Source: Hyphomicrobiales bacterium (GTDB lineage: Bacteria > Pseudomonadota > Alphaproteobacteria > Rhizobiales > Xanthobacteraceae). From it: a stretch of 64,000 nt of DNA. The notes beneath the pieces are model-generated. The model was not told where the DNA came from and ran no database searches. It saw only the letters and a list, made by a program, of their open reading frames with translations. Below, one piece after another: positions 1-64,000 of the stretch. Position numbers and translations under genes: made by a program. Position 1 is the first letter of the stretch. Each line of letters begins with the position of its first letter. Where the stretch lies: the NCBI GenBank assembly GCA_017305665.1, contig JAFKKH010000017.1, forward strand, positions 1 through 64,000, given 5' to 3'.

Positions 1-222
1 CCTTTCGGCATGGGGCTTCCAGCCTTCCTGAAACATCTGCGGGTGCTTGAACACAGCGGCCTCATCGCGACAGAGAAAGCCGGTCGCACCCGCACCTGTC
101 GCGTGAACATCACACGGCTGGAGGAGGCCGAATCGTGGCTCTCCGAACAGCAAGCGCTTTGGCGGGCCAGAACGGATCGGCTGGCCGAATATGTTGAAAC
201 ATCCATGTCGAAAGATGATTGA
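1..222 (+). CDS. ArsR-family transcriptional regulator, 3' end only
   Basis: The reading frame is open from the first base, so this is the C-terminal part of a gene that begins outside the window. The visible 73 residues contain the recognition half of a winged helix (AFLKHLRVLEHSGLIATEKAG) and the beta-wing (RTRTCRVNI), typical of small ArsR repressors. It ends two bases before the ATG of an SRPBCC-domain gene. Pairs of ArsR regulator and AHSA1/SRPBCC protein on one transcript are common in rhizobia, which supports the call. The ligand cannot be told: the metal-binding Cys motif of classical ArsR proteins would lie upstream, and this subgroup usually lacks it. Confidence 0.75.
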   Translation, partial: PFGMGLPAFLKHLRVLEHSGLIATEKAGRTRTCRVNITRLEEAESWLSEQQALWRARTDRLAEYVETSMSKDD

Positions 223-224
223 AA

Positions 225-695
225 ATGTCCGCCGACAACAGCGAACTCACGATCTCACGGTTGATCAAGGCACCTCCCGCCAAGGTTTGGAAGGCATGGA
301 GCGAGCCGAAGCATCTTGCTCAGTGGTGGATACCCGCGCCCCTCGAATGCCAGGTCATCAAGCTGGATCTCCAGCCTGGAGGTGGCTTCGAGACTCGCAT
401 GCGTGAGGGCAAAGGTGAATTCCAGCCGCATGTCGAGGCATGTTTTCTGGACATCATTCCGGAACGGCGCCTGGTGTTCACCACAGCGCTCGGCGAGGGC
501 TGGAAGCCGATTGAGCCATGGCTGGCGCTGACTGCCATCATCACCTTCGAAGCTGAAGGTGATGGCACGCGCTACGCGGCTCGCGTGCTTCACAAGACCC
601 CGGCGGACAGCCGCAAACACGAAGAGATGGGATTCCATCAAGGCTGGGGCACGACGATCGACCAACTCGCGGCCTTCGTCGCGCGCATGAAATGA
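225..695 (+). CDS. SRPBCC / AHSA1-domain protein
   Basis: A 156-residue protein of the START-like AHSA1 (activator of Hsp90 ATPase homologue) family. It has the family's opening (ELTISRLIKAPPAKVWKAW), the EPKHLAQWW motif and a C-terminal amphipathic helix (GWGTTIDQLAAFV). The ATG at 225 is preferred over an in-frame TTG at 219 because it directly follows the ArsR stop. These proteins bind small hydrophobic ligands in a helix-grip fold; no substrate can be named. It is probably co-transcribed with, and controlled by, the preceding ArsR regulator. The 85 bases after it hold nothing recognisable before the end of cbbR. Confidence 0.75.
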   Translation: MSADNSELTISRLIKAPPAKVWKAWSEPKHLAQWWIPAPLECQVIKLDLQPGGGFETRMREGKGEFQPHVEACFLDIIPERRLVFTTALGEGWKPIEPWLALTAIITFEAEGDGTRYAARVLHKTPADSRKHEEMGFHQGWGTTIDQLAAFVARMK

Positions 696-780
696 ATGGG
701 CAACGATTAAAGAGACCGCCTGCGCTGCCAGCGGCGTGCAGCGAGAACACGAATGACGCCCAAAGAGTGTGGACTTTGTT

Positions 781-1725
781 CTAGCGATCGGCGTGCGTCG
801 ACCCAGCCGAAGGCAAGTGACTAGAGCCATCCTCGCCGAGAAAATCCAGCATCGCCTGCGCCGGCGGAAGCAGTTCCTTATCGAGCCGGCGCACGGCATA
901 CCACTGCCGCATGACCGGCAGGCCTGCGACATCGAGCACGGCGAGACGACCATCGGCAAGCTCACTCGCCACTGTGTGCAGCGAGATGAAGGCCACACCC
1001 AACCCCGCAATCACGGCCTGCTTGATCGTCTCGTTGGAATCCATCTCCATGCCGATCTTTGGCTGCAGATCGCTCGCCTGGAAGAACTGCTCCATCAGCA
1101 TACGCGTACCCGAGCCCCGCTCCCGCGTGATGAAGGTTTCATAAGTCAGGTCGACCACGGCAAGGCCTGAATCCTTGACTAGCCAATGATCGGCCGCGAC
1201 AACGATGGCGTGCGGATGCTCGCCGAGCAGGCGCTTTTCCACCGCGACATCCGGCGGCGGCTGGCCCATGATCGCGATGTCCATATCATAACCGCGTAAC
1301 GCCTGGCGGATATCCTCGCGATTGCCGATCGTAAGGATAACGTCGATCTTTGGATGGCGTTTCGAAAACGCGGCGATCATGAACGGCACAAAATATTTCG
1401 CCGTCGACACCGCACCGATCGAGACCCGCCCTCCCGAGCGGCCGGCAATCATGTCGAGCGTCAACTCGCAGTCGACGAGCGCAGCTTCGATGCGCTCGCT
1501 CAGGGCCATCACCTCGCGGCCAGCATCCGTCAGCCGCATGCCATCGCCGGTGCGTTGGACCAGCGGCAAACCGGCTAGCGCTTCAAGGTTGCGAAGCTGC
1601 AGGGTCACCGCGGGTTGAGTGAGATTCAGTCGCTTCGCGGCGGCCGTCACCGAGCCCATTTCATGCACGGCCGCCAGCGCACGGAGCTGCCGGACCGTCA
1701 GGTCGCGTTGAAAATGGCCTGCCAT
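781..1725 (-). CDS. cbbR: CbbR, LysR-type regulator of the Calvin-cycle operon
   Basis: A 314-residue LysR-type regulator read away from cbbF. The N-terminal helix-turn-helix (TVRQLRALAAVHEMGSVTAA, then LNLTQPAVTLQLRNLE) matches CbbR proteins, followed by the periplasmic-binding-like effector domain. CbbR senses metabolites such as RuBP, PEP or NADPH and activates cbb operons. The ATG at 1725 (MAGHFQRDL) is chosen because it follows AAGGTC at a suitable distance and places the HTH at the usual offset; the longer frame to 1761 adds 12 residues without a ribosome site. Divergent position next to cbbF is the classic arrangement. Confidence 0.93.
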   Translation of the reverse strand: MAGHFQRDLTVRQLRALAAVHEMGSVTAAAKRLNLTQPAVTLQLRNLEALAGLPLVQRTGDGMRLTDAGREVMALSERIEAALVDCELTLDMIAGRSGGRVSIGAVSTAKYFVPFMIAAFSKRHPKIDVILTIGNREDIRQALRGYDMDIAIMGQPPPDVAVEKRLLGEHPHAIVVAADHWLVKDSGLAVVDLTYETFITRERGSGTRMLMEQFFQASDLQPKIGMEMDSNETIKQAVIAGLGVAFISLHTVASELADGRLAVLDVAGLPVMRQWYAVRRLDKELLPPAQAMLDFLGEDGSSHLPSAGSTHADR

Positions 1726-1883
1726 GCTGACCTTTATAAGAAAGACTTTGGTCAAGCCCAAGATATTGAAATTTTACTAATTGCTCAATCCCGGCATTGA
1801 TATCGGTGCCCGCAGGTTGTTGTCCGGCCGCCCGGGCGATCAGGCAAAGCCCCTCAAGAGGTGCCAGTACAGGGAACGAGCCA
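1726..1883. promoter_or_regulatory. cbbR-cbbF divergent control region
   Basis: This 158-base AT-richer gap separates the divergent cbbR and cbbF genes and must hold both promoters. A dyad TGACC (1728-1732) / GGTCA (1750-1754) flanks an AT-rich core beside the cbbR start. LysR-type regulators bind T-N11-A dyads, so this is a candidate CbbR autoregulatory site, but the match is short. A ribosome site AGGGAACG (1871-1878) precedes cbbF. I cannot pick firm -35/-10 boxes. Confidence 0.45.
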
Positions 1884-2921
1884 ATGGACCACTCCCTTTC
1901 CTTGGATGCGTACCTCGACGGCGCCACCCTGTCTCTCGAGCAGGGAAGCTCTGTCGCAACGGTCATCAGCGACCTCGCTCATGCGGCAGATGAGTTGTCC
2001 GAACTGATCGCGGCCGGACCTCTTTACGGCATCGACGGCCACAGCACCGGCATGAACTCCGGCGGCGACCAGCAGATCGACCTCGACGTCGAAGCCAACG
2101 GTCGGATGTGCGCAGCGCTTCGCAAGTCATCCGTCGCCGCCATCGTGTCGGAGGAAACCGAGCTGCCGGAAATTGTCGATTCCGACGCCGAGCTTTGCGT
2201 GGCGATCGATCCGCTGGATGGCTCGGCAAACCTTGCGAACAACATTTCCATCGGAACAATCTTCTCCATCCGGCGCCGCTCACGGGATGCGCTGTCGACG
2301 TTCTTCGAACCCGGCACGACGCAGCTTGCGGCGGGCTATTTCATCTACGGCCCGCAGACGACACTGGTGCTCGCCCTCGACCGCAGCGTCGACATCTTCA
2401 TCCTCGATCGACGCACGCGCAATTTCGTCCTGATCCGGCGCGGCGTCCGTATCCCCTCCGACACGCCGGAGTTCGCCATCAACATGTCCAACCAACGCCA
2501 CTGGAACGCGGCGGTGAACGCGTACATCGACGACTGCCTGCTCGGCACCAGCAGCGAGCACGGCGAGGACTTCAACATGCGCTGGATCGGCTCGCTGGTC
2601 GCCGAAGCCTATCGCATCCTGATGCGCGGCGGCGTGTTTCTCTATCCTGCCGATGCACGGCGCAACTATCACGAAGGCCGATTGCGGCTGCTCTATGAGG
2701 CACATCCGATGGCGCTGATCATGGAGTGGGCGGGAGGTGCCGCGAGCACGGGCCGCGATCGGATTCTCGACCTGTCGGCAAGGATGCCGCACCAGCGCGT
2801 GCCGCTGATCATGGGTTCAGTGCGGGCGGTGCGTGATCTCACCCTGCTGCATCAGAGGATTCAGCCTCTGTACGAGAGCAGCACAGCTCCGCTGTTTGCG
2901 CGGCGCGGCCTGTTTCTCTGA
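1884..2921 (+). CDS. cbbF: Fructose-1,6-bisphosphatase class I (CbbF)
   Basis: A 345-residue class I fructose-1,6-/sedoheptulose-1,7-bisphosphatase of the Calvin cycle. The metal-binding block is clear: SEETELPE, then DPLDGSANLANNISIGTIFS, the inositol-phosphatase-superfamily signature. The C-terminal part carries GGVFLYPADARRNYHEGRLRLLYEA, the substrate-binding region of the family. The ATG at 1884 follows AGGGAACG; a longer frame from 1797 overlaps the promoter region and lacks a ribosome site. First gene of the operon, 11 bases before cbbP. Confidence 0.95.
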   Translation: MDHSLSLDAYLDGATLSLEQGSSVATVISDLAHAADELSELIAAGPLYGIDGHSTGMNSGGDQQIDLDVEANGRMCAALRKSSVAAIVSEETELPEIVDSDAELCVAIDPLDGSANLANNISIGTIFSIRRRSRDALSTFFEPGTTQLAAGYFIYGPQTTLVLALDRSVDIFILDRRTRNFVLIRRGVRIPSDTPEFAINMSNQRHWNAAVNAYIDDCLLGTSSEHGEDFNMRWIGSLVAEAYRILMRGGVFLYPADARRNYHEGRLRLLYEAHPMALIMEWAGGAASTGRDRILDLSARMPHQRVPLIMGSVRAVRDLTLLHQRIQPLYESSTAPLFARRGLFL

Positions 2922-2932
2922 GGGGGCTCCCG

Positions 2933-3808
2933 ATGTCCCGCCGGCATCCTATCATCTCGGTCACAGGCTCTTCAGGCGCCGGCACCACGTCGGTCAAGAA
3001 GACCTTCGAGCAGATCTTTCGCCGCGAGAATGTGACCGCGGCCTTCATCGAAGGCGACGCCTTCCACCGCTATGACCGCGCCGAGATGCGCAGCAAGATG
3101 GCGGACGAGGCGGAGCGAGGCAACAGTCACTTCAGTCACTTCAGCCCGGAGACAAATCTGTTCGAGGAGCTCGCGAAGACGTTTCGCGAGTATGGCGAAA
3201 CGGGCACGGGCGTGACGCGCCATTACGTCCACGACGCGGAGGAGGCGGCGCTCTATGGCGGAGAGCCCGGCACATTCACGCGCTGGGCGCCGCTGCCGGA
3301 CAATTCCGACCTGCTGTTCTACGAAGGGCTGCACGGCGCCGTGGTCACCGACAGGGTAAATGTCGCACAATACGCCGACCTGAAAATCGGCGTCGTGCCG
3401 GTGATCAACCTCGAATGGATCCAGAAACTCCATCGTGATCGCGCCCACCGCGGTTATTCGACGGAAGCGGTGACTGACACGATCCTGCGGCGGATGCCGG
3501 ACTACGTGAACTACATCTGCCCGCAATTCACCGAGACGGACATCAATTTTCAACGCATTCCGACGGTGGACACGTCGAATCCGTTCATCGCGCGGTGGAT
3601 ACCAACGCCGGACGAGTCGATGGTGGTGATCCGGCTGAAAAACCCGCGCGGCATCGACTTCCCCTATCTGCTGTCGATGATCCCGCACAGCTTCATGTCG
3701 CGCGCGAATTCGATCGTTATTCCCGGATCAAAGCTCGATCTCGCGATGCAACTGATCCTCACGCCGCTCATCCTGCAACTCATCGAACGCAAGAGGCGCT
3801 CGCTATGA
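2933..3808 (+). CDS. cbbP: Phosphoribulokinase (CbbP)
   Basis: A 291-residue bacterial (octameric-type) phosphoribulokinase, making ribulose-1,5-bisphosphate from ribulose-5-phosphate and ATP. The P-loop GSSGAGTTS is at residues 12-20, followed by [10 protein letters not shown] with the substrate-binding His/Tyr. The segment [10 protein letters not shown] carries the conserved acidic and His residues. The ribosome site GAGGGGG lies just before the ATG. The stop overlaps the start of the transketolase gene (ATGA), indicating translational coupling. Confidence 0.95.
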
Positions 3809-5847
3809 CGGTTCAACCCGCCGCCGACAACTTCCGCACCTTGCCCGCGCACACCGCCATGGCGAACACCGTGCGCTTTCTGGCCGCCGATGCGGTCGAA
3901 AAAGCGAAATCGGGCCATCCGGGAATGCCGATGGGGATGGCCGATGTGGCGACCGTACTGTTCTCCCGCTTCCTGAAATTCGATGCGGCCGATCCGAACT
4001 GGCCGGATCGCGATCGCCTCGTGCTGTCGGCTGGGCACGGATCGATGCTGCTCTACGCGCTTCTTTATCTTACCGGCTATGAAGCAATGACCCTGGATGA
4101 GCTGGAACGCTTTCGCCAGTGGGGCTCGAAAACGCCCGGCCATCCAGAATACGGTCATACGCCCGGCATCGAGACCACCACCGGACCGCTTGGGCAGGGA
4201 CTGGCGACCGCTGTCGGCATGGCGCTGGCCGAACGCCTGCTGAATGCACGCCTCGGCGACGACGTGGTCGATCACTTCACCTATGTGATGGCTGGCGACG
4301 GTTGCCTCATGGAGGGGATCAGCCACGAGGCGATTTCGCTGGCCGGGCATCTGAAACTCTCGCGCCTGATCGTGCTGTTCGACGACAATCAGATCACCAT
4401 CGACGGCGCGACCTCGCTGTCCTGCTCCGACGATCAATTGATCCGCTTCCTAGCGTCGGGCTGGTCTGTGCGCAGGGTCGACGGCCACGACCATGACGCA
4501 ATCGCGAAAGCGATCGCCGAGGAGCGCGAGACCAATCGGCCGTCGCTGATCGCCTGCCGTACCGTGATCGGCTACGGCGCACCGACGCGCCAGGGCACCG
4601 AGAAAGTCCATGGCGCACCGCTCGGCAGCGACGAACTTGCGAAGGCTCGCGCGGCATTGGACTGGCCGCACGCGTCATTCGAAGTGCCGGAGGAACTGCT
4701 GACCCGCTGGCGCGCGGTCGGCGCACGCGGCCGCATCGCACGTCACGACTGGATGGAGCGCCTCGGGCGCCTCGATGAATTCGAACGCGAGAGCGTTGTG
4801 AACGCACTCAAGAGCGAACTGAGCGACGAGGTCGGTTTTGCGCTGCGCGCGATCGAAGCCCGCTTTGCCGACGAGCGGCCAAAGATCGCAACCCGCCAGG
4901 CCTCCCAGCGCGTGCTCGAGGCAATCACGCAGGCCGCACCGAACCTGCTCGGCGGCTCGGCCGATCTGACGCATTCCAATCTCACGCTCACGGGCGCGCA
5001 GCAGCCAGTGCGGCCCGGGGCCTATGGCGGCAGCTACATCCATTACGGCATTCGCGAGCACGCGATGGCGGCCGCCATGAACGGCATCGCGCTGCATGGC
5101 GGCTTCATCCCCTATGGCGGCACGTTCCTGGCGTTCTCCGATTACAGCCGGCCGGCGATTCGTCTCGCGGCACTGATGGGCCTGCGCGTCATTCATGTCA
5201 TGACGCACGATTCGATCGGGCTCGGCGAGGATGGACCGACGCACCAGCCGGTCGAACATCTGGCCGCGCTGCGCGCGATCCCCAATCTCCTGGTGTTCCG
5301 GCCCGCGGACGCCGTCGAAACAGCGCAGGCCTGGGACTGCGCGCTTGGCGCCAGGCAACAGCCTTCGATCCTTTGCCTGTCGCGCCAGGCGCTACCCGTA
5401 CTCGATCGCGATTCCGCTTCCGAAAATGCGGTCGCGCGCGGCGCCTATTTGCTGGCCGAGCCGGAAAGCGCACGCGATGTGACCTTGATCGCCACCGGAT
5501 CGGAAGTCACCATTGCCGTCGATGCAGCCGAACAGCTTGGCAAACGCGGTATCACCGCAGCCGTCGTGTCCGCGCCATGTTTCGAACTGTTTGCCAAGCA
5601 GGACGCGGCCTATCGCGCAAAAGTGCTTGGGCTGGCGCCGCGCATCGGCATCGAGGCAGCGATCGAGGGCGCGTGGGCCGGCTTGCTCGGCGACAGCGGT
5701 GAATTCGTCGGCATGACGGGCTTTGGAGCGTCGGCGCCCGCCGCTGAACTCTATTCGCAATTCGGCATCACGGCAGATGCCGTGGCCGCGGCCGCGGAGC
5801 GGGTGATTGCGCGTGTCAACGAGCAGCCGCCCTCGGCCGCGACCTGA
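3805..5847 (+). CDS. cbbT: Transketolase (CbbT)
   Basis: A 680-residue transketolase for the regenerative arm of the Calvin cycle. The N-terminal half has the conserved [12 protein letters not shown] block and the thiamine-diphosphate motif ([13 protein letters not shown] ... FDDNQ). The pyrimidine-domain segment [15 protein letters not shown] and the [15 protein letters not shown] segment with catalytic residues are intact. The start at 3805 gives [10 protein letters not shown] and overlaps the cbbP stop; the frame extends further upstream inside cbbP but that part is a shadow. Confidence 0.95.
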
Positions 5848-5873
5848 GCTCCGATGGAACCTGGAGGAAAGCA

Positions 5874-8445
<2,572 letters not shown>

Positions 8446-8457
8446 GAGGTGAAGATC

Positions 8458-8880
8458 ATGCGAGTGACCCAGGGCTGTTTCTCATTCCTACCCGACCTGA
8501 CCGACGACCAGATCAGGCGCCAGGTCCAATACTGTCTCGATAAGGGCTGGGCGGTGAACATCGAGTTCACCGACGATCCGCATCCGCGCAACACCTATTG
8601 GGAGATGTGGGGACTCCCCATGTTCGACCTGCGCGATGCTGCCGGAATCATGAAGGAGCTTGCCGACTGCCGGCGCGTCTATGGCGATCGCTACATCCGC
8701 TTGTCCGGCTTCGACTCCTCGCACGGCTGGGAGTCGGTCCGCATCTCCTTCATCGTCAACCGGCCGGCACATGAAGGCGGATTCCGGCTCGACCGGCAGG
8801 AAGCCGCGGGCCGCAACATCCGCTACAGCACCCGCGCCTACGCGGCCCAGCGTCCGGAGGGCGAGCGCTACCAATCCTGA
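8458..8880 (+). CDS. cbbS: RuBisCO small subunit, form IC (CbbS)
   Basis: A 140-residue small subunit that caps the L8 core of RuBisCO. MRVTQGCFSFLPDLTDDQI and the C-terminal extension (RNIRYSTRAYA) are typical of red-type small subunits, whose C-terminal beta hairpin stabilises the hexadecamer. The ATG at 8458 is chosen over an in-frame GTG at 8449 because GAGAGG (8444-8449) serves as its ribosome site. It lies 12 bases after cbbL. Confidence 0.95.
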   Translation: MRVTQGCFSFLPDLTDDQIRRQVQYCLDKGWAVNIEFTDDPHPRNTYWEMWGLPMFDLRDAAGIMKELADCRRVYGDRYIRLSGFDSSHGWESVRISFIVNRPAHEGGFRLDRQEAAGRNIRYSTRAYAAQRPEGERYQS

Positions 8881-8898
8881 CGAGAAGGACCGAAGAAC

Positions 8899-9843
8899 AT
8901 GGCTCACTCCAACCTGCAAGCCGTGCCGGACGCACCACACGAACCCGCCCCTTCCTCCGTCGACTTGAGGCGCGAGTTCGAGGCGGTCGATGTCGACTCG
9001 ATCCTGGCGCAACTCGACAGGGAGCTGATCGGCCTTGTTCCGGTCAAGACCCGGATTCGCGAAATCGCCTCGCTGCTGCTGGTCGAGCGCATCCGCCGGA
9101 AGATGTCGCTCGCCAGCACTTACCCCACGCTTCACATGTCCTTCACCGGAAATCCCGGCACCGGCAAGACCACGGTGGCGCTGCGGATGGCGGACATCCT
9201 CCACCGGCTCGGCTTCGTCCGCCGCGGACACGTCATCAACGTGACGCGGGACGATCTCGTCGGACAGTACATCGGTCACACCGCACCGAAGACCAAGGAG
9301 ATTCTCAAGAAGGCGATGGGCGGGGTGCTGTTCATCGACGAGGCCTATTACCTCTACCGTCCCGAGAACGAGCGAGACTACGGACAGGAGGCGATCGAGA
9401 TCCTGCTGCAGGTGATGGAATCCCAGCGCGAGGATCTGGTCGTGATCCTCGCAGGCTACTCCGACCGCATGGAGCGGTTCTTCCGCAGCAACCCCGGATT
9501 CCGCTCGCGTATCGCCCACCACGTCGATTTCCCCGACTATACCGACGCGGAGCTGCTGGCGATCGCCGACATGATGCTCGCAGAACAAAACTACCGGTTT
9601 TCACAGGATGCGCGAGACGCCTTCGTCCGTTACATCGCCCTGCGCAAGGGCCAGCCGCTGTTCTCCAACGCACGCTCGATCCGTAATGCGCTTGACCGCA
9701 TCCGTCTGCGGCAGGCGAACCGGCTGGTCTCCGACCTCGACCGCGTCCTCACCAGCGACGATCTGACATCGATCGAAGCCGGCGACATATTGGCAAGCCG
9801 CGTCTTCTCCGGGAGATCGGACGCTCCGGTGAGGCAGCCATGA
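8899..9843 (+). CDS. cbbX: CbbX, red-type RuBisCO activase
   Basis: A 314-residue AAA+ ATPase that removes inhibitory sugar phosphates from red-type RuBisCO by acting on the large-subunit C-terminus. Walker A is GNPGTGKTT, Walker B is [12 protein letters not shown], and the [20 protein letters not shown] segment holds sensor and arginine-finger residues. A GAGAAGGACCGAAGAAC stretch supplies the ribosome site. Its last bases overlap the start of cbbY (ATGA), so the two repair functions are coupled. Confidence 0.95.
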
Positions 9844-10562
9844 ATGCGATCCTGCCGCGGGGCTTTCCACCCTTCCGCGACTTGAAGGACCGACTCGCGC
9901 GAACCAGGGTCCTGATCTTCGATGTCGATGGCACGCTTGCCGAGACCGAGGCCATCCATCGCTGCGCTTTCAACGCCGCATTCCGGGAATTCGGCATCGC
10001 CTGGTACTGGGATCATGGAACCTATAAAAAGCTGCTTCGCGTCACCGGCGGAAAGGAACGCATTCGCGCATTCAACCAGACGCACTCAACATCGATCACC
10101 CTCTCCCGTCTGGAAATCGCCGAGCTGCATCGGATCAAGACGCAGCACTACAGCCGCCTGATTTGCAAACACGCCTGCCGGCTTCGGCCCGGCGTCGAGG
10201 CCTTGATCCGCAACGCGGTTGCGCGCGGTCAGACGCTTGCAATCGCGACGACAACCACACTCAGCAATGTCGAGGAATTGCTGTCGGTCGCGTTAGACCG
10301 CGACTGGCGCAGCCTGTTCGCCGCCATGGTGACCGGTGACGAGGTTACGTGCAAGAAGCCGGCTCCCGACGTCTATCTGGAGGTCCTGGCAAGACTGCAG
10401 CATCCCGCCGACGCTTGCCTTGCGATCGAAGATTCCGCCAATGGCCTGAAGGCGGCTTCGGCGGCCGGCGTTCCCGTTCTGATCAGCCGCAGCGAATATT
10501 TCCGCTACGATGATTTCTCATCGGCGCTTGCGGTCGTGGACGAACTCACGGAGCTGGTATGA
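9840..10562 (+). CDS. cbbY: CbbY, HAD-family xylulose-1,5-bisphosphatase
   Basis: A 240-residue HAD-superfamily phosphatase. Motif I is [10 protein letters not shown], motif II lies in LAIATTTT, motif III at KKPAPDVY and motif IV at AIEDSANGL. CbbY proteins next to cbbX degrade xylulose-1,5-bisphosphate, a misfire product that inhibits RuBisCO; that role is known for the family and fits the location here. It ends the operon, directly before a 30-base hairpin. Confidence 0.92.
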
Positions 10563-10566
10563 CCAT

Positions 10567-10596
10567 TTGGATTTGCGGTCGCGACCGCAGATCCAA
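10567..10596 (+). terminator. Perfect-length hairpin after the cbb operon
   Basis: Starting 4 bases after the cbbY stop, TTGGATTTGCGGTCG pairs with CGACCGCAGATCCAA; the only non-Watson-Crick pair is T/G, which is a G-U wobble in RNA. There is no T-run after it, so it may be a factor-assisted terminator or an RNA-stabilising 3' hairpin rather than a classical intrinsic terminator. Confidence 0.6.
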
Positions 10597-10810
10597 GCGG
10601 ATGACCGTAGCCGTGCGAATGCGCTGGCTCATGTCAGCTGTCGCCAGATTTCCTCTGATCTCCCGCTGCGCCGGTTGATGTGGGATGGAAGTTCACCTTG
10701 ACCGATGCTGCGGACTTCCTAATGAGGCTAAATTCGTCGCTGCCGTTTTTGTGGGTGGCGTGAGGACGACGGGGGGCCATGTAACGAGCGACCGAGTAGT
10801 AGCGGGGACG

Positions 10811-10840
10811 GAAAATAGAAAACCCCGCCAGAGCGGGGTT
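10811..10840 (-). terminator. Rho-independent terminator of the EF-hand gene
   Basis: On the minus strand AACCCCGC / GCGGGGTT form an eight-pair stem with a four-base loop, followed by TTTTCTATTTTC. It lies about 60 bases after the stop of the EF-hand gene and in the right orientation for it. Confidence 0.85.
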
Positions 10841-10900
10841 CTTGTATTACTACGTCATGTCAGCCAGAAGCTCGCCGTATTCGAAGCGACGCGACGCCTT

Positions 10901-11302
10901 CTACTTGATCAACCGAAGCAGTGATCGTCCCGCGCGCGACTTTAGCTCCTTGGCATCCAACGTTCCATCGTTGTCAGGATTGGCCGCGTTGAAGTGCTTC
11001 TCGACGACGGCAAGGTACTCATCCTTGTCGAGCGTACCGTCATTGTCGGGATCGGCCGCACGCAACTGCTTTTTGGTCAGCCTCCCGCGAAGCTCGCGGG
11101 CATCAAGGGTGCCGTCCTTGTCCGGATCGAGCTTGTCAAACAATGCAGACGCGGCATTCTTGACCTCGGACAGGTCGAGCGTGCCGTCGTTATCAGGATC
11201 GAACTGCTTGATGGTGTTGTCTTGGCGCGCTGCCGCAAAAGCCGGACCCGAGAAAACCACGGTCGCGGCAAGCGCCACACCAGCTAATGCCCGTAATACC
11301 AT
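10901..11302 (-). CDS. Exported four-EF-hand protein
   Basis: A 133-residue protein with an N-terminal signal peptide (MVLRALAGVALAATVVFSG-PAFA/A) and four calcium-binding loops in a row: DPDNDGTLDLSE, DPDKDGTLDARE, DPDNDGTLDKDE and NPDNDGTLDAKE. Positions 1, 3, 5, 7, 9 and 12 of each loop keep the oxygen ligands, apart from Asn at position 1 of the last loop. Probably a periplasmic calcium-binding protein. The loops are so alike that recent internal duplication is likely. It stands alone, with its own terminator, so no partner is suggested by context. Confidence 0.82.
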   Translation of the reverse strand: MVLRALAGVALAATVVFSGPAFAAARQDNTIKQFDPDNDGTLDLSEVKNAASALFDKLDPDKDGTLDARELRGRLTKKQLRAADPDNDGTLDKDEYLAVVEKHFNAANPDNDGTLDAKELKSRAGRSLLRLIK

Positions 11303-11492
11303 TCTCGATGTTCCTCTAATTATTTCGGGCAGTTAGGCTGATCCTGTGCTGCACTGCCGTCAAGATAAATTCCCGGCCACTCTACTGAACGCGCTTCAGT
11401 GACCATTTTGGGGTTTATATGATGGTACGAGAGATGGCGGGGCGCGGGTAAACCGCCTTCAGGAAAGCACCTAAGTGGTTAGGTGCTATTTG

Positions 11493-11582
11493 TGGCGGAG
11501 AGAGTGGGATTCGAACCCACGGTACGGTTTCCCGCACACACGCTTTCCAAGCGTGCGCCTTAAGCCACTCGGCCATCTCTCC
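11493..11582 (-). tRNA. tRNA-Ser (anticodon GGA)
   Basis: Read on the minus strand the gene begins GGAGAGATGGCCGAGTGG and ends with the T-arm GGGTTCGAATCCC, the acceptor strand TCTCTCC, discriminator G and an encoded CCA. The acceptor stem pairs over seven bases. The anticodon loop CTTGGAAAG gives anticodon GGA, which reads TCC and TCT codons. The long variable arm (GTGTGCGGGAAACCGTAC region) is characteristic of class II serine tRNA. The total length of 90 bases fits. Confidence 0.97.
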
Positions 11583-11881
11583 GGGCGCCCTCTCATGACG
11601 GGGCGTGCCGGTTTTTGCAAGAGAGCGGCGGTCCGGCGCCACGTTTTTCCATAAACATATGAATTATATGAGATTTTTTACTCGCCTCCGGCCCGTCCGG
11701 GAGCGACCGACGGGAATCGGCGGGAATCAGATTGCAGCAATCCGACACCGCCGCACTGCCGGAACTAAAGGAATGGATTCGGCGCCGCCTGCCCGTACCG
11801 GCCACATCCCGATCGACGCGAGACGTCAAAACGCGGACATCCGGCATCAAACCGGGCGCAACGATCCTAACTCATGCCATT
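11583..11881. other. Gap between tRNA-Ser and otsA
   Basis: I see no gene here. An AT-rich patch near 11645-11675 lies upstream of the tRNA gene and may contain its promoter. No terminator with a T-run is visible after otsA. Confidence 0.4.
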
Positions 11882-13357
11882 TCAGTGAAACCGCGCGCTG
11901 CCTGATCCGGCGGCCTGACGCGGCCACGGGTCGGGCGGACCGACCGCGATGACGTCGTTTTCATTGGCGGACGTCGTGTTGCAGGAGCGTGAGTCCTCCA
12001 GCGCCTCGATGAAATCCGCGAACCACTGCTGGATGGTGCCGGCGCGCAGCTTGCGCATCATGGCCTCCCAGCGCATCCGGCGTTCCGTCAACGGCATCGA
12101 CAACGCGGTGGCGATGGCGCGCGACATGCCTTCGATGTCGTGCGGATTGACCAACAGCGCGGTCGTCAGTTCGTTTGCGGCGCCGGCGAATTTCGACAGC
12201 ACCAGCACGCCAGGGTCGGCCGGGTTTTGCGCCGCGACGTATTCCTTGGCGACCAGGTTCATGCCGTCGTGCAGCGGCGTGACGAGGCCGACCTGCGCGG
12301 TGCGATAGAGGCCGGCCAGCACGGTCTGACTAAAGCCCTTGTTGAGATAGCGGATCGGCGTCCAGTCGACTTCGCCGTGGCGTCCGTTGACGTCGCTGAC
12401 CAGCTTGGCGAGCTCGCTTTGCAGATTGCCGTAGGCCTCGATGGTGCCGCGCGACGGCGTTGCGATCTGCAACAGCGACACCGTGCGCTTCAAGGCCGGC
12501 TTCGCCATCAGCATGCGATCGAACGCATTGACCCGATTCACCAGGCCCTTGGAATAGTCCAGACGATCGACCCCGATCACCAGCCGCTCGCCGTTCAGGC
12601 TGCGCCGCAGCCGCGACACATCCGGATGCGACGAGGCCTTGGCCGCCTGCAGTGCGAATTTCTCCACATCGATGCCGATCGGGAAGACGGCGCAGCGCGA
12701 CTTGCCGTAGCGCGACGTCACCACACCGTCCTCGACAGCGAGGCCAAGCTCGGACTGAAGATAGCCGATGAAGTTCTCGCAGTCGTCGTCGGTCTGGAAG
12801 CCGATCAGATCGCACGCCAGCATCGCCTCGATCAACTCGCGATGATGCGGCACGCAACTGATGATCGCGCGCGCGGGCCACGGCGTGTGCAGGAAGAATC
12901 CGATCGGACCGCGAACACCGCGATCGCGTAGCTCCGCGCCCAATGCCAAAAAATGATAGTCCTGAATCCAAAACGCCGTGTCCGGCTTGCGGAATCGCAT
13001 CAGGGATCGCGCCATGAAGGCATTGACCTCGCGATACGACTGATAGTCGTCCTGCGAGACACGGATCAGGTCGGAGCGGGAATGAAGCGCCGGCCACAGC
13101 GCCGAATTGGCAAATCCCTCATAATAGCCGCCATAATGCGCAGCCGGCAGATCCAGCAATGCGAGCGCACCGGCACCGAGAGCTTCGATTTCAGCAAAGG
13201 AATCCTTGTGCGATCCGTCGTGCACACGACCGCTGGAACCAACCCAAACAGCGCCGGATTTCTCCACCACCGGCAATAATGCTGCCGCGAGGCCGCCGGT
13301 CATGGGCTCATTGGCCCGCGCGCGCGCCACACGATTTGAAACGACAACGAGATTCAC
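11882..13357 (-). CDS. otsA: Trehalose-6-phosphate synthase (OtsA)
   Basis: A 491-residue GT20 enzyme that joins UDP-glucose and glucose-6-phosphate to trehalose-6-phosphate. It opens with the family's VVVSNRVARA, followed by GGLAAAL, WIQDYHF, FFLHTPWPA and the donor-site GVDRLDYSKGL; near the C-terminus, VTPLHDGMNLVAKEYVAAQ is the nucleotide-binding signature. The start is GTG at 13357, preceded by GGAGGGG. It follows GH15 on the same strand but after 173 bases with its own EcfG-type promoter, so it can be transcribed independently under stress. Confidence 0.95.
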   Translation of the reverse strand: MNLVVVSNRVARARANEPMTGGLAAALLPVVEKSGAVWVGSSGRVHDGSHKDSFAEIEALGAGALALLDLPAAHYGGYYEGFANSALWPALHSRSDLIRVSQDDYQSYREVNAFMARSLMRFRKPDTAFWIQDYHFLALGAELRDRGVRGPIGFFLHTPWPARAIISCVPHHRELIEAMLACDLIGFQTDDDCENFIGYLQSELGLAVEDGVVTSRYGKSRCAVFPIGIDVEKFALQAAKASSHPDVSRLRRSLNGERLVIGVDRLDYSKGLVNRVNAFDRMLMAKPALKRTVSLLQIATPSRGTIEAYGNLQSELAKLVSDVNGRHGEVDWTPIRYLNKGFSQTVLAGLYRTAQVGLVTPLHDGMNLVAKEYVAAQNPADPGVLVLSKFAGAANELTTALLVNPHDIEGMSRAIATALSMPLTERRMRWEAMMRKLRAGTIQQWFADFIEALEDSRSCNTTSANENDVIAVGPPDPWPRQAAGSGSARFH

Positions 13358-13390
13358 AGGGTCCCCTCCCGGTTTCGTACTCGTTAGATA

Positions 13391-13415
13391 AACGTACGTT
13401 CATCAATATGGTTCC
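13391..13415 (-). promoter_or_regulatory. EcfG-type (general stress sigma) promoter of otsA
   Basis: On the minus strand GGAAC (13415-13411), 16 bases, then CGTT (13394-13391) exactly matches the EcfG/RpoE2 consensus GGAAC-N16/17-CGTT of alphaproteobacteria. The -10 element is 34 bases from the otsA GTG, leaving a short leader containing the ribosome site. Trehalose synthesis is a known member of the general stress regulon in rhizobia. Confidence 0.8.
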
Positions 13416-13530
13416 TGGTCACCTTTCCAGCCAAAATGAAACCAAATTCGGGCAACGCGGGCATGGAACTCCGCAAGTTTCTGCAGAGACAATGTTGGTG
13501 ATTGAAATCACGACGTTTTTCGTGACGTAA

Positions 13531-15330
13531 CTAAGCGCGATCACCGCGCCAGTAACGATCTTCCCAATTCCGCGACAGTTTCATGCCGGTGAGAATCAAT
13601 CCAGCCATGGAATATGTTTGCGGAAAGTTCCCGAATAACGCGCCGGTTTTCGGATCGACGTCCTCGGACAGAAGGCCGTAGCGATTGCGATGTGCCAGCG
13701 CATCGACGAAGGCTTCGCGGGCTTCCTCGCGTCGTCCCAATGCCCACCACGCATCGATCAACCAGAATCGGCAGATCAGAAACGCCGTCGCGGGCAAACC
13801 GAAATCATCTTCCGCCGCATAACGCATCACGTGCTTCTCGCGGAGCAGCTCGCGCTCCATGGCGGCGACGGTCTTCACGAAGCGCGGATCGCTGACCTCG
13901 CACACGCCGAGTTCGGGCAGCAGCAGCACGCTCGCGTCGAGATCGTCGGAGTCGAACGCCGCAGTGAACGCCTGACGTTTCGGATTCCAGGCACGATCGA
14001 TGAGTTCGGCGTGCAGCCGATCGGCGATCGTATTCCAGTAAGCGGCGCGGTCGGGCAAATTCAGCCGATCCGCAATCGCCGAGAGCCGATTGACACCGGC
14101 CCAGCACATCGCCGCCGAATGCGTGTGGATGCGCTGGCGGCCGCGATATTCCCAGATGCCGGCGTCGGTCGTCATCGCAACCTTCGCCGCCTTCTCGCCG
14201 AGCGATTCCAATAGCCGGAACAGGCTCTCGTCACCGGGACGCGGCAGGCGCCGGTCGAAGAACAGAGGCAGCGCCGCGAGAATGACGCTGCCATAGGTGT
14301 CGTGCTGGTTCTGGTCGACCGCCGCATTGCCAATGCGCACCGGCCCGTCGCCGCGATAGCCTTGGAGATCGGCCGCGATCCATTCGTCCAGCGGCAAGTT
14401 CGGGACCACGCTGTAGACCGGCTTCAGATCGTCGTCGGCATTCGATGCGATCGACAGCGTGAAGCCGATGAAATCCTCCATCGTGCGCGTCGCGCCGACA
14501 CGGTTGAGCGCCTTCACCACGAAATAGGCGTCGCGCAGCCAGCAGTAGCGATAGTCCCAGGTACGGCCCGAACCAGGCGCTTCGGGAATCGAGGTGGTGT
14601 GCGCGGCGATGATGCCGCCGGTCTCCTCGAAGTTCGACAGCTTGAGCGTAATGGCCGCGCGGATGATGGCTTCCTGCCACTCATAGGAGATGTAGAGTCG
14701 CCGCACCCAGTCGAGCCAGTAGGTCTTGGTCTCTTCCGCGAAGCGCTGGGCGGTGGATGCCAGATCGCCGGGAAACGCCTCGTCGTTGCCGAATACCAGA
14801 TACACCGGGCGCGTCAGAACGAACGGCGCTTCGTTCTCGATCAGGGACAACGGCGCGTCGGTGGTGACCCGTATGGCGGCATCGTCGTCGAAATAGCGAA
14901 TGTGGTTGCTGCCCATGGAGCAGCGGCGCAGCGGCTTGCCATAACCATGCGTCGGACGGATGCGAATCGTGATGCGCGGCAAGCCCGCAACCGGCTCGAT
15001 GATCCGGAACAGTTGCGGCGGCCGGAACATACGGCCGTACTGACGGAAGCGCGGCGCGAAATCGGTGATGCGCACCGCATTGCCGTGGCGATCGGTCAGC
15101 ACCGTAGAGACGATCGGCGTGTTGCGGACGTATTCCGACTGGAAGTCGGCCATGCCGTCCAGCACGACGTCGCTGAAACCTTTTTCTTCATCGCCCGCGA
15201 GCAGGCGCGAGAACACCGGATCCGCATCGAAGCGCGGATAGCACCACCACACCAGCCGCCCTTCGGGATCGACCAGCGCGGCTGTGCGGCAGTTTCCGAT
15301 GACGGCGAGATCGAGGCCGTGATCCGTCAT
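13531..15330 (-). CDS. Glycoside hydrolase family 15 (glucoamylase- or trehalase-like)
   Basis: A 599-residue GH15 protein. The N-terminal beta-sandwich begins DLAVIGNCRTAALVDPEGRLVWWCYPRFD, and the (alpha/alpha)6 barrel carries GSGRTWDYRYCWLRDAYFV, LPLDEW and the C-terminal LLSEDVDPKTGALFGNFPQTYS with the second acidic residue. Bacterial members include glucoamylases, and some act on trehalose. Its start overlaps the otsB stop (ATGA), which ties it to trehalose metabolism and favours turnover of trehalose or a related glucan. Substrate is not decidable from sequence alone. It has no signal peptide and is probably cytoplasmic. Confidence 0.85.
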   Translation of the reverse strand: MTDHGLDLAVIGNCRTAALVDPEGRLVWWCYPRFDADPVFSRLLAGDEEKGFSDVVLDGMADFQSEYVRNTPIVSTVLTDRHGNAVRITDFAPRFRQYGRMFRPPQLFRIIEPVAGLPRITIRIRPTHGYGKPLRRCSMGSNHIRYFDDDAAIRVTTDAPLSLIENEAPFVLTRPVYLVFGNDEAFPGDLASTAQRFAEETKTYWLDWVRRLYISYEWQEAIIRAAITLKLSNFEETGGIIAAHTTSIPEAPGSGRTWDYRYCWLRDAYFVVKALNRVGATRTMEDFIGFTLSIASNADDDLKPVYSVVPNLPLDEWIAADLQGYRGDGPVRIGNAAVDQNQHDTYGSVILAALPLFFDRRLPRPGDESLFRLLESLGEKAAKVAMTTDAGIWEYRGRQRIHTHSAAMCWAGVNRLSAIADRLNLPDRAAYWNTIADRLHAELIDRAWNPKRQAFTAAFDSDDLDASVLLLPELGVCEVSDPRFVKTVAAMERELLREKHVMRYAAEDDFGLPATAFLICRFWLIDAWWALGRREEAREAFVDALAHRNRYGLLSEDVDPKTGALFGNFPQTYSMAGLILTGMKLSRNWEDRYWRGDRA

Positions 15331-16136
15331 TCTGCGGCCGTCCGTTCGCCCTCGAGAAGATGACTAAGCCATGCCCTGACATCGCGCGGCGCGTTGAAAT
15401 GACCATCGACGCCCTTGGCGTGCCGCCCCACCGAGAATGAAAGGCCCTTCATGTCCGGCATGATCGCAAACACCGTTTCGTCGGTAATGTCGTCGCCGAT
15501 GAAGATCGGCCGCCGTCCCTTGAACGGTTCATGGGCCATCAGTTCGGTCACGCCGGTCGCCTTGGTGAATCCTGAATGCTTGATCTCGCACACGAGCTTG
15601 CCCGGCAACACCTCGATCGGCGCGTTGGGCAGGTCGGCGCGAATCGCCGAGACCGCATCATAGATCGCCTTCTCCGCATCCGGCGCCTTCCTGAAATGCA
15701 GCGCCAGCGAATACCCTTTGTCCTCCACCAGGATGCCCTCGTGTAACCCGGCGATGGCGGCGAAGCGACGGCTCAAATCCGCGCTCATCGGCGGCGCGCG
15801 CGATGCCACCGCTTCGCTTTCGACCGAGATCCTCATTTCGGCGCCATGACCCCCGACCGCGGGAAACAGCATCGGCGCGAAAATCCGGTCGATATCGTTC
15901 AGCGAACGGCCACTGACCAGCGCCAGCGCACCTTGGGTCCGTTGCAGTAACGCCGGCAGCGCCTTCGCAAGCTTCGGCGGCACGCGGACCTCATGGGGCG
16001 ACGGCGCGAGATCGAGCAGCGTGCCGTCGATATCGAGCAGCAACGCGCATTCTCCGAGCGGCGGCAGTCGGAATTGGGGTTCGGTCGCAATCGGCGTGTT
16101 TTTCTTCGGCACGGTCTCCATTACATCCCGATTCAT
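15327..16136 (-). CDS. otsB: Trehalose-6-phosphate phosphatase (OtsB)
   Basis: A 269-residue HAD-superfamily phosphatase that dephosphorylates trehalose-6-phosphate. Motif I is LLLDIDGTLLDLAPSP; further on are ALVSGRSLNDIDR, VGGHGAEMR, and the motif III/IV region PIFIGDDITDETVF. The start at 16136 overlaps the stop of the upstream transporter (ATGA); the frame is open for another 106 residues, but that part is the antisense-like shadow of the transporter's C-terminus. The product completes the OtsA-OtsB route, although the two genes are separated by GH15. Confidence 0.93.
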   Translation of the reverse strand: MNRDVMETVPKKNTPIATEPQFRLPPLGECALLLDIDGTLLDLAPSPHEVRVPPKLAKALPALLQRTQGALALVSGRSLNDIDRIFAPMLFPAVGGHGAEMRISVESEAVASRAPPMSADLSRRFAAIAGLHEGILVEDKGYSLALHFRKAPDAEKAIYDAVSAIRADLPNAPIEVLPGKLVCEIKHSGFTKATGVTELMAHEPFKGRRPIFIGDDITDETVFAIMPDMKGLSFSVGRHAKGVDGHFNAPRDVRAWLSHLLEGERTAAE

Positions 16137-17611
16137 TGTGACTCCACAACGGCCAGCGGCGATGCCACCGTTTCGAGTGAGCGCCGCTCGGCCGCTACTC
16201 CATATCGCCAGCCGACCAGCGCGGCGGCGATCATCAATACCGATCCAAGACAATAGCCTGCAAACACGCTGGTACGCGAGCCCGTGTCGATCAGGGCGCC
16301 GAACAGCGCGGGGCCGGCGACGCCACCGATCCCGGTGCCGATGGCATAGAACATCGCGATCGCCAACGCACGGACTTCGAGCGGAAAGGTCTCGCTCACG
16401 GTCAGATACGCGGCACTGGCGGCGGGTGAGGCAAAAAAGAAGATCACCATCCATGCGATCGTCTGTGTTTGCGCCGTGAGATAACCTGCGGCGAAGAGAT
16501 AGCCAGACACGGCCAGCAGAATGCCGGAGATCCCGTAGGTGAAGGCGATCATGGCACGGCGCCCGATGGTATCGAACAGCCGGCCGAGCAGCAGTGGCCC
16601 GAGGAAATTGCCCGCCGCGAACGGCAGGATGTACCAGCCGATATGTTCCGACGGAATGTGAAAGAACGACGACAGCACCAGCGCGTAGGTAAAGAAGATC
16701 GCATTGTAGAAGAACGCCTGCGCGACCATCAGCGCCAGGCCGACCATCGATCGTTGCCGATAGGTGTAAAGCAGCGTTCGCGCTACCTCGCGCAAGGGCG
16801 TGTGATCACGCATGCGAAGCCGGATGGTCGGCCAGACGTAATCGGCGCCGATCTCGGGATCGCGGGCCGCCATCCGTTCGATGTCAGCCACGATGCGCAG
16901 TGCCTGTTCCGGCCGACCGTGAATCATCAACCAGCGCGGGCTTTCCGGAATCCACAACCGCATCACGACCACCACCAGCCCAAGCGCGGCGCCGGTCAGG
17001 AATGCGAGCCGCCAGCCGAGATCCGGATCGATGACCTGTGGATCGAGCAGCACGATCGCGCTGACCGCACCAAGAGCGGCGCCGATCCAGAAACTGCCGT
17101 TGATAACCAAGTCAGTCCATCCGCGATAGCGCGCCGGCACCAGTTCCTGAATCGTCGAATTGATCGCGGTATATTCGCCGCCGATGCCCGCGCCGGTCAG
17201 AAACCGAAACAGCGCGAAGCTGCCGACGTTCCACGACAGCGCGGTTGCCGCCGTCGCGACCAGATAGAGCGTCAGCGTGACGAAAAACAACTTCTTGCGT
17301 CCGATCCGGTCGGTCAGCCAACCGAAGCCGACTGCGCCGAGCACGGCTCCGACGAGATAGGCGCTGCTGACAAAACCGATATCCAGATTGCTGAAATGAA
17401 GTGTGGGGCTGTCCTTGAGAGCGCCGGACAACGCGCCGGCGAGCGTCACCTCAAGCCCATCCAGTATCCAGGTGATCCCGAGGGCGGTCACAACGCGCGT
17501 ATGAAACGGGCTCCAGCGCAGGCTGTCGAGCCGCGCGGGAATATCGGTCTCGATGATACGGCCGGTCCTGCCCTGCAACGATTGTCCTGTGGCCGTCTCC
17601 AAAACCTGCAC
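16133..17611 (-). CDS. MFS transporter of the sugar-porter / MHS type
   Basis: A 492-residue major facilitator protein with about twelve membrane segments. It has the loop motif GWLTDRIGRKK, the SPRWLMIHGRPEQA motif typical of sugar and organic-acid porters, and GRLFDTIGRR in the second half. The start is GTG at 17611. It is the first gene of a coupled unit with otsB and GH15 (both junctions are ATGA overlaps), which hints that it moves trehalose, a related sugar, or an osmolyte. Substrate remains open. The upstream EcfG-type promoter suggests stress induction. Confidence 0.82.
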   Translation of the reverse strand: MQVLETATGQSLQGRTGRIIETDIPARLDSLRWSPFHTRVVTALGITWILDGLEVTLAGALSGALKDSPTLHFSNLDIGFVSSAYLVGAVLGAVGFGWLTDRIGRKKLFFVTLTLYLVATAATALSWNVGSFALFRFLTGAGIGGEYTAINSTIQELVPARYRGWTDLVINGSFWIGAALGAVSAIVLLDPQVIDPDLGWRLAFLTGAALGLVVVVMRLWIPESPRWLMIHGRPEQALRIVADIERMAARDPEIGADYVWPTIRLRMRDHTPLREVARTLLYTYRQRSMVGLALMVAQAFFYNAIFFTYALVLSSFFHIPSEHIGWYILPFAAGNFLGPLLLGRLFDTIGRRAMIAFTYGISGILLAVSGYLFAAGYLTAQTQTIAWMVIFFFASPAASAAYLTVSETFPLEVRALAIAMFYAIGTGIGGVAGPALFGALIDTGSRTSVFAGYCLGSVLMIAAALVGWRYGVAAERRSLETVASPLAVVESQ

Positions 17612-17724
17612 CTACTCCGCACTGACCGGGACCACCGTCGCGGCGGGAGCGAGATTGGAGCCTGCGCAAATCCCACGGCCGGCCAACTTCCCGGTGGAAG
17701 ATTTGCCCCTGACTGAAGCAAGTT

Positions 17725-17749
17725 AACGCAGAACCCGGCTTCGGGTTCC
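17725..17749 (-). promoter_or_regulatory. EcfG-type promoter of the MFS-otsB-GH15 operon
   Basis: On the minus strand GGAAC (17749-17745), 16 bases and CGTT (17728-17725) match the EcfG consensus with the same spacing as the otsA promoter. The stretch between also forms a small hairpin (GAACCCG / CGGGTTC at 17731-17748) that could instead be a weak terminator for the chemoreceptor gene, but there is no T-run. The leader would be about 110 bases. Confidence 0.65.
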
Positions 17750-17774
17750 ACGTTGTTGCCGGCAAGCGCGATGC

Positions 17775-19829
17775 TTAGGCGGCGCGGATGTTCGCCATGA
17801 AGCGGTCCAGCTCCTGCCGCAGCCGGGTGCTTTCCGCCGACAGTGTCTGGGCCGAGTTCAACACTTCCTCGGAGGCCGAGCCGGTTTCGATCGCACCGCG
17901 ATTGACCTGCGTGATGTTGTCGGCGGTCGACTGCGTACCCTGGGCAACGCCCTGAACGCTGCGCGCGATTTCCTGCGTGGCATCGCTCTGCTGCTGCACA
18001 GCGGTGGCGATCGTCGCAGCAATGTTCGAGATCTGCCCGATGGTGCTGCCGATCTCCTTGATGGCGGCGACCGACTCCTGCGTCGCGCCCTGCATGCCGG
18101 TGATGTGCGAGGAAATCTCGTCGGTCGCTTTCGCGGTCTGGCTCGCCAGCGATTTGACCTCCGACGCCACGACAGCGAAGCCGCGGCCGGCCTCGCCCGC
18201 GCGGGCCGCTTCGATCGTGGCATTCAATGCCAGCAGGTTGGTCTGCTCCGCGATCGCCGTGATCAGCTTGACCACGTCGCCGATCTCCTGCGCCGCACGC
18301 GACAGCTTGCCGATGCGCGCGTCGGTCTGTTGCGCCTGCTGGACCGCGCCGTCGGCAATGCGATTCGAGTCGCGCGCCTGGCGACCGATCTCATCGACGG
18401 ATGCGGACAATTCTTCCGTCGCGGCTGCAACCGACTGCATGCTTGAGCAGGCTTCCTCGGACGCGCCCGCGGCCTGACCCGACAGGCTTTGCGTGGTTTC
18501 CGCGGTGCGCGTCAGCGTCCCTGCCGCCGCCTCCAGTTGCACTGCCGATGATGACACGTTCGACACGATGCTGCCCACCGCGGCCTCGAACTGATCGGCG
18601 AAGCGGATCAGCTCCGCACGCCGCGCTTCTGCCGCCGCCTTGTTCTGCGCCTCGTGCGAGGCTGCGTCACGTTCGGCCTTGGCAACAGCCTGCACCTTGA
18701 ACTCCTCCACCGCGGCCGCCATGTCGCCAAGCTCGTCGTTGCGGCCAAGCCCCGGCAGGACGACGTCGAAGTCGCCGCCCGCAAGCTTGCGCATCGCAGC
18801 GCACATCGCGGTCATGGGACGGGAGATGCCGCGGCCGAGCAGCCACGCGAACAAGCCGCCGATCACGAAGCCGCCGACCGCCAACATCAGCAGCAGGCGC
18901 TCCGTTTCGGTGATCGCCCCCTTGGATTCCTGATCCAGTCGCTTCTGATCGGTGAGCAGATCGGCCTTCATGGCATCGGCGAGTTGCGTGATCGCCGTCG
19001 CCGACTCCGTCATCTCGCTCACAAGGCCTGCGACACCCTTCGCATTTTTGATCAGCTTGCCGAACTCGCTCTGATAGCTCGTGAGCAGCGCGTTGATGTC
19101 CTTGACCGAACCGGCGACCTTTTCGTTATCCGTTGGAATGGCGTGAATCGCATTCGCCACGAACTTCAGGCGCGCCACCGCGCTGTTCGCGACCGTGACA
19201 TCGGAATTGAGCACGAACGAACTGGTCAGCCCGGTTGCCGACAGAAGCTGGGTCATCACCTGCTTCGCGCTGAAGACCACCGCCGGCAGTTCAAGTTCGC
19301 CCGCCGTGCTTGCCAGGTCTTCCAGCTTGTAGCGCAGGTTGTTGCCGTCGCGCATGAGCTGATTCTGGGTGATCCGGTCGCTCTCGTGCTTCAGGTTGCG
19401 GATGTCCTCGAAGATCTTGGTAAAGGTTTGGAATTCCCGCGACAGTCGGGTGATCTTGTCGAGCCGGGTGGAATCGGTGGTCGCCTTCATCGACAGGTCG
19501 ATGGCGTCCTTAAGCTTGGCTTCCGAGGCAAGCGCGGCCTTCTCGTCATCATCCTTGGCGGTCACGACGTAATAACGCGCGAGCGCCTGATAGGAGATCA
19601 GCTCACGGTCGATATTGCGGGCCAGATCCGCTTCCGCGACGCTCTGACGATACGAAGCTACCTTGTTGGAGACCCGTTCGAAGCCGAAATAGGCGATGCC
19701 CATGCTGACGGCCGTGATGGCGAGAACCAGGGCGAAGCCGAGCGTGATCTTCGCACGAAACCGGAGCGTCGGCATCCTGATCGATCTGATCGAAATCGAC
19801 CGCAGCCAAGCGCGCTTTCCGCCCATCAT
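17775..19829 (-). CDS. Methyl-accepting chemotaxis protein
   Basis: A membrane chemoreceptor of about 684 residues. The first membrane helix is near residues 22-42 ([22 protein letters not shown]), followed by a roughly 270-residue helical extracytoplasmic sensor, a second membrane helix ([21 protein letters not shown]), HAMP, and the signalling domain with its hairpin tip [28 protein letters not shown]. The start at 19829 (MMGGKRAW) is chosen because GGGGG lies 5 bases upstream; an ATG at 19841 has none. The ligand is unknown. No che genes are nearby, so it must signal through a remote array. Confidence 0.92.
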
Positions 19830-20191
19830 ATTCGCCCCCATTAGCCCAACCGGATAGATGACGGAGGCATGCCTCCGAGCCCGATGCCGAAAATTAGAGG
19901 AGAATGGATAAGAGGTTGTAAATCGTTACCCCTTCGCGGAGAAAATTCCGTGCAGGTGGCCAGAAAGGTGATGGACTGTGCTGAAAAGACGGGGAGCCGT
20001 CAGCGACGTGCCGGCTTTGTTGCAGCGCGGCAGTCATCGGGGCGGACGCTTGACGACGCCGGGCACACCTCTGCCACGCACACCGGCATCTTGAAAAAGC
20101 CGCTTGCTACTCCCCGATGCAGGCGAGACAATTTGAGCAATACAGACCCGGTGCTGCCTCGAGACGCGCCCAACATCAGGGAAGAAACAAC
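19830..20191. other. Divergent gap with a 16-base palindrome
   Basis: This 362-base stretch lies between the chemoreceptor and the divergent CoA-transferase gene. It holds a perfect palindrome CGGAGGCATGCCTCCG at 19862-19877, close to the chemoreceptor start and possibly an operator. No gene is convincing; a frame open from 20117 merely extends the CoA-transferase upstream without a ribosome site. Confidence 0.5.
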
Positions 20192-21310
20192 GTGCTGGAT
20201 AAGCCCGCCCCGCAAGCCGCCACGCGTACCTCCGGGCCGTTGGCCGGCTTTCGCATCGTCGAATTCGCCGGGATCGGTCCGGGACCTTTCGCCTGCATGA
20301 TGCTGGCGGACATGGGCGCCGAGGTGATCACGCTCGACCGGGTCGGCGCCAAGAAAAACCTGAAAACGATCGCCGTCCGCGGCCGCAAGGTGGTCGAGCT
20401 CGACCTCAAGGACAAGGCCGCGATCGCCAGGGCGCTCGATCTGCTGGACCATGCCGATGCGCTGATCGAAGGCTTTCGTCCCGGCGTGATGGAACGGCTC
20501 GGTCTCGGCCCCGATGTGGTGCTCGCGCGGAATCCGCGTCTCGTTTACGGCCGCATGACCGGATGGGGACAGGAAGGCCCGCTGGCGAATGCCGCCGGCC
20601 ACGATATCAACTACATCTCCGTGACCGGAGCTCTGGCTGCGATCGGAACTAAGGACAAGCCGGTTCCGCCGCTCAACCTCGTCGGCGACTTCGGCGGCGG
20701 CGCACTTTATCTTGTGGTCGGCGTGCTGGCCGCGCTGCTGGAGGCCAGGAAATCCGGCAAGGGTCAGGTGGTCGATGCCGCCATGTGCGACGGCGCGGCC
20801 TCGTTGATGTCGATGTTCTTCGACATGAAGGCGGCCGGCCGCTGGACCGATCAGCGCGAGAACAACTTTCTCGACGGCGGCGCGCACTTCTATGGCGTGT
20901 ACGAATGCGCCTGCAACAGCTTCATTTCCATCGGTTCGATCGAGCCGCAGTTCTATTCCCTGCTGCGCGATCTGGCTGGTTTGTCGGAAGCCGACTTCAA
21001 CAACCAGATGGACCAGAAGGCGTGGCCCGAGTTGCGTCAGAAGCTCGTCGAGGTGTTCAAGACCAAGACCCGCGACGAATGGTGCAAGATCATGGAGGGA
21101 ACCGACGTCTGTTTCGCGCCGGTCCTCACCATGACCGAAGCGACGAAGCATCCGCACATGACCGCACGCTCGACCTTCATCACCCGCCACGGCATCACCC
21201 AGCCGGCCCCCGCGCCGCGCTTCTCGCGCACGCCGTCAGCCGCCCGCGACGCCACAACCGCGGACCTCGCCGAAGTCGTGAACGACTGGAAGGCGTCCCG
21301 GCCATCCTGA
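20192..21310 (+). CDS. CaiB/BaiF family (class III) CoA-transferase / acyl-CoA racemase
   Basis: A 372-residue protein of the type III CoA-transferase / alpha-methylacyl-CoA racemase family. Conserved blocks are [34 protein letters not shown]-like ([16 protein letters not shown]), [11 protein letters not shown] and [12 protein letters not shown], the last containing the catalytic Asp. The preferred start is GTG at 20192, with AGGGAAG eight bases upstream; an in-frame ATG at 20117 lacks one. The AMACR-like sequence favours a racemase, but a CoA transferase is not excluded. It precedes a transporter and an amidohydrolase on the same strand. Confidence 0.85.
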
Positions 21311-21429
21311 TCGCAATTTGCACAAGGCGATATTGCATGACAGGGCAGCGGGCGAACATCAACAAACCGCCTTGCAGTTCGGCCGTGCTTCCTGCGTGAT
21401 TGCTCCAAGAATAACGACAAGGAGCTTTC

Positions 21430-22733
21430 ATGGCCCAGAGCCAGACCGGCCGTCCGCAGCCGTCCCCGACCATGCGCGTGACCGCAGCCATTCTCGGGAA
21501 TGCGCTCGAATTCTATGACTTCACCGTCTATGCGGCATTCGCCACCTGGCTCGCCAAGGCCTTCTTTCCGACGGAGAATCCAAGCACCGGTCTTCTGTTG
21601 TCGGTTGCGACCTTCGGCGTTGGATTCGTCGCGAGGCCGCTCGGCGCCATCGTGATCGGTGCCTATGCCGATCATCACGGGCGCAAGCCTGCGATGACCT
21701 TGACCATCTGGATGATGGCAGTCGCGAGCGGCATGATCGGGCTATTGCCGACCTATTCGCAGATCGGTGCACTGGCGCCGGTTCTGCTCGTGTTCGCACG
21801 CCTGCTGCAGGGCTTCTCCACCGGCGGCGAGATGGGGCCGACCACGACCTACCTGCTGGAAAGCGCGCCGGAGTCACGCAAGGGCTTCTTCGGAAGCTGG
21901 CAACTCGCGAGCCAAAGTCTCGGCACCGTGATCTCGGGCCTGGTAGGTCTGCTGCTCGCGCTGATGATCACGCCGGGTGCCACCGACAGCTGGGGCTGGC
22001 GGGTGCCGTTTTTGCTCGGCATCCTGATCGCCCCGGTCGGCTATTACATCCGCCGCAACCTCGACGAGACCATCGATACCACCGAGGCCCATGACAGCAT
22101 GGGCAAGGTGATGGCCGATGTCGTCTCCAATCACTGGCAGAAGATCCTACTATGCATCCTGCTGATCTCCGGCGCCACCATCACCCAGTATTTCTTTCTC
22201 TATACCGCGACCTACGCCATCAACACCCTGCACTACAGCTCGGGCTGGTCGATGGCCGCCAATCTTGCGACAGGCATCAGCGGTGTGGTGTTCTCGCTGG
22301 TGGGCGGACTGCTGGCGGACAGGTTTGGCATCAAAACGATCGCGCTGGTGCCGCGACTGATCGTGACATTGCTGCTCTATCCTGCACTGCAATTGGTCGT
22401 GACATCCGGCTCGCCAGCCGTGCTCGTCATTGTCGCCGCAGGCCTGATGTCGCTTCATGCCATGGCAGGCGCGGCCGGAATTGTTCTCATTCCGCTGATC
22501 TTCCCCTCGGCCGTGCGCACGTCGGGGCTGTCCATCGCCTATGCACTCGGCGTGACCATCTTCGGGGCACCGCGCAGCTTGTTTTCACATGGATCATCGG
22601 CACCACCGGCGATAAGCTGTCCTGGATCTGGTACATCATCGCCATGAGCATCATCAGCTTCCTTGCAACGCTCGCGATCAAGGTGCCGGATACCCTGCGG
22701 CAAACCCCGCAGGCCGTTCCGTCACACGCCTGA
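21430..22733 (+). pseudogene. MHS-family MFS transporter, split by a one-base frameshift
   Basis: The gene encodes a metabolite:H+ symporter of the MHS family: NALEFYDFTVYAAFATWLAKAFFP, GARPLGAIVIGAYADHHGRKP-type loop, and GFSTGGEMGPTTTYLLE. The first frame runs to 22647 but turns into unrelated residues after ALGVTIFG near 22566. The normal C-terminus (GTAQLVFTWIIGTTG ... VPDTLRQTPQ) continues in the next frame to 22733. One more G in the G-run at 22564-22567 would restore FGGTAQ, the family sequence. Either a recent mutation or a base-calling error in a homopolymer. Without the shift the product would have about 434 residues. Confidence 0.78.
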
Positions 22734-22777
22734 ATGCTGCATGCGATTGCTTGATTGAGACAACAGAAAGACCCGCG

Positions 22778-23977
22778 ATGAACAAACATCCCTTGGTTGA
22801 CGCGCTCAAGGCCCACGAAGCGGAGATGATCGAGATCCGGCATCAGATCCATCGCAATCCGGAAGTCGGCTTCGAGGAAACGCAGACCGCCGCGCTGGTG
22901 GCGAAGAAGCTGCGCGAATTCGGACTCGAAGTCACCGAGGGCATCGCCAAGACCGGCGTGGTTGCCACCCTGAAAGGGAAACAGCCCGGCCAGCGCGCGA
23001 TCGGACTGCGCGCCGATCTCGATGCCCTGCATATCCAGGAAGTGCCGGGCCGCAACTACGGCTCGACCGTTCCCGGCAAGATGCACGCCTGCGGCCACGA
23101 CGGCCACACCGCGATGCTGCTGGGCGCCGCCCACTATCTGTCGGAACATCCGGATTTCGGCGACACCGTGAACTTCATCTTTCAACCGGCTGAAGAGGGA
23201 CTCGGCGGCGGCAAAAAGATGGTCGAGGAAGGCCTGTTCGATTCCTTCCCGGTCGACGCGGTCTACGGCATGCACAACATGCCGGGCATTCCGGTCGGCC
23301 ACTTCCACACCCGGACCGGATCGTTCCTGGCGGCGAGCGATAGCTGGGAAGTGAGTTTTCATGGCACCGGCGGTCACGGCGGCGCCGGCGCGCATCTCGC
23401 GACCGACCCGACGCTCGCGGTCGCGCAGTTCATCACAGCGATCCAGACCATCGTCAGCCGTTCGGTGCCGGCAATCGAGACTGCAGTGGTCAGCGTCGGC
23501 TCGATCATGGGCGGCGATCCCGGCTCGCCGAACATCATTCCGTCAAAGGTGACGATCACAGGCACGGCGCGATCCTACTCGCCGGCTATCCGCGACCTGC
23601 TTGAAAGCCGGCTGACGGCGCTCGCGCATGCGCAAGCCGCGGCCTTCGGCTGCACGGCGGAGGTGATCTACAATCGCCGTTACCCGCCGCTCATCACCCA
23701 TGCCGAGCAGACCGACATTTCCATCGCCGCCGCTTCGGATCTGGTCGGTGCGTCACAGGTGGTCGGCAATGCCGCGCCCATCACCGGCTCGGAAGATTTT
23801 TCATTCATGCTTGAAGCGAAGCCCGGCGGGTTCATCATGATCGGCAATGGCTTCGCACCGGACGGCTCGTTCCACAACGTCCATACGCCCGGTTACGATT
23901 TCAACGACGACATCCTCACCCTCGGCGCCGCCTACTGGGTGAAGCTGGTGCAGACTGAATTGTCGGTCGAAAGATAA
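22778..23977 (+). CDS. M20D-family amidohydrolase (hippurate / N-acyl amino acid hydrolase type)
   Basis: A 399-residue metal-dependent amidohydrolase. Metal-binding segments are KMHACGHDGHTAML, FQPAEEGLGGGKKM with the catalytic Glu pair, and MHNMPGIPVG; the C-terminal GSEDFSFML supplies the last ligand. Family members cleave N-acyl amino acids, hippurate or auxin conjugates. The ATG at 22778 is preferred over an in-frame TTG at 22751. It follows the frameshifted transporter at 44 bases and is likely in the same unit; together they suggest uptake and hydrolysis of an amide, substrate unknown. Confidence 0.88.
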   Translation: MNKHPLVDALKAHEAEMIEIRHQIHRNPEVGFEETQTAALVAKKLREFGLEVTEGIAKTGVVATLKGKQPGQRAIGLRADLDALHIQEVPGRNYGSTVPGKMHACGHDGHTAMLLGAAHYLSEHPDFGDTVNFIFQPAEEGLGGGKKMVEEGLFDSFPVDAVYGMHNMPGIPVGHFHTRTGSFLAASDSWEVSFHGTGGHGGAGAHLATDPTLAVAQFITAIQTIVSRSVPAIETAVVSVGSIMGGDPGSPNIIPSKVTITGTARSYSPAIRDLLESRLTALAHAQAAAFGCTAEVIYNRRYPPLITHAEQTDISIAAASDLVGASQVVGNAAPITGSEDFSFMLEAKPGGFIMIGNGFAPDGSFHNVHTPGYDFNDDILTLGAAYWVKLVQTELSVER

Positions 23978-24005
23978 AGGCCGGACGGCCTCCAGACAAA
24001 ATGCG

Positions 24006-24118
24006 TGATGCCCGGACTTGATCCGGGCATCATCCATCTTCCCTCAAGAAAAATGGCTTGCCGGGTCATAGACGAACGGAGCGACGCCGTTCTTCGAACG
24101 GCTATGCCCGGCAATGAC
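24006..24118. repeat. Dispersed palindromic intergenic repeat, copy A
   Basis: The segment begins TGATGCCCGGACTTGATCC and ends GCCCGGCAATGAC. It has an inner hairpin (TGCCCGGACTTGATCCGGGCA) and complementary ends. The same element, shortened, recurs at 27682-27753. It sits between the convergent amidohydrolase and hppD genes. Such elements are common in Bradyrhizobium-group genomes. Confidence 0.75.
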
Positions 24119-24129
24119 AAAGCTATTGT

Positions 24130-25248
24130 TCACGCCGCCGTCTTGTCCTTCAGCACGCCGCGCCGGATCTGATCTTCCTCGATCGATTCGAACAGCGCCT
24201 TGAAGTTGCCTTCACCGAACCCATCGTCGCCCTTGCGCTGGATGAACTCGAAGAAGATCGGCCCAATCGCGTTGGCCGAGAAAATCTGCAGCAGCACCTT
24301 GGTGTGCCCGCCATCGACCACGCCCTCGCCGTCGATCAGGATGCCGTTCTTTTGCAACCGCGCGATGTCCTCGCCATGCTTCGGCAGCCGCGTATCGATC
24401 TTCTCGAAATATGTTGCCGGCGGCGACGGCATGAACGGCAGGCCATCGGCCCTGAGCTTTTCGATGGTGCGATAGATGTTCTTCACGCCGCAGGCGATGT
24501 GCTGAATGCCCTCGCCCTTGTAGACGTTCAGATACTCCTCGATCTGGCCGGAGTCGCCGGCATCCTCGTTGATCGGAATCCGGATCTTGCCGTCGGGACT
24601 GGTCAGCGCGCGGGAAAACAGGCCTGACGCACGACCCTCGATATCGAAGAAACGGATTTGCCGGAAGTTGAACAGCCGCTCATAAAAGCCGGTCCACACG
24701 TCCATGCGGCCGCGGTGCACGTTGTGGGTGAGATGATCGAGATAGAACAGCCCCACGCCTTCGGGCCGCGGATTCTGCGCACCGAGCCATTCGAATTCGA
24801 GCTCGTAGGCCGAGCCCTCCGCGCCGTAACGATCGACGAAATACAACAGGCTGCCGCCGATGCCCTTGATCGCGGGAACATCGAGCGTCTTTTGCGCAGA
24901 GTTGGCATCGGCCGGCTCGGCGCCGAGCGACACCGCGCGCTCATAGGCACGCTTCGCATCGACGACGCGAAACGCCATGGACGGCGCGCAAGGCCCGTGG
25001 GCCGCGACGAAGTTATAGCCGTGTGTGCCCGGCTCCTCGTTGACGAGGTAGTTGATGTCGCCCTGGCGATAGACCGTGATCTTCTTGGTCTTGTGCCGCG
25101 CGACGGACACGTAGCCCATCAGCTTGAACAGCGCATGCAATTCTTCGGGCTGCGGGTGGGCGTATTCGACAAACTCGAAACCATCGGTGCCCATCGGGTT
25201 GTCAGCGGAAATGACGGCGGGCGGCGCATCGTGCGGAAACGGTCCCAT
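24130..25248 (-). CDS. hppD: 4-Hydroxyphenylpyruvate dioxygenase
   Basis: A 372-residue Fe(II) dioxygenase of the VOC fold that turns 4-hydroxyphenylpyruvate into homogentisate, the entry to the pathway encoded downstream. Conserved segments are FVEYAHPQPEEL, LDHLTHNVHRGRMD (first His ligand), INEDAGDSGQIEEYLNVYKGEGIQHIA (second His) and GPIFFEFIQRKGDDGFGEGNFKALFES with the Glu ligand. The ATG at 25248 follows GGGAGA; the frame's extension to 25341 runs into the operator region. It is divergent from an Lrp-type regulator. Confidence 0.95.
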   Translation of the reverse strand: MGPFPHDAPPAVISADNPMGTDGFEFVEYAHPQPEELHALFKLMGYVSVARHKTKKITVYRQGDINYLVNEEPGTHGYNFVAAHGPCAPSMAFRVVDAKRAYERAVSLGAEPADANSAQKTLDVPAIKGIGGSLLYFVDRYGAEGSAYELEFEWLGAQNPRPEGVGLFYLDHLTHNVHRGRMDVWTGFYERLFNFRQIRFFDIEGRASGLFSRALTSPDGKIRIPINEDAGDSGQIEEYLNVYKGEGIQHIACGVKNIYRTIEKLRADGLPFMPSPPATYFEKIDTRLPKHGEDIARLQKNGILIDGEGVVDGGHTKVLLQIFSANAIGPIFFEFIQRKGDDGFGEGNFKALFESIEEDQIRRGVLKDKTAA

Positions 25249-25332
25249 GGCAAATCTCCCAGGCTGAATCTTTCCACCATTGTCCGTCCGAAATCCCGCA
25301 AAATGTGTGCAAATGAGGCTCAATTTCGATAA

Positions 25333-25355
25333 TCTATGCATGATTTGTGTATAGA
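25333..25355. promoter_or_regulatory. Candidate Lrp-type operator between hppD and its regulator
   Basis: TCTATGCA, seven bases, TGTATAGA form an inverted repeat with one mismatch just before the regulator start, in AT-rich sequence between divergent genes. Position and symmetry fit binding by the adjacent Lrp/AsnC protein. Confidence 0.55.
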
Positions 25356-25370
25356 TAAGGTATTTTACGC

Positions 25371-25844
25371 ATGATTTCTGTTGACGCCTTCGACCTCAAG
25401 ATGCTGGCCGCGCTGCAGGATGACGGTCGGTTGACCAATCAAGAGCTCGCCGACATCGTCGGCCTGTCGGCCTCGCAATGCTCGCGGCGGCGGATGCGCC
25501 TCGAAGAGGAAAAGATCATCGCCGGCTATCATGCGAACCTCGCGGGCGAAGCGCTCGGCTTCACCCTGATCGCGTTCATCCACATCACGCTGGCGACGCA
25601 CTCTCCCGACAACGCAGACAAACTCCGTGCGTTGGTCAATCGTGTCGACGAGATCCAGGAAGCCTATTCGCTGACCGGCGACGCCGACTATCTGCTCAAG
25701 GTCGTGCTGCCGGATCTCAAGAGCCTGTCCGACATCATCAATAACGTGCTGATGCCGCACCAGAGCGTGGCGCATGTGCGTTCGTCGATCGTGCTCGACC
25801 GGCTGAAGGAAACGTCAAGGCTGCCGCTCTCCGCGACGCGATAG
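25371..25844 (+). CDS. Lrp/AsnC-family transcriptional regulator
   Basis: A 157-residue regulator. The N-terminal helix-turn-helix is DAFDLKMLAALQDDGRLTNQELADIVGLSASQCSRRRMRLE, followed by the RAM (ligand-sensing) domain with VDEIQEAYSLTGDADYLLKV. An AAGG lies nine bases before the ATG. Divergent from hppD, it probably controls tyrosine degradation, with an amino acid as the likely effector; that is inference from position. Confidence 0.9.
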   Translation: MISVDAFDLKMLAALQDDGRLTNQELADIVGLSASQCSRRRMRLEEEKIIAGYHANLAGEALGFTLIAFIHITLATHSPDNADKLRALVNRVDEIQEAYSLTGDADYLLKVVLPDLKSLSDIINNVLMPHQSVAHVRSSIVLDRLKETSRLPLSATR

Positions 25845-25937
25845 GCGTTGGGACCGGAATCGAGGGGAATCGACCATTCGCTAAGACGCACCGATTTTGC
25901 CATGATCGCGGCGAACCGAGAATGAGGAGAACATGGG

Positions 25938-26249
25938 ATGGCGCTGCAGCTTCGACCGAACTGCGAATATTGCGACAAGGACCTGCCGCCGCAGGCGCTG
26001 GATGCCCGCATCTGCAGCTATGAGTGCACGTTCTGCGCGGATTGCGCCGAAACGAAATTGCACAACGTCTGTCCGAACTGCGGCGGCGGCTTTGCGCCAC
26101 GGCCGATCCGCCCCTCACGGGAATGGCGGCCGGGCGTGTGCGTGGCGAAGCAAACGCCGTCGGACAAGCGCGTACATATGAAATACGAGGCCGACGACAT
26201 CGCAGCCCACATCGCGCGGATTGAGAAGCTACCGCCGGAGCAACGATGA
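25938..26249 (+). CDS. DUF1272 small Cys-rich protein
   Basis: A 103-residue protein with a zinc-ribbon-like arrangement in the first 45 residues: CEYCDKDLP, CSYECTFCADCAE and CPNCGGGF, eight cysteines in paired CxxC-type motifs. This is the DUF1272 family, of unknown function. GAGGAGA lies seven bases before the ATG. The C-terminal half is basic and then helical. It lies between the Lrp regulator and fahA without an obvious functional tie. Confidence 0.8.
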   Translation: MALQLRPNCEYCDKDLPPQALDARICSYECTFCADCAETKLHNVCPNCGGGFAPRPIRPSREWRPGVCVAKQTPSDKRVHMKYEADDIAAHIARIEKLPPEQR

Positions 26250-26289
26250 GCAACGATAGCAAAACAGCAGGCGCCTCCCATTCACCGCC

Positions 26290-26373
26290 GTCATTCCGGC
26301 GTGATGCGAAGCATCGAACCTACTGCCGGGGATTATGGATACCGGACAGCCGCTACGCGGCTTCCGGAATGAC
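26290..26373. repeat. Palindromic intergenic repeat between DUF1272 and fahA
   Basis: GTCATTCCGG at the left end and CCGGAATGAC at the right end are perfect inverted copies; the inside also has short inverted segments (GCGTGATGCGAAGC, AGCCGCTACGCGGCT). This is a second type of dispersed element, different from copy A. It lies just after the fahA stop and could act as a terminator. Confidence 0.75.
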
Positions 26374-26385
26374 AAAGTAGGTTTG

Positions 26386-27660
26386 CTACCCCGCCGCCCG
26401 GATGGTCCCTTCGACCTCGCCGAAGCCGACGCGATAGCCGTCGCCCTGGCACCAGCCGCGCATCACAAGCGAATCGCCGTCCTCAAGGAACGTGCGCTTG
26501 TCGCCGCCAGGCAATTCAAGCGGCTCCGAACTGTTCCAGGAGATTTCCAGCAGGCTGCCGCGCTGATCCTTCTCGGGGCCACTGATGGTGCCGCTCCCCA
26601 GGAGATCGCCGACATTCATCGCGCAGCCGCCGGACGCGTGATGCACGAGTTGCTGCACCGACGACCAGTACATGTATTTGAAATTGGTCCGCGAGATATT
26701 CGCGGCCGCCTTCATTGCTGATGTGCGCAAGCTGACATCGAGGTGCAGATCGTAATTGTTGGCGCCTTTCTGCTGCAGATACGGCAACGGCTGCGGGTTC
26801 TGCGCCGGTCCCTGCACGCGGAACGGCTCCAGCGCTTCGCGCGTCACCACCCAAGGGCTGATCGAGGTGGCGAACGCCTTGGCCTGGAACGGGCCGAGCG
26901 GCACGTATTCCCATTGCTGGATGTCGCGGGCGCTCCAGTCGTTCAGCAGCACGAATCCGAAGATCATCGCCTCGGCCTGCGCCTCGGTCAGCATCTCGCC
27001 CATTGGCGATACACCGCCGACCACGACGCCCATCTCGAGCTCGAAGTCGAGGCGCTTGCAGGGGCCGAAGCTCGGCGCATCCGCCGTCGGCGGCTTCAAC
27101 TGTCCGCGCGGACGGCGCACCTCGGTGCCGCTGACCACAACCGTGGAGGCGCGGCCGTTATAGGCGATCGGAATATGCAGCCAGTTCGGCTGCAGCGCAT
27201 TGTCCTTGCCGCGGAACATGACGCCGACATTGGTGGCGTGCTCCTTCGAGGAATAGAAATCGGTATAGCCGGACACCGCTATCGGCAGATGCAGCTTCGC
27301 GTCACGCCGCGGCAGCAGCGCGCGCTTGCGCAGGGCGGCATTGTCGCGCAGCTCCGGATGGTCATCGCGCAACAACTCACTGATGCGCGCACGCGTCTGC
27401 GACCAGACTTTCGGCCCGAGCGCCATGAAAGCGTTGAGCGACGGCTTTGCGAACACGCATCGCTCCGCGCCGGTGCGCAGCAATCCTTCGGATTCCAGCA
27501 GCGCCAGATCGAGAACCTGATCGCCGATCGCAACGCCGACCCGCAATGCCGGCGACTGCGCAGTCGAGAATACGCCATAGGGCAGGTTTTGGATCGGAAA
27601 GTCGGACGCCGGATCGACGGCGATGAAGGATTTCAGCTTGGGATCGTTGGGATGGGGCAT
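26386..27660 (-). CDS. fahA: Fumarylacetoacetase
   Basis: A 424-residue hydrolase that splits fumarylacetoacetate to fumarate and acetoacetate, the last step of tyrosine degradation. The catalytic and metal-binding parts are visible: FYSSKEHATNVGVMFRG, DFELEMGVVVGG, LNDWSARDIQQWEYVPLGPFQAK and GSGTISGPEKDQRGSLLE. The ATG at 27660 (MPHPNDPKL) is chosen for its family-like N-terminus; the frame's extension to 27711 enters repeat DNA. It follows hmgA on the same strand with a palindromic repeat between them. Confidence 0.95.
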   Translation of the reverse strand: MPHPNDPKLKSFIAVDPASDFPIQNLPYGVFSTAQSPALRVGVAIGDQVLDLALLESEGLLRTGAERCVFAKPSLNAFMALGPKVWSQTRARISELLRDDHPELRDNAALRKRALLPRRDAKLHLPIAVSGYTDFYSSKEHATNVGVMFRGKDNALQPNWLHIPIAYNGRASTVVVSGTEVRRPRGQLKPPTADAPSFGPCKRLDFELEMGVVVGGVSPMGEMLTEAQAEAMIFGFVLLNDWSARDIQQWEYVPLGPFQAKAFATSISPWVVTREALEPFRVQGPAQNPQPLPYLQQKGANNYDLHLDVSLRTSAMKAAANISRTNFKYMYWSSVQQLVHHASGGCAMNVGDLLGSGTISGPEKDQRGSLLEISWNSSEPLELPGGDKRTFLEDGDSLVMRGWCQGDGYRVGFGEVEGTIRAAG

Positions 27661-27681
27661 GAACACTCCGGCTCTGCATGT

Positions 27682-27753
27682 GTCATGCCCGGACTTGATT
27701 CGGGCATCCATCTCTTGAAAAAATGGATTGCCGGGTCAAGCCCGGCAATGACG
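27682..27753. repeat. Dispersed palindromic intergenic repeat, copy B
   Basis: GTCATGCCCGGACTTGATTC opens it, and GTCAAGCCCGGCAATGAC closes it. It is about 40 bases shorter than copy A at 24006 but matches at both ends and in the central AAAAAATGG segment. It fills the gap between hmgA and fahA, inside what should be one operon, so it may modulate mRNA stability. Confidence 0.75.
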
Positions 27754-27759
27754 TCGCGA

Positions 27760-29106
27760 CTAGGGTTTCGTCGGATCGAAACGCTTCTCAAGACCCTTCC
27801 AGCAATCGGCGTAGTCGTCCTGCAACGTAGCTGACGTCGCGGCGTATTCGGTCACCCGCTGCGGAAAGCGCGTCTCGAACATGAAGGCCATGGTGCCCGT
27901 GAGCTTGACCGGCTTCTGCTCGCCATTGCTGGCGTGCTCGAAGGCTTCACGGTCCGGCCCGTGCGGCAGCATCTGGTTGTGCAGGCTGATGCCACCCGGC
28001 ACAAAGCCCTGTGGCTTGGCGTCGTAGACACCGTAGATCAGGCCCATGAACTCGCTCATGATGTTCATGTGATACCACGGCGGGCGGAAGGTGTTCTCCG
28101 CCACCGCCCAGCGCTCCGGGAAGATCACGAAATCGATATTCGCTGTGCCCGCCGTCTCCGACGGCGAGGTCAACACGGTGAAGATCGACGGATCGGGATG
28201 ATCGAAGGCGATTGCGCCGACCGGCGAGAACGCACGCAGATCGTATTTATACGGCGCGTAGTTGCCGTGCCACGCCACCACATCGATCGGCGAATGCGGC
28301 AGCGTCGTCTTCCAAAGCGACCCGCCCCATTTCACGAACAGATCGGTCGGCGTGTCCTTGTCCTCGTAGGCCGCAACGGGGGTCAGGAAATCGCGCGCAT
28401 TGGCGAGGCAGTTGGCGCCGATCGGCCCGCGCTCGGGCAATGTGAAGGCGCCGCCGTAGTTCTCGCAGAGATAGCCACGCGCGGGACCTGCCGGAATCTC
28501 GACGCGGAATTTGACGCCGCGTGGAATCACCGCGATCTCACCGGGCTCGATATCGATACGGCCGAACTCGGTGATGAAGCGCAGGTTGCCCTGCTGGGCT
28601 ACGAACATCATCTCACCGTCGGCGTTGTAGAACGCCTGATCGACCATCGATTGGGTGATGAGATAAACATGCGCTGCCATACCGGCTTGGGTGTTGGCGT
28701 CGCCTGCTGTCGTCATGGTGTGCATACCCTGCAGGAAGGTGACATCTCCCTTCGGCAGCGGCTGCGGATCCCAGCGCAGCTGAGCGATCGGCATCTCGTT
28801 TTCCAGACATGGCGCGGTGCGCCACAGCCCCGCATCCACTTTCATGAAGCGACCCGAATGCTTCACCGAGGGGCGGATGCGATAAAGCCACGAGCGCTCG
28901 TTGCTGCCACGCGGCGCGGTGAACGGCGACCCGGACAGTTGCTCGGCGTAGAGACCGTAAGCGCAGCGCTGCGGCGAGTTGCGGCCGATCGGCAATGCAC
29001 CGGGCAAGGCTTCGGTCTCGAAGCTGTTGCCGAAGCCGGACATGTATCCCGGCGTGACCTGAGCGGCGGCGCGGCTGATGACGTCGGGCGCGGTGTTGAT
29101 GTTCAT
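27760..29106 (-). CDS. hmgA: Homogentisate 1,2-dioxygenase
   Basis: A 448-residue cupin-fold Fe(II) dioxygenase that opens homogentisate to maleylacetoacetate. Typical segments are [24 protein letters not shown]-like [19 protein letters not shown], and the iron-site region [29 protein letters not shown] and [12 protein letters not shown]. The ATG at 29106 (MNINTAPD) follows AGGAGAG; ten residues upstream in frame are unsupported. fahA lies downstream. A maleylacetoacetate isomerase, needed between the two steps, was not seen in the window. Confidence 0.96.
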
Positions 29107-29140
29107 CTCACTCTCCTGTTGGCTCGCGAGATTCAAGTTC

Positions 29141-29225
29141 CGTCATTGCTAGCGCAGCGAAGCGATCCAGGAAATTGAACGACAAGAACTGGATTGCTTC
29201 GTCGCTCTCGCTCCTCGCAATGACG
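29141..29225. repeat. Palindromic intergenic repeat upstream of hmgA
   Basis: CGTCATTGCTAGCGCAGCGAA at the left and CTCGCTCCTCGCAATGACG at the right are inverted; the inner pair AGCGATCCAG / CTGGATTGCT and GTTCTTGTC-type loop complete a long hairpin. This REP-like type is frequent in rhizobial genomes. It separates the MBL-fold gene from hmgA. Confidence 0.75.
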
Positions 29226-29236
29226 AATGGCGGCAT

Positions 29237-30187
29237 TTATCCTTGTAATGTCGCCCACATTTCGCGGTCGCGCTTGTCGGTCCAGATCACGGGATCGTCG
29301 ATGCCGGACGCCTCGTCGAACGCACGCGATACGTTGAACGGCAAGCAGTGCTCATAGATCGCGAAGCTGGAGAACTTCGGGTCCATCACCTCGCGTGTGG
29401 CGGCCATGCTGTCCTTGAGTCCGCGGCCCTTCGCAACCGAGGATTCGGCCGCGCCGTAAAGCGTGGTGACAAAATCGCGGGTCATGGCGATGGCGTCGCG
29501 CACCATCGTTTGTCCGGTGAGCGCATCGCCGCGGCCGGGCGCCACCGCCTTGGGATCGAAGGCGCGGATTTCGTTCAGCGTCGCCGGCCACTCGCGCAGA
29601 TGCGCGTCGCCGCAGTAACAGGCCGAGTGGTATTCGATGAGATCGCCGGAGAACATCACCTCGGCGTCCGGCACCCAGGCAACGATATCTCCCGACGTAT
29701 GCCCGGCACCTAGCTGCATCAGCCGCACCTCGCGCTTGCCGAGCCAGATCGACATGTCGCCTTCGAATGTCAGCGTCGGCCAGGTCAGGCCGGGAATGCT
29801 TTCATGCCCCTCGAACAGCCGCGGAAAGCGGCCGAACTCGGAATCCCAATCCTGCTGACCGCGCTCCTCGACCAGACGGCGGGTTTCCTCCGATGCGACG
29901 ATGGCTTGCGCCTTGTAGGCGGAGGCTCCGAGCACACGGACCGCGTGATAGTGCGACAGCACCACATACTTGATCGGCTTGTCGGTGACGGTCTTGACGC
30001 GCTCGATCACCTTGTTCGCGAGCGCCGGCGTCGCCAGCGCGTCGAACACGATGCAGCCGTCGTCGCCGACGATCACGGCCGAGTTCGGATCGCCTTCGGA
30101 GGTGAACGCATAGAGATCGGGACCGATCTCCGAGAACGTGATCTTCTTTTCACCCATATCGGTGGTGGACGCAAAACCCTTGGCCAT
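29237..30187 (-). CDS. MBL-fold protein with a degenerate metal motif
   Basis: A 316-residue metallo-beta-lactamase-fold protein. Strand order and the segments GAGHTSGD and SGDLIEYHS are preserved, but the HxHxDH signature is replaced by SHYHAVRVLGASAY, so the Asp and third His are missing, and the usual last His (PGHG) is Arg in APGRGDALTG. Only part of the di-metal site remains. It may bind one metal, use another chemistry, or be a non-hydrolytic binder. It lies in the homogentisate cluster, 34 bases after a DUF2783 gene, pointing to a role in aromatic degradation that is not established. Confidence 0.8.
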   Translation of the reverse strand: MAKGFASTTDMGEKKITFSEIGPDLYAFTSEGDPNSAVIVGDDGCIVFDALATPALANKVIERVKTVTDKPIKYVVLSHYHAVRVLGASAYKAQAIVASEETRRLVEERGQQDWDSEFGRFPRLFEGHESIPGLTWPTLTFEGDMSIWLGKREVRLMQLGAGHTSGDIVAWVPDAEVMFSGDLIEYHSACYCGDAHLREWPATLNEIRAFDPKAVAPGRGDALTGQTMVRDAIAMTRDFVTTLYGAAESSVAKGRGLKDSMAATREVMDPKFSSFAIYEHCLPFNVSRAFDEASGIDDPVIWTDKRDREMWATLQG

Positions 30188-30221
30188 TAACTCACTTCCT
30201 TCTTGGTCCGATCTGTCTGGA

Positions 30222-30440
30222 TCATTGCTGCGATGGCTGCACTGCCTCGATCACTTGCCGCTTGGCGAGCGTGATGGCGTCGCGCAGCACGCCGATATCG
30301 CCGATATGGTTGGCGAGAATCAGTACCAGCGCCGCATCGAGGTCGCCGCTCTGCGCGTCGTCCAGCCCGCGATGCGCTTCCACGATCATGCGGAAGGCAT
30401 CATCAGGCTTCGCGAAATTCGAACTGGTCGACAGCGCCAT
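30222..30440 (-). CDS. Small DUF2783-type protein
   Basis: A 72-residue helical protein (MALSTSSNFAKPDDAFRMIVEAHRGLDDAQSGDL ...). I recognise it as DUF2783-like, a family regularly placed next to FAD monooxygenases of aromatic degradation. It starts 10 bases after the monooxygenase stop and runs into the MBL-fold gene after 34 bases, so the three form one transcript. Function unknown; an accessory or stabilising subunit of the monooxygenase is possible. Confidence 0.7.
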   Translation of the reverse strand: MALSTSSNFAKPDDAFRMIVEAHRGLDDAQSGDLDAALVLILANHIGDIGVLRDAITLAKRQVIEAVQPSQQ

Positions 30441-30450
30441 GTGCCGCTCC

Positions 30451-32064
30451 TCAATTCAGGCCAGACGCGCGCGCCAGCGCCGCTTCGAGCGCGGCACGGG
30501 TCGGATGACGGAAGCGCGCGGCGACATAACCATCGGGCCGCAGCAGATAGGCCGAGCCGGGCGCGGCATCATAACGCGCATCGAGCAACCCGGCCGCATC
30601 GGTAAAGTCGCCACCGCCGATGCGGATCACGCCGACATCGTTGGGCACATCGGGCGCAGCGCCATTGGCAAACGCCAGCACCGTGAACCGCGTTCCCGCC
30701 GCGACGAAAGCATCCGTCAGATAGGTTGACTGACCGCTGCGATCCTTCAGCGGCGCGTCGGGCATCGACGCTCCCGGCCGCGTGCCGCCGTTCCAGGCAT
30801 CGACATCGGGCGTGGATAGCGGCGTCTCGTATATAGAAGGAATCGACAGCCGCCCGCCGTTGATCATGCGCTTGCCGAAGTCGGTCTCCCTGGCCAGCGC
30901 CAGCACCGCTTTGCGCAGCCGCGCCTCCTGGTTTGTGGCGGGAGCCATGAAGTCGGTCGAGCGTGTGGACTCGCGGATGTTCTCGTCGGCCGCCGCGCTG
31001 CGCTCGATATGATAGCTTTCAAGCAGCCGCTCCGGCGACAGGCCGCGCAACACGCGGTCGAGTTTCCAGCCGAGGTTCTCGGCGTCTTCAAGTCCCGAAT
31101 TGGCCCCGCGCGCGCCGAACGGCGACACCTGGTGTGCGGAATCGCCCGCAAAAATCACCCGGCCATGGTTGAATTTCTCCATGCGCCGACACTGGAACTT
31201 GTAGAGCGAAATCCATTCGAACTCGAACTTGTCGTGACCAAGCATGCGCGCGATGCGTGGCCGCACGTTCTCGGGCTTTCTCTCGACCACCGGATCGGCA
31301 TCGGGACTGAGCTGCAGATCGATGCGCCAGATATCGTCAGGCTGGCGATGCAGCAGTGCCGAACGCCCGGCATGGAACGGCGGATCGAACCAGAACCAGC
31401 GCTCGGTCGGGAATTCCGCCGACATCTTGACGTCGGCGATCAAGAACTGGTCCTCGAACACCTGCCCTGCGAATTCCGCGCCAACCATGCGTCGCAGCGA
31501 CGAGCGCGCGCCGTCGCAGGCAACAAGGTGGCTGGCGGCAAGACGATACGCCCCGTCCGGCGTCTCGACGGTCAGCACCACATGATCGTTGCGTTGCTCC
31601 AGTGCGATCACTTTGTTGCGCCAGCGCAGGTCGATGGCCGACAGCTCCTCGACGCGATCGACGAGATAGGCCTCGGCATAGAACTGCTGCAGGTTGATGA
31701 AGGCCGGACGCTTGTGGCCCTCCTCCGGCAGCAGATTGAATTGATAGAGTTGCGACGCGCCATGGAAGATCTTGCCGACGCTCCACACCACGCCCTTGTC
31801 GACCATGCGGTCGCCGACCCCGAGCCGATCCCAGAATTCCAGCGAGCGTTTTGAGAAGCAGATCGCGCGCGAGCCTTCGCCGATGCGGTCGGCGTCGTCC
31901 AGCAACACGACGCGCTGGCCACGCTGCGCCAGATCGATCGCCAGCGATAATCCCACCGGCCCCGCCCCGACGATCACCACCGGATGATGGGCGGGATCGG
32001 TCTCGCGCCGGTCCTGATCCGGGTGGCGGCGGTAGCCGAACTGGGTTTTGGTTTGCTGCGCCAT
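30451..32064 (-). CDS. FAD-dependent aromatic monooxygenase (MhpA-like)
   Basis: A 537-residue class A flavoprotein hydroxylase. It has the dinucleotide motif VVIVGAGPVGLSLAIDLAQRG at about residues 30-50, the DG-type motif DGARSSLRRMVG, and GDSAHQVSPFGARGANSGLEDAENLGWKL, which contacts the FAD ribityl chain; a thioredoxin-like C-terminal part follows. Nearest recognisable type is 3-(3-hydroxyphenyl)propionate hydroxylase. In this setting it may hydroxylate a phenolic compound toward homogentisate or a related ring. It is divergent from a MarR regulator and shares a control region with it. Confidence 0.85.
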   Translation of the reverse strand: MAQQTKTQFGYRRHPDQDRRETDPAHHPVVIVGAGPVGLSLAIDLAQRGQRVVLLDDADRIGEGSRAICFSKRSLEFWDRLGVGDRMVDKGVVWSVGKIFHGASQLYQFNLLPEEGHKRPAFINLQQFYAEAYLVDRVEELSAIDLRWRNKVIALEQRNDHVVLTVETPDGAYRLAASHLVACDGARSSLRRMVGAEFAGQVFEDQFLIADVKMSAEFPTERWFWFDPPFHAGRSALLHRQPDDIWRIDLQLSPDADPVVERKPENVRPRIARMLGHDKFEFEWISLYKFQCRRMEKFNHGRVIFAGDSAHQVSPFGARGANSGLEDAENLGWKLDRVLRGLSPERLLESYHIERSAAADENIRESTRSTDFMAPATNQEARLRKAVLALARETDFGKRMINGGRLSIPSIYETPLSTPDVDAWNGGTRPGASMPDAPLKDRSGQSTYLTDAFVAAGTRFTVLAFANGAAPDVPNDVGVIRIGGGDFTDAAGLLDARYDAAPGSAYLLRPDGYVAARFRHPTRAALEAALARASGLN

Positions 32065-32095
32065 GACGCTCTGGTGACAATCAGGTTGACGCCAG

Positions 32096-32115
32096 ATAGT
32101 TTCACATGCAACTAT
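32096..32115. promoter_or_regulatory. MarR-type operator before the monooxygenase
   Basis: ATAGTT, eight bases, AACTAT is a perfect inverted repeat in the gap between the divergent monooxygenase and MarR genes. The full sequence resembles the ATAGTTGCAT-type boxes of HpaR/HpcR-like MarR regulators of aromatic catabolism. It is 31 bases before the monooxygenase ATG, well placed for repression. Confidence 0.7.
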
Positions 32116-32171
32116 TTTGCCGTCAACTCAAAAATGCGCGAAACCGGATTGCAGAATAAACAGGATATCTC

Positions 32172-32648
32172 GTGGCCCGCCTCGATCTTCTGAAATTCAT
32201 GCCGTTTCGCCTCAGCCGTCTTGCGGCGGAAGTCAGCACGGCACTGTCGAGCGAATACATCGAGCAATATGGTATCGACGTGCCGCAATGGCGCGTGCTG
32301 GCGACGCTCGGGTTTCGCGAAGAGCCGTGCAGTGCGCAGTTCATTTCGCAATGCACAAGGACGCACAAGTCGACAATCAGCCGCGCGGTCACGGAGCTGC
32401 TCAAGAACAAGCTGATCGAGCGCGTGGCGAACGCCGATGACCGCCGCGAATTCCGTTTGCAGCTTACGGCAAAGGGAACGCGGCTTTATGAAGAATTGAT
32501 CCCGCGCCTGCTGCGCAGGGAGCAGGACATGCTGTCCTGCCTTTCGGTACAGGAGCGCAAGGATTTCGCCACAACGCTCGGCAAGATCGAGGCGAGCCTC
32601 GATCTGGTCCAGACCAGCCAGCAGGCCAAAGCCAAGGCGGCTTACTGA
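32172..32648 (+). CDS. MarR-family regulator of aromatic catabolism
   Basis: A 158-residue winged-helix regulator: YGIDVPQWRVLATLGFREEPCSAQFISQ, THKSTISRAVTELLKNKLIER as recognition region, and the wing ADDRREFRLQLTAKG. The start is GTG at 32172. Divergent from the FAD monooxygenase, with a MarR-type palindrome between, it probably represses that operon until a phenolic ligand binds. Its stop lies 2 bases from the end of the convergent lactonase-like gene. Confidence 0.9.
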   Translation: MARLDLLKFMPFRLSRLAAEVSTALSSEYIEQYGIDVPQWRVLATLGFREEPCSAQFISQCTRTHKSTISRAVTELLKNKLIERVANADDRREFRLQLTAKGTRLYEELIPRLLRREQDMLSCLSVQERKDFATTLGKIEASLDLVQTSQQAKAKAAY

Positions 32649-32650
32649 CG

Positions 32651-33454
32651 TCAGGCGAAAGATCGCGATGGTGCCTTGTGCAGCGCGAACGCATCGACCC
32701 CGTCGCCCGAGCGCGGATAGATTTCACTCACCAGCGGATCGTGGCCGGGAATGACGCGGTCGGGATGACCGGCAAGCCGTTGCGCGATGTCCCAGGCGTC
32801 GTACATGTCGCCGACATTGTAGACGATCGAAAACGGGCTGCGCCGATGCATGTTGGCATAGTAGTGCGCGGCATCCGACGCCAGCACCACCGGCCCGCGC
32901 GCGGTCGGCACCCGCACCACCTGCAGACCATCCGAATGGCCACCGACGCGATGCAGCGTGATGCCCGGGGCAATCTCGCCCTCGCCGTTGTGGAAGGTGA
33001 CGCGCTCGCCGAACACGTGCCGCACCATCAGCGTCACGTCCTCCACCGAAAACGGATGCCGCAGCACGCCGTTGCACATGCAGCGGCCGGTGGCGAAACT
33101 CATCTCGCGGTCCTGAATGTGGAATCTCGCGTTCGGAAAACGGTCGAGGTTGCCGGCGTGGTCGTAGTGCATGTGGGTGATGACGACATCCTTGATGTCC
33201 TCGGCACGGACGCCGAATCTCGCCAGCGCATCGACGGGATTCAGCGTCAGCTTGCGGGCGCGTTCCTTTGCCGCGACTTCGTTGAAGCCGGTATCGACCA
33301 GAATCTGCCGCCCTTCGCCGCGGATCAGCCAGACGAAGTAATCGAGATCGGCGCCCTTCGTGTCGTGCGGATCGGGTACGAGAAAATTCATGTGAGGCGT
33401 CCGCCCCGTCATCGTCGCGTAACGAATGGCGTAGATTTCATAGACGGGGTCCAT
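32651..33454 (-). CDS. MBL-fold hydrolase of the N-acyl-homoserine-lactonase family
   Basis: A 267-residue metallo-hydrolase with a complete di-metal site: THMHYDHAG (HxHxDH), GGHSDG, ASDAAHYYANM (bridging Asp) and IPGHDP. The architecture, including DPVYEIYAIRYATM at the start, fits the AttM/AiiB-like lactonase family, which includes quorum-quenching enzymes and other lactonases. Of two in-frame ATGs, 33454 is preferred because GGAGG ends seven bases before it; for 33460 the spacing is one base. Next to a MarR regulator and aromatic genes, it may open an aromatic lactone rather than a signal molecule. Confidence 0.82.
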   Translation of the reverse strand: MDPVYEIYAIRYATMTGRTPHMNFLVPDPHDTKGADLDYFVWLIRGEGRQILVDTGFNEVAAKERARKLTLNPVDALARFGVRAEDIKDVVITHMHYDHAGNLDRFPNARFHIQDREMSFATGRCMCNGVLRHPFSVEDVTLMVRHVFGERVTFHNGEGEIAPGITLHRVGGHSDGLQVVRVPTARGPVVLASDAAHYYANMHRRSPFSIVYNVGDMYDAWDIAQRLAGHPDRVIPGHDPLVSEIYPRSGDGVDAFALHKAPSRSFA

Positions 33455-33796
33455 GGGCATGCCTCCTTTTGTCTGCGCACTTGTCATCGCGCACTTGATC
33501 GGCCCGCAGCAAGCCACCCGCCTCCTCAAAGGTCAATCGGCTGTGCTGCGTCACGAGGACGACACGGATCGCGGCATACGCATTGATGATTGAAGCGGTG
33601 GCGCGCATTGAATAGTCTTGTGTGCGTCTCGGCCGATTGACCTTCAATCAATGCGGGCCGGTTTATGCACCAATCGATTTTGAAGTCCCGGCGACCTCTG
33701 TGATCTAGATCACAGTTAGGGCGGATAACCTGGCCCATCGTGCCCATGGTTGCCCGCATCGCGCGGCGAACCGAGAATTATAGGGAGATGATGATC
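33455..33796. other. Gap between the lactonase-like gene and ompA-1
   Basis: This 342-base gap separates divergent genes. It holds a perfect CRP-type palindrome at 33699-33714 (annotated separately) and the ribosome site TAGGGAG at 33781. No gene is seen in the rest. Confidence 0.6.
33699..33714. promoter_or_regulatory. Perfect CRP-type site upstream of ompA-1
   Basis: TGTGATCTAGATCACA is a perfect palindrome and identical to the ideal CRP core TGTGA-N6-TCACA. It ends 82 bases before the ompA-1 start, a typical activator distance. A CRP-family protein with the matching recognition residues is encoded at 41160-41834. Confidence 0.85.
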
Positions 33797-34432
33797 ATGC
33801 TGATTCAAACGATATCCGGAAAAGGCCTCAGAGCCGCCATCCTGGCGGCCGGTCTGGCCTTGATCGCAGTGCCGCACGGCGCATCGGCTGGAGATATTTC
33901 CGCGCAGCAAATCATCGACGGCCTGAAGGTTTCGAAGACACGAAGCCTGAGCGCACACGCGCAGCCCGCGATGAGCGCCGGTGATCTCGCTTTTGTGAAG
34001 AGCGTACGCGGCAAAACCCGTTCGCTGTCATCGGGCGATCGCGAGCAACTGGCGGCCATCGCCGCGAAGCGCCCGAGCATCGACCTCGACATCAATTTCG
34101 ATTTCAACTCGGCGGCCGTGACGCCGCGCGCCGAACCGCAACTCAACAACCTCGGGAAAGCGTTGACCAGCAACGAGCTCGCGGGCTCCCTGATCATGCT
34201 CGGCGGCCATACCGACGGCAAAGGATCCGACGCCTACAACCGCGAGCTCTCCGAACGCCGGGCAGCCGCGGTGAAGCACTACCTGATCGAGAAATTCCGC
34301 ATCCCCGCGGCGAACCTGGTGTCAACCGGCTATGGCAAAACGGGCTACAAGAATCCTTCAAACCCGTTCGCAGCGGAAAATCGTCGCGTCGAGGTCATCA
34401 ACATGGCCTCGAAGGATCAGGCCGCGAATTAA
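33797..34432 (+). CDS. OmpA-family peptidoglycan-associated protein 1
   Basis: A 211-residue exported protein with a signal peptide (AAILAAGLALIAVPHGASA/G) and a C-terminal OmpA domain: INFDFNSAAVTPRAEPQL, GGHTDGKGSDAYNRELSERRAAAVKHYL and ENRRVEVIN, including the Asp and Arg that grip peptidoglycan. Between them the pentapeptide TRSLS occurs twice (residues 48-52 and 74-78). Of three clustered ATGs, 33797 has the best distance from TAGGGAG. There is no beta-barrel and no lipobox, so it is probably periplasmic. Paralogous to the protein at 36308. Confidence 0.88.
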   Translation: MLIQTISGKGLRAAILAAGLALIAVPHGASAGDISAQQIIDGLKVSKTRSLSAHAQPAMSAGDLAFVKSVRGKTRSLSSGDREQLAAIAAKRPSIDLDINFDFNSAAVTPRAEPQLNNLGKALTSNELAGSLIMLGGHTDGKGSDAYNRELSERRAAAVKHYLIEKFRIPAANLVSTGYGKTGYKNPSNPFAAENRRVEVINMASKDQAAN

Positions 34433-34438
34433 CGATAT

Positions 34439-34470
34439 ACGCCGTGGAGTCCCTTGCGGCTTCACGGCGT
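34439..34470 (+). terminator. Hairpin after ompA-1
   Basis: ACGCCGTG (34439-34446) pairs with CACGGCGT (34463-34470), beginning seven bases after the stop. There is no T-run, so attenuation or mRNA protection is as likely as termination. Confidence 0.5.
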
Positions 34471-34652
34471 CCGCCTGAACGGCCGCGATCGCACACGATC
34501 GCAGCGCGAACGCGATCAATCGCCGCACCTCTTCAGGCGTTTACCACGCGATGACGGATACGATCCCGTCCGTTTGATAATGCGAATTGCGTAAGATAAG
34601 GTCGCCACGGCGCGGACTGCATTGGGCGCCTGATTTGTTGGACTGGCGTCGC

Positions 34653-36206
34653 ATGAATATTCGATTTGCTCTGCTGGCCGCGTTGATCCTGGCAATTGCG
34701 CCAGCGGCCCCCTCCCTCGCAGCCGAGAACAGTGGTTCGCGAGTTGCGCTCGTAATCGGCAATGCCAAATACCCGGACAGCGAGGCGCCGCTCAAGGAGC
34801 CGCTCAACGATGTCCGCGATGTCGCCGACGAACTCAAGCATGACGGATTCGACGTCGAGACCGGGCAGAACCTGACCGGCGAGGCCATGCGGCTCGCGCT
34901 CAGCCGCCTCTACAGCCGCATCAAGCCCGGCAGTGTCGCGCTGATTTTCTTCAGCGGATACGGCATCCAGTCGGGGCGTCAGAGCTATCTCATCCCGGTC
35001 GATGCGCAGATCTGGACCGAAGCCGATGTTCGCCGCGACGGATTCAGCCTCGAGACCATCCTGGGCGAGATCAACAACCGTGGCGCTGGCATCAAGATCG
35101 CGCTGCTCGATGCGTCGCGCCGCAATCCGTTCGAACGCCGTTTCCGTAGCTTTTCGGCAGGCCTCGCGCCGGTGATCGCGCCAAGCGGCACGCTGGTGAT
35201 GTATTCGGCGGCGCTGAGCTCGGTGGTCAGCGACGCCGGCACCGACCACAGCCTGTTCGTCAGCGAACTGCTCAAGGAGATTCGCGTCCCCGACCTGACA
35301 GCCGAGGAAACGCTCAACCGCACCCGGGTCGGCGTGACACGCGCCTCGCGCAGCGAGCAAGTGCCGTGGATTTCGTCGTCGCTCGCGGATGATTTCTATT
35401 TCATTCCCGGTTCGCATGCCAAACCGGGCGCTGTGGCACCGCCGCCCCTGCCGCCACGCCCGGTAGCGACGCCCGCCGCGCAACCTCCTGCCGTGACACC
35501 ACCAGCCGTCGCCAACAAGCCGGCGACGGGCCCTGTCGTGGCATCCAAGCCCCCGGCAACCGAGGCGCCTCCCGGACACGCCACGCCGCCTCCGCCGGTG
35601 GCGTCTCCTCCAGCCGCGGCATCTCCTCCGGCCGTGACGCCACAGCCAGCGAAGCCGCCCGCAGCGCCTCCGCAAGCGCATGGCGATGCGAAAACCGCGC
35701 TCGCGCTGGCCGACGATCCCACGATCAAGTCGCTGACCGCCAAGATCAACACCAATCCCAATGACTCCAACGCGCTGTACCGGCGCGGGCAGGTCTACGC
35801 CAGCAAGGGCGCCTACTCGCTCGCAATCAAGGATTTCGATGCCACGATCCGGCTCAATCCGAAGGATGTCGAGGCCTACAACAACCGCTGCTGGACCCGC
35901 ACGGTGATCGGTGACCTGCAGCCCGCGCTGCGCGACTGCAACGAGGCGCTGCGGCTTCGGCCGAATTTCGTCGATGCGCTGGACAGCCGTGGCCTGCTCA
36001 ATCTGAAGAGCGGCGCGAACAAGAACGCCATTGCGGACTTCGACGCGGCCCTCAAGATCAATCCGCGACTGACCTCGTCGCTTTACGGGCGTGGCCTCGC
36101 CAGGCAGCGCAACGGCGCCGTCGAGCAAGGCAATCTCGACATCGCCAATGCCAAGGCCATGGACCCCGACATCGTGAAGGAATTCGCCGGTTACGGCGTG
36201 CACTGA
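34653..36206 (+). CDS. Exported caspase-fold protein without catalytic dyad, with TPR domain
   Basis: A 517-residue protein with a signal peptide (FALLAALILAIAPAAPSLA/A), a caspase / peptidase C14 fold (about residues 28-250: RVALVIGNAKYP, PLKEPLNDVRDVADEL), a Pro/Ala-rich linker (about 255-345) and a C-terminal TPR domain (NALYRRGQVYASKGAYSLAIKDFD and two further repeats). Active family members have His in FFSGHG and Cys in LDACR. Here the first is FFSGYGIQ (Tyr103) and the second LLDASRRNP (Ser155), so the dyad is Tyr-Ser. Proteolysis is therefore unlikely; a scaffold or binding role through the TPRs is plausible. Start chosen for the signal peptide. Confidence 0.88.
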   Translation: MNIRFALLAALILAIAPAAPSLAAENSGSRVALVIGNAKYPDSEAPLKEPLNDVRDVADELKHDGFDVETGQNLTGEAMRLALSRLYSRIKPGSVALIFFSGYGIQSGRQSYLIPVDAQIWTEADVRRDGFSLETILGEINNRGAGIKIALLDASRRNPFERRFRSFSAGLAPVIAPSGTLVMYSAALSSVVSDAGTDHSLFVSELLKEIRVPDLTAEETLNRTRVGVTRASRSEQVPWISSSLADDFYFIPGSHAKPGAVAPPPLPPRPVATPAAQPPAVTPPAVANKPATGPVVASKPPATEAPPGHATPPPPVASPPAAASPPAVTPQPAKPPAAPPQAHGDAKTALALADDPTIKSLTAKINTNPNDSNALYRRGQVYASKGAYSLAIKDFDATIRLNPKDVEAYNNRCWTRTVIGDLQPALRDCNEALRLRPNFVDALDSRGLLNLKSGANKNAIADFDAALKINPRLTSSLYGRGLARQRNGAVEQGNLDIANAKAMDPDIVKEFAGYGVH

Positions 36207-36307
36207 GCTATTTTAGCGAGCCGGAGACGCGAACCTCCCGGCACTTTTTTACGACGAATATTTTCAGGCGTGCTCATAGGGCACGAATTTGCGCGGGAGA
36301 TACGGCA

Positions 36308-36955
36308 ATGCACAAATTGACCGGTAATTTCAAAACAGTTCGTTTTATTGCCATGGTCGGTGCGATGCTGTCGGTCACGACAGGATTTGCGATCGCGGGC
36401 GAGGTGGTAACCGAAGATCAGATCGTTCGGGCACTCAGTCCCAAGACGCCGCTGACCCGCGGCCTTTCGGTCGCGACGCCGGCCGATGAGACCGTTTCGA
36501 CCGCCCAGGGCAAATTCATCGACAGCTTGCGCAATCGTCCGACCCGCTCGTTGTCGGCGGGAGAGCGCGATCAGCTTGCCGAAATCACCGAGGCCAAACC
36601 GAACATCGATATGGAAATCACCTTCGACTACAATTCGGCGACCATCAGTGCGGAGGCACAGCCTGCGATTCAGGCGCTCGGCAAGGCGCTCTCCAACCCC
36701 AACTTCAAGGGCTCCACCTTTGTCGTTGCAGGTCATACTGATGCCGCGGGCGGCGAAGCTTACAATCAGGATCTGTCGGAGCGCCGCGCCGATTCCGTAA
36801 AGCGTTATCTGGTCGAGAAGTTCGGACTTGCCGGCGCCGATCTCGTAACCGTCGGATATGGCAAAAGCCGGCTCAAGGATGCAGCCCATCCGCTGGATGC
36901 GGCGAACCGCCGGGTTCAGGTTGTGAATATGGTGGACAAGACCGCGTCGAAGTGA
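36308..36955 (+). CDS. OmpA-family peptidoglycan-associated protein 2
   Basis: A 215-residue exported protein, paralogous to the one at 33797. It has a signal peptide (IAMVGAMLSVTTGFAIA/G), a middle part with TRGLS (50-54) and TRSLS (79-83), and an OmpA domain (ITFDYNSATISAEAQPAI, GHTDAAGGEAYNQDLSERRADSVKRYL, ANRRVQVVN) with intact peptidoglycan-binding residues. GGGAGA lies about seven bases before the ATG. It follows the caspase-fold gene and ends at a strong terminator, so 33.8-37 kb may be one unit with an internal hairpin. Confidence 0.88.
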   Translation: MHKLTGNFKTVRFIAMVGAMLSVTTGFAIAGEVVTEDQIVRALSPKTPLTRGLSVATPADETVSTAQGKFIDSLRNRPTRSLSAGERDQLAEITEAKPNIDMEITFDYNSATISAEAQPAIQALGKALSNPNFKGSTFVVAGHTDAAGGEAYNQDLSERRADSVKRYLVEKFGLAGADLVTVGYGKSRLKDAAHPLDAANRRVQVVNMVDKTASK

Positions 36956-36981
36956 ACCGGCGGAAAGCGACTTGAGCTGAC

Positions 36982-37017
36982 ACAGCGCTCCGCACGCCGC
37001 GGGACGCTGTTTGTTTT
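36982..37017 (+). terminator. Rho-independent terminator after ompA-2
   Basis: ACAGCG (36982-36987) pairs with CGCTGT (37005-37010), extended by TCC/GGGA inside, and is followed by TTGTTTT. It lies 26 bases after the ompA-2 stop and isolates the downstream efflux genes. Confidence 0.8.
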
Positions 37018-37092
37018 GCCGATTGCCGATGCACTGTGTAGATTGCCCTTTTGTGGACTATCGATGTGCCGGGCCAGTGAGAGAATTGCGAC

Positions 37093-38025
37093 GTGAGGGG
37101 ATTTTCTGATTTCGGATACAGGCTGCGTGGTACACGAGGGGTTGCCCCCGGACTGATCTGCGGTGTGCTGGCATCCGTCGCCGTCCTCGCCGGCCCCTCA
37201 TGGGCCGCCGAGGACAATGGCCAGCCCGGCGGCGCGCTGGTGACTGTCGCGCGCGCGACCAGCGCCTGCTTTTCCGACATGGTCCGCGTAACCGGCTTTG
37301 TCGTCCCGAGGCAGGAAGCGGTGGTCAGTCCGGACTCGGAAGGATCACGGGTGACCGACGTGCTCGTCCGCGAAGGCGACATGGTCACGCTCAATCAGGA
37401 CCTGGCGCGGCTGACGCCCTCGCCTACCAATCCCCGGGGGGGACCGATCGTCCTCCACGCGCCCGCGGCCGGGCTTGTCACACAGGTTCGCACCGCGGTC
37501 GGAGCGCCCGCCTCGCCGCAAGCCGGGCCGATGTTCCGGATTGCCGTCAACAATGAGATCGAACTGGACGCCGAAGTACCGTCGATCCACGTGCTGAAAC
37601 TCAATCCGGGCGCCACCGCACGCATCAGTCCGGAGAACGGGCCCGATCTGGTCGGCCGCGTCCGGCTGGTATCGCCCGACATCGATCGCAAAACCCAGAT
37701 GGGCCATGTCCGGCTGTCCCTGACCAGAAGCCCGACGCTCCGGATCGGAATGTTCGCCCGCGCCAATATCGACGCCAAGCGCAGTTGCGGCGTGTCCATT
37801 CCCCGCTCGGCGATCGACCATCTCACGGTTCAGGTGGTGGTCAACGGCGACACCGTGGAGACGCGGCACGTTCGCGTCGGACTGACCTCCGACACCGGGA
37901 TCGAAATTCTCGAAGGCCTGAAGGTCGGAGAAATCGTCGTTGCCGATGCCGGCACGTCGCTGCATGACGGCGACCGCGTCAAGACCCGGTTTCCGGATGA
38001 ACTCGATCGATCGCGAGCACGTTAA
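37093..38025 (+). CDS. RND periplasmic adaptor subunit (HlyD/AcrA type)
   Basis: A 310-residue membrane-fusion protein for the RND pump that follows. After a signal peptide (ICGVLASVAVLAGPSWA/A) it has the lipoyl half-motifs (VVSPDSEGSRVTDVLVREGDMV ... IVLHAPAAGLVTQV), a beta-barrel and the C-terminal part (GIEILEGLKVGEIVVADAG). It is short: there is no long coiled-coil hairpin between the lipoyl halves. Two cysteines, C59 and C232, align with a pair in the paralogue at 46842. The start is GTG at 37093. Its stop overlaps the pump start (TAATG). Confidence 0.87.
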   Translation: MRGFSDFGYRLRGTRGVAPGLICGVLASVAVLAGPSWAAEDNGQPGGALVTVARATSACFSDMVRVTGFVVPRQEAVVSPDSEGSRVTDVLVREGDMVTLNQDLARLTPSPTNPRGGPIVLHAPAAGLVTQVRTAVGAPASPQAGPMFRIAVNNEIELDAEVPSIHVLKLNPGATARISPENGPDLVGRVRLVSPDIDRKTQMGHVRLSLTRSPTLRIGMFARANIDAKRSCGVSIPRSAIDHLTVQVVVNGDTVETRHVRVGLTSDTGIEILEGLKVGEIVVADAGTSLHDGDRVKTRFPDELDRSRAR

Positions 38026-41000
38026 TGGCCCTCAACATTTCCGCCTGGTCGATCCGGCACCCACTTCCCTCCGTCGTCTTCTCGATCATTCTGCTGGTGC
38101 TCGGATGGGTCAGTTTCACCAAGCTCGCCATCACGCGGCTACCGAGCGCTGACATTCCTGTGATCTCGGTGGCCGTCTCGCAATTCGGCGCGGCGCCTGC
38201 CGAACTGGAGGCGCAAGTCACCAAGACCATCGAGGACGGCGTCTCCGGCGTCGAAGGCGTCCGGCATATTTCATCGTCGATTACCGACGGCCTGTCGGTC
38301 ACCACCATCCAGTTCAATCTCGAAACCAACACCGATCGCGCGCTGAACGACGTCAAGGACGCGGTGACCCGGGTTCGCGCCAACCTGCCGCAGAACGTCA
38401 ACGAACCGCTGATCCAGCGCGTCGACGTCATCGGCCTGCCGATCGTCACCTATGCCGCGATCTCGCCGGGCAAGACGCCTGAGCAACTGTCGTACTTCGT
38501 CGACGACGTGGTGAAGCGGGCGCTGCAGGGCGTGCGCGGCGTGGCGCAGGTCGAGCGTATCGGCGGTGTCGAGCGCGAAATCCTGGTCTCACTCGATCCC
38601 GACCGTCTGCGTGCGGCCGGCCTGACGGCAGTCGATGTCAGCCAGCGCCTGCGCGGCACCAATGTCGATGTCGCCGGCGGACGCGCGGAGATCGGCAAGA
38701 ACGACCAGGCAATCCGCACACTTGCAGGCGCCAAGACGCTCAACGAACTCGCGGGCACGATGATCGCGCTGCCAGCTGGTGGCGAATTGCGGCTCGACGA
38801 TCTCGGCACGGTGACCGATACGATCGCCGACCGCCGGACCTTTGCCCGCTTCAACGGTGAGCCGGTCGTCGCGCTCGGCATCAAGCGCTCCAAGGGCGCC
38901 AGCGACGTCGTGGTCGCCAAGGCCGTACAGAAGCGGATTGATGCGCTGAAAGAGCAATATCCCGACGTCGACCTGAAGCTGATCGACACCTCGGTCGATT
39001 TCACCAAGGGCAATTACGAGGCCGCGATCTCGACCCTGTTCGAAGGCGCGATTCTGGCCGTCATCATCGTCTTTCTGTTCCTGCGCGATATCCGCGCCAC
39101 CATCATCGCCGCGATCTCGCTGCCGCTATCGATCTTCCCGGCATTCTGGGCGATGGACATTCTCGGCTTCTCGCTGAACCTCGTCAGCTTCCTCGCCATC
39201 ACGCTTTCGACCGGTATTCTCGTCGACGACGCCATCGTCGAGATCGAGAACATCGTGCGCCACATGCGCATGGGCAAATCGCCCTATCGCGCGGCACTGG
39301 AAGCAGCCGACGAAATCGGTCTCGCCGTCATCGCGATCAGTCTGACCATCATCGCGATCTTCGCGCCGGCGAGCTTCATGTCGGGCATCGCCGGGCAGTT
39401 CTTCAAGCAGTTCGGCATCACCGTTTCGGTGCAGGTATTCTTCTCGCTCTTGGCCGCACGTTTCGTGACGCCGGTGCTTGCCGCCTATTTCATGAAGGAT
39501 CACCCGCATGAGGATCCACCGCCGGGTCGCGTGCTGCGGGCCTATACCAGTCTCGTTACCTGGTCAGTGCGGCATTACATCATCACGGTCCTGATCGGCT
39601 TCGCGATCTTCGCGGCCTCGATCTGGAGCATCAAGCTGCTGCCGCAGGGCTTCCTGCCTGCGCAGGACACCGCGCGCTCGCTGCTGGCGATGGAGTTGCC
39701 ACCGGGCTCGCAGCTCGCCTACACCGAGAAGGTGACCGAAGATATCGTGGCGCGGCTGCGCAAGCGGCCGGAAGTCAAGAGCGTGTTCGTCGACGGCGGA
39801 CGCGTGCCGCCCGGCCTTCAGGAGGTGCGCCGCGCCTCGCTGATCATCAACTATACGCCAAAGCACGACCGCGAAATCAGCCAGCGCGACCTCGAACTGT
39901 CGATCGGGCAGGAGCTCGAAAGCATTCCCGACATCCGCTACTGGTTCCTCGACGAGAACGGACTGCGCGCCGTGTCGCTCGTGGTTACGGGGCCCGACAT
40001 CAGCATCGTCAGCAACGTCGCGAGCGAACTGGCGACGCAGATGAAGCGGATTCCGCTGATTGCCAACGTCACGCCCGAGACCTCGCTTGATCGCCCCGAA
40101 TTGCGCATCCAGCCGCGTGCCGACCTCGCGGCGCGGCTCGGTGTCTCGACCGAGCAGTTGTCGCAGACCATCCGCGTCGCGACGATCGGCGACGTCGGCC
40201 CGGCGCTGGCCAAGTTCGATGCCGGCGACCGCCAGGTTCCGATCCGCGTTCAGCTCGAGGACAGCGCGCGGTCCGACCTGAAGATGCTGGAGCAGATGCG
40301 CGTGCCGATCGGCGGCGGGCGCGGTCAGGTTCCGCTCTCCGTGGTTGCCGACGTCAAGCTCGATCAGGGCCCGACCAGCATCAATCGCTACGACCGCCAG
40401 CGGCAGGCCACCGTCGCGGCCGACCTCGTCGGCACCGCCGCGCTTGGCGATGCGACCAAGAAGATCAACGAACTGCCGGTCATGAAGAGCCTGCCCAAGG
40501 GCGTGACGGTCAATCCGTCCGGCGACGCCGAGAGCCTGAACGAACTGTCGGAAGGATTCGCCACCGCGATCACGGCCGGCCTGATGATGGTCTACGCCGT
40601 GCTGGTGCTGTTGTTCGGCACCTTCCTGCAACCGATCACCATCCTGTTCTCACTGCCGCTGTCGATCGGCGGCGCGATCATGGCGCTGCTGCTCACCGGC
40701 AAACAACTCACGACGCCGGTCTGGATCGGCATCCTGATGCTGATGGGCATCGTCACCAAGAACGCCATCATGCTGGTGGAGTTTGCCGTGGAGTCGATCC
40801 GCGAGGGCAAGGCGCGCGACGCGGCGATCATCGACGCCGGCATGAAACGGGCACGCCCGATCGTGATGACCACCATCGCCATGGCCGCGGGCATGATGCC
40901 AAGCGCGCTGGCGTTCGGCGCCGGTGGCGAATTCCGCTCGCCGATGGCGCTCGCGGTGATCGGCGGCCTGGTGTTCTCGACGATCCTGTCGCTGGTGTTC

Positions 41001-41150
41001 GTCCCTGCGATGTTCATGCTGATGGATGACGTCGGCGCCTTCATCTGGCGCTACGGCAAGCGGCTGTTGACCTCGGGAGCGGACACAGACGAGCCGGCCG
41101 CCGCCAGCCATCAGCCGCCGAAAACCGCGCAGGTGCCCGGCGCCGAGTAA
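38025..41150 (+). CDS. RND efflux transporter (AcrB/MexB-like)
   Basis: A 1041-residue inner-membrane pump of the RND superfamily with twelve membrane helices and two large periplasmic loops. The proton-relay residues are present: the Asp pair in GILVDDAIVEIEN (TM4) and the Lys in GIVTKNAIMLVEF (TM10). PSADIPVISVAVSQFGAAPAELE is the usual opening. It is translationally coupled to the adaptor gene and ends nine bases before the convergent crp-family gene. No outer-membrane channel gene is seen, so it must use a TolC-like protein encoded elsewhere. Substrates cannot be told. Confidence 0.93.
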   Translation: MALNISAWSIRHPLPSVVFSIILLVLGWVSFTKLAITRLPSADIPVISVAVSQFGAAPAELEAQVTKTIEDGVSGVEGVRHISSSITDGLSVTTIQFNLETNTDRALNDVKDAVTRVRANLPQNVNEPLIQRVDVIGLPIVTYAAISPGKTPEQLSYFVDDVVKRALQGVRGVAQVERIGGVEREILVSLDPDRLRAAGLTAVDVSQRLRGTNVDVAGGRAEIGKNDQAIRTLAGAKTLNELAGTMIALPAGGELRLDDLGTVTDTIADRRTFARFNGEPVVALGIKRSKGASDVVVAKAVQKRIDALKEQYPDVDLKLIDTSVDFTKGNYEAAISTLFEGAILAVIIVFLFLRDIRATIIAAISLPLSIFPAFWAMDILGFSLNLVSFLAITLSTGILVDDAIVEIENIVRHMRMGKSPYRAALEAADEIGLAVIAISLTIIAIFAPASFMSGIAGQFFKQFGITVSVQVFFSLLAARFVTPVLAAYFMKDHPHEDPPPGRVLRAYTSLVTWSVRHYIITVLIGFAIFAASIWSIKLLPQGFLPAQDTARSLLAMELPPGSQLAYTEKVTEDIVARLRKRPEVKSVFVDGGRVPPGLQEVRRASLIINYTPKHDREISQRDLELSIGQELESIPDIRYWFLDENGLRAVSLVVTGPDISIVSNVASELATQMKRIPLIANVTPETSLDRPELRIQPRADLAARLGVSTEQLSQTIRVATIGDVGPALAKFDAGDRQVPIRVQLEDSARSDLKMLEQMRVPIGGGRGQVPLSVVADVKLDQGPTSINRYDRQRQATVAADLVGTAALGDATKKINELPVMKSLPKGVTVNPSGDAESLNELSEGFATAITAGLMMVYAVLVLLFGTFLQPITILFSLPLSIGGAIMALLLTGKQLTTPVWIGILMLMGIVTKNAIMLVEFAVESIREGKARDAAIIDAGMKRARPIVMTTIAMAAGMMPSALAFGAGGEFRSPMALAVIGGLVFSTILSLVFVPAMFMLMDDVGAFIWRYGKRLLTSGADTDEPAAASHQPPKTAQVPGAE

Positions 41151-41159
41151 GCGCCTACG

Positions 41160-41834
41160 TTACGCGTTGCGCGCCACTGCGGTCAGGCGGCTCATGTTCT
41201 TGAGCAGGATACGGCCGCGCTGGAGATCGAGAATACCGTCCTTGCGCCACTGCTGGAGCTGGCGGTTCACGCTCTCGCGCGCGGCGCCGACGTAAACGCC
41301 GAGCTGCTCCTGCGAGATGTGAACCTCCGACCCGTAGTCATCGGCCAGCGCGCACAGCCGGCGCGCCATCCGCACCGGCAGCGGCTGCAGCACCGATTCC
41401 TCCATGCGCTCGCTGATCCAGCGGATGCGCTGGCACAGCAGCTCGATCAACCGAATGGCGATCTTCGGCTCCCGTTCCAGAAACGCCAGCAAGTCGCCAC
41501 GGCGCAGAACGAACAGTTCGGTCGGCTCGCCCGCCACCGCATCGGCGGTGCGCGTCTGACCATCGAGCACGGCGATTTCACCGAACAGATCGCCTGACCC
41601 TTGAAAATTCAAGGTCAGCCGCGAACCGTCGGTGGCGCCGGTCTCGATGCGAATCTGGCCACGGCGAACGCCATACAGCGCATCACCATCATCGCCCTTC
41701 TGAAACAAGACCTCGCCGGCATCGAGCTGCTCGGTATGGCAAAGCGCCGCGATGCGCTGCAATTCCTCGGCACCGAGATCTGAAAACAGCGGGTTCATCT
41801 TGAGAATGACCGCGAATTCCGATTGCTTGCTCAT
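41160..41834 (-). CDS. CRP/FNR-family regulator of the CRP type
   Basis: A 224-residue regulator. The cyclic-nucleotide-binding domain has the phosphate cassette GDLFGEIAVLDGQTRTA with E86, R95 and T96, matching Glu72, Arg82 and Ser83 of E. coli CRP. The C-terminal helix-turn-helix reads ISQEQLGVYVGAARESVNRQL; R186, E187 and R191 match the CRP residues that read GTGA. No FNR-type cysteine cluster is present. AAGGAT precedes the ATG. It should therefore bind TGTGA-N6-TCACA sites in response to cAMP or cGMP; three such sites lie in this window, one before its own gene. Confidence 0.88.
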   Translation of the reverse strand: MSKQSEFAVILKMNPLFSDLGAEELQRIAALCHTEQLDAGEVLFQKGDDGDALYGVRRGQIRIETGATDGSRLTLNFQGSGDLFGEIAVLDGQTRTADAVAGEPTELFVLRRGDLLAFLEREPKIAIRLIELLCQRIRWISERMEESVLQPLPVRMARRLCALADDYGSEVHISQEQLGVYVGAARESVNRQLQQWRKDGILDLQRGRILLKNMSRLTAVARNA

Positions 41835-41975
41835 CGCAATTCATCCTTGAGGCCGACCGCACTGCCCGGAAGCCGGCAGGCGCTGGACTGAATAACAACC
41901 TGAAAATCAAACGATTTCGGAGACGCCCCAAGGGCGCCCCTGCGCTACAATATGCCCGATCATGCACCCGGAAAG

Positions 41976-41991
41976 TGTGTCATAAGTCACA
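41976..41991. promoter_or_regulatory. CRP-type site between crp and asmA
   Basis: TGTGTCATAAGTCACA matches TGTGA-N6-TCACA with one mismatch (fifth base). It lies 142 bases before the crp-family start and 117 bases before the asmA start, so it could serve autoregulation, asmA control or both. Confidence 0.65.
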
Positions 41992-42108
41992 GAGATTTGC
42001 ACCCCTGCAGACGACTTTGACACGACGTCTTCGTATTCCACTCTCGTGAGAATTGTCCTTCAATCGCCCAATGGTTGCGAGCCGAGACCCGTTGTTCGAG
42101 ATGGCCAG

Positions 42109-44031
42109 ATGAGAGCATTGAAAATCGCCGGCGCCGTTGTCTCCGGCCTGATCGCCATCGTGATCGTACTCCTGGTGACCGGAATTCCGTCCGGCTTCAT
42201 CACCTCACTGGTGCAGGACCGGATCGAGCGCGAGACCGGCTACCGGATCGCGATCGCCGGCAAGACCGCGATCGATGTGTGGCCGTCGTTCGGCCTGACG
42301 CTCCACAACGTCACGCTCGAAAGCCCCAAGGATGGCGCAACCGACCCGCATCTCTCCGTGGGAGAAGTCCGCGCCGACCTTCCATTGTCGAGCCTGCTGT
42401 CGGGCTCGCCGAAAGTCTCCGAACTCACCATCGACCACCCCACGCTGCGGCTACCGATGCTGCGCGAACGCACCCGCGTCAACGCGCCCTCCGGGACGAC
42501 CCACGCTGACGATGCGACTACGAATACCGCGGCCTTTCCGATCGGCAGCGTGACAATCTCCAACGGCGCGATCGTGTTCTTCGATCCGGATAATCGCCTG
42601 GAAGACCGAATCAACGATCTCGATGCAACGGTGACCATCGGTGCCGACCGGAAAATCGATATCGCCGGCAGCGCGCGTCCCGGCAATCAGCCCCTGAAAT
42701 TCACCATCAAAGCCGCTCCCCCAACCGGCGCGCCGGGACGGCAGAACATTCCGACGGAATTGACGCTCGACGCCCCCGGCGTACTGACGCACCAATTGAC
42801 CGCCAAAGCCGACGTCCGGATCAACGGTCAGGTGCTTCTCATCAACGGGCTGTCGGGCTCGCTCAACGACGGCAAATTCAACGGCTGGGCTTCGGTCGAT
42901 CTCGCGAGCAAGCCGCTGGTGAAAGTCGATCTCGATTTCCAGCAGCTCGGCTTTGGTCCGGCGTCCGGCTCGCCGGGGACCAGTCCTGCGACGCGATCGG
43001 GGACACAGCCATGGAGCGATGTGCCGTTCGATCTCAACGGACTGAACTACGTCGATGCACAGGTCACAATCTCAGCCGCCGAATTGAGGTTCGGCGACGC
43101 ACGCTTTGCCCCTGCATCGGCGAGTGCAACGATCGCAAACGGCGTCTTGCAGACGACGTTTTCCCGCCTGGGCACCTATGATGGCGAAGCCAACGGTACG
43201 CTGTCGGTCGATGTGTCCAAAGGCAGCCCCTCTTACGCATTGAAAGCCGACGTCACCGGCGTGCGCGCGTTGCCGCTGCTGTCGAGCCTTGCGGATTTCG
43301 ACACGGTAGACGGCAAAATGCAGGCGAAGGCCGATGTGCAGGCCACAGGCAACAGTCTGCGCGCGATCATGTCGAGCGTGGCCGGAACGGCATCGGTCGA
43401 TGTCCGCGATGGTGCGCTCCGCAATCTCAACCTCGCGAAAATGATCCGCGCGCTGACGTCGGGCACCCTGTCGGGATGGCAGGAGCGTCCCGACCAGACC
43501 ACCGATCTGTCGCAACTCAGCGCAACCGCAACCATCGCGCAGGGCAAGGCCACCACCAGCGACCTCTTTCTGGCCGGTCCTCTGGTGCGGATGACCGGCG
43601 CGGGCACGGTCGATCTCGGGTCGAAGATGCTCGCGTTCCGGGTCGAACCGAAGCTCGTCATGACGACCGAGGGCCAAGGCGGCAGCGCCGACCCGATCGG
43701 CCTCGGCATTCCCGTCATCGTGCAGGGGACGTGGAGCGAGCCGCGCATCTATCCGGATATGGCCGGCATCCTCGACAATCCCGGCGCGGCCTATGCGAAA
43801 CTGCGGGAGTTGGGACAGGGACTGTTCGGCCAGAGCGGCCCGGGAAGCTCCGGCAAGTCCGGTCTCGGCGAAACCCTCGACAACCTGATCCAGCAAGGTC
43901 TGGGCGGAGGAAATGCCGGCAAGCCAGCTCCCGGCGGCTCGCCCGCTCCGGGCCAGCCTTCTCAGGGCCAATCTCCTCAAGGCGGGGCATCTCCCCTTGA
44001 TGACATCATGAAGCGGCTGTTTGGCCGATAA
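42109..44031 (+). CDS. AsmA-family envelope protein
   Basis: A 640-residue protein with one N-terminal membrane helix (IAGAVVSGLIAIVIVLLVTGIP) and a long periplasmic beta-rich body. Family marks are RETGYRIAIAGKTAIDVWPSFGLTLHNVTLE at the start and VDVRDGALRNLNLAKMIRAL ... GAGTVDLGSKMLAFRVEPKLV at the C-terminal AsmA domain. A Gly/Pro/Gln-rich tail follows. AsmA-like proteins bridge the periplasm and help move phospholipid or organise the outer membrane. The ATG at 42109 places the membrane helix at the N-terminus; a GTG at 42046 is open in frame but unsupported. Confidence 0.88.
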   Translation: MRALKIAGAVVSGLIAIVIVLLVTGIPSGFITSLVQDRIERETGYRIAIAGKTAIDVWPSFGLTLHNVTLESPKDGATDPHLSVGEVRADLPLSSLLSGSPKVSELTIDHPTLRLPMLRERTRVNAPSGTTHADDATTNTAAFPIGSVTISNGAIVFFDPDNRLEDRINDLDATVTIGADRKIDIAGSARPGNQPLKFTIKAAPPTGAPGRQNIPTELTLDAPGVLTHQLTAKADVRINGQVLLINGLSGSLNDGKFNGWASVDLASKPLVKVDLDFQQLGFGPASGSPGTSPATRSGTQPWSDVPFDLNGLNYVDAQVTISAAELRFGDARFAPASASATIANGVLQTTFSRLGTYDGEANGTLSVDVSKGSPSYALKADVTGVRALPLLSSLADFDTVDGKMQAKADVQATGNSLRAIMSSVAGTASVDVRDGALRNLNLAKMIRALTSGTLSGWQERPDQTTDLSQLSATATIAQGKATTSDLFLAGPLVRMTGAGTVDLGSKMLAFRVEPKLVMTTEGQGGSADPIGLGIPVIVQGTWSEPRIYPDMAGILDNPGAAYAKLRELGQGLFGQSGPGSSGKSGLGETLDNLIQQGLGGGNAGKPAPGGSPAPGQPSQGQSPQGGASPLDDIMKRLFGR

Positions 44032-44186
44032 AATCCAGCCAATGCTCCAATAACCACGCTGGCAGACCGCCCGCGCCACCGGTCGAATTGTGCTAGACAT
44101 GACCGTGTGAGGCGGACCGCCCGACATGGCGACGACCTCGGCTGTTTGGCCGCCCGATCGGGCGCTATTGCAGTGCAGGGAAATCG

Positions 44187-46652
44187 ATGAACGGAGCCAC
44201 GACCAGCAGCCGATCCCGTCACCGAGGCCTGTTCGCCAAATACGTCATCTCGCTCGTCGGTCTGGTAGTGTTCGTCCTCGCGGTCAATGGCGCCCTCGAG
44301 ATCTGGATCAGCTACAACCAGACCAAGACGGCGCTGATCCATGCGATGTCCGAGAAAGCCGACACGACCGCGCACCGGGTCGAGCAGTCGATCACGGATC
44401 TGGAGCGTCAGGTCAGTTGGGTGACACGCGCCAGCGTGGTCACCGTCGAACAGCGCCGCGCCGATTACGCCGAATTGTTGAATCAGGTCCCGGCCGTCAA
44501 CCAGATCTTCCAGCTCGACGGGCTGGGCCACGAACAACTCCGGTTGTCGCGCCACTCGGTATCGTTCGGCAGCGGAACCGATTTCTCCCGCGATTTGCGA
44601 TTCACGGAAACCGTGAGCAAAGGCGTCACCTACGCTCCGGTTTTTTTCCGCGACCAGCAGCCCTTCATGTCGATCGCTGTCGCTCATTCCGGACGGGATG
44701 CGGGCGCGTCCGTCGCGGAAATCAATCTTCATTTTCTGTCGGAGTATGTCGACGATGCGCAGGTCGGCAAGGTCGGCACGGCCTATGTGGTGGATGCGCA
44801 TGGCATCCTGCTCGCAAGCTCCGACAAGAAAGCGCAGCCCGGCAAGAACCTGTCAACGCTGCCGCAGATCGCAGCCCTGCTGAAGCCCGGCAACGAGTCC
44901 CCAAAGTCAGGTACGAATGCTGAAGGCCAGTCGGTGCTGACCGCCGCGAAGCCGGTTCACAAGCTCGGCTGGTTCGTACTGTTCGAACAGCCGACGCGTC
45001 AGGCGCTCGCGCCGATCCACGACCTCTTGATCCGCATCGCCGTTCTGGTCGCGTTCGGTCTCGCCGTCGCAATCCTCGCCGGCATGCTGCTGGCGCGACG
45101 CATGCTGGTTCCGATCCAGGCGCTCAACACCGGCGCGCAGCGTCTCGGCGACGGCGACTTCGGGCACCGGATCGAAGTCAGAACCAAAGATGAGCTCGAG
45201 CAACTCGCCGATCAGTTCAACAGCATGGCCGGCCAGCTTCACGAAACCTACGCCGACCTCGAGCACAAGGTGGAAGAGCGCACGCGCGACCTCGCCCAAT
45301 CAGTGAACGAACTCAAGGTGCTCGAGGAAGTCGGCCGCGCCGTCGCCTCGTCACTCGATCTCAACGCCGTGCTCCCGACCGTCGCCGCCCGCGCGCTGGA
45401 AATCACCAAGGCCGATGCCGTGCTTATCTATGGCTTCGATGCGGCGAAGCGGCAGTTCAATCTCGTCGAGGCCAGCGGCGTGGGGAAAGCAGCGAGCGGC
45501 AAGCACCTCGTGATCAGCGGGGACAGCAGCCTGCTGAGCCAGGCCGCTGCGAGCGGCCAGCCGATTGCGATAGCCGACCTCGCAACCGCAGAGGCGAATC
45601 CGTTGAACGATGCCGCAACCGCGGCTGGCTTCCATTCCGTTCTGGTCGTGCCGCTGATCGACCAGCAAGGCATTCTGGGCTCCCTAATCGTGCTACGGCG
45701 AACGGCGGGGCCGTTCTCGCCGAATCTCATCGGCTTGATGCAGACGTTCGCTCATCAGGCGGTGCTGGCGATGCGCAACGCCCGGCTGTTTCATGAGGTC
45801 GATCAAAAGGGCCGCGAGCTCGCAACGGCGCATGGCATCGTCCAGCAGCAGGCCGGCAAGCTTCAAGAGCAAACCGATCAGTTGCGCGACTGGAACAGGT
45901 CGCTCGAAGAGCGGGTGCAGAAGCAGCTCGGCGAAATCGAGCGCATTCGCCGGCTCGAACGGTTTCTCGCCCCGCAAGTCGCGCAGCTCGTCGCATCGTC
46001 CGACGGGAAGAACTCGCTGCTCGACAGCCATCGCGGCGAAGTCACGGTCGTGTTCTGCGATCTGCGCGGCTTTACCGCGTTCACGGAAAGCTCCGAGCCG
46101 GAAGAGGCCATGAACGTGCTGCGCGAATATCACGCGGCGCTTGGCGAACTGATCTTCAAGTATGAAGGCACGCTGGACCGCTACGCCGGCGACGGCGTGA
46201 TGATCCTGTTCAACGCCCCAATCCCTGTGCCGGATCACACTCAACGTGCCATCAGGATGGCAGTCGAAATGCGCGACAGCATCGGACTGTTGTCGCAGAA
46301 ATGGCGCAGTCGCGGTCACAGCCTCGGCTTCAGTGTCGGAATCGCCGTCGGCTACGCAACGCTCGGCCAGGTCGGCTTCGAGCGTCGCCTCGAATATGCG
46401 GCGATCGGCAGCGTGACCAACCTCGCCTCGCGGCTATGCGACGAAGCCAAGGCAGGCCAGATCGTGGTCAATCAGCGCGCCTATGGCATGGTGGAGCAGT
46501 GGGTCGATGCGACACCGCTGGAGCCACTGGTACTGAAAGGCTTCCATCATCCGGTTGCCGCCGTCGAAATCCACCGTTGGCGCGATCAGACCACTGATGG
46601 GGTCGCGCCGCCGGTGCGCTCGGCCGCCGCAGGCGGAAGCAGGTCCGCATGA
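44187..46652 (+). CDS. Class III adenylate/guanylate cyclase with Cache, HAMP and GAF domains
   Basis: An 821-residue membrane-bound signalling enzyme. A first membrane helix (residues 18-41) and a second near 278-303 enclose a Cache-type periplasmic sensor; then come HAMP (RRMLVPIQALNTGAQRLGDGDFGHRI), a GAF domain (about 385-525), a coiled coil and the cyclase domain. The metal-binding residues D625 (FCDLRGFT) and D669 (DRYAGDGVM) and the transition-state Asn/Arg in SVTNLASRL are intact. A substrate-specifying Lys is not obvious, so ATP versus GTP is open; ATP is usual for this type. A cyclic-nucleotide-binding regulator is encoded 2.4 kb away. Confidence 0.92.
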   Translation: MNGATTSSRSRHRGLFAKYVISLVGLVVFVLAVNGALEIWISYNQTKTALIHAMSEKADTTAHRVEQSITDLERQVSWVTRASVVTVEQRRADYAELLNQVPAVNQIFQLDGLGHEQLRLSRHSVSFGSGTDFSRDLRFTETVSKGVTYAPVFFRDQQPFMSIAVAHSGRDAGASVAEINLHFLSEYVDDAQVGKVGTAYVVDAHGILLASSDKKAQPGKNLSTLPQIAALLKPGNESPKSGTNAEGQSVLTAAKPVHKLGWFVLFEQPTRQALAPIHDLLIRIAVLVAFGLAVAILAGMLLARRMLVPIQALNTGAQRLGDGDFGHRIEVRTKDELEQLADQFNSMAGQLHETYADLEHKVEERTRDLAQSVNELKVLEEVGRAVASSLDLNAVLPTVAARALEITKADAVLIYGFDAAKRQFNLVEASGVGKAASGKHLVISGDSSLLSQAAASGQPIAIADLATAEANPLNDAATAAGFHSVLVVPLIDQQGILGSLIVLRRTAGPFSPNLIGLMQTFAHQAVLAMRNARLFHEVDQKGRELATAHGIVQQQAGKLQEQTDQLRDWNRSLEERVQKQLGEIERIRRLERFLAPQVAQLVASSDGKNSLLDSHRGEVTVVFCDLRGFTAFTESSEPEEAMNVLREYHAALGELIFKYEGTLDRYAGDGVMILFNAPIPVPDHTQRAIRMAVEMRDSIGLLSQKWRSRGHSLGFSVGIAVGYATLGQVGFERRLEYAAIGSVTNLASRLCDEAKAGQIVVNQRAYGMVEQWVDATPLEPLVLKGFHHPVAAVEIHRWRDQTTDGVAPPVRSAAAGGSRSA

Positions 46653-46710
46653 ACAGGCGCCTGACATGGATCGCTTGCGGCCGCCTCTTGGCTGGCGAGC
46701 TCGGCTTGAC

Positions 46711-46734
46711 TAGTGTCCCGAATCCGACGTTCGC
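46711..46734. repeat. Remnant of an AGTGTCC-type palindromic repeat
   Basis: TAGTGTCCCGAATCCGACG resembles the left arm of the inverted repeat at 52907 (TAGTGGTCC..GATTCTAAC). No matching right arm is seen, so this looks like a half copy in the gap between the cyclase and adaptor 2. Confidence 0.45.
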
Positions 46735-46841
46735 CTCGTTGTGCAGTCGAACTTCTGAACCACACACACCAAGCTCGCAGTCCGTTGATTCCCGAACAAA
46801 CCATCGCAGTGACATCACGATTTTTCTGAAAGTATCTTTCA

Positions 46842-47744
46842 ATGCCTTTTGAATGTCTTGGTACACGCCTCATCACACGACAGACGATCGCAATCGCTGC
46901 TCTTCTCAGCATGACCGCCCTCACTCGTCCTGTTTTCGCGGCCGGCGAGCAGGACACTCCGAAAGGTGCCGCCGTCACGGTGTTGAAAGCAGCCAAATCG
47001 TGCTTTTCGGCAACGGTCGAGGTGGCAGGAATCCTGATTCCAAAAGAGGAGACGGCGGTGCGCCCGGACCGCCCGGGTCTGAAAGTTGCCGAGGTGCTGG
47101 CGGAGCCCGGGCAGACCGTCACAGCAGGACAGGAACTGGCGCGTCTCAAAGCTTCCGATGGCGGAACGGTCCAGGTTCAAGCGCCCGTGGCCGGACTGGT
47201 CAGCAGTTCGACAGCCACAATCGGAGCAATTGCCTCAGGCAAGGGCGAGGCGCTGTTCAACATCATCACCGGCAACGAGTTCGATCTGGTCGGCCAGGTC
47301 GCAACGAGCGATCTGTCGAAAATCGCTGTCAATCAAACCGCCAAGGTCAAGGTCGTCGGTGCTGGCGAGATGGACGGAAAGGTGCGGCTCGTTGCGCCAA
47401 CGATCGAACCGAACAGCCAGCTTGGGCAGGTCTTCATATCCGTCGACCCGAGCAAACACCTGCTCGTCAATGCGTCCGGCCGCGCCATCATCAAGACCGG
47501 CGAAAGCTGCGGCATCGCCGTGCCGCTAACGGCAGTTCTTTATGGGACCGCCGGCACCGTGGTGCAGGTCATTCGGCGCCAGCGGGTCGAAACTCGCCAC
47601 GTCGAGGTGGGATTGCTGTCCGGCGGACAGGTTGAAATTCGCGAGGGATTGTCGGAAGGCGATATCGTGGTAGCGCGCGCCGGCGCCTTGCTGCGTGAAG
47701 GCGATCCGGTCAGACCGGTCCCGATGGATGCGAGCGCGAAGTAA
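46842..47744 (+). CDS. Orphan RND-type periplasmic adaptor, paralogue of 37093
   Basis: A 300-residue exported protein related over its length to the adaptor at 37093. It has a signal peptide (QTIAIAALLSMTALTRPVFA/A), lipoyl halves (PDRPGLKVAEVLAEPGQTVTAG and VQVQAPVAGLVSS), a barrel, and the end part QVEIREGLSEGDIVVARAGALL. C54 and C223 match C59 and C232 of the paralogue. No pump gene accompanies it: the next gene is convergent. It may share the upstream pump, alter its specificity, or have another partner. Ribosome site is weak (AAAG). Confidence 0.82.
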   Translation: MPFECLGTRLITRQTIAIAALLSMTALTRPVFAAGEQDTPKGAAVTVLKAAKSCFSATVEVAGILIPKEETAVRPDRPGLKVAEVLAEPGQTVTAGQELARLKASDGGTVQVQAPVAGLVSSSTATIGAIASGKGEALFNIITGNEFDLVGQVATSDLSKIAVNQTAKVKVVGAGEMDGKVRLVAPTIEPNSQLGQVFISVDPSKHLLVNASGRAIIKTGESCGIAVPLTAVLYGTAGTVVQVIRRQRVETRHVEVGLLSGGQVEIREGLSEGDIVVARAGALLREGDPVRPVPMDASAK

Positions 47745-47749
47745 AACTC

Positions 47750-48628
47750 TTAGCTGCCGGCCTTGCGCGAGGCGATCGCGGCGTCGGCCTTGAGCGGCAC
47801 ATCCTCAGCCAGCGACGACGATACCGTCGGCACTTGCTCGCCATCGGTCGCACGCGACACCGCAACGCGGGTCTTGCTGAACACGGCCTCAGCGCCCGCG
47901 TTCGGTGTGTCCAGACTCTTGAGCAGTTCGGCCATCAGCAGGCTGTATTGGCCGCCGGCATCATCGACAACCTGTCCAGGCGTTGCCGACGACAGGATCA
48001 GCGCGTTATCCGGCACGTTGATCGGTGCAAGACCATGGGAGTATGCGCGGAAGCGACGCTCATACGGATTGCGCCGCGAGGCATCGATCACCGCGAGCTT
48101 GACCTTGGCGCCACGCTCCTTCATCGCACCGAGCACGGATTCGACGGACAGCCCGTCGTGCCGCACATCGATTTCCTTCCAGATCTGCGCATCGACCGGG
48201 ATCATGTAGCTCTCGCGACCGGACTGAATACCGAACCCGCTGAAGAACAGCATGGCGGTTGTTTCCGGACCGATCTTCGATTTCAGACGGCTGACTGCGC
48301 GGTGCATGTCGTCCTTGTTGGCATCCTCGATCATGATGACGTCGAAACCATCGCGGCGCAGGATCGTCGTCAGTGCGCGGGCATCATTGATCGATTGCTT
48401 CAGCGGGCGGTTGGCATCCGGATAATGTCCGTTGCCGATCACCAGCGCGACCCGCGACGGCTTGATGGTCACGCTGCCGGTTGTATCGGCAACCGCGAGG
48501 GCCTTCGCGACATCCAGGCTTCGCTTGTTGAGCGCGGCATGGGCTCCAATCGCCAGCGACACCATCCCGACAAGGACGGCGGCCAACGTGACCGATCGAG
48601 GGGAAACGCGAAACTGCCCTAGCTTCAT
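47750..48628 (-). CDS. Second caspase-fold protein without catalytic dyad
   Basis: A 292-residue protein with an N-terminal hydrophobic segment (SVTLAAVLVGMVSLAIGAHA/A) acting as signal peptide or anchor, then a caspase fold closely similar to the one at 34653 (RVALVIGNGHYP, PLKQSINDARALTTIL, IPVDAQIWKEIDVRHDG). The His position is Phe132 (FFSGFGIQ) and the Cys position Ser184 (VIDASRRNP), 52 residues apart as in the paralogue. It has no linker or TPR domain. The ATG at 48628 is chosen for the export signal. It converges on the orphan adaptor with five bases between the stops. Confidence 0.86.
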   Translation of the reverse strand: MKLGQFRVSPRSVTLAAVLVGMVSLAIGAHAALNKRSLDVAKALAVADTTGSVTIKPSRVALVIGNGHYPDANRPLKQSINDARALTTILRRDGFDVIMIEDANKDDMHRAVSRLKSKIGPETTAMLFFSGFGIQSGRESYMIPVDAQIWKEIDVRHDGLSVESVLGAMKERGAKVKLAVIDASRRNPYERRFRAYSHGLAPINVPDNALILSSATPGQVVDDAGGQYSLLMAELLKSLDTPNAGAEAVFSKTRVAVSRATDGEQVPTVSSSLAEDVPLKADAAIASRKAGS

Positions 48629-49269
48629 AACGGTCAAGTCCTGGTCGTGCTCGATGACGTTCTTAGGTCGCGCCACCGCCAAATTGGTTTTAGGGAGTGC
48701 CAGACGTATTGCGGTCAAATGCGCTGGTTTTGCGGCACCGCAGCATGCGAAAGGTCATACCCTGCGAGACCCACATGAGCAACACGAAACCTTTATTTAT
48801 TGGAAACACCATGGCTTAAGCATACTGCGCCGACCGAGCGTGGACATGTCATTTTCTCAAGTGAATACAACTAATTAGATCAATCCCACTGCTGATCTGT
48901 TGCAAGTCTGAAAGAACATGTGTCGGATACGAGGGGGAGCAAATGCTCCGCTTGGAACGCATGGCTCTCGAGGACCCTAGTGGTGCCAAATTGACGCCTC
49001 TGCCAGCAGACCGGCTCATTCCCCAGCTCCACCCTGGCTCTGTTTGTAAGTCTGTAATCAGCGGTGCCGTCCGAGTATGGTGGGGCACTCGCGAAATCTC
49101 AGGCTGCGATGTGCTTGGATGGTCAGGCTATCGCTACCTCACCGCTCATCGCCGTGACTTAAGTCACATTTGTCTTTCCTGCTGATCCGTATAATTTTTT
49201 CAATAGCTTGGGCCGGACAGGCCTTGATGCGGTTTGCCAACGCGCACGGGGGCGCGCGAAAAGGAAATC
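48629..49269. other. Long gap upstream of two divergent genes
   Basis: This 641-base region lies between the second caspase-fold gene and the DxDTT-motif gene. It contains a CRP-type palindrome at 49153-49168. A frame at 48943-49185 has a good GGGGGAG ribosome site, but its 80-residue product shows no recognisable family and was not accepted as a gene. The AT-rich part 48780-48890 probably holds promoter sequence. Confidence 0.5.
49153..49168. promoter_or_regulatory. CRP-type site upstream of the DxDTT protein
   Basis: CGTGACTTAAGTCACA contains the perfect 14-base palindrome GTGACTTAAGTCAC and fits TGTGA-N6-TCACA except for the first base. It is 101 bases before the ATG at 49270. The right half (TAAGTCACA) is the same as in the site at 41976. 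Confidence 0.7.
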
Positions 49270-51012
49270 ATGACTGCTCGCCATGTCGCCCGCGCCGTTC
49301 TCAGTGCGCTGACGAACCGCAAGGACGGTCCTTCGCTGTACGATGTGTGCGACCCGATGTTGTTGCGTCACCATGGCGGCGACGGTCATCTGGCGAAATT
49401 CTACCGGACAGCGCTGGCAAACCCGGCTCTGCGTCCCTTGCTGCGCCGGGCCGGCCTGCCGGAGCTGAAGGACGAGGGCCGCTTCCGCGAGCTTCAGGAT
49501 GCCCTGCGCCATGCGCGGGACGATGAATCCCCGGACTGGGCAGCGATCGGAAAGCCGGTGGCGGCGCTGCTGGACACCGTGAGTCTGCGGCACCCCCAGC
49601 CCCAACCGCTAGCTTCGAGCGGGCCCGCGCCCGGCCTTGCCGACATCGAGCACGTCATCCGCACCTGTGGTGCGCATCTTGTCCGATCGTTCCGCAAGAA
49701 CGGCTTCATCCCGACCTTTGCCGCCTTCAACCTGATCGGCGATCCGGATCTTCACGGCCGGGATTTTCTCGCTGCCCTCACCGGCCTCGATGCCCGCGGC
49801 TACAAGAACTCGACCTTGCTGTTCAATCTGGCGCGCATCTTCATCGCGCGCTCGCCGGCGCGCGACCTGATCAATCCGCCGTGGCGGGGGATCGCCGAAC
49901 CGATGTGGCAGCCGATGCAGATCAGGCACCGCTCGGCCTATTACGATGCGTTCTTCACCGAGGCACTTCTGAGTTTTGCGGAAAGCGGTCTCGCGACGCC
50001 GGCGGAAAACGAGACCATCCGCAAGGCGACCGCAGACATGGTCGACTTCTGCCTCACAACCAGCCGCGAAGATGTGCTCGCCCGCGACGGCAGCCGCGTC
50101 AGCGTGATCACTGCGCTGGCGCCGCACCCGCATCCGTGCTTCAGCCGCTTCTTCGCCCAGATCAAGCAGGATCTTGGTTTCGGCATCTACGTTCCCGACT
50201 GCGATACGACCGCCTGTTCGTTCTCTGCCGCCACGCAAGCGGGCTCGACTGATCCGGTCCTCAATCAGCCGCTGCTCGATTTCTATGCAGGCTATCAGGC
50301 CGGCAACGGCACCAACGAGCCGCTGGTGACCGTGCCGCTGAATGACAATATTGATTACGACGGCGGCATCGTCACCTGGATCGACAACCTCGCCGGCGAC
50401 CGTCCCTACGGCAACGATCTCGACCCCACCCTCAATCTCGATGTGCTCGAGGTCAGCTTTCGCAACTGTGTGCGGTGGCGCGTCCTCGAAACACCTCAAC
50501 GACTGCAAACCGTACAGCGAATCATCGGCTTTCAACGACGGCTGGTCGCAAGCGGCGCGTTCAGCGATCCCCGGTCGCACATCTACTATCTGCCTGAACT
50601 CTACTGTGCCTATTTCGGGCGCTGCTATGCAGCGTTCAGGGCGCTGCCGCCGGGAACACAGCAAGCGATCGATCCCGATGACACGTTCGGTTTCATCCGC
50701 AACCGGGTTCTCTCCTATGTACAGGACACGCTGATCGCCAACGAGATGAACGTGTTCGATGCGGCACTGGCGCTGATCGCGCTCGGCCACCTCGGAGCAG
50801 ACACGGAGGCCTTCACGCCTGCGCTGCACTGCATCGTCAATCGGACCGGCGAAGGCGGCCGCCGTGGTCCGTTCAAGGCCTACGAATGGAACAAGATGAA
50901 GACGCCGACACGCATTCTGGTGGGCGGTCCGGAGGTGACCTCGGCTTTCGTGCTGATGGGACTGGCGCTCGCCCGCAAAGCAATGCGGGGACGCGGCCTC
51001 GCGCCGAATTGA
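49270..51012 (+). CDS. Uncharacterised protein with a DxDTTA motif, possible terpene-cyclase-like fold
   Basis: A 580-residue protein that I cannot assign. It is rich in alpha helices and has no signal peptide. Residues 310-315 read DCDTTA, which resembles the DxDD(T)A acid motif of class II terpene and squalene cyclases; later parts (NVFDAALALIALGHLGA, GGPEVTSAFVLMGLALA) look like alpha/alpha-barrel repeats of that superfamily, but the QW repeats are absent. A cyclase-like or prenyl-binding function is conjecture. AAGGAAA precedes the ATG at 49270. A CRP-type site lies upstream, linking it to the regulator at 41160. Confidence 0.6.
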   Translation: MTARHVARAVLSALTNRKDGPSLYDVCDPMLLRHHGGDGHLAKFYRTALANPALRPLLRRAGLPELKDEGRFRELQDALRHARDDESPDWAAIGKPVAALLDTVSLRHPQPQPLASSGPAPGLADIEHVIRTCGAHLVRSFRKNGFIPTFAAFNLIGDPDLHGRDFLAALTGLDARGYKNSTLLFNLARIFIARSPARDLINPPWRGIAEPMWQPMQIRHRSAYYDAFFTEALLSFAESGLATPAENETIRKATADMVDFCLTTSREDVLARDGSRVSVITALAPHPHPCFSRFFAQIKQDLGFGIYVPDCDTTACSFSAATQAGSTDPVLNQPLLDFYAGYQAGNGTNEPLVTVPLNDNIDYDGGIVTWIDNLAGDRPYGNDLDPTLNLDVLEVSFRNCVRWRVLETPQRLQTVQRIIGFQRRLVASGAFSDPRSHIYYLPELYCAYFGRCYAAFRALPPGTQQAIDPDDTFGFIRNRVLSYVQDTLIANEMNVFDAALALIALGHLGADTEAFTPALHCIVNRTGEGGRRGPFKAYEWNKMKTPTRILVGGPEVTSAFVLMGLALARKAMRGRGLAPN

Positions 51013-51105
51013 AGCGGGGACGGGCTCTGTCGCTGGCGCGTTTGCGCGAATAGCCTCATAATTTCGACGACCTGTTGATCCGCCTCTCGCAAACGGCCAG
51101 GCCTG

Positions 51106-51837
51106 ATGAAATCGATTGCTGCACTCCTGTTATCCTTCTCGGTATTGCTCTCGCCGATTGCCGCCCACGCCGCCGATGTTTCCGGCCTCCCGAAAATCCA
51201 TGACGGCGACACGCTGCAGATCGGACACGTCAAACTTCGGCTCGCCGGCATCGATGCGCCATCGACCGACCAACTGTGCCTCAACGACAAGGGTGAGCGT
51301 TGGACCTGTGGCGTCGCCGCGCGTAACGCGCTTATCCACTACACCGACAAGAAAACCTGGACCTGTCACGTGTTGCGCGCCAACCGTCACGGCCGCTCGA
51401 TTGCCAAATGCATCGTCGATGACGAGGATATCCAGCAGTGGATGGTGAAGACCGGGTGGGCGTTGTCGCTTCCGCGCATCTCCCACGCCTACGACGCGGA
51501 TCAGAAAGCCGCGCGCGAGGCCAAGGCCGGAATGTGGGCCGGCGCTTTCATCGCGCCGTGGGACTGGCGAGTGCGCAACAAGAAGACCACGATTCTGGGC
51601 GCGGTCAAACCACCACCGACGGCCCGTCGAATCCTGCTGGCGTCGGCGTCCGGGCCCGTCGCGCCCTCGCCTGAATGCACCATCAAGGGCAACGTCAACC
51701 GCTCGGGCGTGTGCATCTATCACAAGCCGACCAGCCGCTGGTACGCGCAGATCAAGATGAAGATCAGCAAAGGCACGCGGTGGTTCTGCTCGGTCGAAGA
51801 GGCCGAAGCCGCCGGCTGCCGCGAGACCCGGCGATAG
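51106..51837 (+). CDS. Exported thermonuclease-family (SNase-fold) protein with Cys-rich tail
   Basis: A 243-residue protein with a signal peptide (SIAALLLSFSVLLSPIAAHA/A) and an SNase-type OB fold: IHDGDTLQIGHVKLRLAGIDAP, then GKERW-like GERWTCGVAARNAL and NRHGRSIAKC. In staphylococcal nuclease the sequence after the first loop is DTPE, with Glu43 as general base; here it is IDAPS, so that Glu is replaced by Ser, while the Arg positions (RLAG, HGR) remain. A C-terminal module (CTIKGNVNR ... KGTRWFCSVEEAEAAGCR) of about 50 residues follows. It may be a weak or inactive nuclease, or bind nucleic acid only. Confidence 0.82.
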   Translation: MKSIAALLLSFSVLLSPIAAHAADVSGLPKIHDGDTLQIGHVKLRLAGIDAPSTDQLCLNDKGERWTCGVAARNALIHYTDKKTWTCHVLRANRHGRSIAKCIVDDEDIQQWMVKTGWALSLPRISHAYDADQKAAREAKAGMWAGAFIAPWDWRVRNKKTTILGAVKPPPTARRILLASASGPVAPSPECTIKGNVNRSGVCIYHKPTSRWYAQIKMKISKGTRWFCSVEEAEAAGCRETRR

Positions 51838-51882
51838 ATTGCCGTCCGCTATGGTATGGTCCGCGTATCGCAATTCTGAGCC

Positions 51883-52740
51883 TTGCCGTTGACGGACCTC
51901 GAACCTTCCGCCAGTCGTCCCGCACCGCTCCGGCACGGCCGCCTGCGACGCGCCGCGCTGATCACGTGCGTCGCTGCCGTCACCTATGGTGCCGTCGCCT
52001 ATCTCGCGCTGCCGTCGCTGTGGACGCATTACGAGCATCAGAAGGGGCTGGCGGGCCTGCCGATGGTGACGCGTACGGCGCAAGGCATTCCCGGCGACCC
52101 GATCAATGTCGGCATGATCGGCAGTGAGAAAGATATCGTCTGTGCCATGCACGCCGCCGGCTGGTACCCGGCCGATCCGATTACGCTGCGATCGAGCCTC
52201 GAAATCGCCGGAAGCGTATTACTGGATCGACCCTATCACGACGCCCCGGTCAGCCATCTCTACTATCAGGGGCGGCGCGAGGACCTGGCTTTCGAGAAGC
52301 CGGCCGGTGCCAGCGCCGACACCCGCCACCATGTCCGCTTCTGGAAGGTGCTGGACAAAGGCGTGGAAGGCCGCCCGGTGTGGCTCGGCGACGCGACGTT
52401 CGACCGAGGTGTGGGCATCAGCAAATACACCGGCGCCGTAACCCATCACATCAACGCCGACATCGACGCCGAGCGGCAGTCGCTGGCTGCCGATCTGGAG
52501 ACGGCGGGCATGGTCGATGCCAAGTATCAGGTGACCGGCGTCGGCCCCACACTGACCGGACGCAACGGCGGCGGCGATCTCTATTACACCGACGGAGAGG
52601 TCTGGCTTCTGAGACTGGTGGTCGGCTGCGCGAAGCGGTCCGGTCCCGTCGTCGATATTCCGAGTCCGGTGGCGACCGAGATCAAGGACGATATCTGGCA
52701 ACAGGTGCGGACCGCGCTGGAACAGCTGCCATCGCGCTAA
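51883..52740 (+). CDS. LssY_C-domain membrane-anchored protein
   Basis: A protein of about 285 residues with one N-terminal membrane helix (AALITCVAAVTYGAVAYLALPSLW) and a C-terminal LssY_C domain: GDPINVGMIGSEKDIVCAMHAAGWYPADPITLRSSL, SHLYYQGRREDLAFEK and HHVRFWKV, the marks of that family. Function of the domain is unknown; it occurs fused to PAP2 or DedA-like membrane proteins and alone. The start is uncertain: TTG at 51883 or TTG at 51889, with no strong ribosome site. It follows the SNase-like gene after 45 bases. Confidence 0.78.
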   Translation: MPLTDLEPSASRPAPLRHGRLRRAALITCVAAVTYGAVAYLALPSLWTHYEHQKGLAGLPMVTRTAQGIPGDPINVGMIGSEKDIVCAMHAAGWYPADPITLRSSLEIAGSVLLDRPYHDAPVSHLYYQGRREDLAFEKPAGASADTRHHVRFWKVLDKGVEGRPVWLGDATFDRGVGISKYTGAVTHHINADIDAERQSLAADLETAGMVDAKYQVTGVGPTLTGRNGGGDLYYTDGEVWLLRLVVGCAKRSGPVVDIPSPVATEIKDDIWQQVRTALEQLPSR

Positions 52741-52813
52741 ATGTCATGGCTGCTCTTCGCTGGCGTCGATTGAGCCCGATCTGCCTTGATTTCGCGCCGT
52801 CCCATGCGCCACA

Positions 52814-52890
52814 TAGTGGAGTGAATTTGACATTCGCGACCCACCTTCCCCAACGCCGCGGACGCGAATGTCAAATTCAAAACTCCACTA
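52814..52890. repeat. Inverted repeat 1 (AGTGGAG type)
   Basis: The left arm TAGTGGAGTGAATTTGACAT (continuing TCGCG, to 52838) is matched by an inverted right arm at 52863-52890 (CGCGAATGTCAAATTCAAAA, then CTCCACTA). The loop is 24 bases. It directly precedes a second palindrome of related design and looks like a non-autonomous element. Confidence 0.8.
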
Positions 52891-52906
52891 ACGAATTGTA
52901 TCTGCT

Positions 52907-52978
52907 AGTGGTCCTTCGATTCTAACATTCGCAAGAAGGCGCGCTGAAATGGGATGCGAATGTTAGAATCGGACCACT
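52907..52978. repeat. Inverted repeat 2 (AGTGGTCC type)
   Basis: The left arm (52907-52933) begins AGTGGTCCTTCGATTCTAAC and the right arm (52955-52978) ends TTAGAATCGGACCACT; three extra bases (CTT) interrupt the left arm. The loop is about 21 bases. Both repeats share the AGTGG outer end and ATTCGC inner end. It lies 35 bases before the aminotransferase ATG, so it may carry or disrupt that promoter. Confidence 0.8.
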
Positions 52979-53013
52979 GGCGCGGCCGATAATTGAGCAG
53001 GAAGAAGCAGACG

Positions 53014-54201
53014 ATGGTCGTTCGAGCGGGACGTGAATTTCTGGCTATCCCCGGCCCCACCACGATGCCCGACGAGGTGTTGCAGGCGATGCATCGCCCG
53101 GCCCTCGACATCTATTCCGATGCGATGGTGCAACTGACGGACGGGTTGCTGCGCGACCTGAAACGGCTGTTCGCGACCAAGGGCCATTCGTACATCTACA
53201 TCGCCAACGGTCACGGCGCCTGGGAAGCCGTTCTCAGCAACGTACTGTCGCGCGGCGACAAGATCCTCGTGCTGGAAAGCGGCCGCTTCGCCATCAACTG
53301 GGGCAACGCCGCCACGGCCATGGGTGTCGAAGTCGAAGTGCTCAAAGGCGATATCCGCCGCGCGGTCCGTCCCGCCGAGGTCGAAGCCCGGCTGCGCCAG
53401 GACACCGAAGGCAAGATCAAGGCGATCGTAGTGGTGCAGGTCGATACCGCCTCGGGGGCCTTCAACGACATTCCCGCCATCGGCCGCGCCATCAAGGCTG
53501 CGAAACACAACGCGCTGTTCATGGTCGACGCGGTGGCCTCGCTCGGCTGCATGCCGTTCGAGATGGACGCGTGGGGCATCGACGTCGCCATGTCCGCCTC
53601 GCAGAAAGGCCTGATGACGCCGCCGGGCCTCGGCTTCGTCGCGGTCAACGATCGCGCGCGCGAGGTCCACAAGACCGCGGGCCTGCGCACACCCTATTGG
53701 GACTGGAGCGAGCGCGACGGCGTCGAACATTACCGCAAATATGCCGGCACCGCGCCGGTGCACCTGCTGTTCGCGTTACGGCAGGCGTTCGACATGCTGT
53801 TCGCGGAAGGGCTCGACAATGTCTTCCTCCGCCATCGGCTGCTGGCCGAAACCGTTCGCCACGCGGTGGCGGCATGGTCGGAGGGGCAGGTCCTTTCCTT
53901 CAACATCGAAGCGCCGGCTGAGCGAGCCAACACGGTCACGACAGTTCGTATCGGCGAGGGCCACGATCCCGCCAGTCTGCAAGCCTATTGCAAGGACAAG
54001 TGCGGCGTGGTGCTGGGCACCGGCATCGGCGATTTGTCCGGACGCGCTTTCCGCATCGCGCACATGGGTCACGTCAATGCGCCGATGATCCTCGGCACGC
54101 TCGGTGTGGTCGAGGTCGGCCTTGCCGCGCTTGGTATTCCACATGGGCGCGGCGGCACCAGCGCAGCGATCGACTGGCTCGGCCATAACGTCAGCGCCTA
54201 G
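53014..54201 (+). CDS. Class V aminotransferase (serine/alanine-glyoxylate type)
   Basis: A 395-residue PLP enzyme of the SgaA/AGT family. The start region FLAIPGPTTMPDEVLQAM, the glycine segment ANGHGAWEAVLSN, VDAVASLGCMPFEMDAWGIDV and the PLP lysine in SASQKGLMTPPGLGFVAV are typical. It transfers the amino group of serine or alanine to glyoxylate, making glycine. With an active RuBisCO in the cell, glyoxylate from phosphoglycolate is one plausible source, but this link is inference. The ATG at 53014 follows AGGAAGAAG; a TTG at 52993 is in frame but unlikely. Confidence 0.88.
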   Translation: MVVRAGREFLAIPGPTTMPDEVLQAMHRPALDIYSDAMVQLTDGLLRDLKRLFATKGHSYIYIANGHGAWEAVLSNVLSRGDKILVLESGRFAINWGNAATAMGVEVEVLKGDIRRAVRPAEVEARLRQDTEGKIKAIVVVQVDTASGAFNDIPAIGRAIKAAKHNALFMVDAVASLGCMPFEMDAWGIDVAMSASQKGLMTPPGLGFVAVNDRAREVHKTAGLRTPYWDWSERDGVEHYRKYAGTAPVHLLFALRQAFDMLFAEGLDNVFLRHRLLAETVRHAVAAWSEGQVLSFNIEAPAERANTVTTVRIGEGHDPASLQAYCKDKCGVVLGTGIGDLSGRAFRIAHMGHVNAPMILGTLGVVEVGLAALGIPHGRGGTSAAIDWLGHNVSA

Positions 54202-54413
54202 CGAGGCGGGCTTATGGTCTGCGCAGTGCAGCAAAGTCCGCTTTGACGCACGGCAACGCTACCGATTTACCCCGTTGACATGTGCACCTCCAGGTGATCG
54301 CCCTTCGACGCATTGACGCCGCTCGCGGAATGCAGGCAGAAATGGGCTTCGGGATGCCTGCATCCCCACGTCACAAAGCCGATGGCCAAAGAGCCCGGCA
54401 CGGGAGGAGACAC

Positions 54414-55631
54414 ATGAGTTCAATCAAGCATGCGATGTTTGCCGGCACGTTGGCGGCGGCATTCCTGGCTGCGCCGTCGGCGTTCGCCCAGGTATCCGAC
54501 GACGTCGTCAAGATCGGCGTTCTCACCGATATGAACGGACCGGCATCAACGCCGACGGGCAAGGGATCGGTCACCGCCGCCCAGATGGCGGTGGAGGACT
54601 TTGGCGGCAAGGTGCTGGGCAAGCCGATCAGCGTCGTCGTTGGCGACCACCAGCTCAAGCCGGACATCGGCGCATCCATCGCGCGGAAGTGGTACGACGT
54701 TGAGCAGGTCGACCTCATCGTTGACGTGCCGGTCTCGGCCGTTGGTCTTGCCGTCCAGAACATCGCCAACGAGAAGAAGAAGTTGCTGATCGTCCACTCG
54801 ACCGGCACAGCCGACTTCCATGGCAAGTTCTGCTCGCCCTACGCAATCCAGTGGGTGTTCGACACCCATGCGCTCGCCGCGGGTACCGCGCAGGCGGTTG
54901 TCAAGCGCGGCGGCGACACCTGGTTTTTCATCACCGACGATTATGCTTTCGGCCATTCGCTCGAGAAGGACGCATCGGATGTCGTAAAGAAAATGGGCGG
55001 CAAGGTGCTCGGCGCCGTGCGGCCTCCCTTTGCAACGCCAGACCTGTCATCATTCGTTCTTCAGGCGCAGGCGTCCAAGGCCAAGATCATCGGTATCGCC
55101 GGTGGCCCGCCGAACAACAACAATGAGATCAAGACCGGTTCCGAGTTCGGCGTGTTCAAGGGCGGCCAGCAGATGGCGGCCCTTCTTGAGCTGATCACGG
55201 ATGTCCATTCGCTCGGGCTGCAGGCGGCGCAAGGCCTGCTGCTGACGACCTCGTTCTACTGGGACATGGACGACAAGACCCGCGAATGGTCGAAGCGCTA
55301 TTTCGCTAAGATGAACCAGATGCCGACCATGTGGCAGGCGGGCGTCTATTCGTCGGTGATGCACTATCTCGAGGCAATCAAGGCAACGGGCACTGATGAT
55401 CCGCTGAAGGTCGCCGCCGAGATGCGCAAGCATCCCATCGAGGACTTCTTCGCCCGCAACGGCAAGCTGCGCGAGGACAATCTGATGGTGCACGATCTCA
55501 TGCTGGTGCAGGTCAAGACGCCTGAGGAATCCAAGTATCCGTGGGACTACTACAAAATCCTCGCCAAGATCCCCGGCGAGGAAGCTTTCGGCCCCGAAAA
55601 TCCGGCGTGCAAGCTGGTGACGAAGAAGTAA
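54414..55631 (+). CDS. Branched-chain-type ABC solute-binding protein
   Basis: A 405-residue periplasmic binding protein of the LivK/type I fold. Signal peptide FAGTLAAAFLAAPSAFA/Q is followed by VVKIGVLTDMNGPASTPTGKGSVTAAQMAVEDFGGKVLGKPI, the family opening. GGAGGAGA precedes the ATG at 54414; the upstream open frame to 54282 is not coding. No permease or ATPase genes are nearby, so the rest of the transporter is elsewhere, or it works with a shared one. The ligand is unknown; relatives in rhizobia bind amino acids, amides or aromatic acids. Confidence 0.9.
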   Translation: MSSIKHAMFAGTLAAAFLAAPSAFAQVSDDVVKIGVLTDMNGPASTPTGKGSVTAAQMAVEDFGGKVLGKPISVVVGDHQLKPDIGASIARKWYDVEQVDLIVDVPVSAVGLAVQNIANEKKKLLIVHSTGTADFHGKFCSPYAIQWVFDTHALAAGTAQAVVKRGGDTWFFITDDYAFGHSLEKDASDVVKKMGGKVLGAVRPPFATPDLSSFVLQAQASKAKIIGIAGGPPNNNNEIKTGSEFGVFKGGQQMAALLELITDVHSLGLQAAQGLLLTTSFYWDMDDKTREWSKRYFAKMNQMPTMWQAGVYSSVMHYLEAIKATGTDDPLKVAAEMRKHPIEDFFARNGKLREDNLMVHDLMLVQVKTPEESKYPWDYYKILAKIPGEEAFGPENPACKLVTKK

Positions 55632-55968
55632 CGCGCTGGCATTTCAGGATGATCAGGGGGGCGCCGGCCGTGAGGCCGGCGCTCCTAATCATCATGGACG
55701 TAGAACTAATAGAATAATCATTCCCCACTATCCCTGCCCGCAATGCGCGTGGAGCACTTGTACGGGTTGGACTGGCCCGAGATGCGCGTTTGCCGGCTGG
55801 ATAATCGCGAACCGCGTATGAACGCGATCAGTGCCTTCGCGTCAGGCGTCACGCCCTTCTCTTTGGTAGTCCCGGCAACCAAAGAGAATTGACTCGTCAA
55901 TATATTTGCGAAACACATATATTTTTAAGACACCCGTATTGCGTCCTTCGAGGAAGCAAGGAAGCCTC
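55632..55968. other. Gap at the border of the accessory cluster
   Basis: This 337-base gap contains the terminator of the binding-protein gene and then AT-richer sequence leading to the SDR gene, with AAGGAAG as its ribosome site. No gene or integration scar was recognised. Confidence 0.5.
55649..55694 (+). terminator. Large GC-rich hairpin after the solute-binding gene
   Basis: GCGCCGGCC (55662-55670) pairs with GGCCGGCGC (55675-55683) over a GTGA loop, and outer arms GATGAT / ATCATC extend the stem. It begins 18 bases after the stop. The T-run is poor, but the stem is very strong. Confidence 0.75.
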
Positions 55969-56706
55969 ATGTCCGATGTCAATCGCGCCATAGCGGATAA
56001 GAACATTCTCATCACAGGCGCCTCCGGTGGGATTGGCAGCGCGCTGGTGCAGGCATTCGACAAAAGCGGTGCGGCCAAGATCTACGCCGGCACACGTCGA
56101 GGCGACCCGATCACGGGAACGATACCCGTTGCGATGGATGTGACCTCTCAGGAGCAACTCGCCTCGATCGCATCGGAGCTCGGTCCGCAGGTCGACATCG
56201 TCATCAATAATGCCGGATTTAATGCCAATTCAAGCTTTCTGGCCGGCGACTTGTCGCTGGTCCGCCGGGAGATCGAAGCGAACTACTTCGGGCCGTTGAA
56301 CGTCGCGCGAGCGTTTGCTCCATTCTTCAAGTCAAGAAAATCAGGCGTTTTCGTAAACGTGCTGTCGGTTCTCAGTCACGTTAATCTACCAACCGTGGGC
56401 TCATATTGCGCAAGCAAAGCGGCCGCACTCTCTCTTACCCAAGGGTTGCGGGGAGAATTGCAGCCGTTTGGAGTTCGGGTTTGCGGAATATTTCCGCCCG
56501 TGGTCGACACGAACATGAGCACGCACATACCGCATCCAAAGCTTTCGCCCCAGCATGTGGCCGAGGCTCTGATCAATCAGATCGGGAGCGGCGTCGAGGA
56601 TTGCTATCCGGGGATGGCAGCAACAATCTACAATCGCATTCAAGAAAACGCGAAAGGCGTCGAACGGGAGATGGCCGATCGATATCTTACCACCTTACGT
56701 ACTTAG
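55969..56706 (+). CDS. Short-chain dehydrogenase/reductase 1
   Basis: A 245-residue SDR. The cofactor motif is ITGASGGIGSAL, NNAG is present (VINNAGFNANS), the catalytic Ser lies in VLSVLS and the Tyr-Lys pair in SYCASKAAA. AAGGAAG precedes the ATG at 55969. Codon use is less GC-biased than in the genes to the left. It converges on the dioxygenase cluster and may oxidise a diol or an alcohol of the same pathway; substrate unknown. Confidence 0.85.
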   Translation: MSDVNRAIADKNILITGASGGIGSALVQAFDKSGAAKIYAGTRRGDPITGTIPVAMDVTSQEQLASIASELGPQVDIVINNAGFNANSSFLAGDLSLVRREIEANYFGPLNVARAFAPFFKSRKSGVFVNVLSVLSHVNLPTVGSYCASKAAALSLTQGLRGELQPFGVRVCGIFPPVVDTNMSTHIPHPKLSPQHVAEALINQIGSGVEDCYPGMAATIYNRIQENAKGVEREMADRYLTTLRT

Positions 56707-56788
56707 TTAACGTCAGAAGCCTTTTGGCTCAGCCCGGCTAGATTGGCACCGCCTCCTCTTTTCATCAAAAGGTCGAACAATCGCAGCG

Positions 56789-57118
56789 CTAAAAGCTAAT
56801 ATGCAGCCGCCCCTCACGAACGTCGATCTTGTACGTTCTTAGGTCGACAGTGCAGGGAGAGGCCACGACCGCTCCCGTGCGGATATCGAACTGCCCTCGA
56901 TGCCATCCGCATTCGACGGTATGCCCCGCCAGTTCGCCATCTTCTGACAAGGACGCCGCTCCGTGAGTGCAGCAGTCCTCGAAAGCAAAAAACTCGCCGT
57001 CCACATTCGCAACAGCGACTGCGCCGTCGAGGCCTTCGACAATGAACTGCCTCATTTCTCCCTGGGGAATGTCTTCAGCACCGCACAATTCGACGCACAT
57101 TACGACCGTCACGGGCAC
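56789..57118 (-). CDS. Rieske-type ferredoxin of a ring-hydroxylating dioxygenase
   Basis: A 109-residue Rieske [2Fe-2S] protein. The two cluster-binding boxes are CTHGAASL (Cys-x-His) and CGWHRGQFD (Cys-x2-His). Small soluble Rieske proteins pass electrons from a reductase to the oxygenase. The GTG at 57118 is preceded by GGAG and overlaps the end of the SDR gene by ten bases; an ATG six codons further in is an alternative. No ferredoxin reductase gene is visible, so it must come from outside this stretch. Confidence 0.88.
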   Translation of the reverse strand: MPVTVVMCVELCGAEDIPQGEMRQFIVEGLDGAVAVANVDGEFFAFEDCCTHGAASLSEDGELAGHTVECGWHRGQFDIRTGAVVASPCTVDLRTYKIDVREGRLHISF

Positions 57119-57939
57119 CGATCTCCAGATGCGCTTGAACCCACGCCCGCGGCTTTCCTGATCTCGGTCGGAAGATGAACCTCCAACCCTTGCGGGCCTA
57201 GCGCGCTATGGCCGCCGTCGACGTGCATGCAGGATCCCGTGATGAAACTTGCATGTTCGGAGCAGAGGAACAGCACCGCCTGCGCAACTTCGTCAACCGT
57301 TCCCATGCGCCGGAGCATATGGAGTCGAGAAGATAGATTCTGATATCGTTCTGCGACCTCGGCGGGCGCCGCATCATGAAACGGCTTTCGTGTCCAACCA
57401 GGCATGACCGAATTCGAGCGAATGCCGAACTCAGCAAGATCCAAAGCCTGACTTCGGGTGACCTGCTCAATGGCGGCCTTGGTCGCGGGGTAAATCCAGC
57501 GTCCGGCGAGTCCGACGTGCGCGCTCTCGCTGGAAAAATTGACGATGGATGGAGAGCTCGATTTCTTCAAGTAAGGAAGCGCCGCCTGCACGAGAAGCAC
57601 ATGGCCGACCAGATTGCTATCGAAGCCGTTAAGCCATTCCGATCGTGTGGAGGACGCCCCCTTATCGACGTAGGTTGCCGCACAGTTGATAAGAAAGTCG
57701 ATTTGTCCGAATTTTCTGATGGCTGTGTCTACGATCTTCGCGATGTCGCCATCGACCCTCAGATCAGCTTTGAGAAACGTCGCCTGGTCCCGAAAGTCAT
57801 CGATAAACCTTTCGCCGTCCCCCTGTATGTCGACGCAGATCAATTTCGCGCCACTAGCCGCGAAATTTTTGATCAAACCGGCACCGATACCGCTGGCGGT
57901 TCCGGTGATGATCGCTACGCGCCCTTTGATGCCCTTCAT
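57109..57939 (-). CDS. Short-chain dehydrogenase/reductase 2, probable dihydrodiol dehydrogenase
   Basis: A 276-residue SDR: GRVAIITGTASGIGAGL for the cofactor, NCAA in place of NNAG, NFSSES for Ser and IYPATKAAIEQ for Tyr-Lys. GAGG ends nine bases before the ATG at 57939; another ATG at 57945 is too close. Placed between the dioxygenase subunits and the ferredoxin on the same strand, it is the natural candidate for oxidising the cis-dihydrodiol product to a catechol. That role is inferred from context. Confidence 0.83.
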   Translation of the reverse strand: MKGIKGRVAIITGTASGIGAGLIKNFAASGAKLICVDIQGDGERFIDDFRDQATFLKADLRVDGDIAKIVDTAIRKFGQIDFLINCAATYVDKGASSTRSEWLNGFDSNLVGHVLLVQAALPYLKKSSSPSIVNFSSESAHVGLAGRWIYPATKAAIEQVTRSQALDLAEFGIRSNSVMPGWTRKPFHDAAPAEVAERYQNLSSRLHMLRRMGTVDEVAQAVLFLCSEHASFITGSCMHVDGGHSALGPQGLEVHLPTEIRKAAGVGSSASGDRCP

Positions 57940-57951
57940 CCGCATCTTCCT

Positions 57952-58452
57952 CTACAGGATGATTGAAAGTTTGCCGTGGGGCCTGAGCGCTCCAATCGAC
58001 AAAATGCTTCGCTTCTCGCGAGCCAGCAGCTTCTCATCAGCCTGAACAAACTTGTATTCCTGGCGGCCGAAATAGGTGTCGATCACTCCGCTCTGGCTGC
58101 TGGTGCGATTGATAGTGAAGTTGCAACTTACCTTGAGCTCACCGTCCCCAATACCAAGAAAACGAACGTTGCTGATCGTCCTATGGGTCGTTGAATGGGG
58201 ATATTCTGCATGAGCCGTCTTCTTGCCTAACCGCTTCACGCGCTCGGTCAGATGGTGACCGTCATCCGAGATCAGATACAGCGTTGATTCAGGAGGCGCG
58301 TAAGGGTCGCCGGCCATGTTGGGGACCAGATAGCGAGCATCTTCGGTGAACAGTTGCCGCCATTCCGGCAACCTCCACTCATCGAGAAGAGCGGCCTCCG
58401 AGTAGAGCCAATCCTCGATATCGGAACGGGACCAATCCTTGAGTTCACGCAT
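57952..58452 (-). CDS. Ring-hydroxylating dioxygenase beta subunit
   Basis: A 166-residue small subunit with the cystatin/SnoaL-like cone fold: SDIEDWLYSEAALLDEWRLPEWRQLFTEDARYLVP and SNVRFLGIGDGELKVSCNFTINR are characteristic of the family. The ATG at 58452 follows the alpha-subunit stop by one base and has GGGAG in front. The beta subunit builds the alpha3beta3 hexamer. The open frame upstream to 58596 is inside the alpha gene. Confidence 0.9.
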   Translation of the reverse strand: MRELKDWSRSDIEDWLYSEAALLDEWRLPEWRQLFTEDARYLVPNMAGDPYAPPESTLYLISDDGHHLTERVKRLGKKTAHAEYPHSTTHRTISNVRFLGIGDGELKVSCNFTINRTSSQSGVIDTYFGRQEYKFVQADEKLLAREKRSILSIGALRPHGKLSIIL

Positions 58453-58453
58453 A

Positions 58454-59731
58454 TCATGCTCCCGTTGAAAGCAGCCGTGCCTGCCAGCCGCGCCAGAAGG
58501 CTCTCTGCGGCAACTCATCCTTCGTGTCACCGACCTTGTCGGCGCTCTTCGGATCGAACCCCTTTGACAGATCGTTCCATGGCGCCTCGCGCGCACTCAG
58601 TGCAGCGCGCTGACACGACTCCAGCGCCTCGATGTCATCCGGCGTCGCGAACCCGCCGGGCCCGAGAAATTCGAGGAAGTTGCTGAGCCTTCGTTCGAGA
58701 GCCGGCGTACCTATTTCTTCTTTCGGCGCCAGCGCCCAAACGTTGACCTCCATGTAGTCGGCTGCCTTAGGCTGAAAACTGCGGACCGTGATCGACATGA
58801 TGTCGTTGATGACAAGATTGGGGAAGATCAGCAGATTGCGCGAATAGCGCGCCATTCGGATGGCTCGCTCCTCGCCATACATCTTGACAAGCCTGTCATA
58901 GATCGCATCGATTTCGGCCTTCGCGTCATCTCCCCAGAGCGAGATCCACTGAGCGATAGGCCTGCCGTACGTGGCTTGGCGCTCGATGACGGAATGCCCG
59001 TTGCCAAGATCGACGCACTTGCCGAGCATCTTGCCGCGCTTCATCGCGCCACCGGAATTGGTCGCCACCAGATCGAGGTAAGTTGGGTGCAACGCCTCGA
59101 CGTGCAGAATATCCGTGCTGTTCTCGGCGAGCAGTTTCCAGTTCGCCCGCGCGCTGTACTCCTGCGCTTTGCCGACGATGTGCATTTCAGTCGCGGCTTG
59201 ATCGACGATCACGTCGATATAGTCACACGCGTCCCCGAGGTAGTCTCTCAGGCTCTGGGCCTTGCGATCGAAATTGACGAACCAGAAGCCCCGGTACTCC
59301 TCGAACCTCGGCACCGGCACGAGGTCATTGCGCCCGCCTTCCCCGAAGTTGGGCGGATACGTCTCAGGCTCGGCGATGCTCAGGGACTTGCCGGTATTCT
59401 CGAATATCCAGCCATGATAGATGCAGCTGAATGACCGCGCGTTGCCTTCGGATAAACGGCATACCTGCGCACCTCGATGAGGGCAGACGTTGAGGAAGCA
59501 TCGAATGCTTCCGTTGCGATCCTTGAGGAAGATCACGCTGCGGTCGGCCAGCGTCCTGGTCTTAAAATCTCCCGGCTTTTCGATCTCGGTCGAGTGTCCG
59601 ACATACAGCCAGCAGTGCGAAAAGATACGATCCATCTCCAGTTGGTACACTGCAGGATCCGTGTAGGCCTGGCGTGAGATCTGGAACCTGGAGGCCGCAG
59701 CCTCTGTCCGAATTGCCTCTGCAATATTCAT
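58454..59731 (-). CDS. Ring-hydroxylating dioxygenase alpha subunit
   Basis: A 425-residue oxygenase subunit. The Rieske cluster is bound by CPHRGAQVC and CIYHGWIFE; the mononuclear iron by the NSTDILHVEALH segment (Asp-x2-His-x4-His). It hydroxylates an aromatic ring with O2 using electrons from the Rieske ferredoxin at 56789. The subfamily resembles benzoate/terephthalate-type oxygenases, but I cannot name the substrate. It is divergent from a MarR regulator across a gap with a 35-base palindrome. Lower GC and looser codon use than the chromosome core suggest transfer. Confidence 0.92.
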   Translation of the reverse strand: MNIAEAIRTEAAASRFQISRQAYTDPAVYQLEMDRIFSHCWLYVGHSTEIEKPGDFKTRTLADRSVIFLKDRNGSIRCFLNVCPHRGAQVCRLSEGNARSFSCIYHGWIFENTGKSLSIAEPETYPPNFGEGGRNDLVPVPRFEEYRGFWFVNFDRKAQSLRDYLGDACDYIDVIVDQAATEMHIVGKAQEYSARANWKLLAENSTDILHVEALHPTYLDLVATNSGGAMKRGKMLGKCVDLGNGHSVIERQATYGRPIAQWISLWGDDAKAEIDAIYDRLVKMYGEERAIRMARYSRNLLIFPNLVINDIMSITVRSFQPKAADYMEVNVWALAPKEEIGTPALERRLSNFLEFLGPGGFATPDDIEALESCQRAALSAREAPWNDLSKGFDPKSADKVGDTKDELPQRAFWRGWQARLLSTGA

Positions 59732-59790
59732 CGAGAGCCGAGTCCCTTTGCTTGTCTTGATCGGACGACCAGGCGAGACGCTAGCTCAAT

Positions 59791-59825
59791 TAATCGCACT
59801 TTACAATAGTTGTAAACTGCGATTA
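59791..59825. promoter_or_regulatory. 35-base palindrome between dioxygenase alpha and MarR genes
   Basis: TAATCGCA, C, TTTACAA, a TAG centre, then TTGTAAA, C, TGCGATTA: both arms match perfectly apart from the single C/C position. The inner part (TTTACAA-N3-TTGTAAA) has the size of a MarR operator. It lies 60 bases from the dioxygenase start and 76 bases from the regulator start. Confidence 0.75.
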
Positions 59826-59901
59826 TTTCGTTGCGACGCAGCGAAACGCTGCTCAAATGCGCGCCGTTCTGCTAGAACCTCCGCGGGGATAGGAGGCAAT
59901 G

Positions 59902-60450
59902 ATGACACCCAGGAGCTCGCTTATCAGGCGCACGTTAGAACAAAGGACGACCTACAGATTCTCGATCATTTCGAAGCGGCTCGTCGATTGCCTCGCTGAA
60001 GTCTTTCAGTCGAAATTCAGCCTTTCCGTCAACAGCTGGAGGGTTTTGAGCGTCGTCGAACGGTTTGGTCCCCTCGCCGCATTTGAGGTTGGAAAGTACG
60101 TAAGCCTGGATGCCGACAAGGTTACGAGGACAGTGAATTCCCTCGTCAAGCAGAAGCTCCTCCTCCGCCGGGAGGACGAACGGGATAGACGACGAATCAG
60201 CCTATCGTTGTCTTCAAAAGGCAAGGAGGTGTTCGACGAGATCGAAAGCGTACGAACTTCTCTCGAATGTGAATTTCTTAGCGTGCTGAGTTCTTCTGAA
60301 TTGACCACTTTCTACGAAGTCATGGACAAGCTCGACGCAAAGGCAAACGAGCTTTTCGATCGCCGCAAGGAGCGTAACGCCCTCAATGGAGGCAATTCTC
60401 CGGTCGGCGGACCTCATGCGCCGAAGCGCTCGCCGTCCGCGCGACGGTGA
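59902..60450 (+). CDS. MarR-family regulator of the dioxygenase cluster
   Basis: A 182-residue winged-helix protein: FSLSVNSWRVLSVVERFGPLAAFEVGKYV, LDADKVTRTVNSLVKQKLLLRR for DNA reading and EDERDRRRISLSLSSKG for the wing. Of two adjacent ATGs, 59902 stands five bases after AGGAGG. It probably controls the divergent oxygenase operon through the palindrome at 59791. The C-terminal 30 residues are a basic, disordered extension. Confidence 0.87.
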   Translation: MTPRSSLIRRTLEQRTTYRFSIISKRLVDCLAEVFQSKFSLSVNSWRVLSVVERFGPLAAFEVGKYVSLDADKVTRTVNSLVKQKLLLRREDERDRRRISLSLSSKGKEVFDEIESVRTSLECEFLSVLSSSELTTFYEVMDKLDAKANELFDRRKERNALNGGNSPVGGPHAPKRSPSARR

Positions 60451-60462
60451 ATTTTCCGGAGA

Positions 60463-60509
60463 TCGCTTCACTTTGCCGTCCGATCTCGTACGGTGACAAA
60501 GCGAAGCGA
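60463..60509. terminator. Hairpin between convergent MarR and solute-binding genes
   Basis: TCGCTTCACTTTGCC (from 60463) pairs with GACAAAGCGAAGCGA (to 60509) with two mismatches. It begins 12 bases after the MarR stop, and could end transcription from both sides. Confidence 0.6.
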
Positions 60510-60562
60510 GCTCATTTGTGCAAGCAGCCCGAAGCGTCAATGTTCGACTGCAGCGTCCGTCG

Positions 60563-61747
60563 CTACCGCGTCAAGGAGCCGATGGCCACGTAGTGACCAC
60601 CGACGATCTTGCTGGGCTGCAGGTGGGTTATGCCACCATGATTCTCCGGTGTCGGGCGATATTCGACGCCAGGCAGCGTGAGCGATAGTTTGAACGCCTC
60701 GCCCGAGGTAGCTTGCTTGATTATATTTTGTGGCGAGAGATCATTGCCGCAGCGCTTGATGATTTCGACCAAGGCTTCGCCGGTGGTATAGGCGCTCACG
60801 TTCGTGAAGTCGTCGGGGTCGGCACCGGGTACTCGCTTGGTCAGGAAGTCGTAGTATTTCTTGAAATGAGGGTTCGTCTTGGCTTCAGGGTCCGAAGGAT
60901 CGATGAAATAGCGAAACGCCACAACGTTTTGGCTCTTCTCCAGTCCGGCCGGCTTCATCGTCTCCGGGATGGACGATGCCGCGGCCGTCACCAGATGCGG
61001 CGCCTTCCACTTTAGATCATAGGCCTTCTTGAGAGCCTGCGCTGTCTGCTTGGACAGCGTAAAATCGACGAGGACTTCGGCTCCGCTCGCGTGCAATGAA
61101 ACGATCTGGCTATCGACCGTTGGATCGGTAACATTGGCACTCATTTCCGAAACGATGTTGGCTGCCTTGGCTCCCAGCACCTTTTTGAAGGTGGCCAGGT
61201 AAAGCCGGCCGAAATCGTCGTTCTGATAGAGCACGCCCATCTTCGCATTTGGCATTGTGCTCAGGATGTAGCTGGCGAATGCCCCGCTTTCGACCTCGGC
61301 GCTCGGCGGCAAGATCGTGGACCACGGTGCCTGCTTGGGATCCGTAAACCGGTCGCCAGACGCGTTAAGGAGAAGATGCGGCACCTTCTGGGAGTTGATG
61401 TAACGAAGCACCGCGCTGTTGGTGGCCGTTCCGAAACTTCCGAAGATCAGCGCGACCTCATCCTGTTCGACGAGCTTGCGAACCTGCTCTACCGTTTTGG
61501 ACGGTGAAAAGGCGTCATCATAGCTGATATACTTGAGCTTACGGCCGTTGATCCCGCCGCTCTCGTTGATCATGTCAAAGTAGGCGGCTTCCGTCTTGCC
61601 CGAGATCGCATGGCCCGAAACCGGCCCACTGTACGGCCACGTTTGTCCGATCTTGATCTCCTGATCAGTGACCCCTCGGACGGTTTGCGCCGATGCCGAT
61701 GTAAAAATGAAAAATGCACTTACTGCACAAAGCCAAGCTCGCAGCAT
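60563..61747 (-). CDS. Branched-chain-type ABC solute-binding protein of the catabolic cluster
   Basis: A 394-residue periplasmic binding protein of the LivK type: signal peptide LCAVSAFFIFTSASA/Q, then GVTDQEIKIGQTWPYSGPVSG, GGINGRKLKYISYDDAFSPSKTVEQVRKLVEQD and GVLYQNDDFGR. AAGGTG precedes the ATG. Many relatives bind aromatic acids or amides taken up for catabolism, which fits the neighbouring dioxygenase and amidase genes. No permease or ATPase subunits are in view. Confidence 0.9.
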   Translation of the reverse strand: MLRAWLCAVSAFFIFTSASAQTVRGVTDQEIKIGQTWPYSGPVSGHAISGKTEAAYFDMINESGGINGRKLKYISYDDAFSPSKTVEQVRKLVEQDEVALIFGSFGTATNSAVLRYINSQKVPHLLLNASGDRFTDPKQAPWSTILPPSAEVESGAFASYILSTMPNAKMGVLYQNDDFGRLYLATFKKVLGAKAANIVSEMSANVTDPTVDSQIVSLHASGAEVLVDFTLSKQTAQALKKAYDLKWKAPHLVTAAASSIPETMKPAGLEKSQNVVAFRYFIDPSDPEAKTNPHFKKYYDFLTKRVPGADPDDFTNVSAYTTGEALVEIIKRCGNDLSPQNIIKQATSGEAFKLSLTLPGVEYRPTPENHGGITHLQPSKIVGGHYVAIGSLTR

Positions 61748-62077
61748 CTGACTACACCTTCGATGTTTTGCCTCGTCGGCAGCTGGGACTGTTCAAGCGG
61801 GTTGACGCTGGCATCAATGCCATCCTTTATTTGTAATTTCCAATTATACTAATTCGCAACAAAAATCGTCGCGAGGAGGTGCGGCCAATTTTCCCGTCTC
61901 TCCAGATCCCGCAGCGCAAACAAACCCAGCAGCTATCGAAAGTCACATGAAACATTGCAAGCAGTCCCCTCGGCCGCGGCCTCCTAAGCTCCGCCGATGA
62001 GACAAACCTCGCCTTTGACAGCGCACGATAACTGTTTGATATTCACAATTAAATGACTCCATGCTCCTGGGGGCCGG
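61748..62077. other. AT-rich divergent gap
   Basis: This 330-base gap separates the solute-binding and deacetylase-like genes, which diverge. The part 61825-61865 is clearly AT-rich (TTTGTAATTTCCAATTATA) and probably carries a promoter; part of it recalls the TTGTAAA half-site at 59791. A GAGGAGG at 61875 has no start codon at a fitting distance. No gene was seen. Confidence 0.45.
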
Positions 62078-62980
62078 ATGAACCCAAACGATAGCGTTTT
62101 CCACGAGAATACGACCGTGGTGTCGCGGCCGCCTCTGACTTGGCCGAACGGATGCCGGCTCGCTTTCGCCGCCGTCGTGAGCGTCGAATACTATGAGCTC
62201 CAGCCTCCTCCCGGCGCCTTCATCCCACCCAATGTGCCCGGAGGCTTTGGACGAGCACCGTATCCCGACGTTCGCGCCTTTTCCCAGAGAGAGTATGGCA
62301 ACCGCGTTGGCGTCTTCAGAGTGATCGACGCATTCGACAAGTCCGGCTTATCGGCAACGGCTGCCGTGGACGCTTCCAGTGCCCGACGCTATCCGTATCT
62401 GGTCCGCCAGTTCCGCGAACGCCGCTGGCCCATTATTGGTCACGGCTACAGCGTCACCCAAGTCATCTCGAACAACATGACGGTCGAGCAGGAGCGTGAG
62501 TATCTTCGTGACTCGCTTGCGCAGGTGGAGAGCCAAGCAGGTACGCGCCTAAAGGGCTGGCACGGTCCGGAGTATGGAGAGTCCGAGTGGACGCCAGCCC
62601 TCCTCGCAGAGCTTGGAGTCAATTATCTGCTCGATTGGCCTAACGACGAACAACCCTACGTCATGCGCACCCCGTCGGGTCCGATCATTTCGCTACCGAT
62701 AGCACTGGAGCTTGATGACGTCGTCGCTCACTACCACCGTCGTATTAGCATGAAGCGCTGGAAACAAGCCGTTCTGGATGCAGTTGATCAGTTATCGAAC
62801 GATGGTACGCAGAGCGGTCGACTTCTTATCTTGAATCTTCATCCTTGGCTCATTGGTCATCCGCATCGGATTGGCTATCTGGAAGAGCTCCTGGCGGAGA
62901 TCGCGAGTCGAAAAGACGTCTGGAAAGCGACAACGGAGCAATTGGTCGATCACTATTGCGCCGTCAGTCAATCCAACTAA
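62078..62980 (+). CDS. Polysaccharide-deacetylase-fold hydrolase (PuuE / cyclic-imide-hydrolase type)
   Basis: A 300-residue NodB-fold protein of the PuuE branch: LAFAAVVSVEYYELQPPPG, REYGNRVGVFRVIDAFDKSGLSATAAVDA, IIGHGYSVTQ, LKGWHGPEYGESEWTPALLAELGVNYLLDWPNDEQPYVM and LNLHPWLIGHPHRI. This branch includes metal-independent allantoinase and bacterial cyclic imide hydrolase, not chitin deacetylases. With a convergent amidase next to it, opening of a cyclic amide/imide followed by amide hydrolysis is plausible. The ribosome site is a G-rich run before the ATG. GC is lower than average for the window. Confidence 0.78.
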   Translation: MNPNDSVFHENTTVVSRPPLTWPNGCRLAFAAVVSVEYYELQPPPGAFIPPNVPGGFGRAPYPDVRAFSQREYGNRVGVFRVIDAFDKSGLSATAAVDASSARRYPYLVRQFRERRWPIIGHGYSVTQVISNNMTVEQEREYLRDSLAQVESQAGTRLKGWHGPEYGESEWTPALLAELGVNYLLDWPNDEQPYVMRTPSGPIISLPIALELDDVVAHYHRRISMKRWKQAVLDAVDQLSNDGTQSGRLLILNLHPWLIGHPHRIGYLEELLAEIASRKDVWKATTEQLVDHYCAVSQSN

Positions 62981-63031
62981 GACGCTCCAGCCGATCAGAA
63001 GACCCCAGCGATACCCTACCGTCTGAAAGAT

Positions 63032-64000
63032 CTAAAGCGAACGCCAATCGCAGGCTTGTTCGAATGCATGAGCCGCGCGGTAGATCATGGCCTCCTGCCA
63101 CTCAGAACCGATCAGCATCATTCCGACTGGCAATCCATTGATCAGACCACACGGCACTGTCATCGCGGGATGATGCGAGGCGTTGAAGCAACACGTGTTG
63201 ACCATAACCTCCGCCGATTCCCGCAGGACTCTCTCACGGTGACCCTCGCCCTCCGGCAAAACGGGGGCCGTAAATGGCACTGTCGGCATCAGCAAGAGAT
63301 CAACACTCTCAAAAGCCCGATCGTAAGCTCTTTTGAGTTGGCGCGTGAGATTCTGGGCTTTTCCGTAGAACTCTCCGTGAAAATGGTCGCGAATGTATCT
63401 TCCGACCGTCAGGATCACCTTTACGGTATCAGGCAGTTCCTGCGCCTTCGCACGCAGATTGACCAATGCTCCGCCTAGCCCTGCGATGTGCAGTCCCCGC
63501 TGCCCGAAGCCTGAACCACAGTCCTCGAAGGCAAGTGCATACGTTCCTTCCAACGACAGGGCGCGCCAAATGATGGGAGCTTGCAGATGCATGGGAATGG
63601 ATATCTCTCTGACCTGAGCACCGAGCCGTTCAAACAAAGCTGCGCCGTCGCGCACCTTTTGGTCCACTTCAGGCATCGATTGAGGATGGCCGAAACCTTC
63701 CTGCACGATTCCAATTCTTAGACCTGCTACCCCTTGTCCGATGGCCTTCGAATACGCATCGGTTTTTGGTCCATATTGGCGCGGATCGAGATCATCCTGG
63801 CCAGCGACCACCTCGAGCAGAAGCGCATTGTCGGCGACTGTCGCAGTCATCGGCCCCAGATGTTCCAAAGTTGGCTCCATGCTGAGAACACCTGTATAGG
63901 GGACCAGACCATGTGTCGGCTTCATTCCGTATATGCCGCAATGAGCAGCAGGAATTCGGATCGATCCTGCCTGGTCGCCACCAATCGCCATGTCGACTTC
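63032..64000 (-). CDS. Amidase-signature hydrolase, 5' part outside the window
   Basis: The visible part is the C-terminal 320 or so residues of an amidase; the frame is open to the right edge. The signature GGDQAGSIRIPAAHCGIYGMKPTHG contains the catalytic Ser (GSIR); the cis-Ser and Lys lie in or before the missing part. The C-terminal segments PTVPFTAPVLP and PAMTVPCGLINGLPVGMMLIG are typical. It converges on the imidase-like gene after 51 bases. The substrate is an amide, possibly a half-amide made by the neighbour; that is inference. Confidence 0.88.
   Translation of the reverse strand, partial: EVDMAIGGDQAGSIRIPAAHCGIYGMKPTHGLVPYTGVLSMEPTLEHLGPMTATVADNALLLEVVAGQDDLDPRQYGPKTDAYSKAIGQGVAGLRIGIVQEGFGHPQSMPEVDQKVRDGAALFERLGAQVREISIPMHLQAPIIWRALSLEGTYALAFEDCGSGFGQRGLHIAGLGGALVNLRAKAQELPDTVKVILTVGRYIRDHFHGEFYGKAQNLTRQLKRAYDRAFESVDLLLMPTVPFTAPVLPEGEGHRERVLRESAEVMVNTCCFNASHHPAMTVPCGLINGLPVGMMLIGSEWQEAMIYRAAHAFEQACDWRSL

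What the first reader, a model, noticed from the sequence alone, without database searches (positions are those of the whole stretch)
33699..49168. Local cyclic-nucleotide circuit: CRP-type regulator, cyclase and three CRP boxes in 16 kb
A perfect TGTGATCTAGATCACA lies before ompA-1; near-perfect sites lie between crp and asmA (TGTGTCATAAGTCACA) and before the DxDTT protein (CGTGACTTAAGTCACA). The CRP-family protein at 41160 keeps E86/R95/T96 of the ligand pocket and R186/E187/R191 of the CRP recognition helix. A membrane-bound class III cyclase with intact metal residues is encoded in the same cluster. The sensor of the cyclase faces the periplasm, as do most of the candidate targets.
Basis: partly seen in the sequence, partly recalled or inferred. 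Interest (0 to 1): 0.78.

Follow-up and report, generated by a model that had tools for sequence, protein, structure and literature searches.

The report
Cyclase-CRP circuit commanding caspase-like genes
A membrane cyclic-nucleotide enzyme and a CRP-type switch sit side by side in a Nitrobacter-like bacterium, and the switch's likely DNA address is conserved in front of the enzyme's own operon and of several genes for caspase-like and cell-envelope proteins, which suggests that a cyclic nucleotide turns on a set of bacterial caspase relatives.

Summary
In detail: three TGTGA-N6-TCACA boxes lie at 33699, 41976 and 49153, beside a CRP-type regulator and a class III cyclase. In the window alone three such boxes are unremarkable (1.2 expected; 8 of 100 shuffles reach 3). 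Comparison decides it. In 81 loci (window included) the box stands between crp and asmA in 75/81, before ompA1/casp1 in 37/51 and before the DxDTT gene in 25/27; TGTGA ranks first of 1024 five-base palindromes each time. The crp-asmA box sits at a class II (-41.5) distance from a conserved -10 of the asmA-cyclase operon, and is kept in 20/20 genomes with the cyclase next to it but 1/7 where it moved or is missing. For seven remote crp homologues 11 of 17 exact genomic boxes lie in the stretch fetched around crp; five others show none. New: boxes also front caspase-family genes, linked and unlinked (3 of 11 exact boxes here; 4 of 15 in G195). Closest known are CgrA of Rhodospirillum centenum (same box) and Clr. 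Binding, ligand and function are untested.

The parts
33699..33714 (.). CRP-type box TGTGATCTAGATCACA before the ompA1-casp1-ompA2-mfp1-rnd gene run
   Evidence: box in 37 of 51 upstream regions, window included (27 exact), first of 1024 palindromes
33740..34432 (+). ompA1: OmpA-family periplasmic/outer-membrane protein
   Evidence: PF00691
34587..36206 (+). casp1: apparently secreted caspase-family (C14) protein with TPR repeats; catalytic His and Cys replaced (FFSGYG, DASR)
   Evidence: PF00656 and TPR; N-terminal hydrophobic stretch; motifs
36308..36955 (+). ompA2: OmpA-family protein
   Evidence: PF00691
37093..38025 (+). mfp1: HlyD-type periplasmic adaptor
38025..41150 (+). RND efflux permease
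   Evidence: NF033617, 710 bits, below its curated cut-off of 1250
41160..41834 (-). CRP-type regulator (cNMP-binding domain and Crp HTH)
   Evidence: PF00027, PF13545; nearest solved relative S. meliloti Clr 7PZA; residues
41976..41991 (.). CRP-type box between crp and the asmA-cyclase operon
   Evidence: 75 of 81 loci, window included; class II distance from a conserved -10 in the asmA direction
42046..44031 (+). AsmA-family protein, first gene of the apparent cyclase operon
   Evidence: PF05170; gap to the cyclase 155 bp
44187..46652 (+). membrane-bound class III nucleotidyl cyclase: TM, dCache-like sensor, TM, HAMP, GAF, cyclase domain
46842..47744 (+). mfp2: RND-type periplasmic adaptor
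   Evidence: TIGR01730 above cut-off, PF13437
47750..48718 (-). casp2: caspase-family protein with replaced catalytic residues (FFSGFG, DASR)
   Evidence: PF00656
49153..49168 (.). CRP-type box between casp2 and the DxDTT gene
   Evidence: 25 of 27 upstream regions, window included
49190..49195 (+). TATAAT, candidate -10 of the DxDTT gene; puts the box centre at about -41.5
   Evidence: distance is arithmetic, start site inferred
49270..51012 (+). DxDTT protein, likely class II terpene cyclase-like (start taken at ATG 49270; the ORF list opens it at TTG 49234)
   Evidence: no Pfam or NCBIfam match at the cut-offs used; low-confidence model, Foldseek best matches drimenol synthases and a squalene-hopene cyclase

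Best explanation
A self-feeding cyclic-nucleotide relay for the cell envelope. A periplasmic signal (unknown) acts on the dCache-like sensor of the cyclase; the cyclase makes a 3',5'-cyclic nucleotide, most likely cAMP, perhaps cGMP (inferred); this loads the neighbouring CRP-type protein (inferred from its pocket); the loaded dimer binds TGTGA-N6-TCACA boxes (inferred from the recognition helix and from comparative pairing) and activates as a class II activator at least the asmA-cyclase operon, closing a positive loop, and the DxDTT gene. It also drives the ompA1-casp1-ompA2-adaptor-RND gene run, and outside the cluster some caspase-family genes and a few other apparently exported proteins. 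Shown here: the boxes, their conservation and spacing, the residues, the co-occurrence of regulator, cyclase and box, and the boxes before caspase genes. Inferred: ligand, binding, direction of regulation, physiological role (envelope remodelling or secretion).
For: Box at the three orthologous places in 75/81, 37/51 and 25/27 regions (window included), first of 1024 palindromes each time; of 29 permuted half-sites the best reach 8, 4 and 1, the median 0; thinned sets agree. Class II spacing to a conserved -10 in the asmA-cyclase direction, 71 distinct sequences, z 3.9 among offsets; TATAAT at the class II distance before the DxDTT gene of the window. Box kept in 20/20 genomes with the cyclase 2.3-4.3 kb from crp on the far side of the box, in 1/7 otherwise. 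crp and cyclase orthologues: 24 both, 3 crp only, 0 cyclase only, of 149 genomes. Of 9 cNMP-domain proteins found in the genome only this one shows the R-E-x-x-x-R recognition helix (read by eye). Two genomes of the same genus with no crp or cyclase match at the cut-offs used have 0 exact boxes genome-wide and none before their DxDTT gene. Remote crp homologues (all seven of 42-56%): 11 of the 17 exact boxes of their genomes lie in the 14-20 kb fetched around crp, 6 of 7 in G054 (binomial 2e-14). Caspase genes: 13 of 34 family matches in four genomes have a box within 550 bp of the domain start; in a larger, partly selected set 22 of 59, again first of 1024.
Against: No binding or expression data. 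Five homologues of about 60% identity (genus g126) keep the recognition helix but show 0 boxes in the 11-20 kb fetched around crp, although their genomes hold 27 exact boxes. Among the five genomes of the window's genus with crp only this one has the crp-asmA box within one mismatch, and only two keep the DxDTT box; exact counts in the other four are 0, 1, 1 and 4. In genus g140 none of 6 DxDTT genes has the box, with or without crp. In the DxDTT direction the class II offset is only the second-best for a -10 across relatives; the best is a shorter one. The grouping 'cyclase moved' was made after the boxes were seen; by presence of the cyclase alone the box is in 20 of 24 with it and 1 of 3 without. 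G389 has no cyclase orthologue yet a one-mismatch box upstream of crp. Bradyrhizobium-like genomes carry a second CRP paralogue (36-38%) that could share the box. Several genera without a close crp still have 5-10 exact boxes. CAP residue T127 is replaced by I, Q or M at position 140 in 81/81, so the ligand is open. In the window itself the -10 for asmA is weak. The casp2 start is about 434 bp from its box. Nine cyclase matches share the cell. Relatives are not independent.
Confidence: 0.72

Rival explanations
1. The boxes belong to a CRP-type regulator that answers to the whole cell's cyclic nucleotide pool; the neighbouring cyclase is just one of several targets, not the dedicated signal source.
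For: Nine class III cyclase matches in the genome; 10 of the 11 exact boxes lie outside the cluster; boxes before unlinked caspase, L,D-transpeptidase, FKBP and other genes.
Against: The cyclase orthologue was not found without crp in 149 genomes, and the crp-asmA box follows the position of this cyclase; exact boxes cluster around remote crp homologues.
Confidence: 0.4
2. The cyclase makes cGMP and the regulator is a cGMP receptor, as in the R. centenum CgrA system; or the regulator takes either nucleotide, as Clr does.
For: Alanine at a substrate-specifying position in 66/66, as in the guanylate cyclase XC_0250 (PMC3770947, passages); CgrA protects the same box (PMC4681086, passages); T127 of CAP not kept.
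Against: The other specifying position is R or K (51/16), K also in the CyaB chain, whereas the 2w01 chain has E there (that 2w01 is the guanylyl cyclase Cya2 and that CyaB is adenylyl-specific is recalled); transition-state N and R are intact here but replaced in XC_0250; S141, R95 and T96 kept.
Confidence: 0.3
3. The boxes serve another regulator, and the crp gene is a bystander.
For: Genera without a close crp still have boxes; Bradyrhizobium-like genomes have a second paralogue; g126 homologues have no box nearby.
Against: In this genome no other cNMP-domain protein with such a recognition helix was found; boxes concentrate near seven remote crp homologues; two genomes of the genus without crp have no exact box.
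Confidence: 0.1
4. Chance: CRP-like words that happen to lie near a CRP gene.
For: Three boxes in the window are reached by 8 of 100 shuffles.
Against: Conservation at orthologous places against all 1024 palindromes and after thinning.
Confidence: 0.02

Closest known systems
CgrA locus (RC1_3785-gcyB-gcyC-cgrA) of Rhodospirillum centenum (PMC4681086, passages)
   Same: CRP-family protein; a 16-bp TGTGA-N6-TCACA palindrome footprinted upstream of its own operon; wider regulon.
   Different: cGMP and cyst development there; here a dCache-HAMP-GAF cyclase in an apparent operon with asmA, and caspase-family, OmpA and RND targets. Sequences of CgrA and its cyclase (GcyA, name recalled) were not compared here.
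Clr of Sinorhizobium meliloti (7PZA; PMC10127613, passages)
   Same: Nearest solved relative (104 bits), same numbering of the pocket (E86, R95, S/T96), many targets with signal peptides. Two of the three boxes (41976, 49153) also fit the Clr core motif GTNNCNNNNGNNAC.
   Different: The ompA1 box does not fit that motif; recognition helix GASRPKVNR in Clr against GAARESVNR here; Clr has T140/T141, here I140/S141.
E. coli CRP/CAP
   Same: Box, R-E-x-x-x-R recognition helix, E/R/(S,T) pocket, class II spacing (E. coli facts recalled).
   Different: Low similarity (about 50 bits), T127 position not kept, targets not catabolic.
Prokaryotic caspase homologues ('metacaspases'; PMC3501461, passages)
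   Same: Alphaproteobacterial abundance, Tyr/Ser the commonest replacements of the catalytic pair, OmpA in metacaspase operons.
   Different: The word cyclase does not occur in that main text; a CRP-type box before these genes is not mentioned in the passages seen.

Membership tests
CRP-type cyclic nucleotide receptor (Crp-Fnr superfamily) | cNMP-binding domain plus Crp-type HTH | tested here: met
   PF00027 77 bits, PF13545 59 bits, PF00325 22 bits, all above cut-off
CRP-type cyclic nucleotide receptor (Crp-Fnr superfamily) | phosphate/ribose pocket E, R, S/T | tested here: met
   E86 and R95 81/81, T96 80/81 and S 1/81
CRP-type cyclic nucleotide receptor (Crp-Fnr superfamily) | base-contacting T127/S128 (E. 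coli numbering) | tested here: inconclusive
   S141 81/81, but position 140 is I, Q or M; T in some remote homologues
CRP-type cyclic nucleotide receptor (Crp-Fnr superfamily) | recognition helix R-E-x-x-x-R for TGTGA | tested here: met
   81/81, also in 18 of 18 further homologues aligned; the link of these residues to TGTGA is recalled
CRP-type cyclic nucleotide receptor (Crp-Fnr superfamily) | binds cAMP and its DNA box | not testable with these tools
   needs protein
NCBIfam CRP equivalog (NF008732) | score above curated cut-off 266 | tested here: not met
   60.4 bits: a CRP-type protein, not filed as the enterobacterial CRP
Class III nucleotidyl cyclase | two metal aspartates, transition-state N and R | tested here: met
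   D625, D669 67/67; N745, R749 66/66; PF00211 70 bits
Class III nucleotidyl cyclase | substrate: adenylyl (K and D/T) or guanylyl (E and C/G) | tested here: inconclusive
   R/K at 665, A at 738
CgrA-type cyclase-CRP locus | cyclase linked to CRP gene with a box in the locus | tested here: met
CgrA-type cyclase-CRP locus | cGMP as ligand | not testable with these tools
   no assay
CgrA-type cyclase-CRP locus | orthology of the regulator to CgrA | not tested
   CgrA sequence not fetched
Clr of S. meliloti | Clr recognition residues and motif | tested here: inconclusive
   helix ARESVNR against SRPKVNR; two of three boxes fit GTNNCNNNNGNNAC, the ompA1 box does not (motif, compared by eye)
Caspase family C14 (casp1, casp2) | C14 fold match | tested here: met
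   122 and 124 bits
Caspase family C14 (casp1, casp2) | catalytic His-Cys pair | tested here: not met
   GYG/GFG and DASR; the unlinked C7 and C19 proteins keep GHG and DACR

The most novel reading that the evidence does not exclude
A cyclic nucleotide, through one dedicated CRP-type activator, commands a regulon of exported caspase-family proteins in Nitrobacter, Bradyrhizobium and relatives: pseudo-caspases in the control locus and catalytically intact caspases elsewhere, with the cyclase under its own activator (a possible bistable switch). Remote homologues in other families (G054, G251) also have a caspase gene beside crp, so cyclic nucleotide control of bacterial caspase relatives may be old and widespread in the order.
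Probability: 0.4. Interest if true: 0.78.

Novelty: new variant of a known kind. Interest (0 to 1): 0.62.

Why it matters
Caspase relatives are abundant in rhizobia and their kin (PMC3501461, passages) and, as far as I know, largely without known triggers. If a cyclic nucleotide and a CRP-type activator switch them on, this gives a definite handle (delete cyclase or crp, look at caspase transcripts) and a defined set of targets. It would also describe a Crp-type regulon with its own cyclase in Bradyrhizobium-type bacteria, for which my searches (open-access papers only) showed no report.

Tried and rejected
Counting boxes in the window alone: not significant. Genome-wide exact-box counts as a proxy for crp presence: only suggestive, since other genomes of the genus with crp have 0-4 and several genera without close crp have 5-10. 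A crp promoter read from the same box: the best -10 offset in the crp direction has z 2.2 only, so autoregulation of crp itself is left open. In the ompA1/casp1 direction the best offset is again the class II one (z 3.6) but weak in absolute terms (2.0 of 6 matches on average), and box-to-start distances vary from 16 to 326 bp. In the DxDTT direction the class II offset comes second (z 2.9 after 3.4). A fold for the DxDTT protein: model poor (mean pLDDT 62), Foldseek matches only suggestive. Classing loci by 'cyclase next to asmA' gives the box in 62 of 63 so classed and in 5 of 7 classed 'cyclase elsewhere'; in at least L032, L036, L043 and L060 the best alignment segment covers only part of the cyclase, so I put little weight on that second class and rely. 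The loci overlap in part (the contig lengths of L021 and G407, and of L023 and G395, agree), so these sets are not independent.
Full report
What is there. The three boxes stand at 33699-33714, 41976-41991 and 49153-49168. Around them run, on the plus strand, ompA1, casp1, ompA2, mfp1 and an RND permease with gaps of at most 154 bp; then crp on the minus strand; then asmA, the cyclase and mfp2 (gaps 155 and 189 bp); then casp2 on the minus strand and the DxDTT gene on the plus strand. The nearest crp genes by sequence are from Nitrobacter (94%). The genome has 5.03 Mb in 47 contigs.

Is it more than chance? In the window alone, no: three or more sites with at most one mismatch occur in 8 of 100 shuffles. 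In the genome, 11 exact sites stand against 0 for the reversed pattern and about 2.3 expected from composition. From the ORF lists I judge by eye that 8 of these 11 lie between genes; the other three I could not place.

Conservation. One scan of named genomes gave 80 loci with a relative of crp at 82-94% identity (195 confirmed, the best 80 kept). Gene order is largely kept (part of its output was cut). For 81 loci (80 and the window) I took up to 300 bp upstream of crp; where present, up to 450 bp upstream of ompA1 or casp1 (51) and 350 bp upstream of the DxDTT gene (27). A box with at most one mismatch is in 75, 37 and 25 of them; exact boxes in 0, 27 and 5. Among all 1024 palindromes of the same form TGTGA ranks first each time, the runners-up reaching 61 (its near-copy TGTGT), 30 and 15; of the 29 permuted half-sites the best reach 8, 4 and 1 and the median is 0. 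After thinning at 90% crp identity the counts are 30/35, 16/24 and 11/12. The 16-mers vary at the second and third places (32 distinct among 37, 23 among 25), while at crp-asmA TGTGACTTATGACACA dominates (35 of 75). The misses are 6, 14 and 2; the six at crp are the five loci nearest the window (L021-L025) and L089.

Geometry. In the asmA-cyclase direction the loci share a TATTTT-like hexamer that puts the box centre at about -41.5 (71 distinct sequences, z 3.9). In the window the DxDTT gene has TATAAT at 49190-49195, which puts its box at the same distance; across relatives the class II offset is second-best there, and it is the best but weak in the ompA1/casp1 direction. This is the class II position of E. 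coli CRP (recalled knowledge). The -10 of asmA in the window itself is weak.

Regulator, cyclase and box go together. Of 149 genomes of the family, 27 have crp at 76% or more; 24 of these have the cyclase orthologue at 64% or more (three of them, G354, G403 and G423, in two aligned pieces with about residues 379-543 missing); none has the cyclase alone. I dropped seven genomes whose best cyclase match is 43-53% identical and ends near residue 550. The box upstream of crp is within one mismatch in 20 of 20 genomes in which the cyclase lies 2.3-4.3 kb from crp across the box (distances; asmA between them was seen in those I fetched), and in 1 of 7 in which it has moved (G407, G395, G345, G381) or was not found (G421, G350, G389; the exception is G389) (2e-5 without correction for kinship). 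The 'moved' group was formed after the boxes were seen; by presence alone the figures are 20 of 24 and 1 of 3. In the named loci 62 of 63 classed as having the cyclase directly behind asmA have the box. Two genomes of the window's genus, G314 and G365, show no crp or cyclase at the cut-offs used but keep DxDTT, casp2, mfp2 and asmA; they have no exact box genome-wide and none before DxDTT, where G365 still shows a left half CCGTGACTT. But of the five genomes of that genus with crp, three also lack the DxDTT box, and in genus g140 none of 6 DxDTT genes has it.

Remote homologues. Around all seven crp homologues of 42-56% identity found I fetched 14-20 kb each. Their genomes hold 17 exact boxes in all; 11 lie in these stretches: G054 6 of 7, G251 2 of 2, G158 1 of 1, G197 1 of 1, G223 1 of 3, G150 0 of 2, G247 0 of 1. 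A class III cyclase lies near crp in G150, G158, G197, G247 and G054 (PF00211 just above cut-off), and a caspase-domain protein with a peptidoglycan-binding domain in G054 and G251. Against this, five genomes of genus g126 with crp at 59-61% show no box in the stretch fetched around crp, though they hold 27 exact boxes; four of the five have a cyclase there.

The regulator. Of 9 cNMP-domain proteins found in the genome, the other HTH-bearing ones have helices of the type TVSR or SVSR (by eye), and L020 shows no HTH that I can see. This rests on an E-value cut and could miss a very divergent member. The pocket residues follow Clr numbering (E86, R95, S96, T140, T141 in PMC10127613, passages); here they are E86, R95, T96, I140, S141. 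So a cyclic nucleotide ligand is likely and its base is not fixed.

The cyclase. Metal and transition-state residues are intact; the two specifying positions are R or K and A. The CyaB chain (3r5g) has K and T; the 2w01 chain has E and G. XC_0250, a guanylyl cyclase, has A at a specifying position but has lost the transition-state N and R (PMC3770947, passages). I lean to cAMP.

Caspases. The genome has 6 caspase-family matches. Exact boxes stand before ompA1-casp1 (33699), 64 bp upstream of an unlinked caspase on C7 with intact GHG and DACR, and 25 bp upstream of a gene for a small, apparently exported protein that opens an apparent three-gene run ending in another intact caspase on C19. Without selection, in four genomes scanned by family, 13 of 34 matches have a box within one mismatch in 550 bp before the domain: 1 of 6 here (the operon-borne ones fall outside the 550 bp), 2 of 4 in G407, 5 of 13 in G195, 5 of 11 in G176. 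In G195, a single-contig genome, 4 of the 15 exact boxes stand before caspase genes, two of them in the home cluster (0.015 expected if the 13 matches are 12 genes). In a larger set, 30 of whose 64 loci were picked by similarity to the C7 protein, 22 of 59 distinct upstream regions have a box (5 of the 22 in home clusters), first of 1024 palindromes, with runners-up at 18 and 17. So most caspase genes examined, 37 of 59, have none. Other exact boxes in this genome stand before an L,D-transpeptidase, an FKBP-type isomerase and a gene of a short protein that looks exported.

Literature. CgrA of R. centenum protects TGTGA-N6-TCACA upstream of its own RC1_3785-gcyB-gcyC-cgrA operon (PMC4681086, passages), so an autoregulated cyclase-linked CRP locus with this box is known; a review mentions Bradyrhizobium CRP sequences grouped with actinobacterial ones (PMC5449483, passages). 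Alphaproteobacterial caspase homologues with Tyr and Ser replacements and OmpA in metacaspase operons are known (PMC3501461, passages). I found no paper joining caspase homologues and a CRP regulon: Bradyrhizobium with caspase-like and adenylate cyclase 0 papers; metacaspase with adenylate cyclase and cAMP receptor protein 1, a cyanobacterial UV-A review seen in the listing only; listings showed none by title. The library is open-access only.

Verdict. It is a variant of a known kind; the part that I find new is its reach to caspase-family genes.

Noticed in passing
window 49270-51012: DxDTT protein without Pfam or NCBIfam match; PDCDTTAC invariant in the 16 sequences aligned; low-confidence model matches drimenol synthases and a squalene-hopene cyclase, suggesting a class II terpene cyclase family.
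   Followed up: partly
L176 (G054) 6519-17075: Around a remote crp homologue: ABC transporter and HlyD adaptor each behind an exact box, a caspase with peptidoglycan-binding domain, a Tll0287-HAMP sensor, a Ser/Thr kinase and a class III cyclase.
   Followed up: partly
G354, G403, G423 cyclase orthologues: Aligned in two pieces lacking about residues 379-543, i.e. the GAF domain appears deleted.
   Followed up: no
window 32651-33529: Metallo-beta-lactamase-fold protein resembling AHL lactonases but far below their cut-offs, divergent from ompA1 across the first box.
   Followed up: no
L131 (G365): DxDTT gene of a genome of the same genus without crp is reported with one in-frame TAA.
   Followed up: no
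L217 (own C19) 1743-5104: Exact box before an apparent operon of a small exported-looking protein, a membrane protein and an intact caspase; the first two have no Pfam match.
   Followed up: partly
genera g145, g132, g137: Several genomes with 5-10 exact TGTGA-N6-TCACA sites that are not among the 59 genomes with a crp match, so another CRP-type protein probably uses the box there.
   Followed up: no
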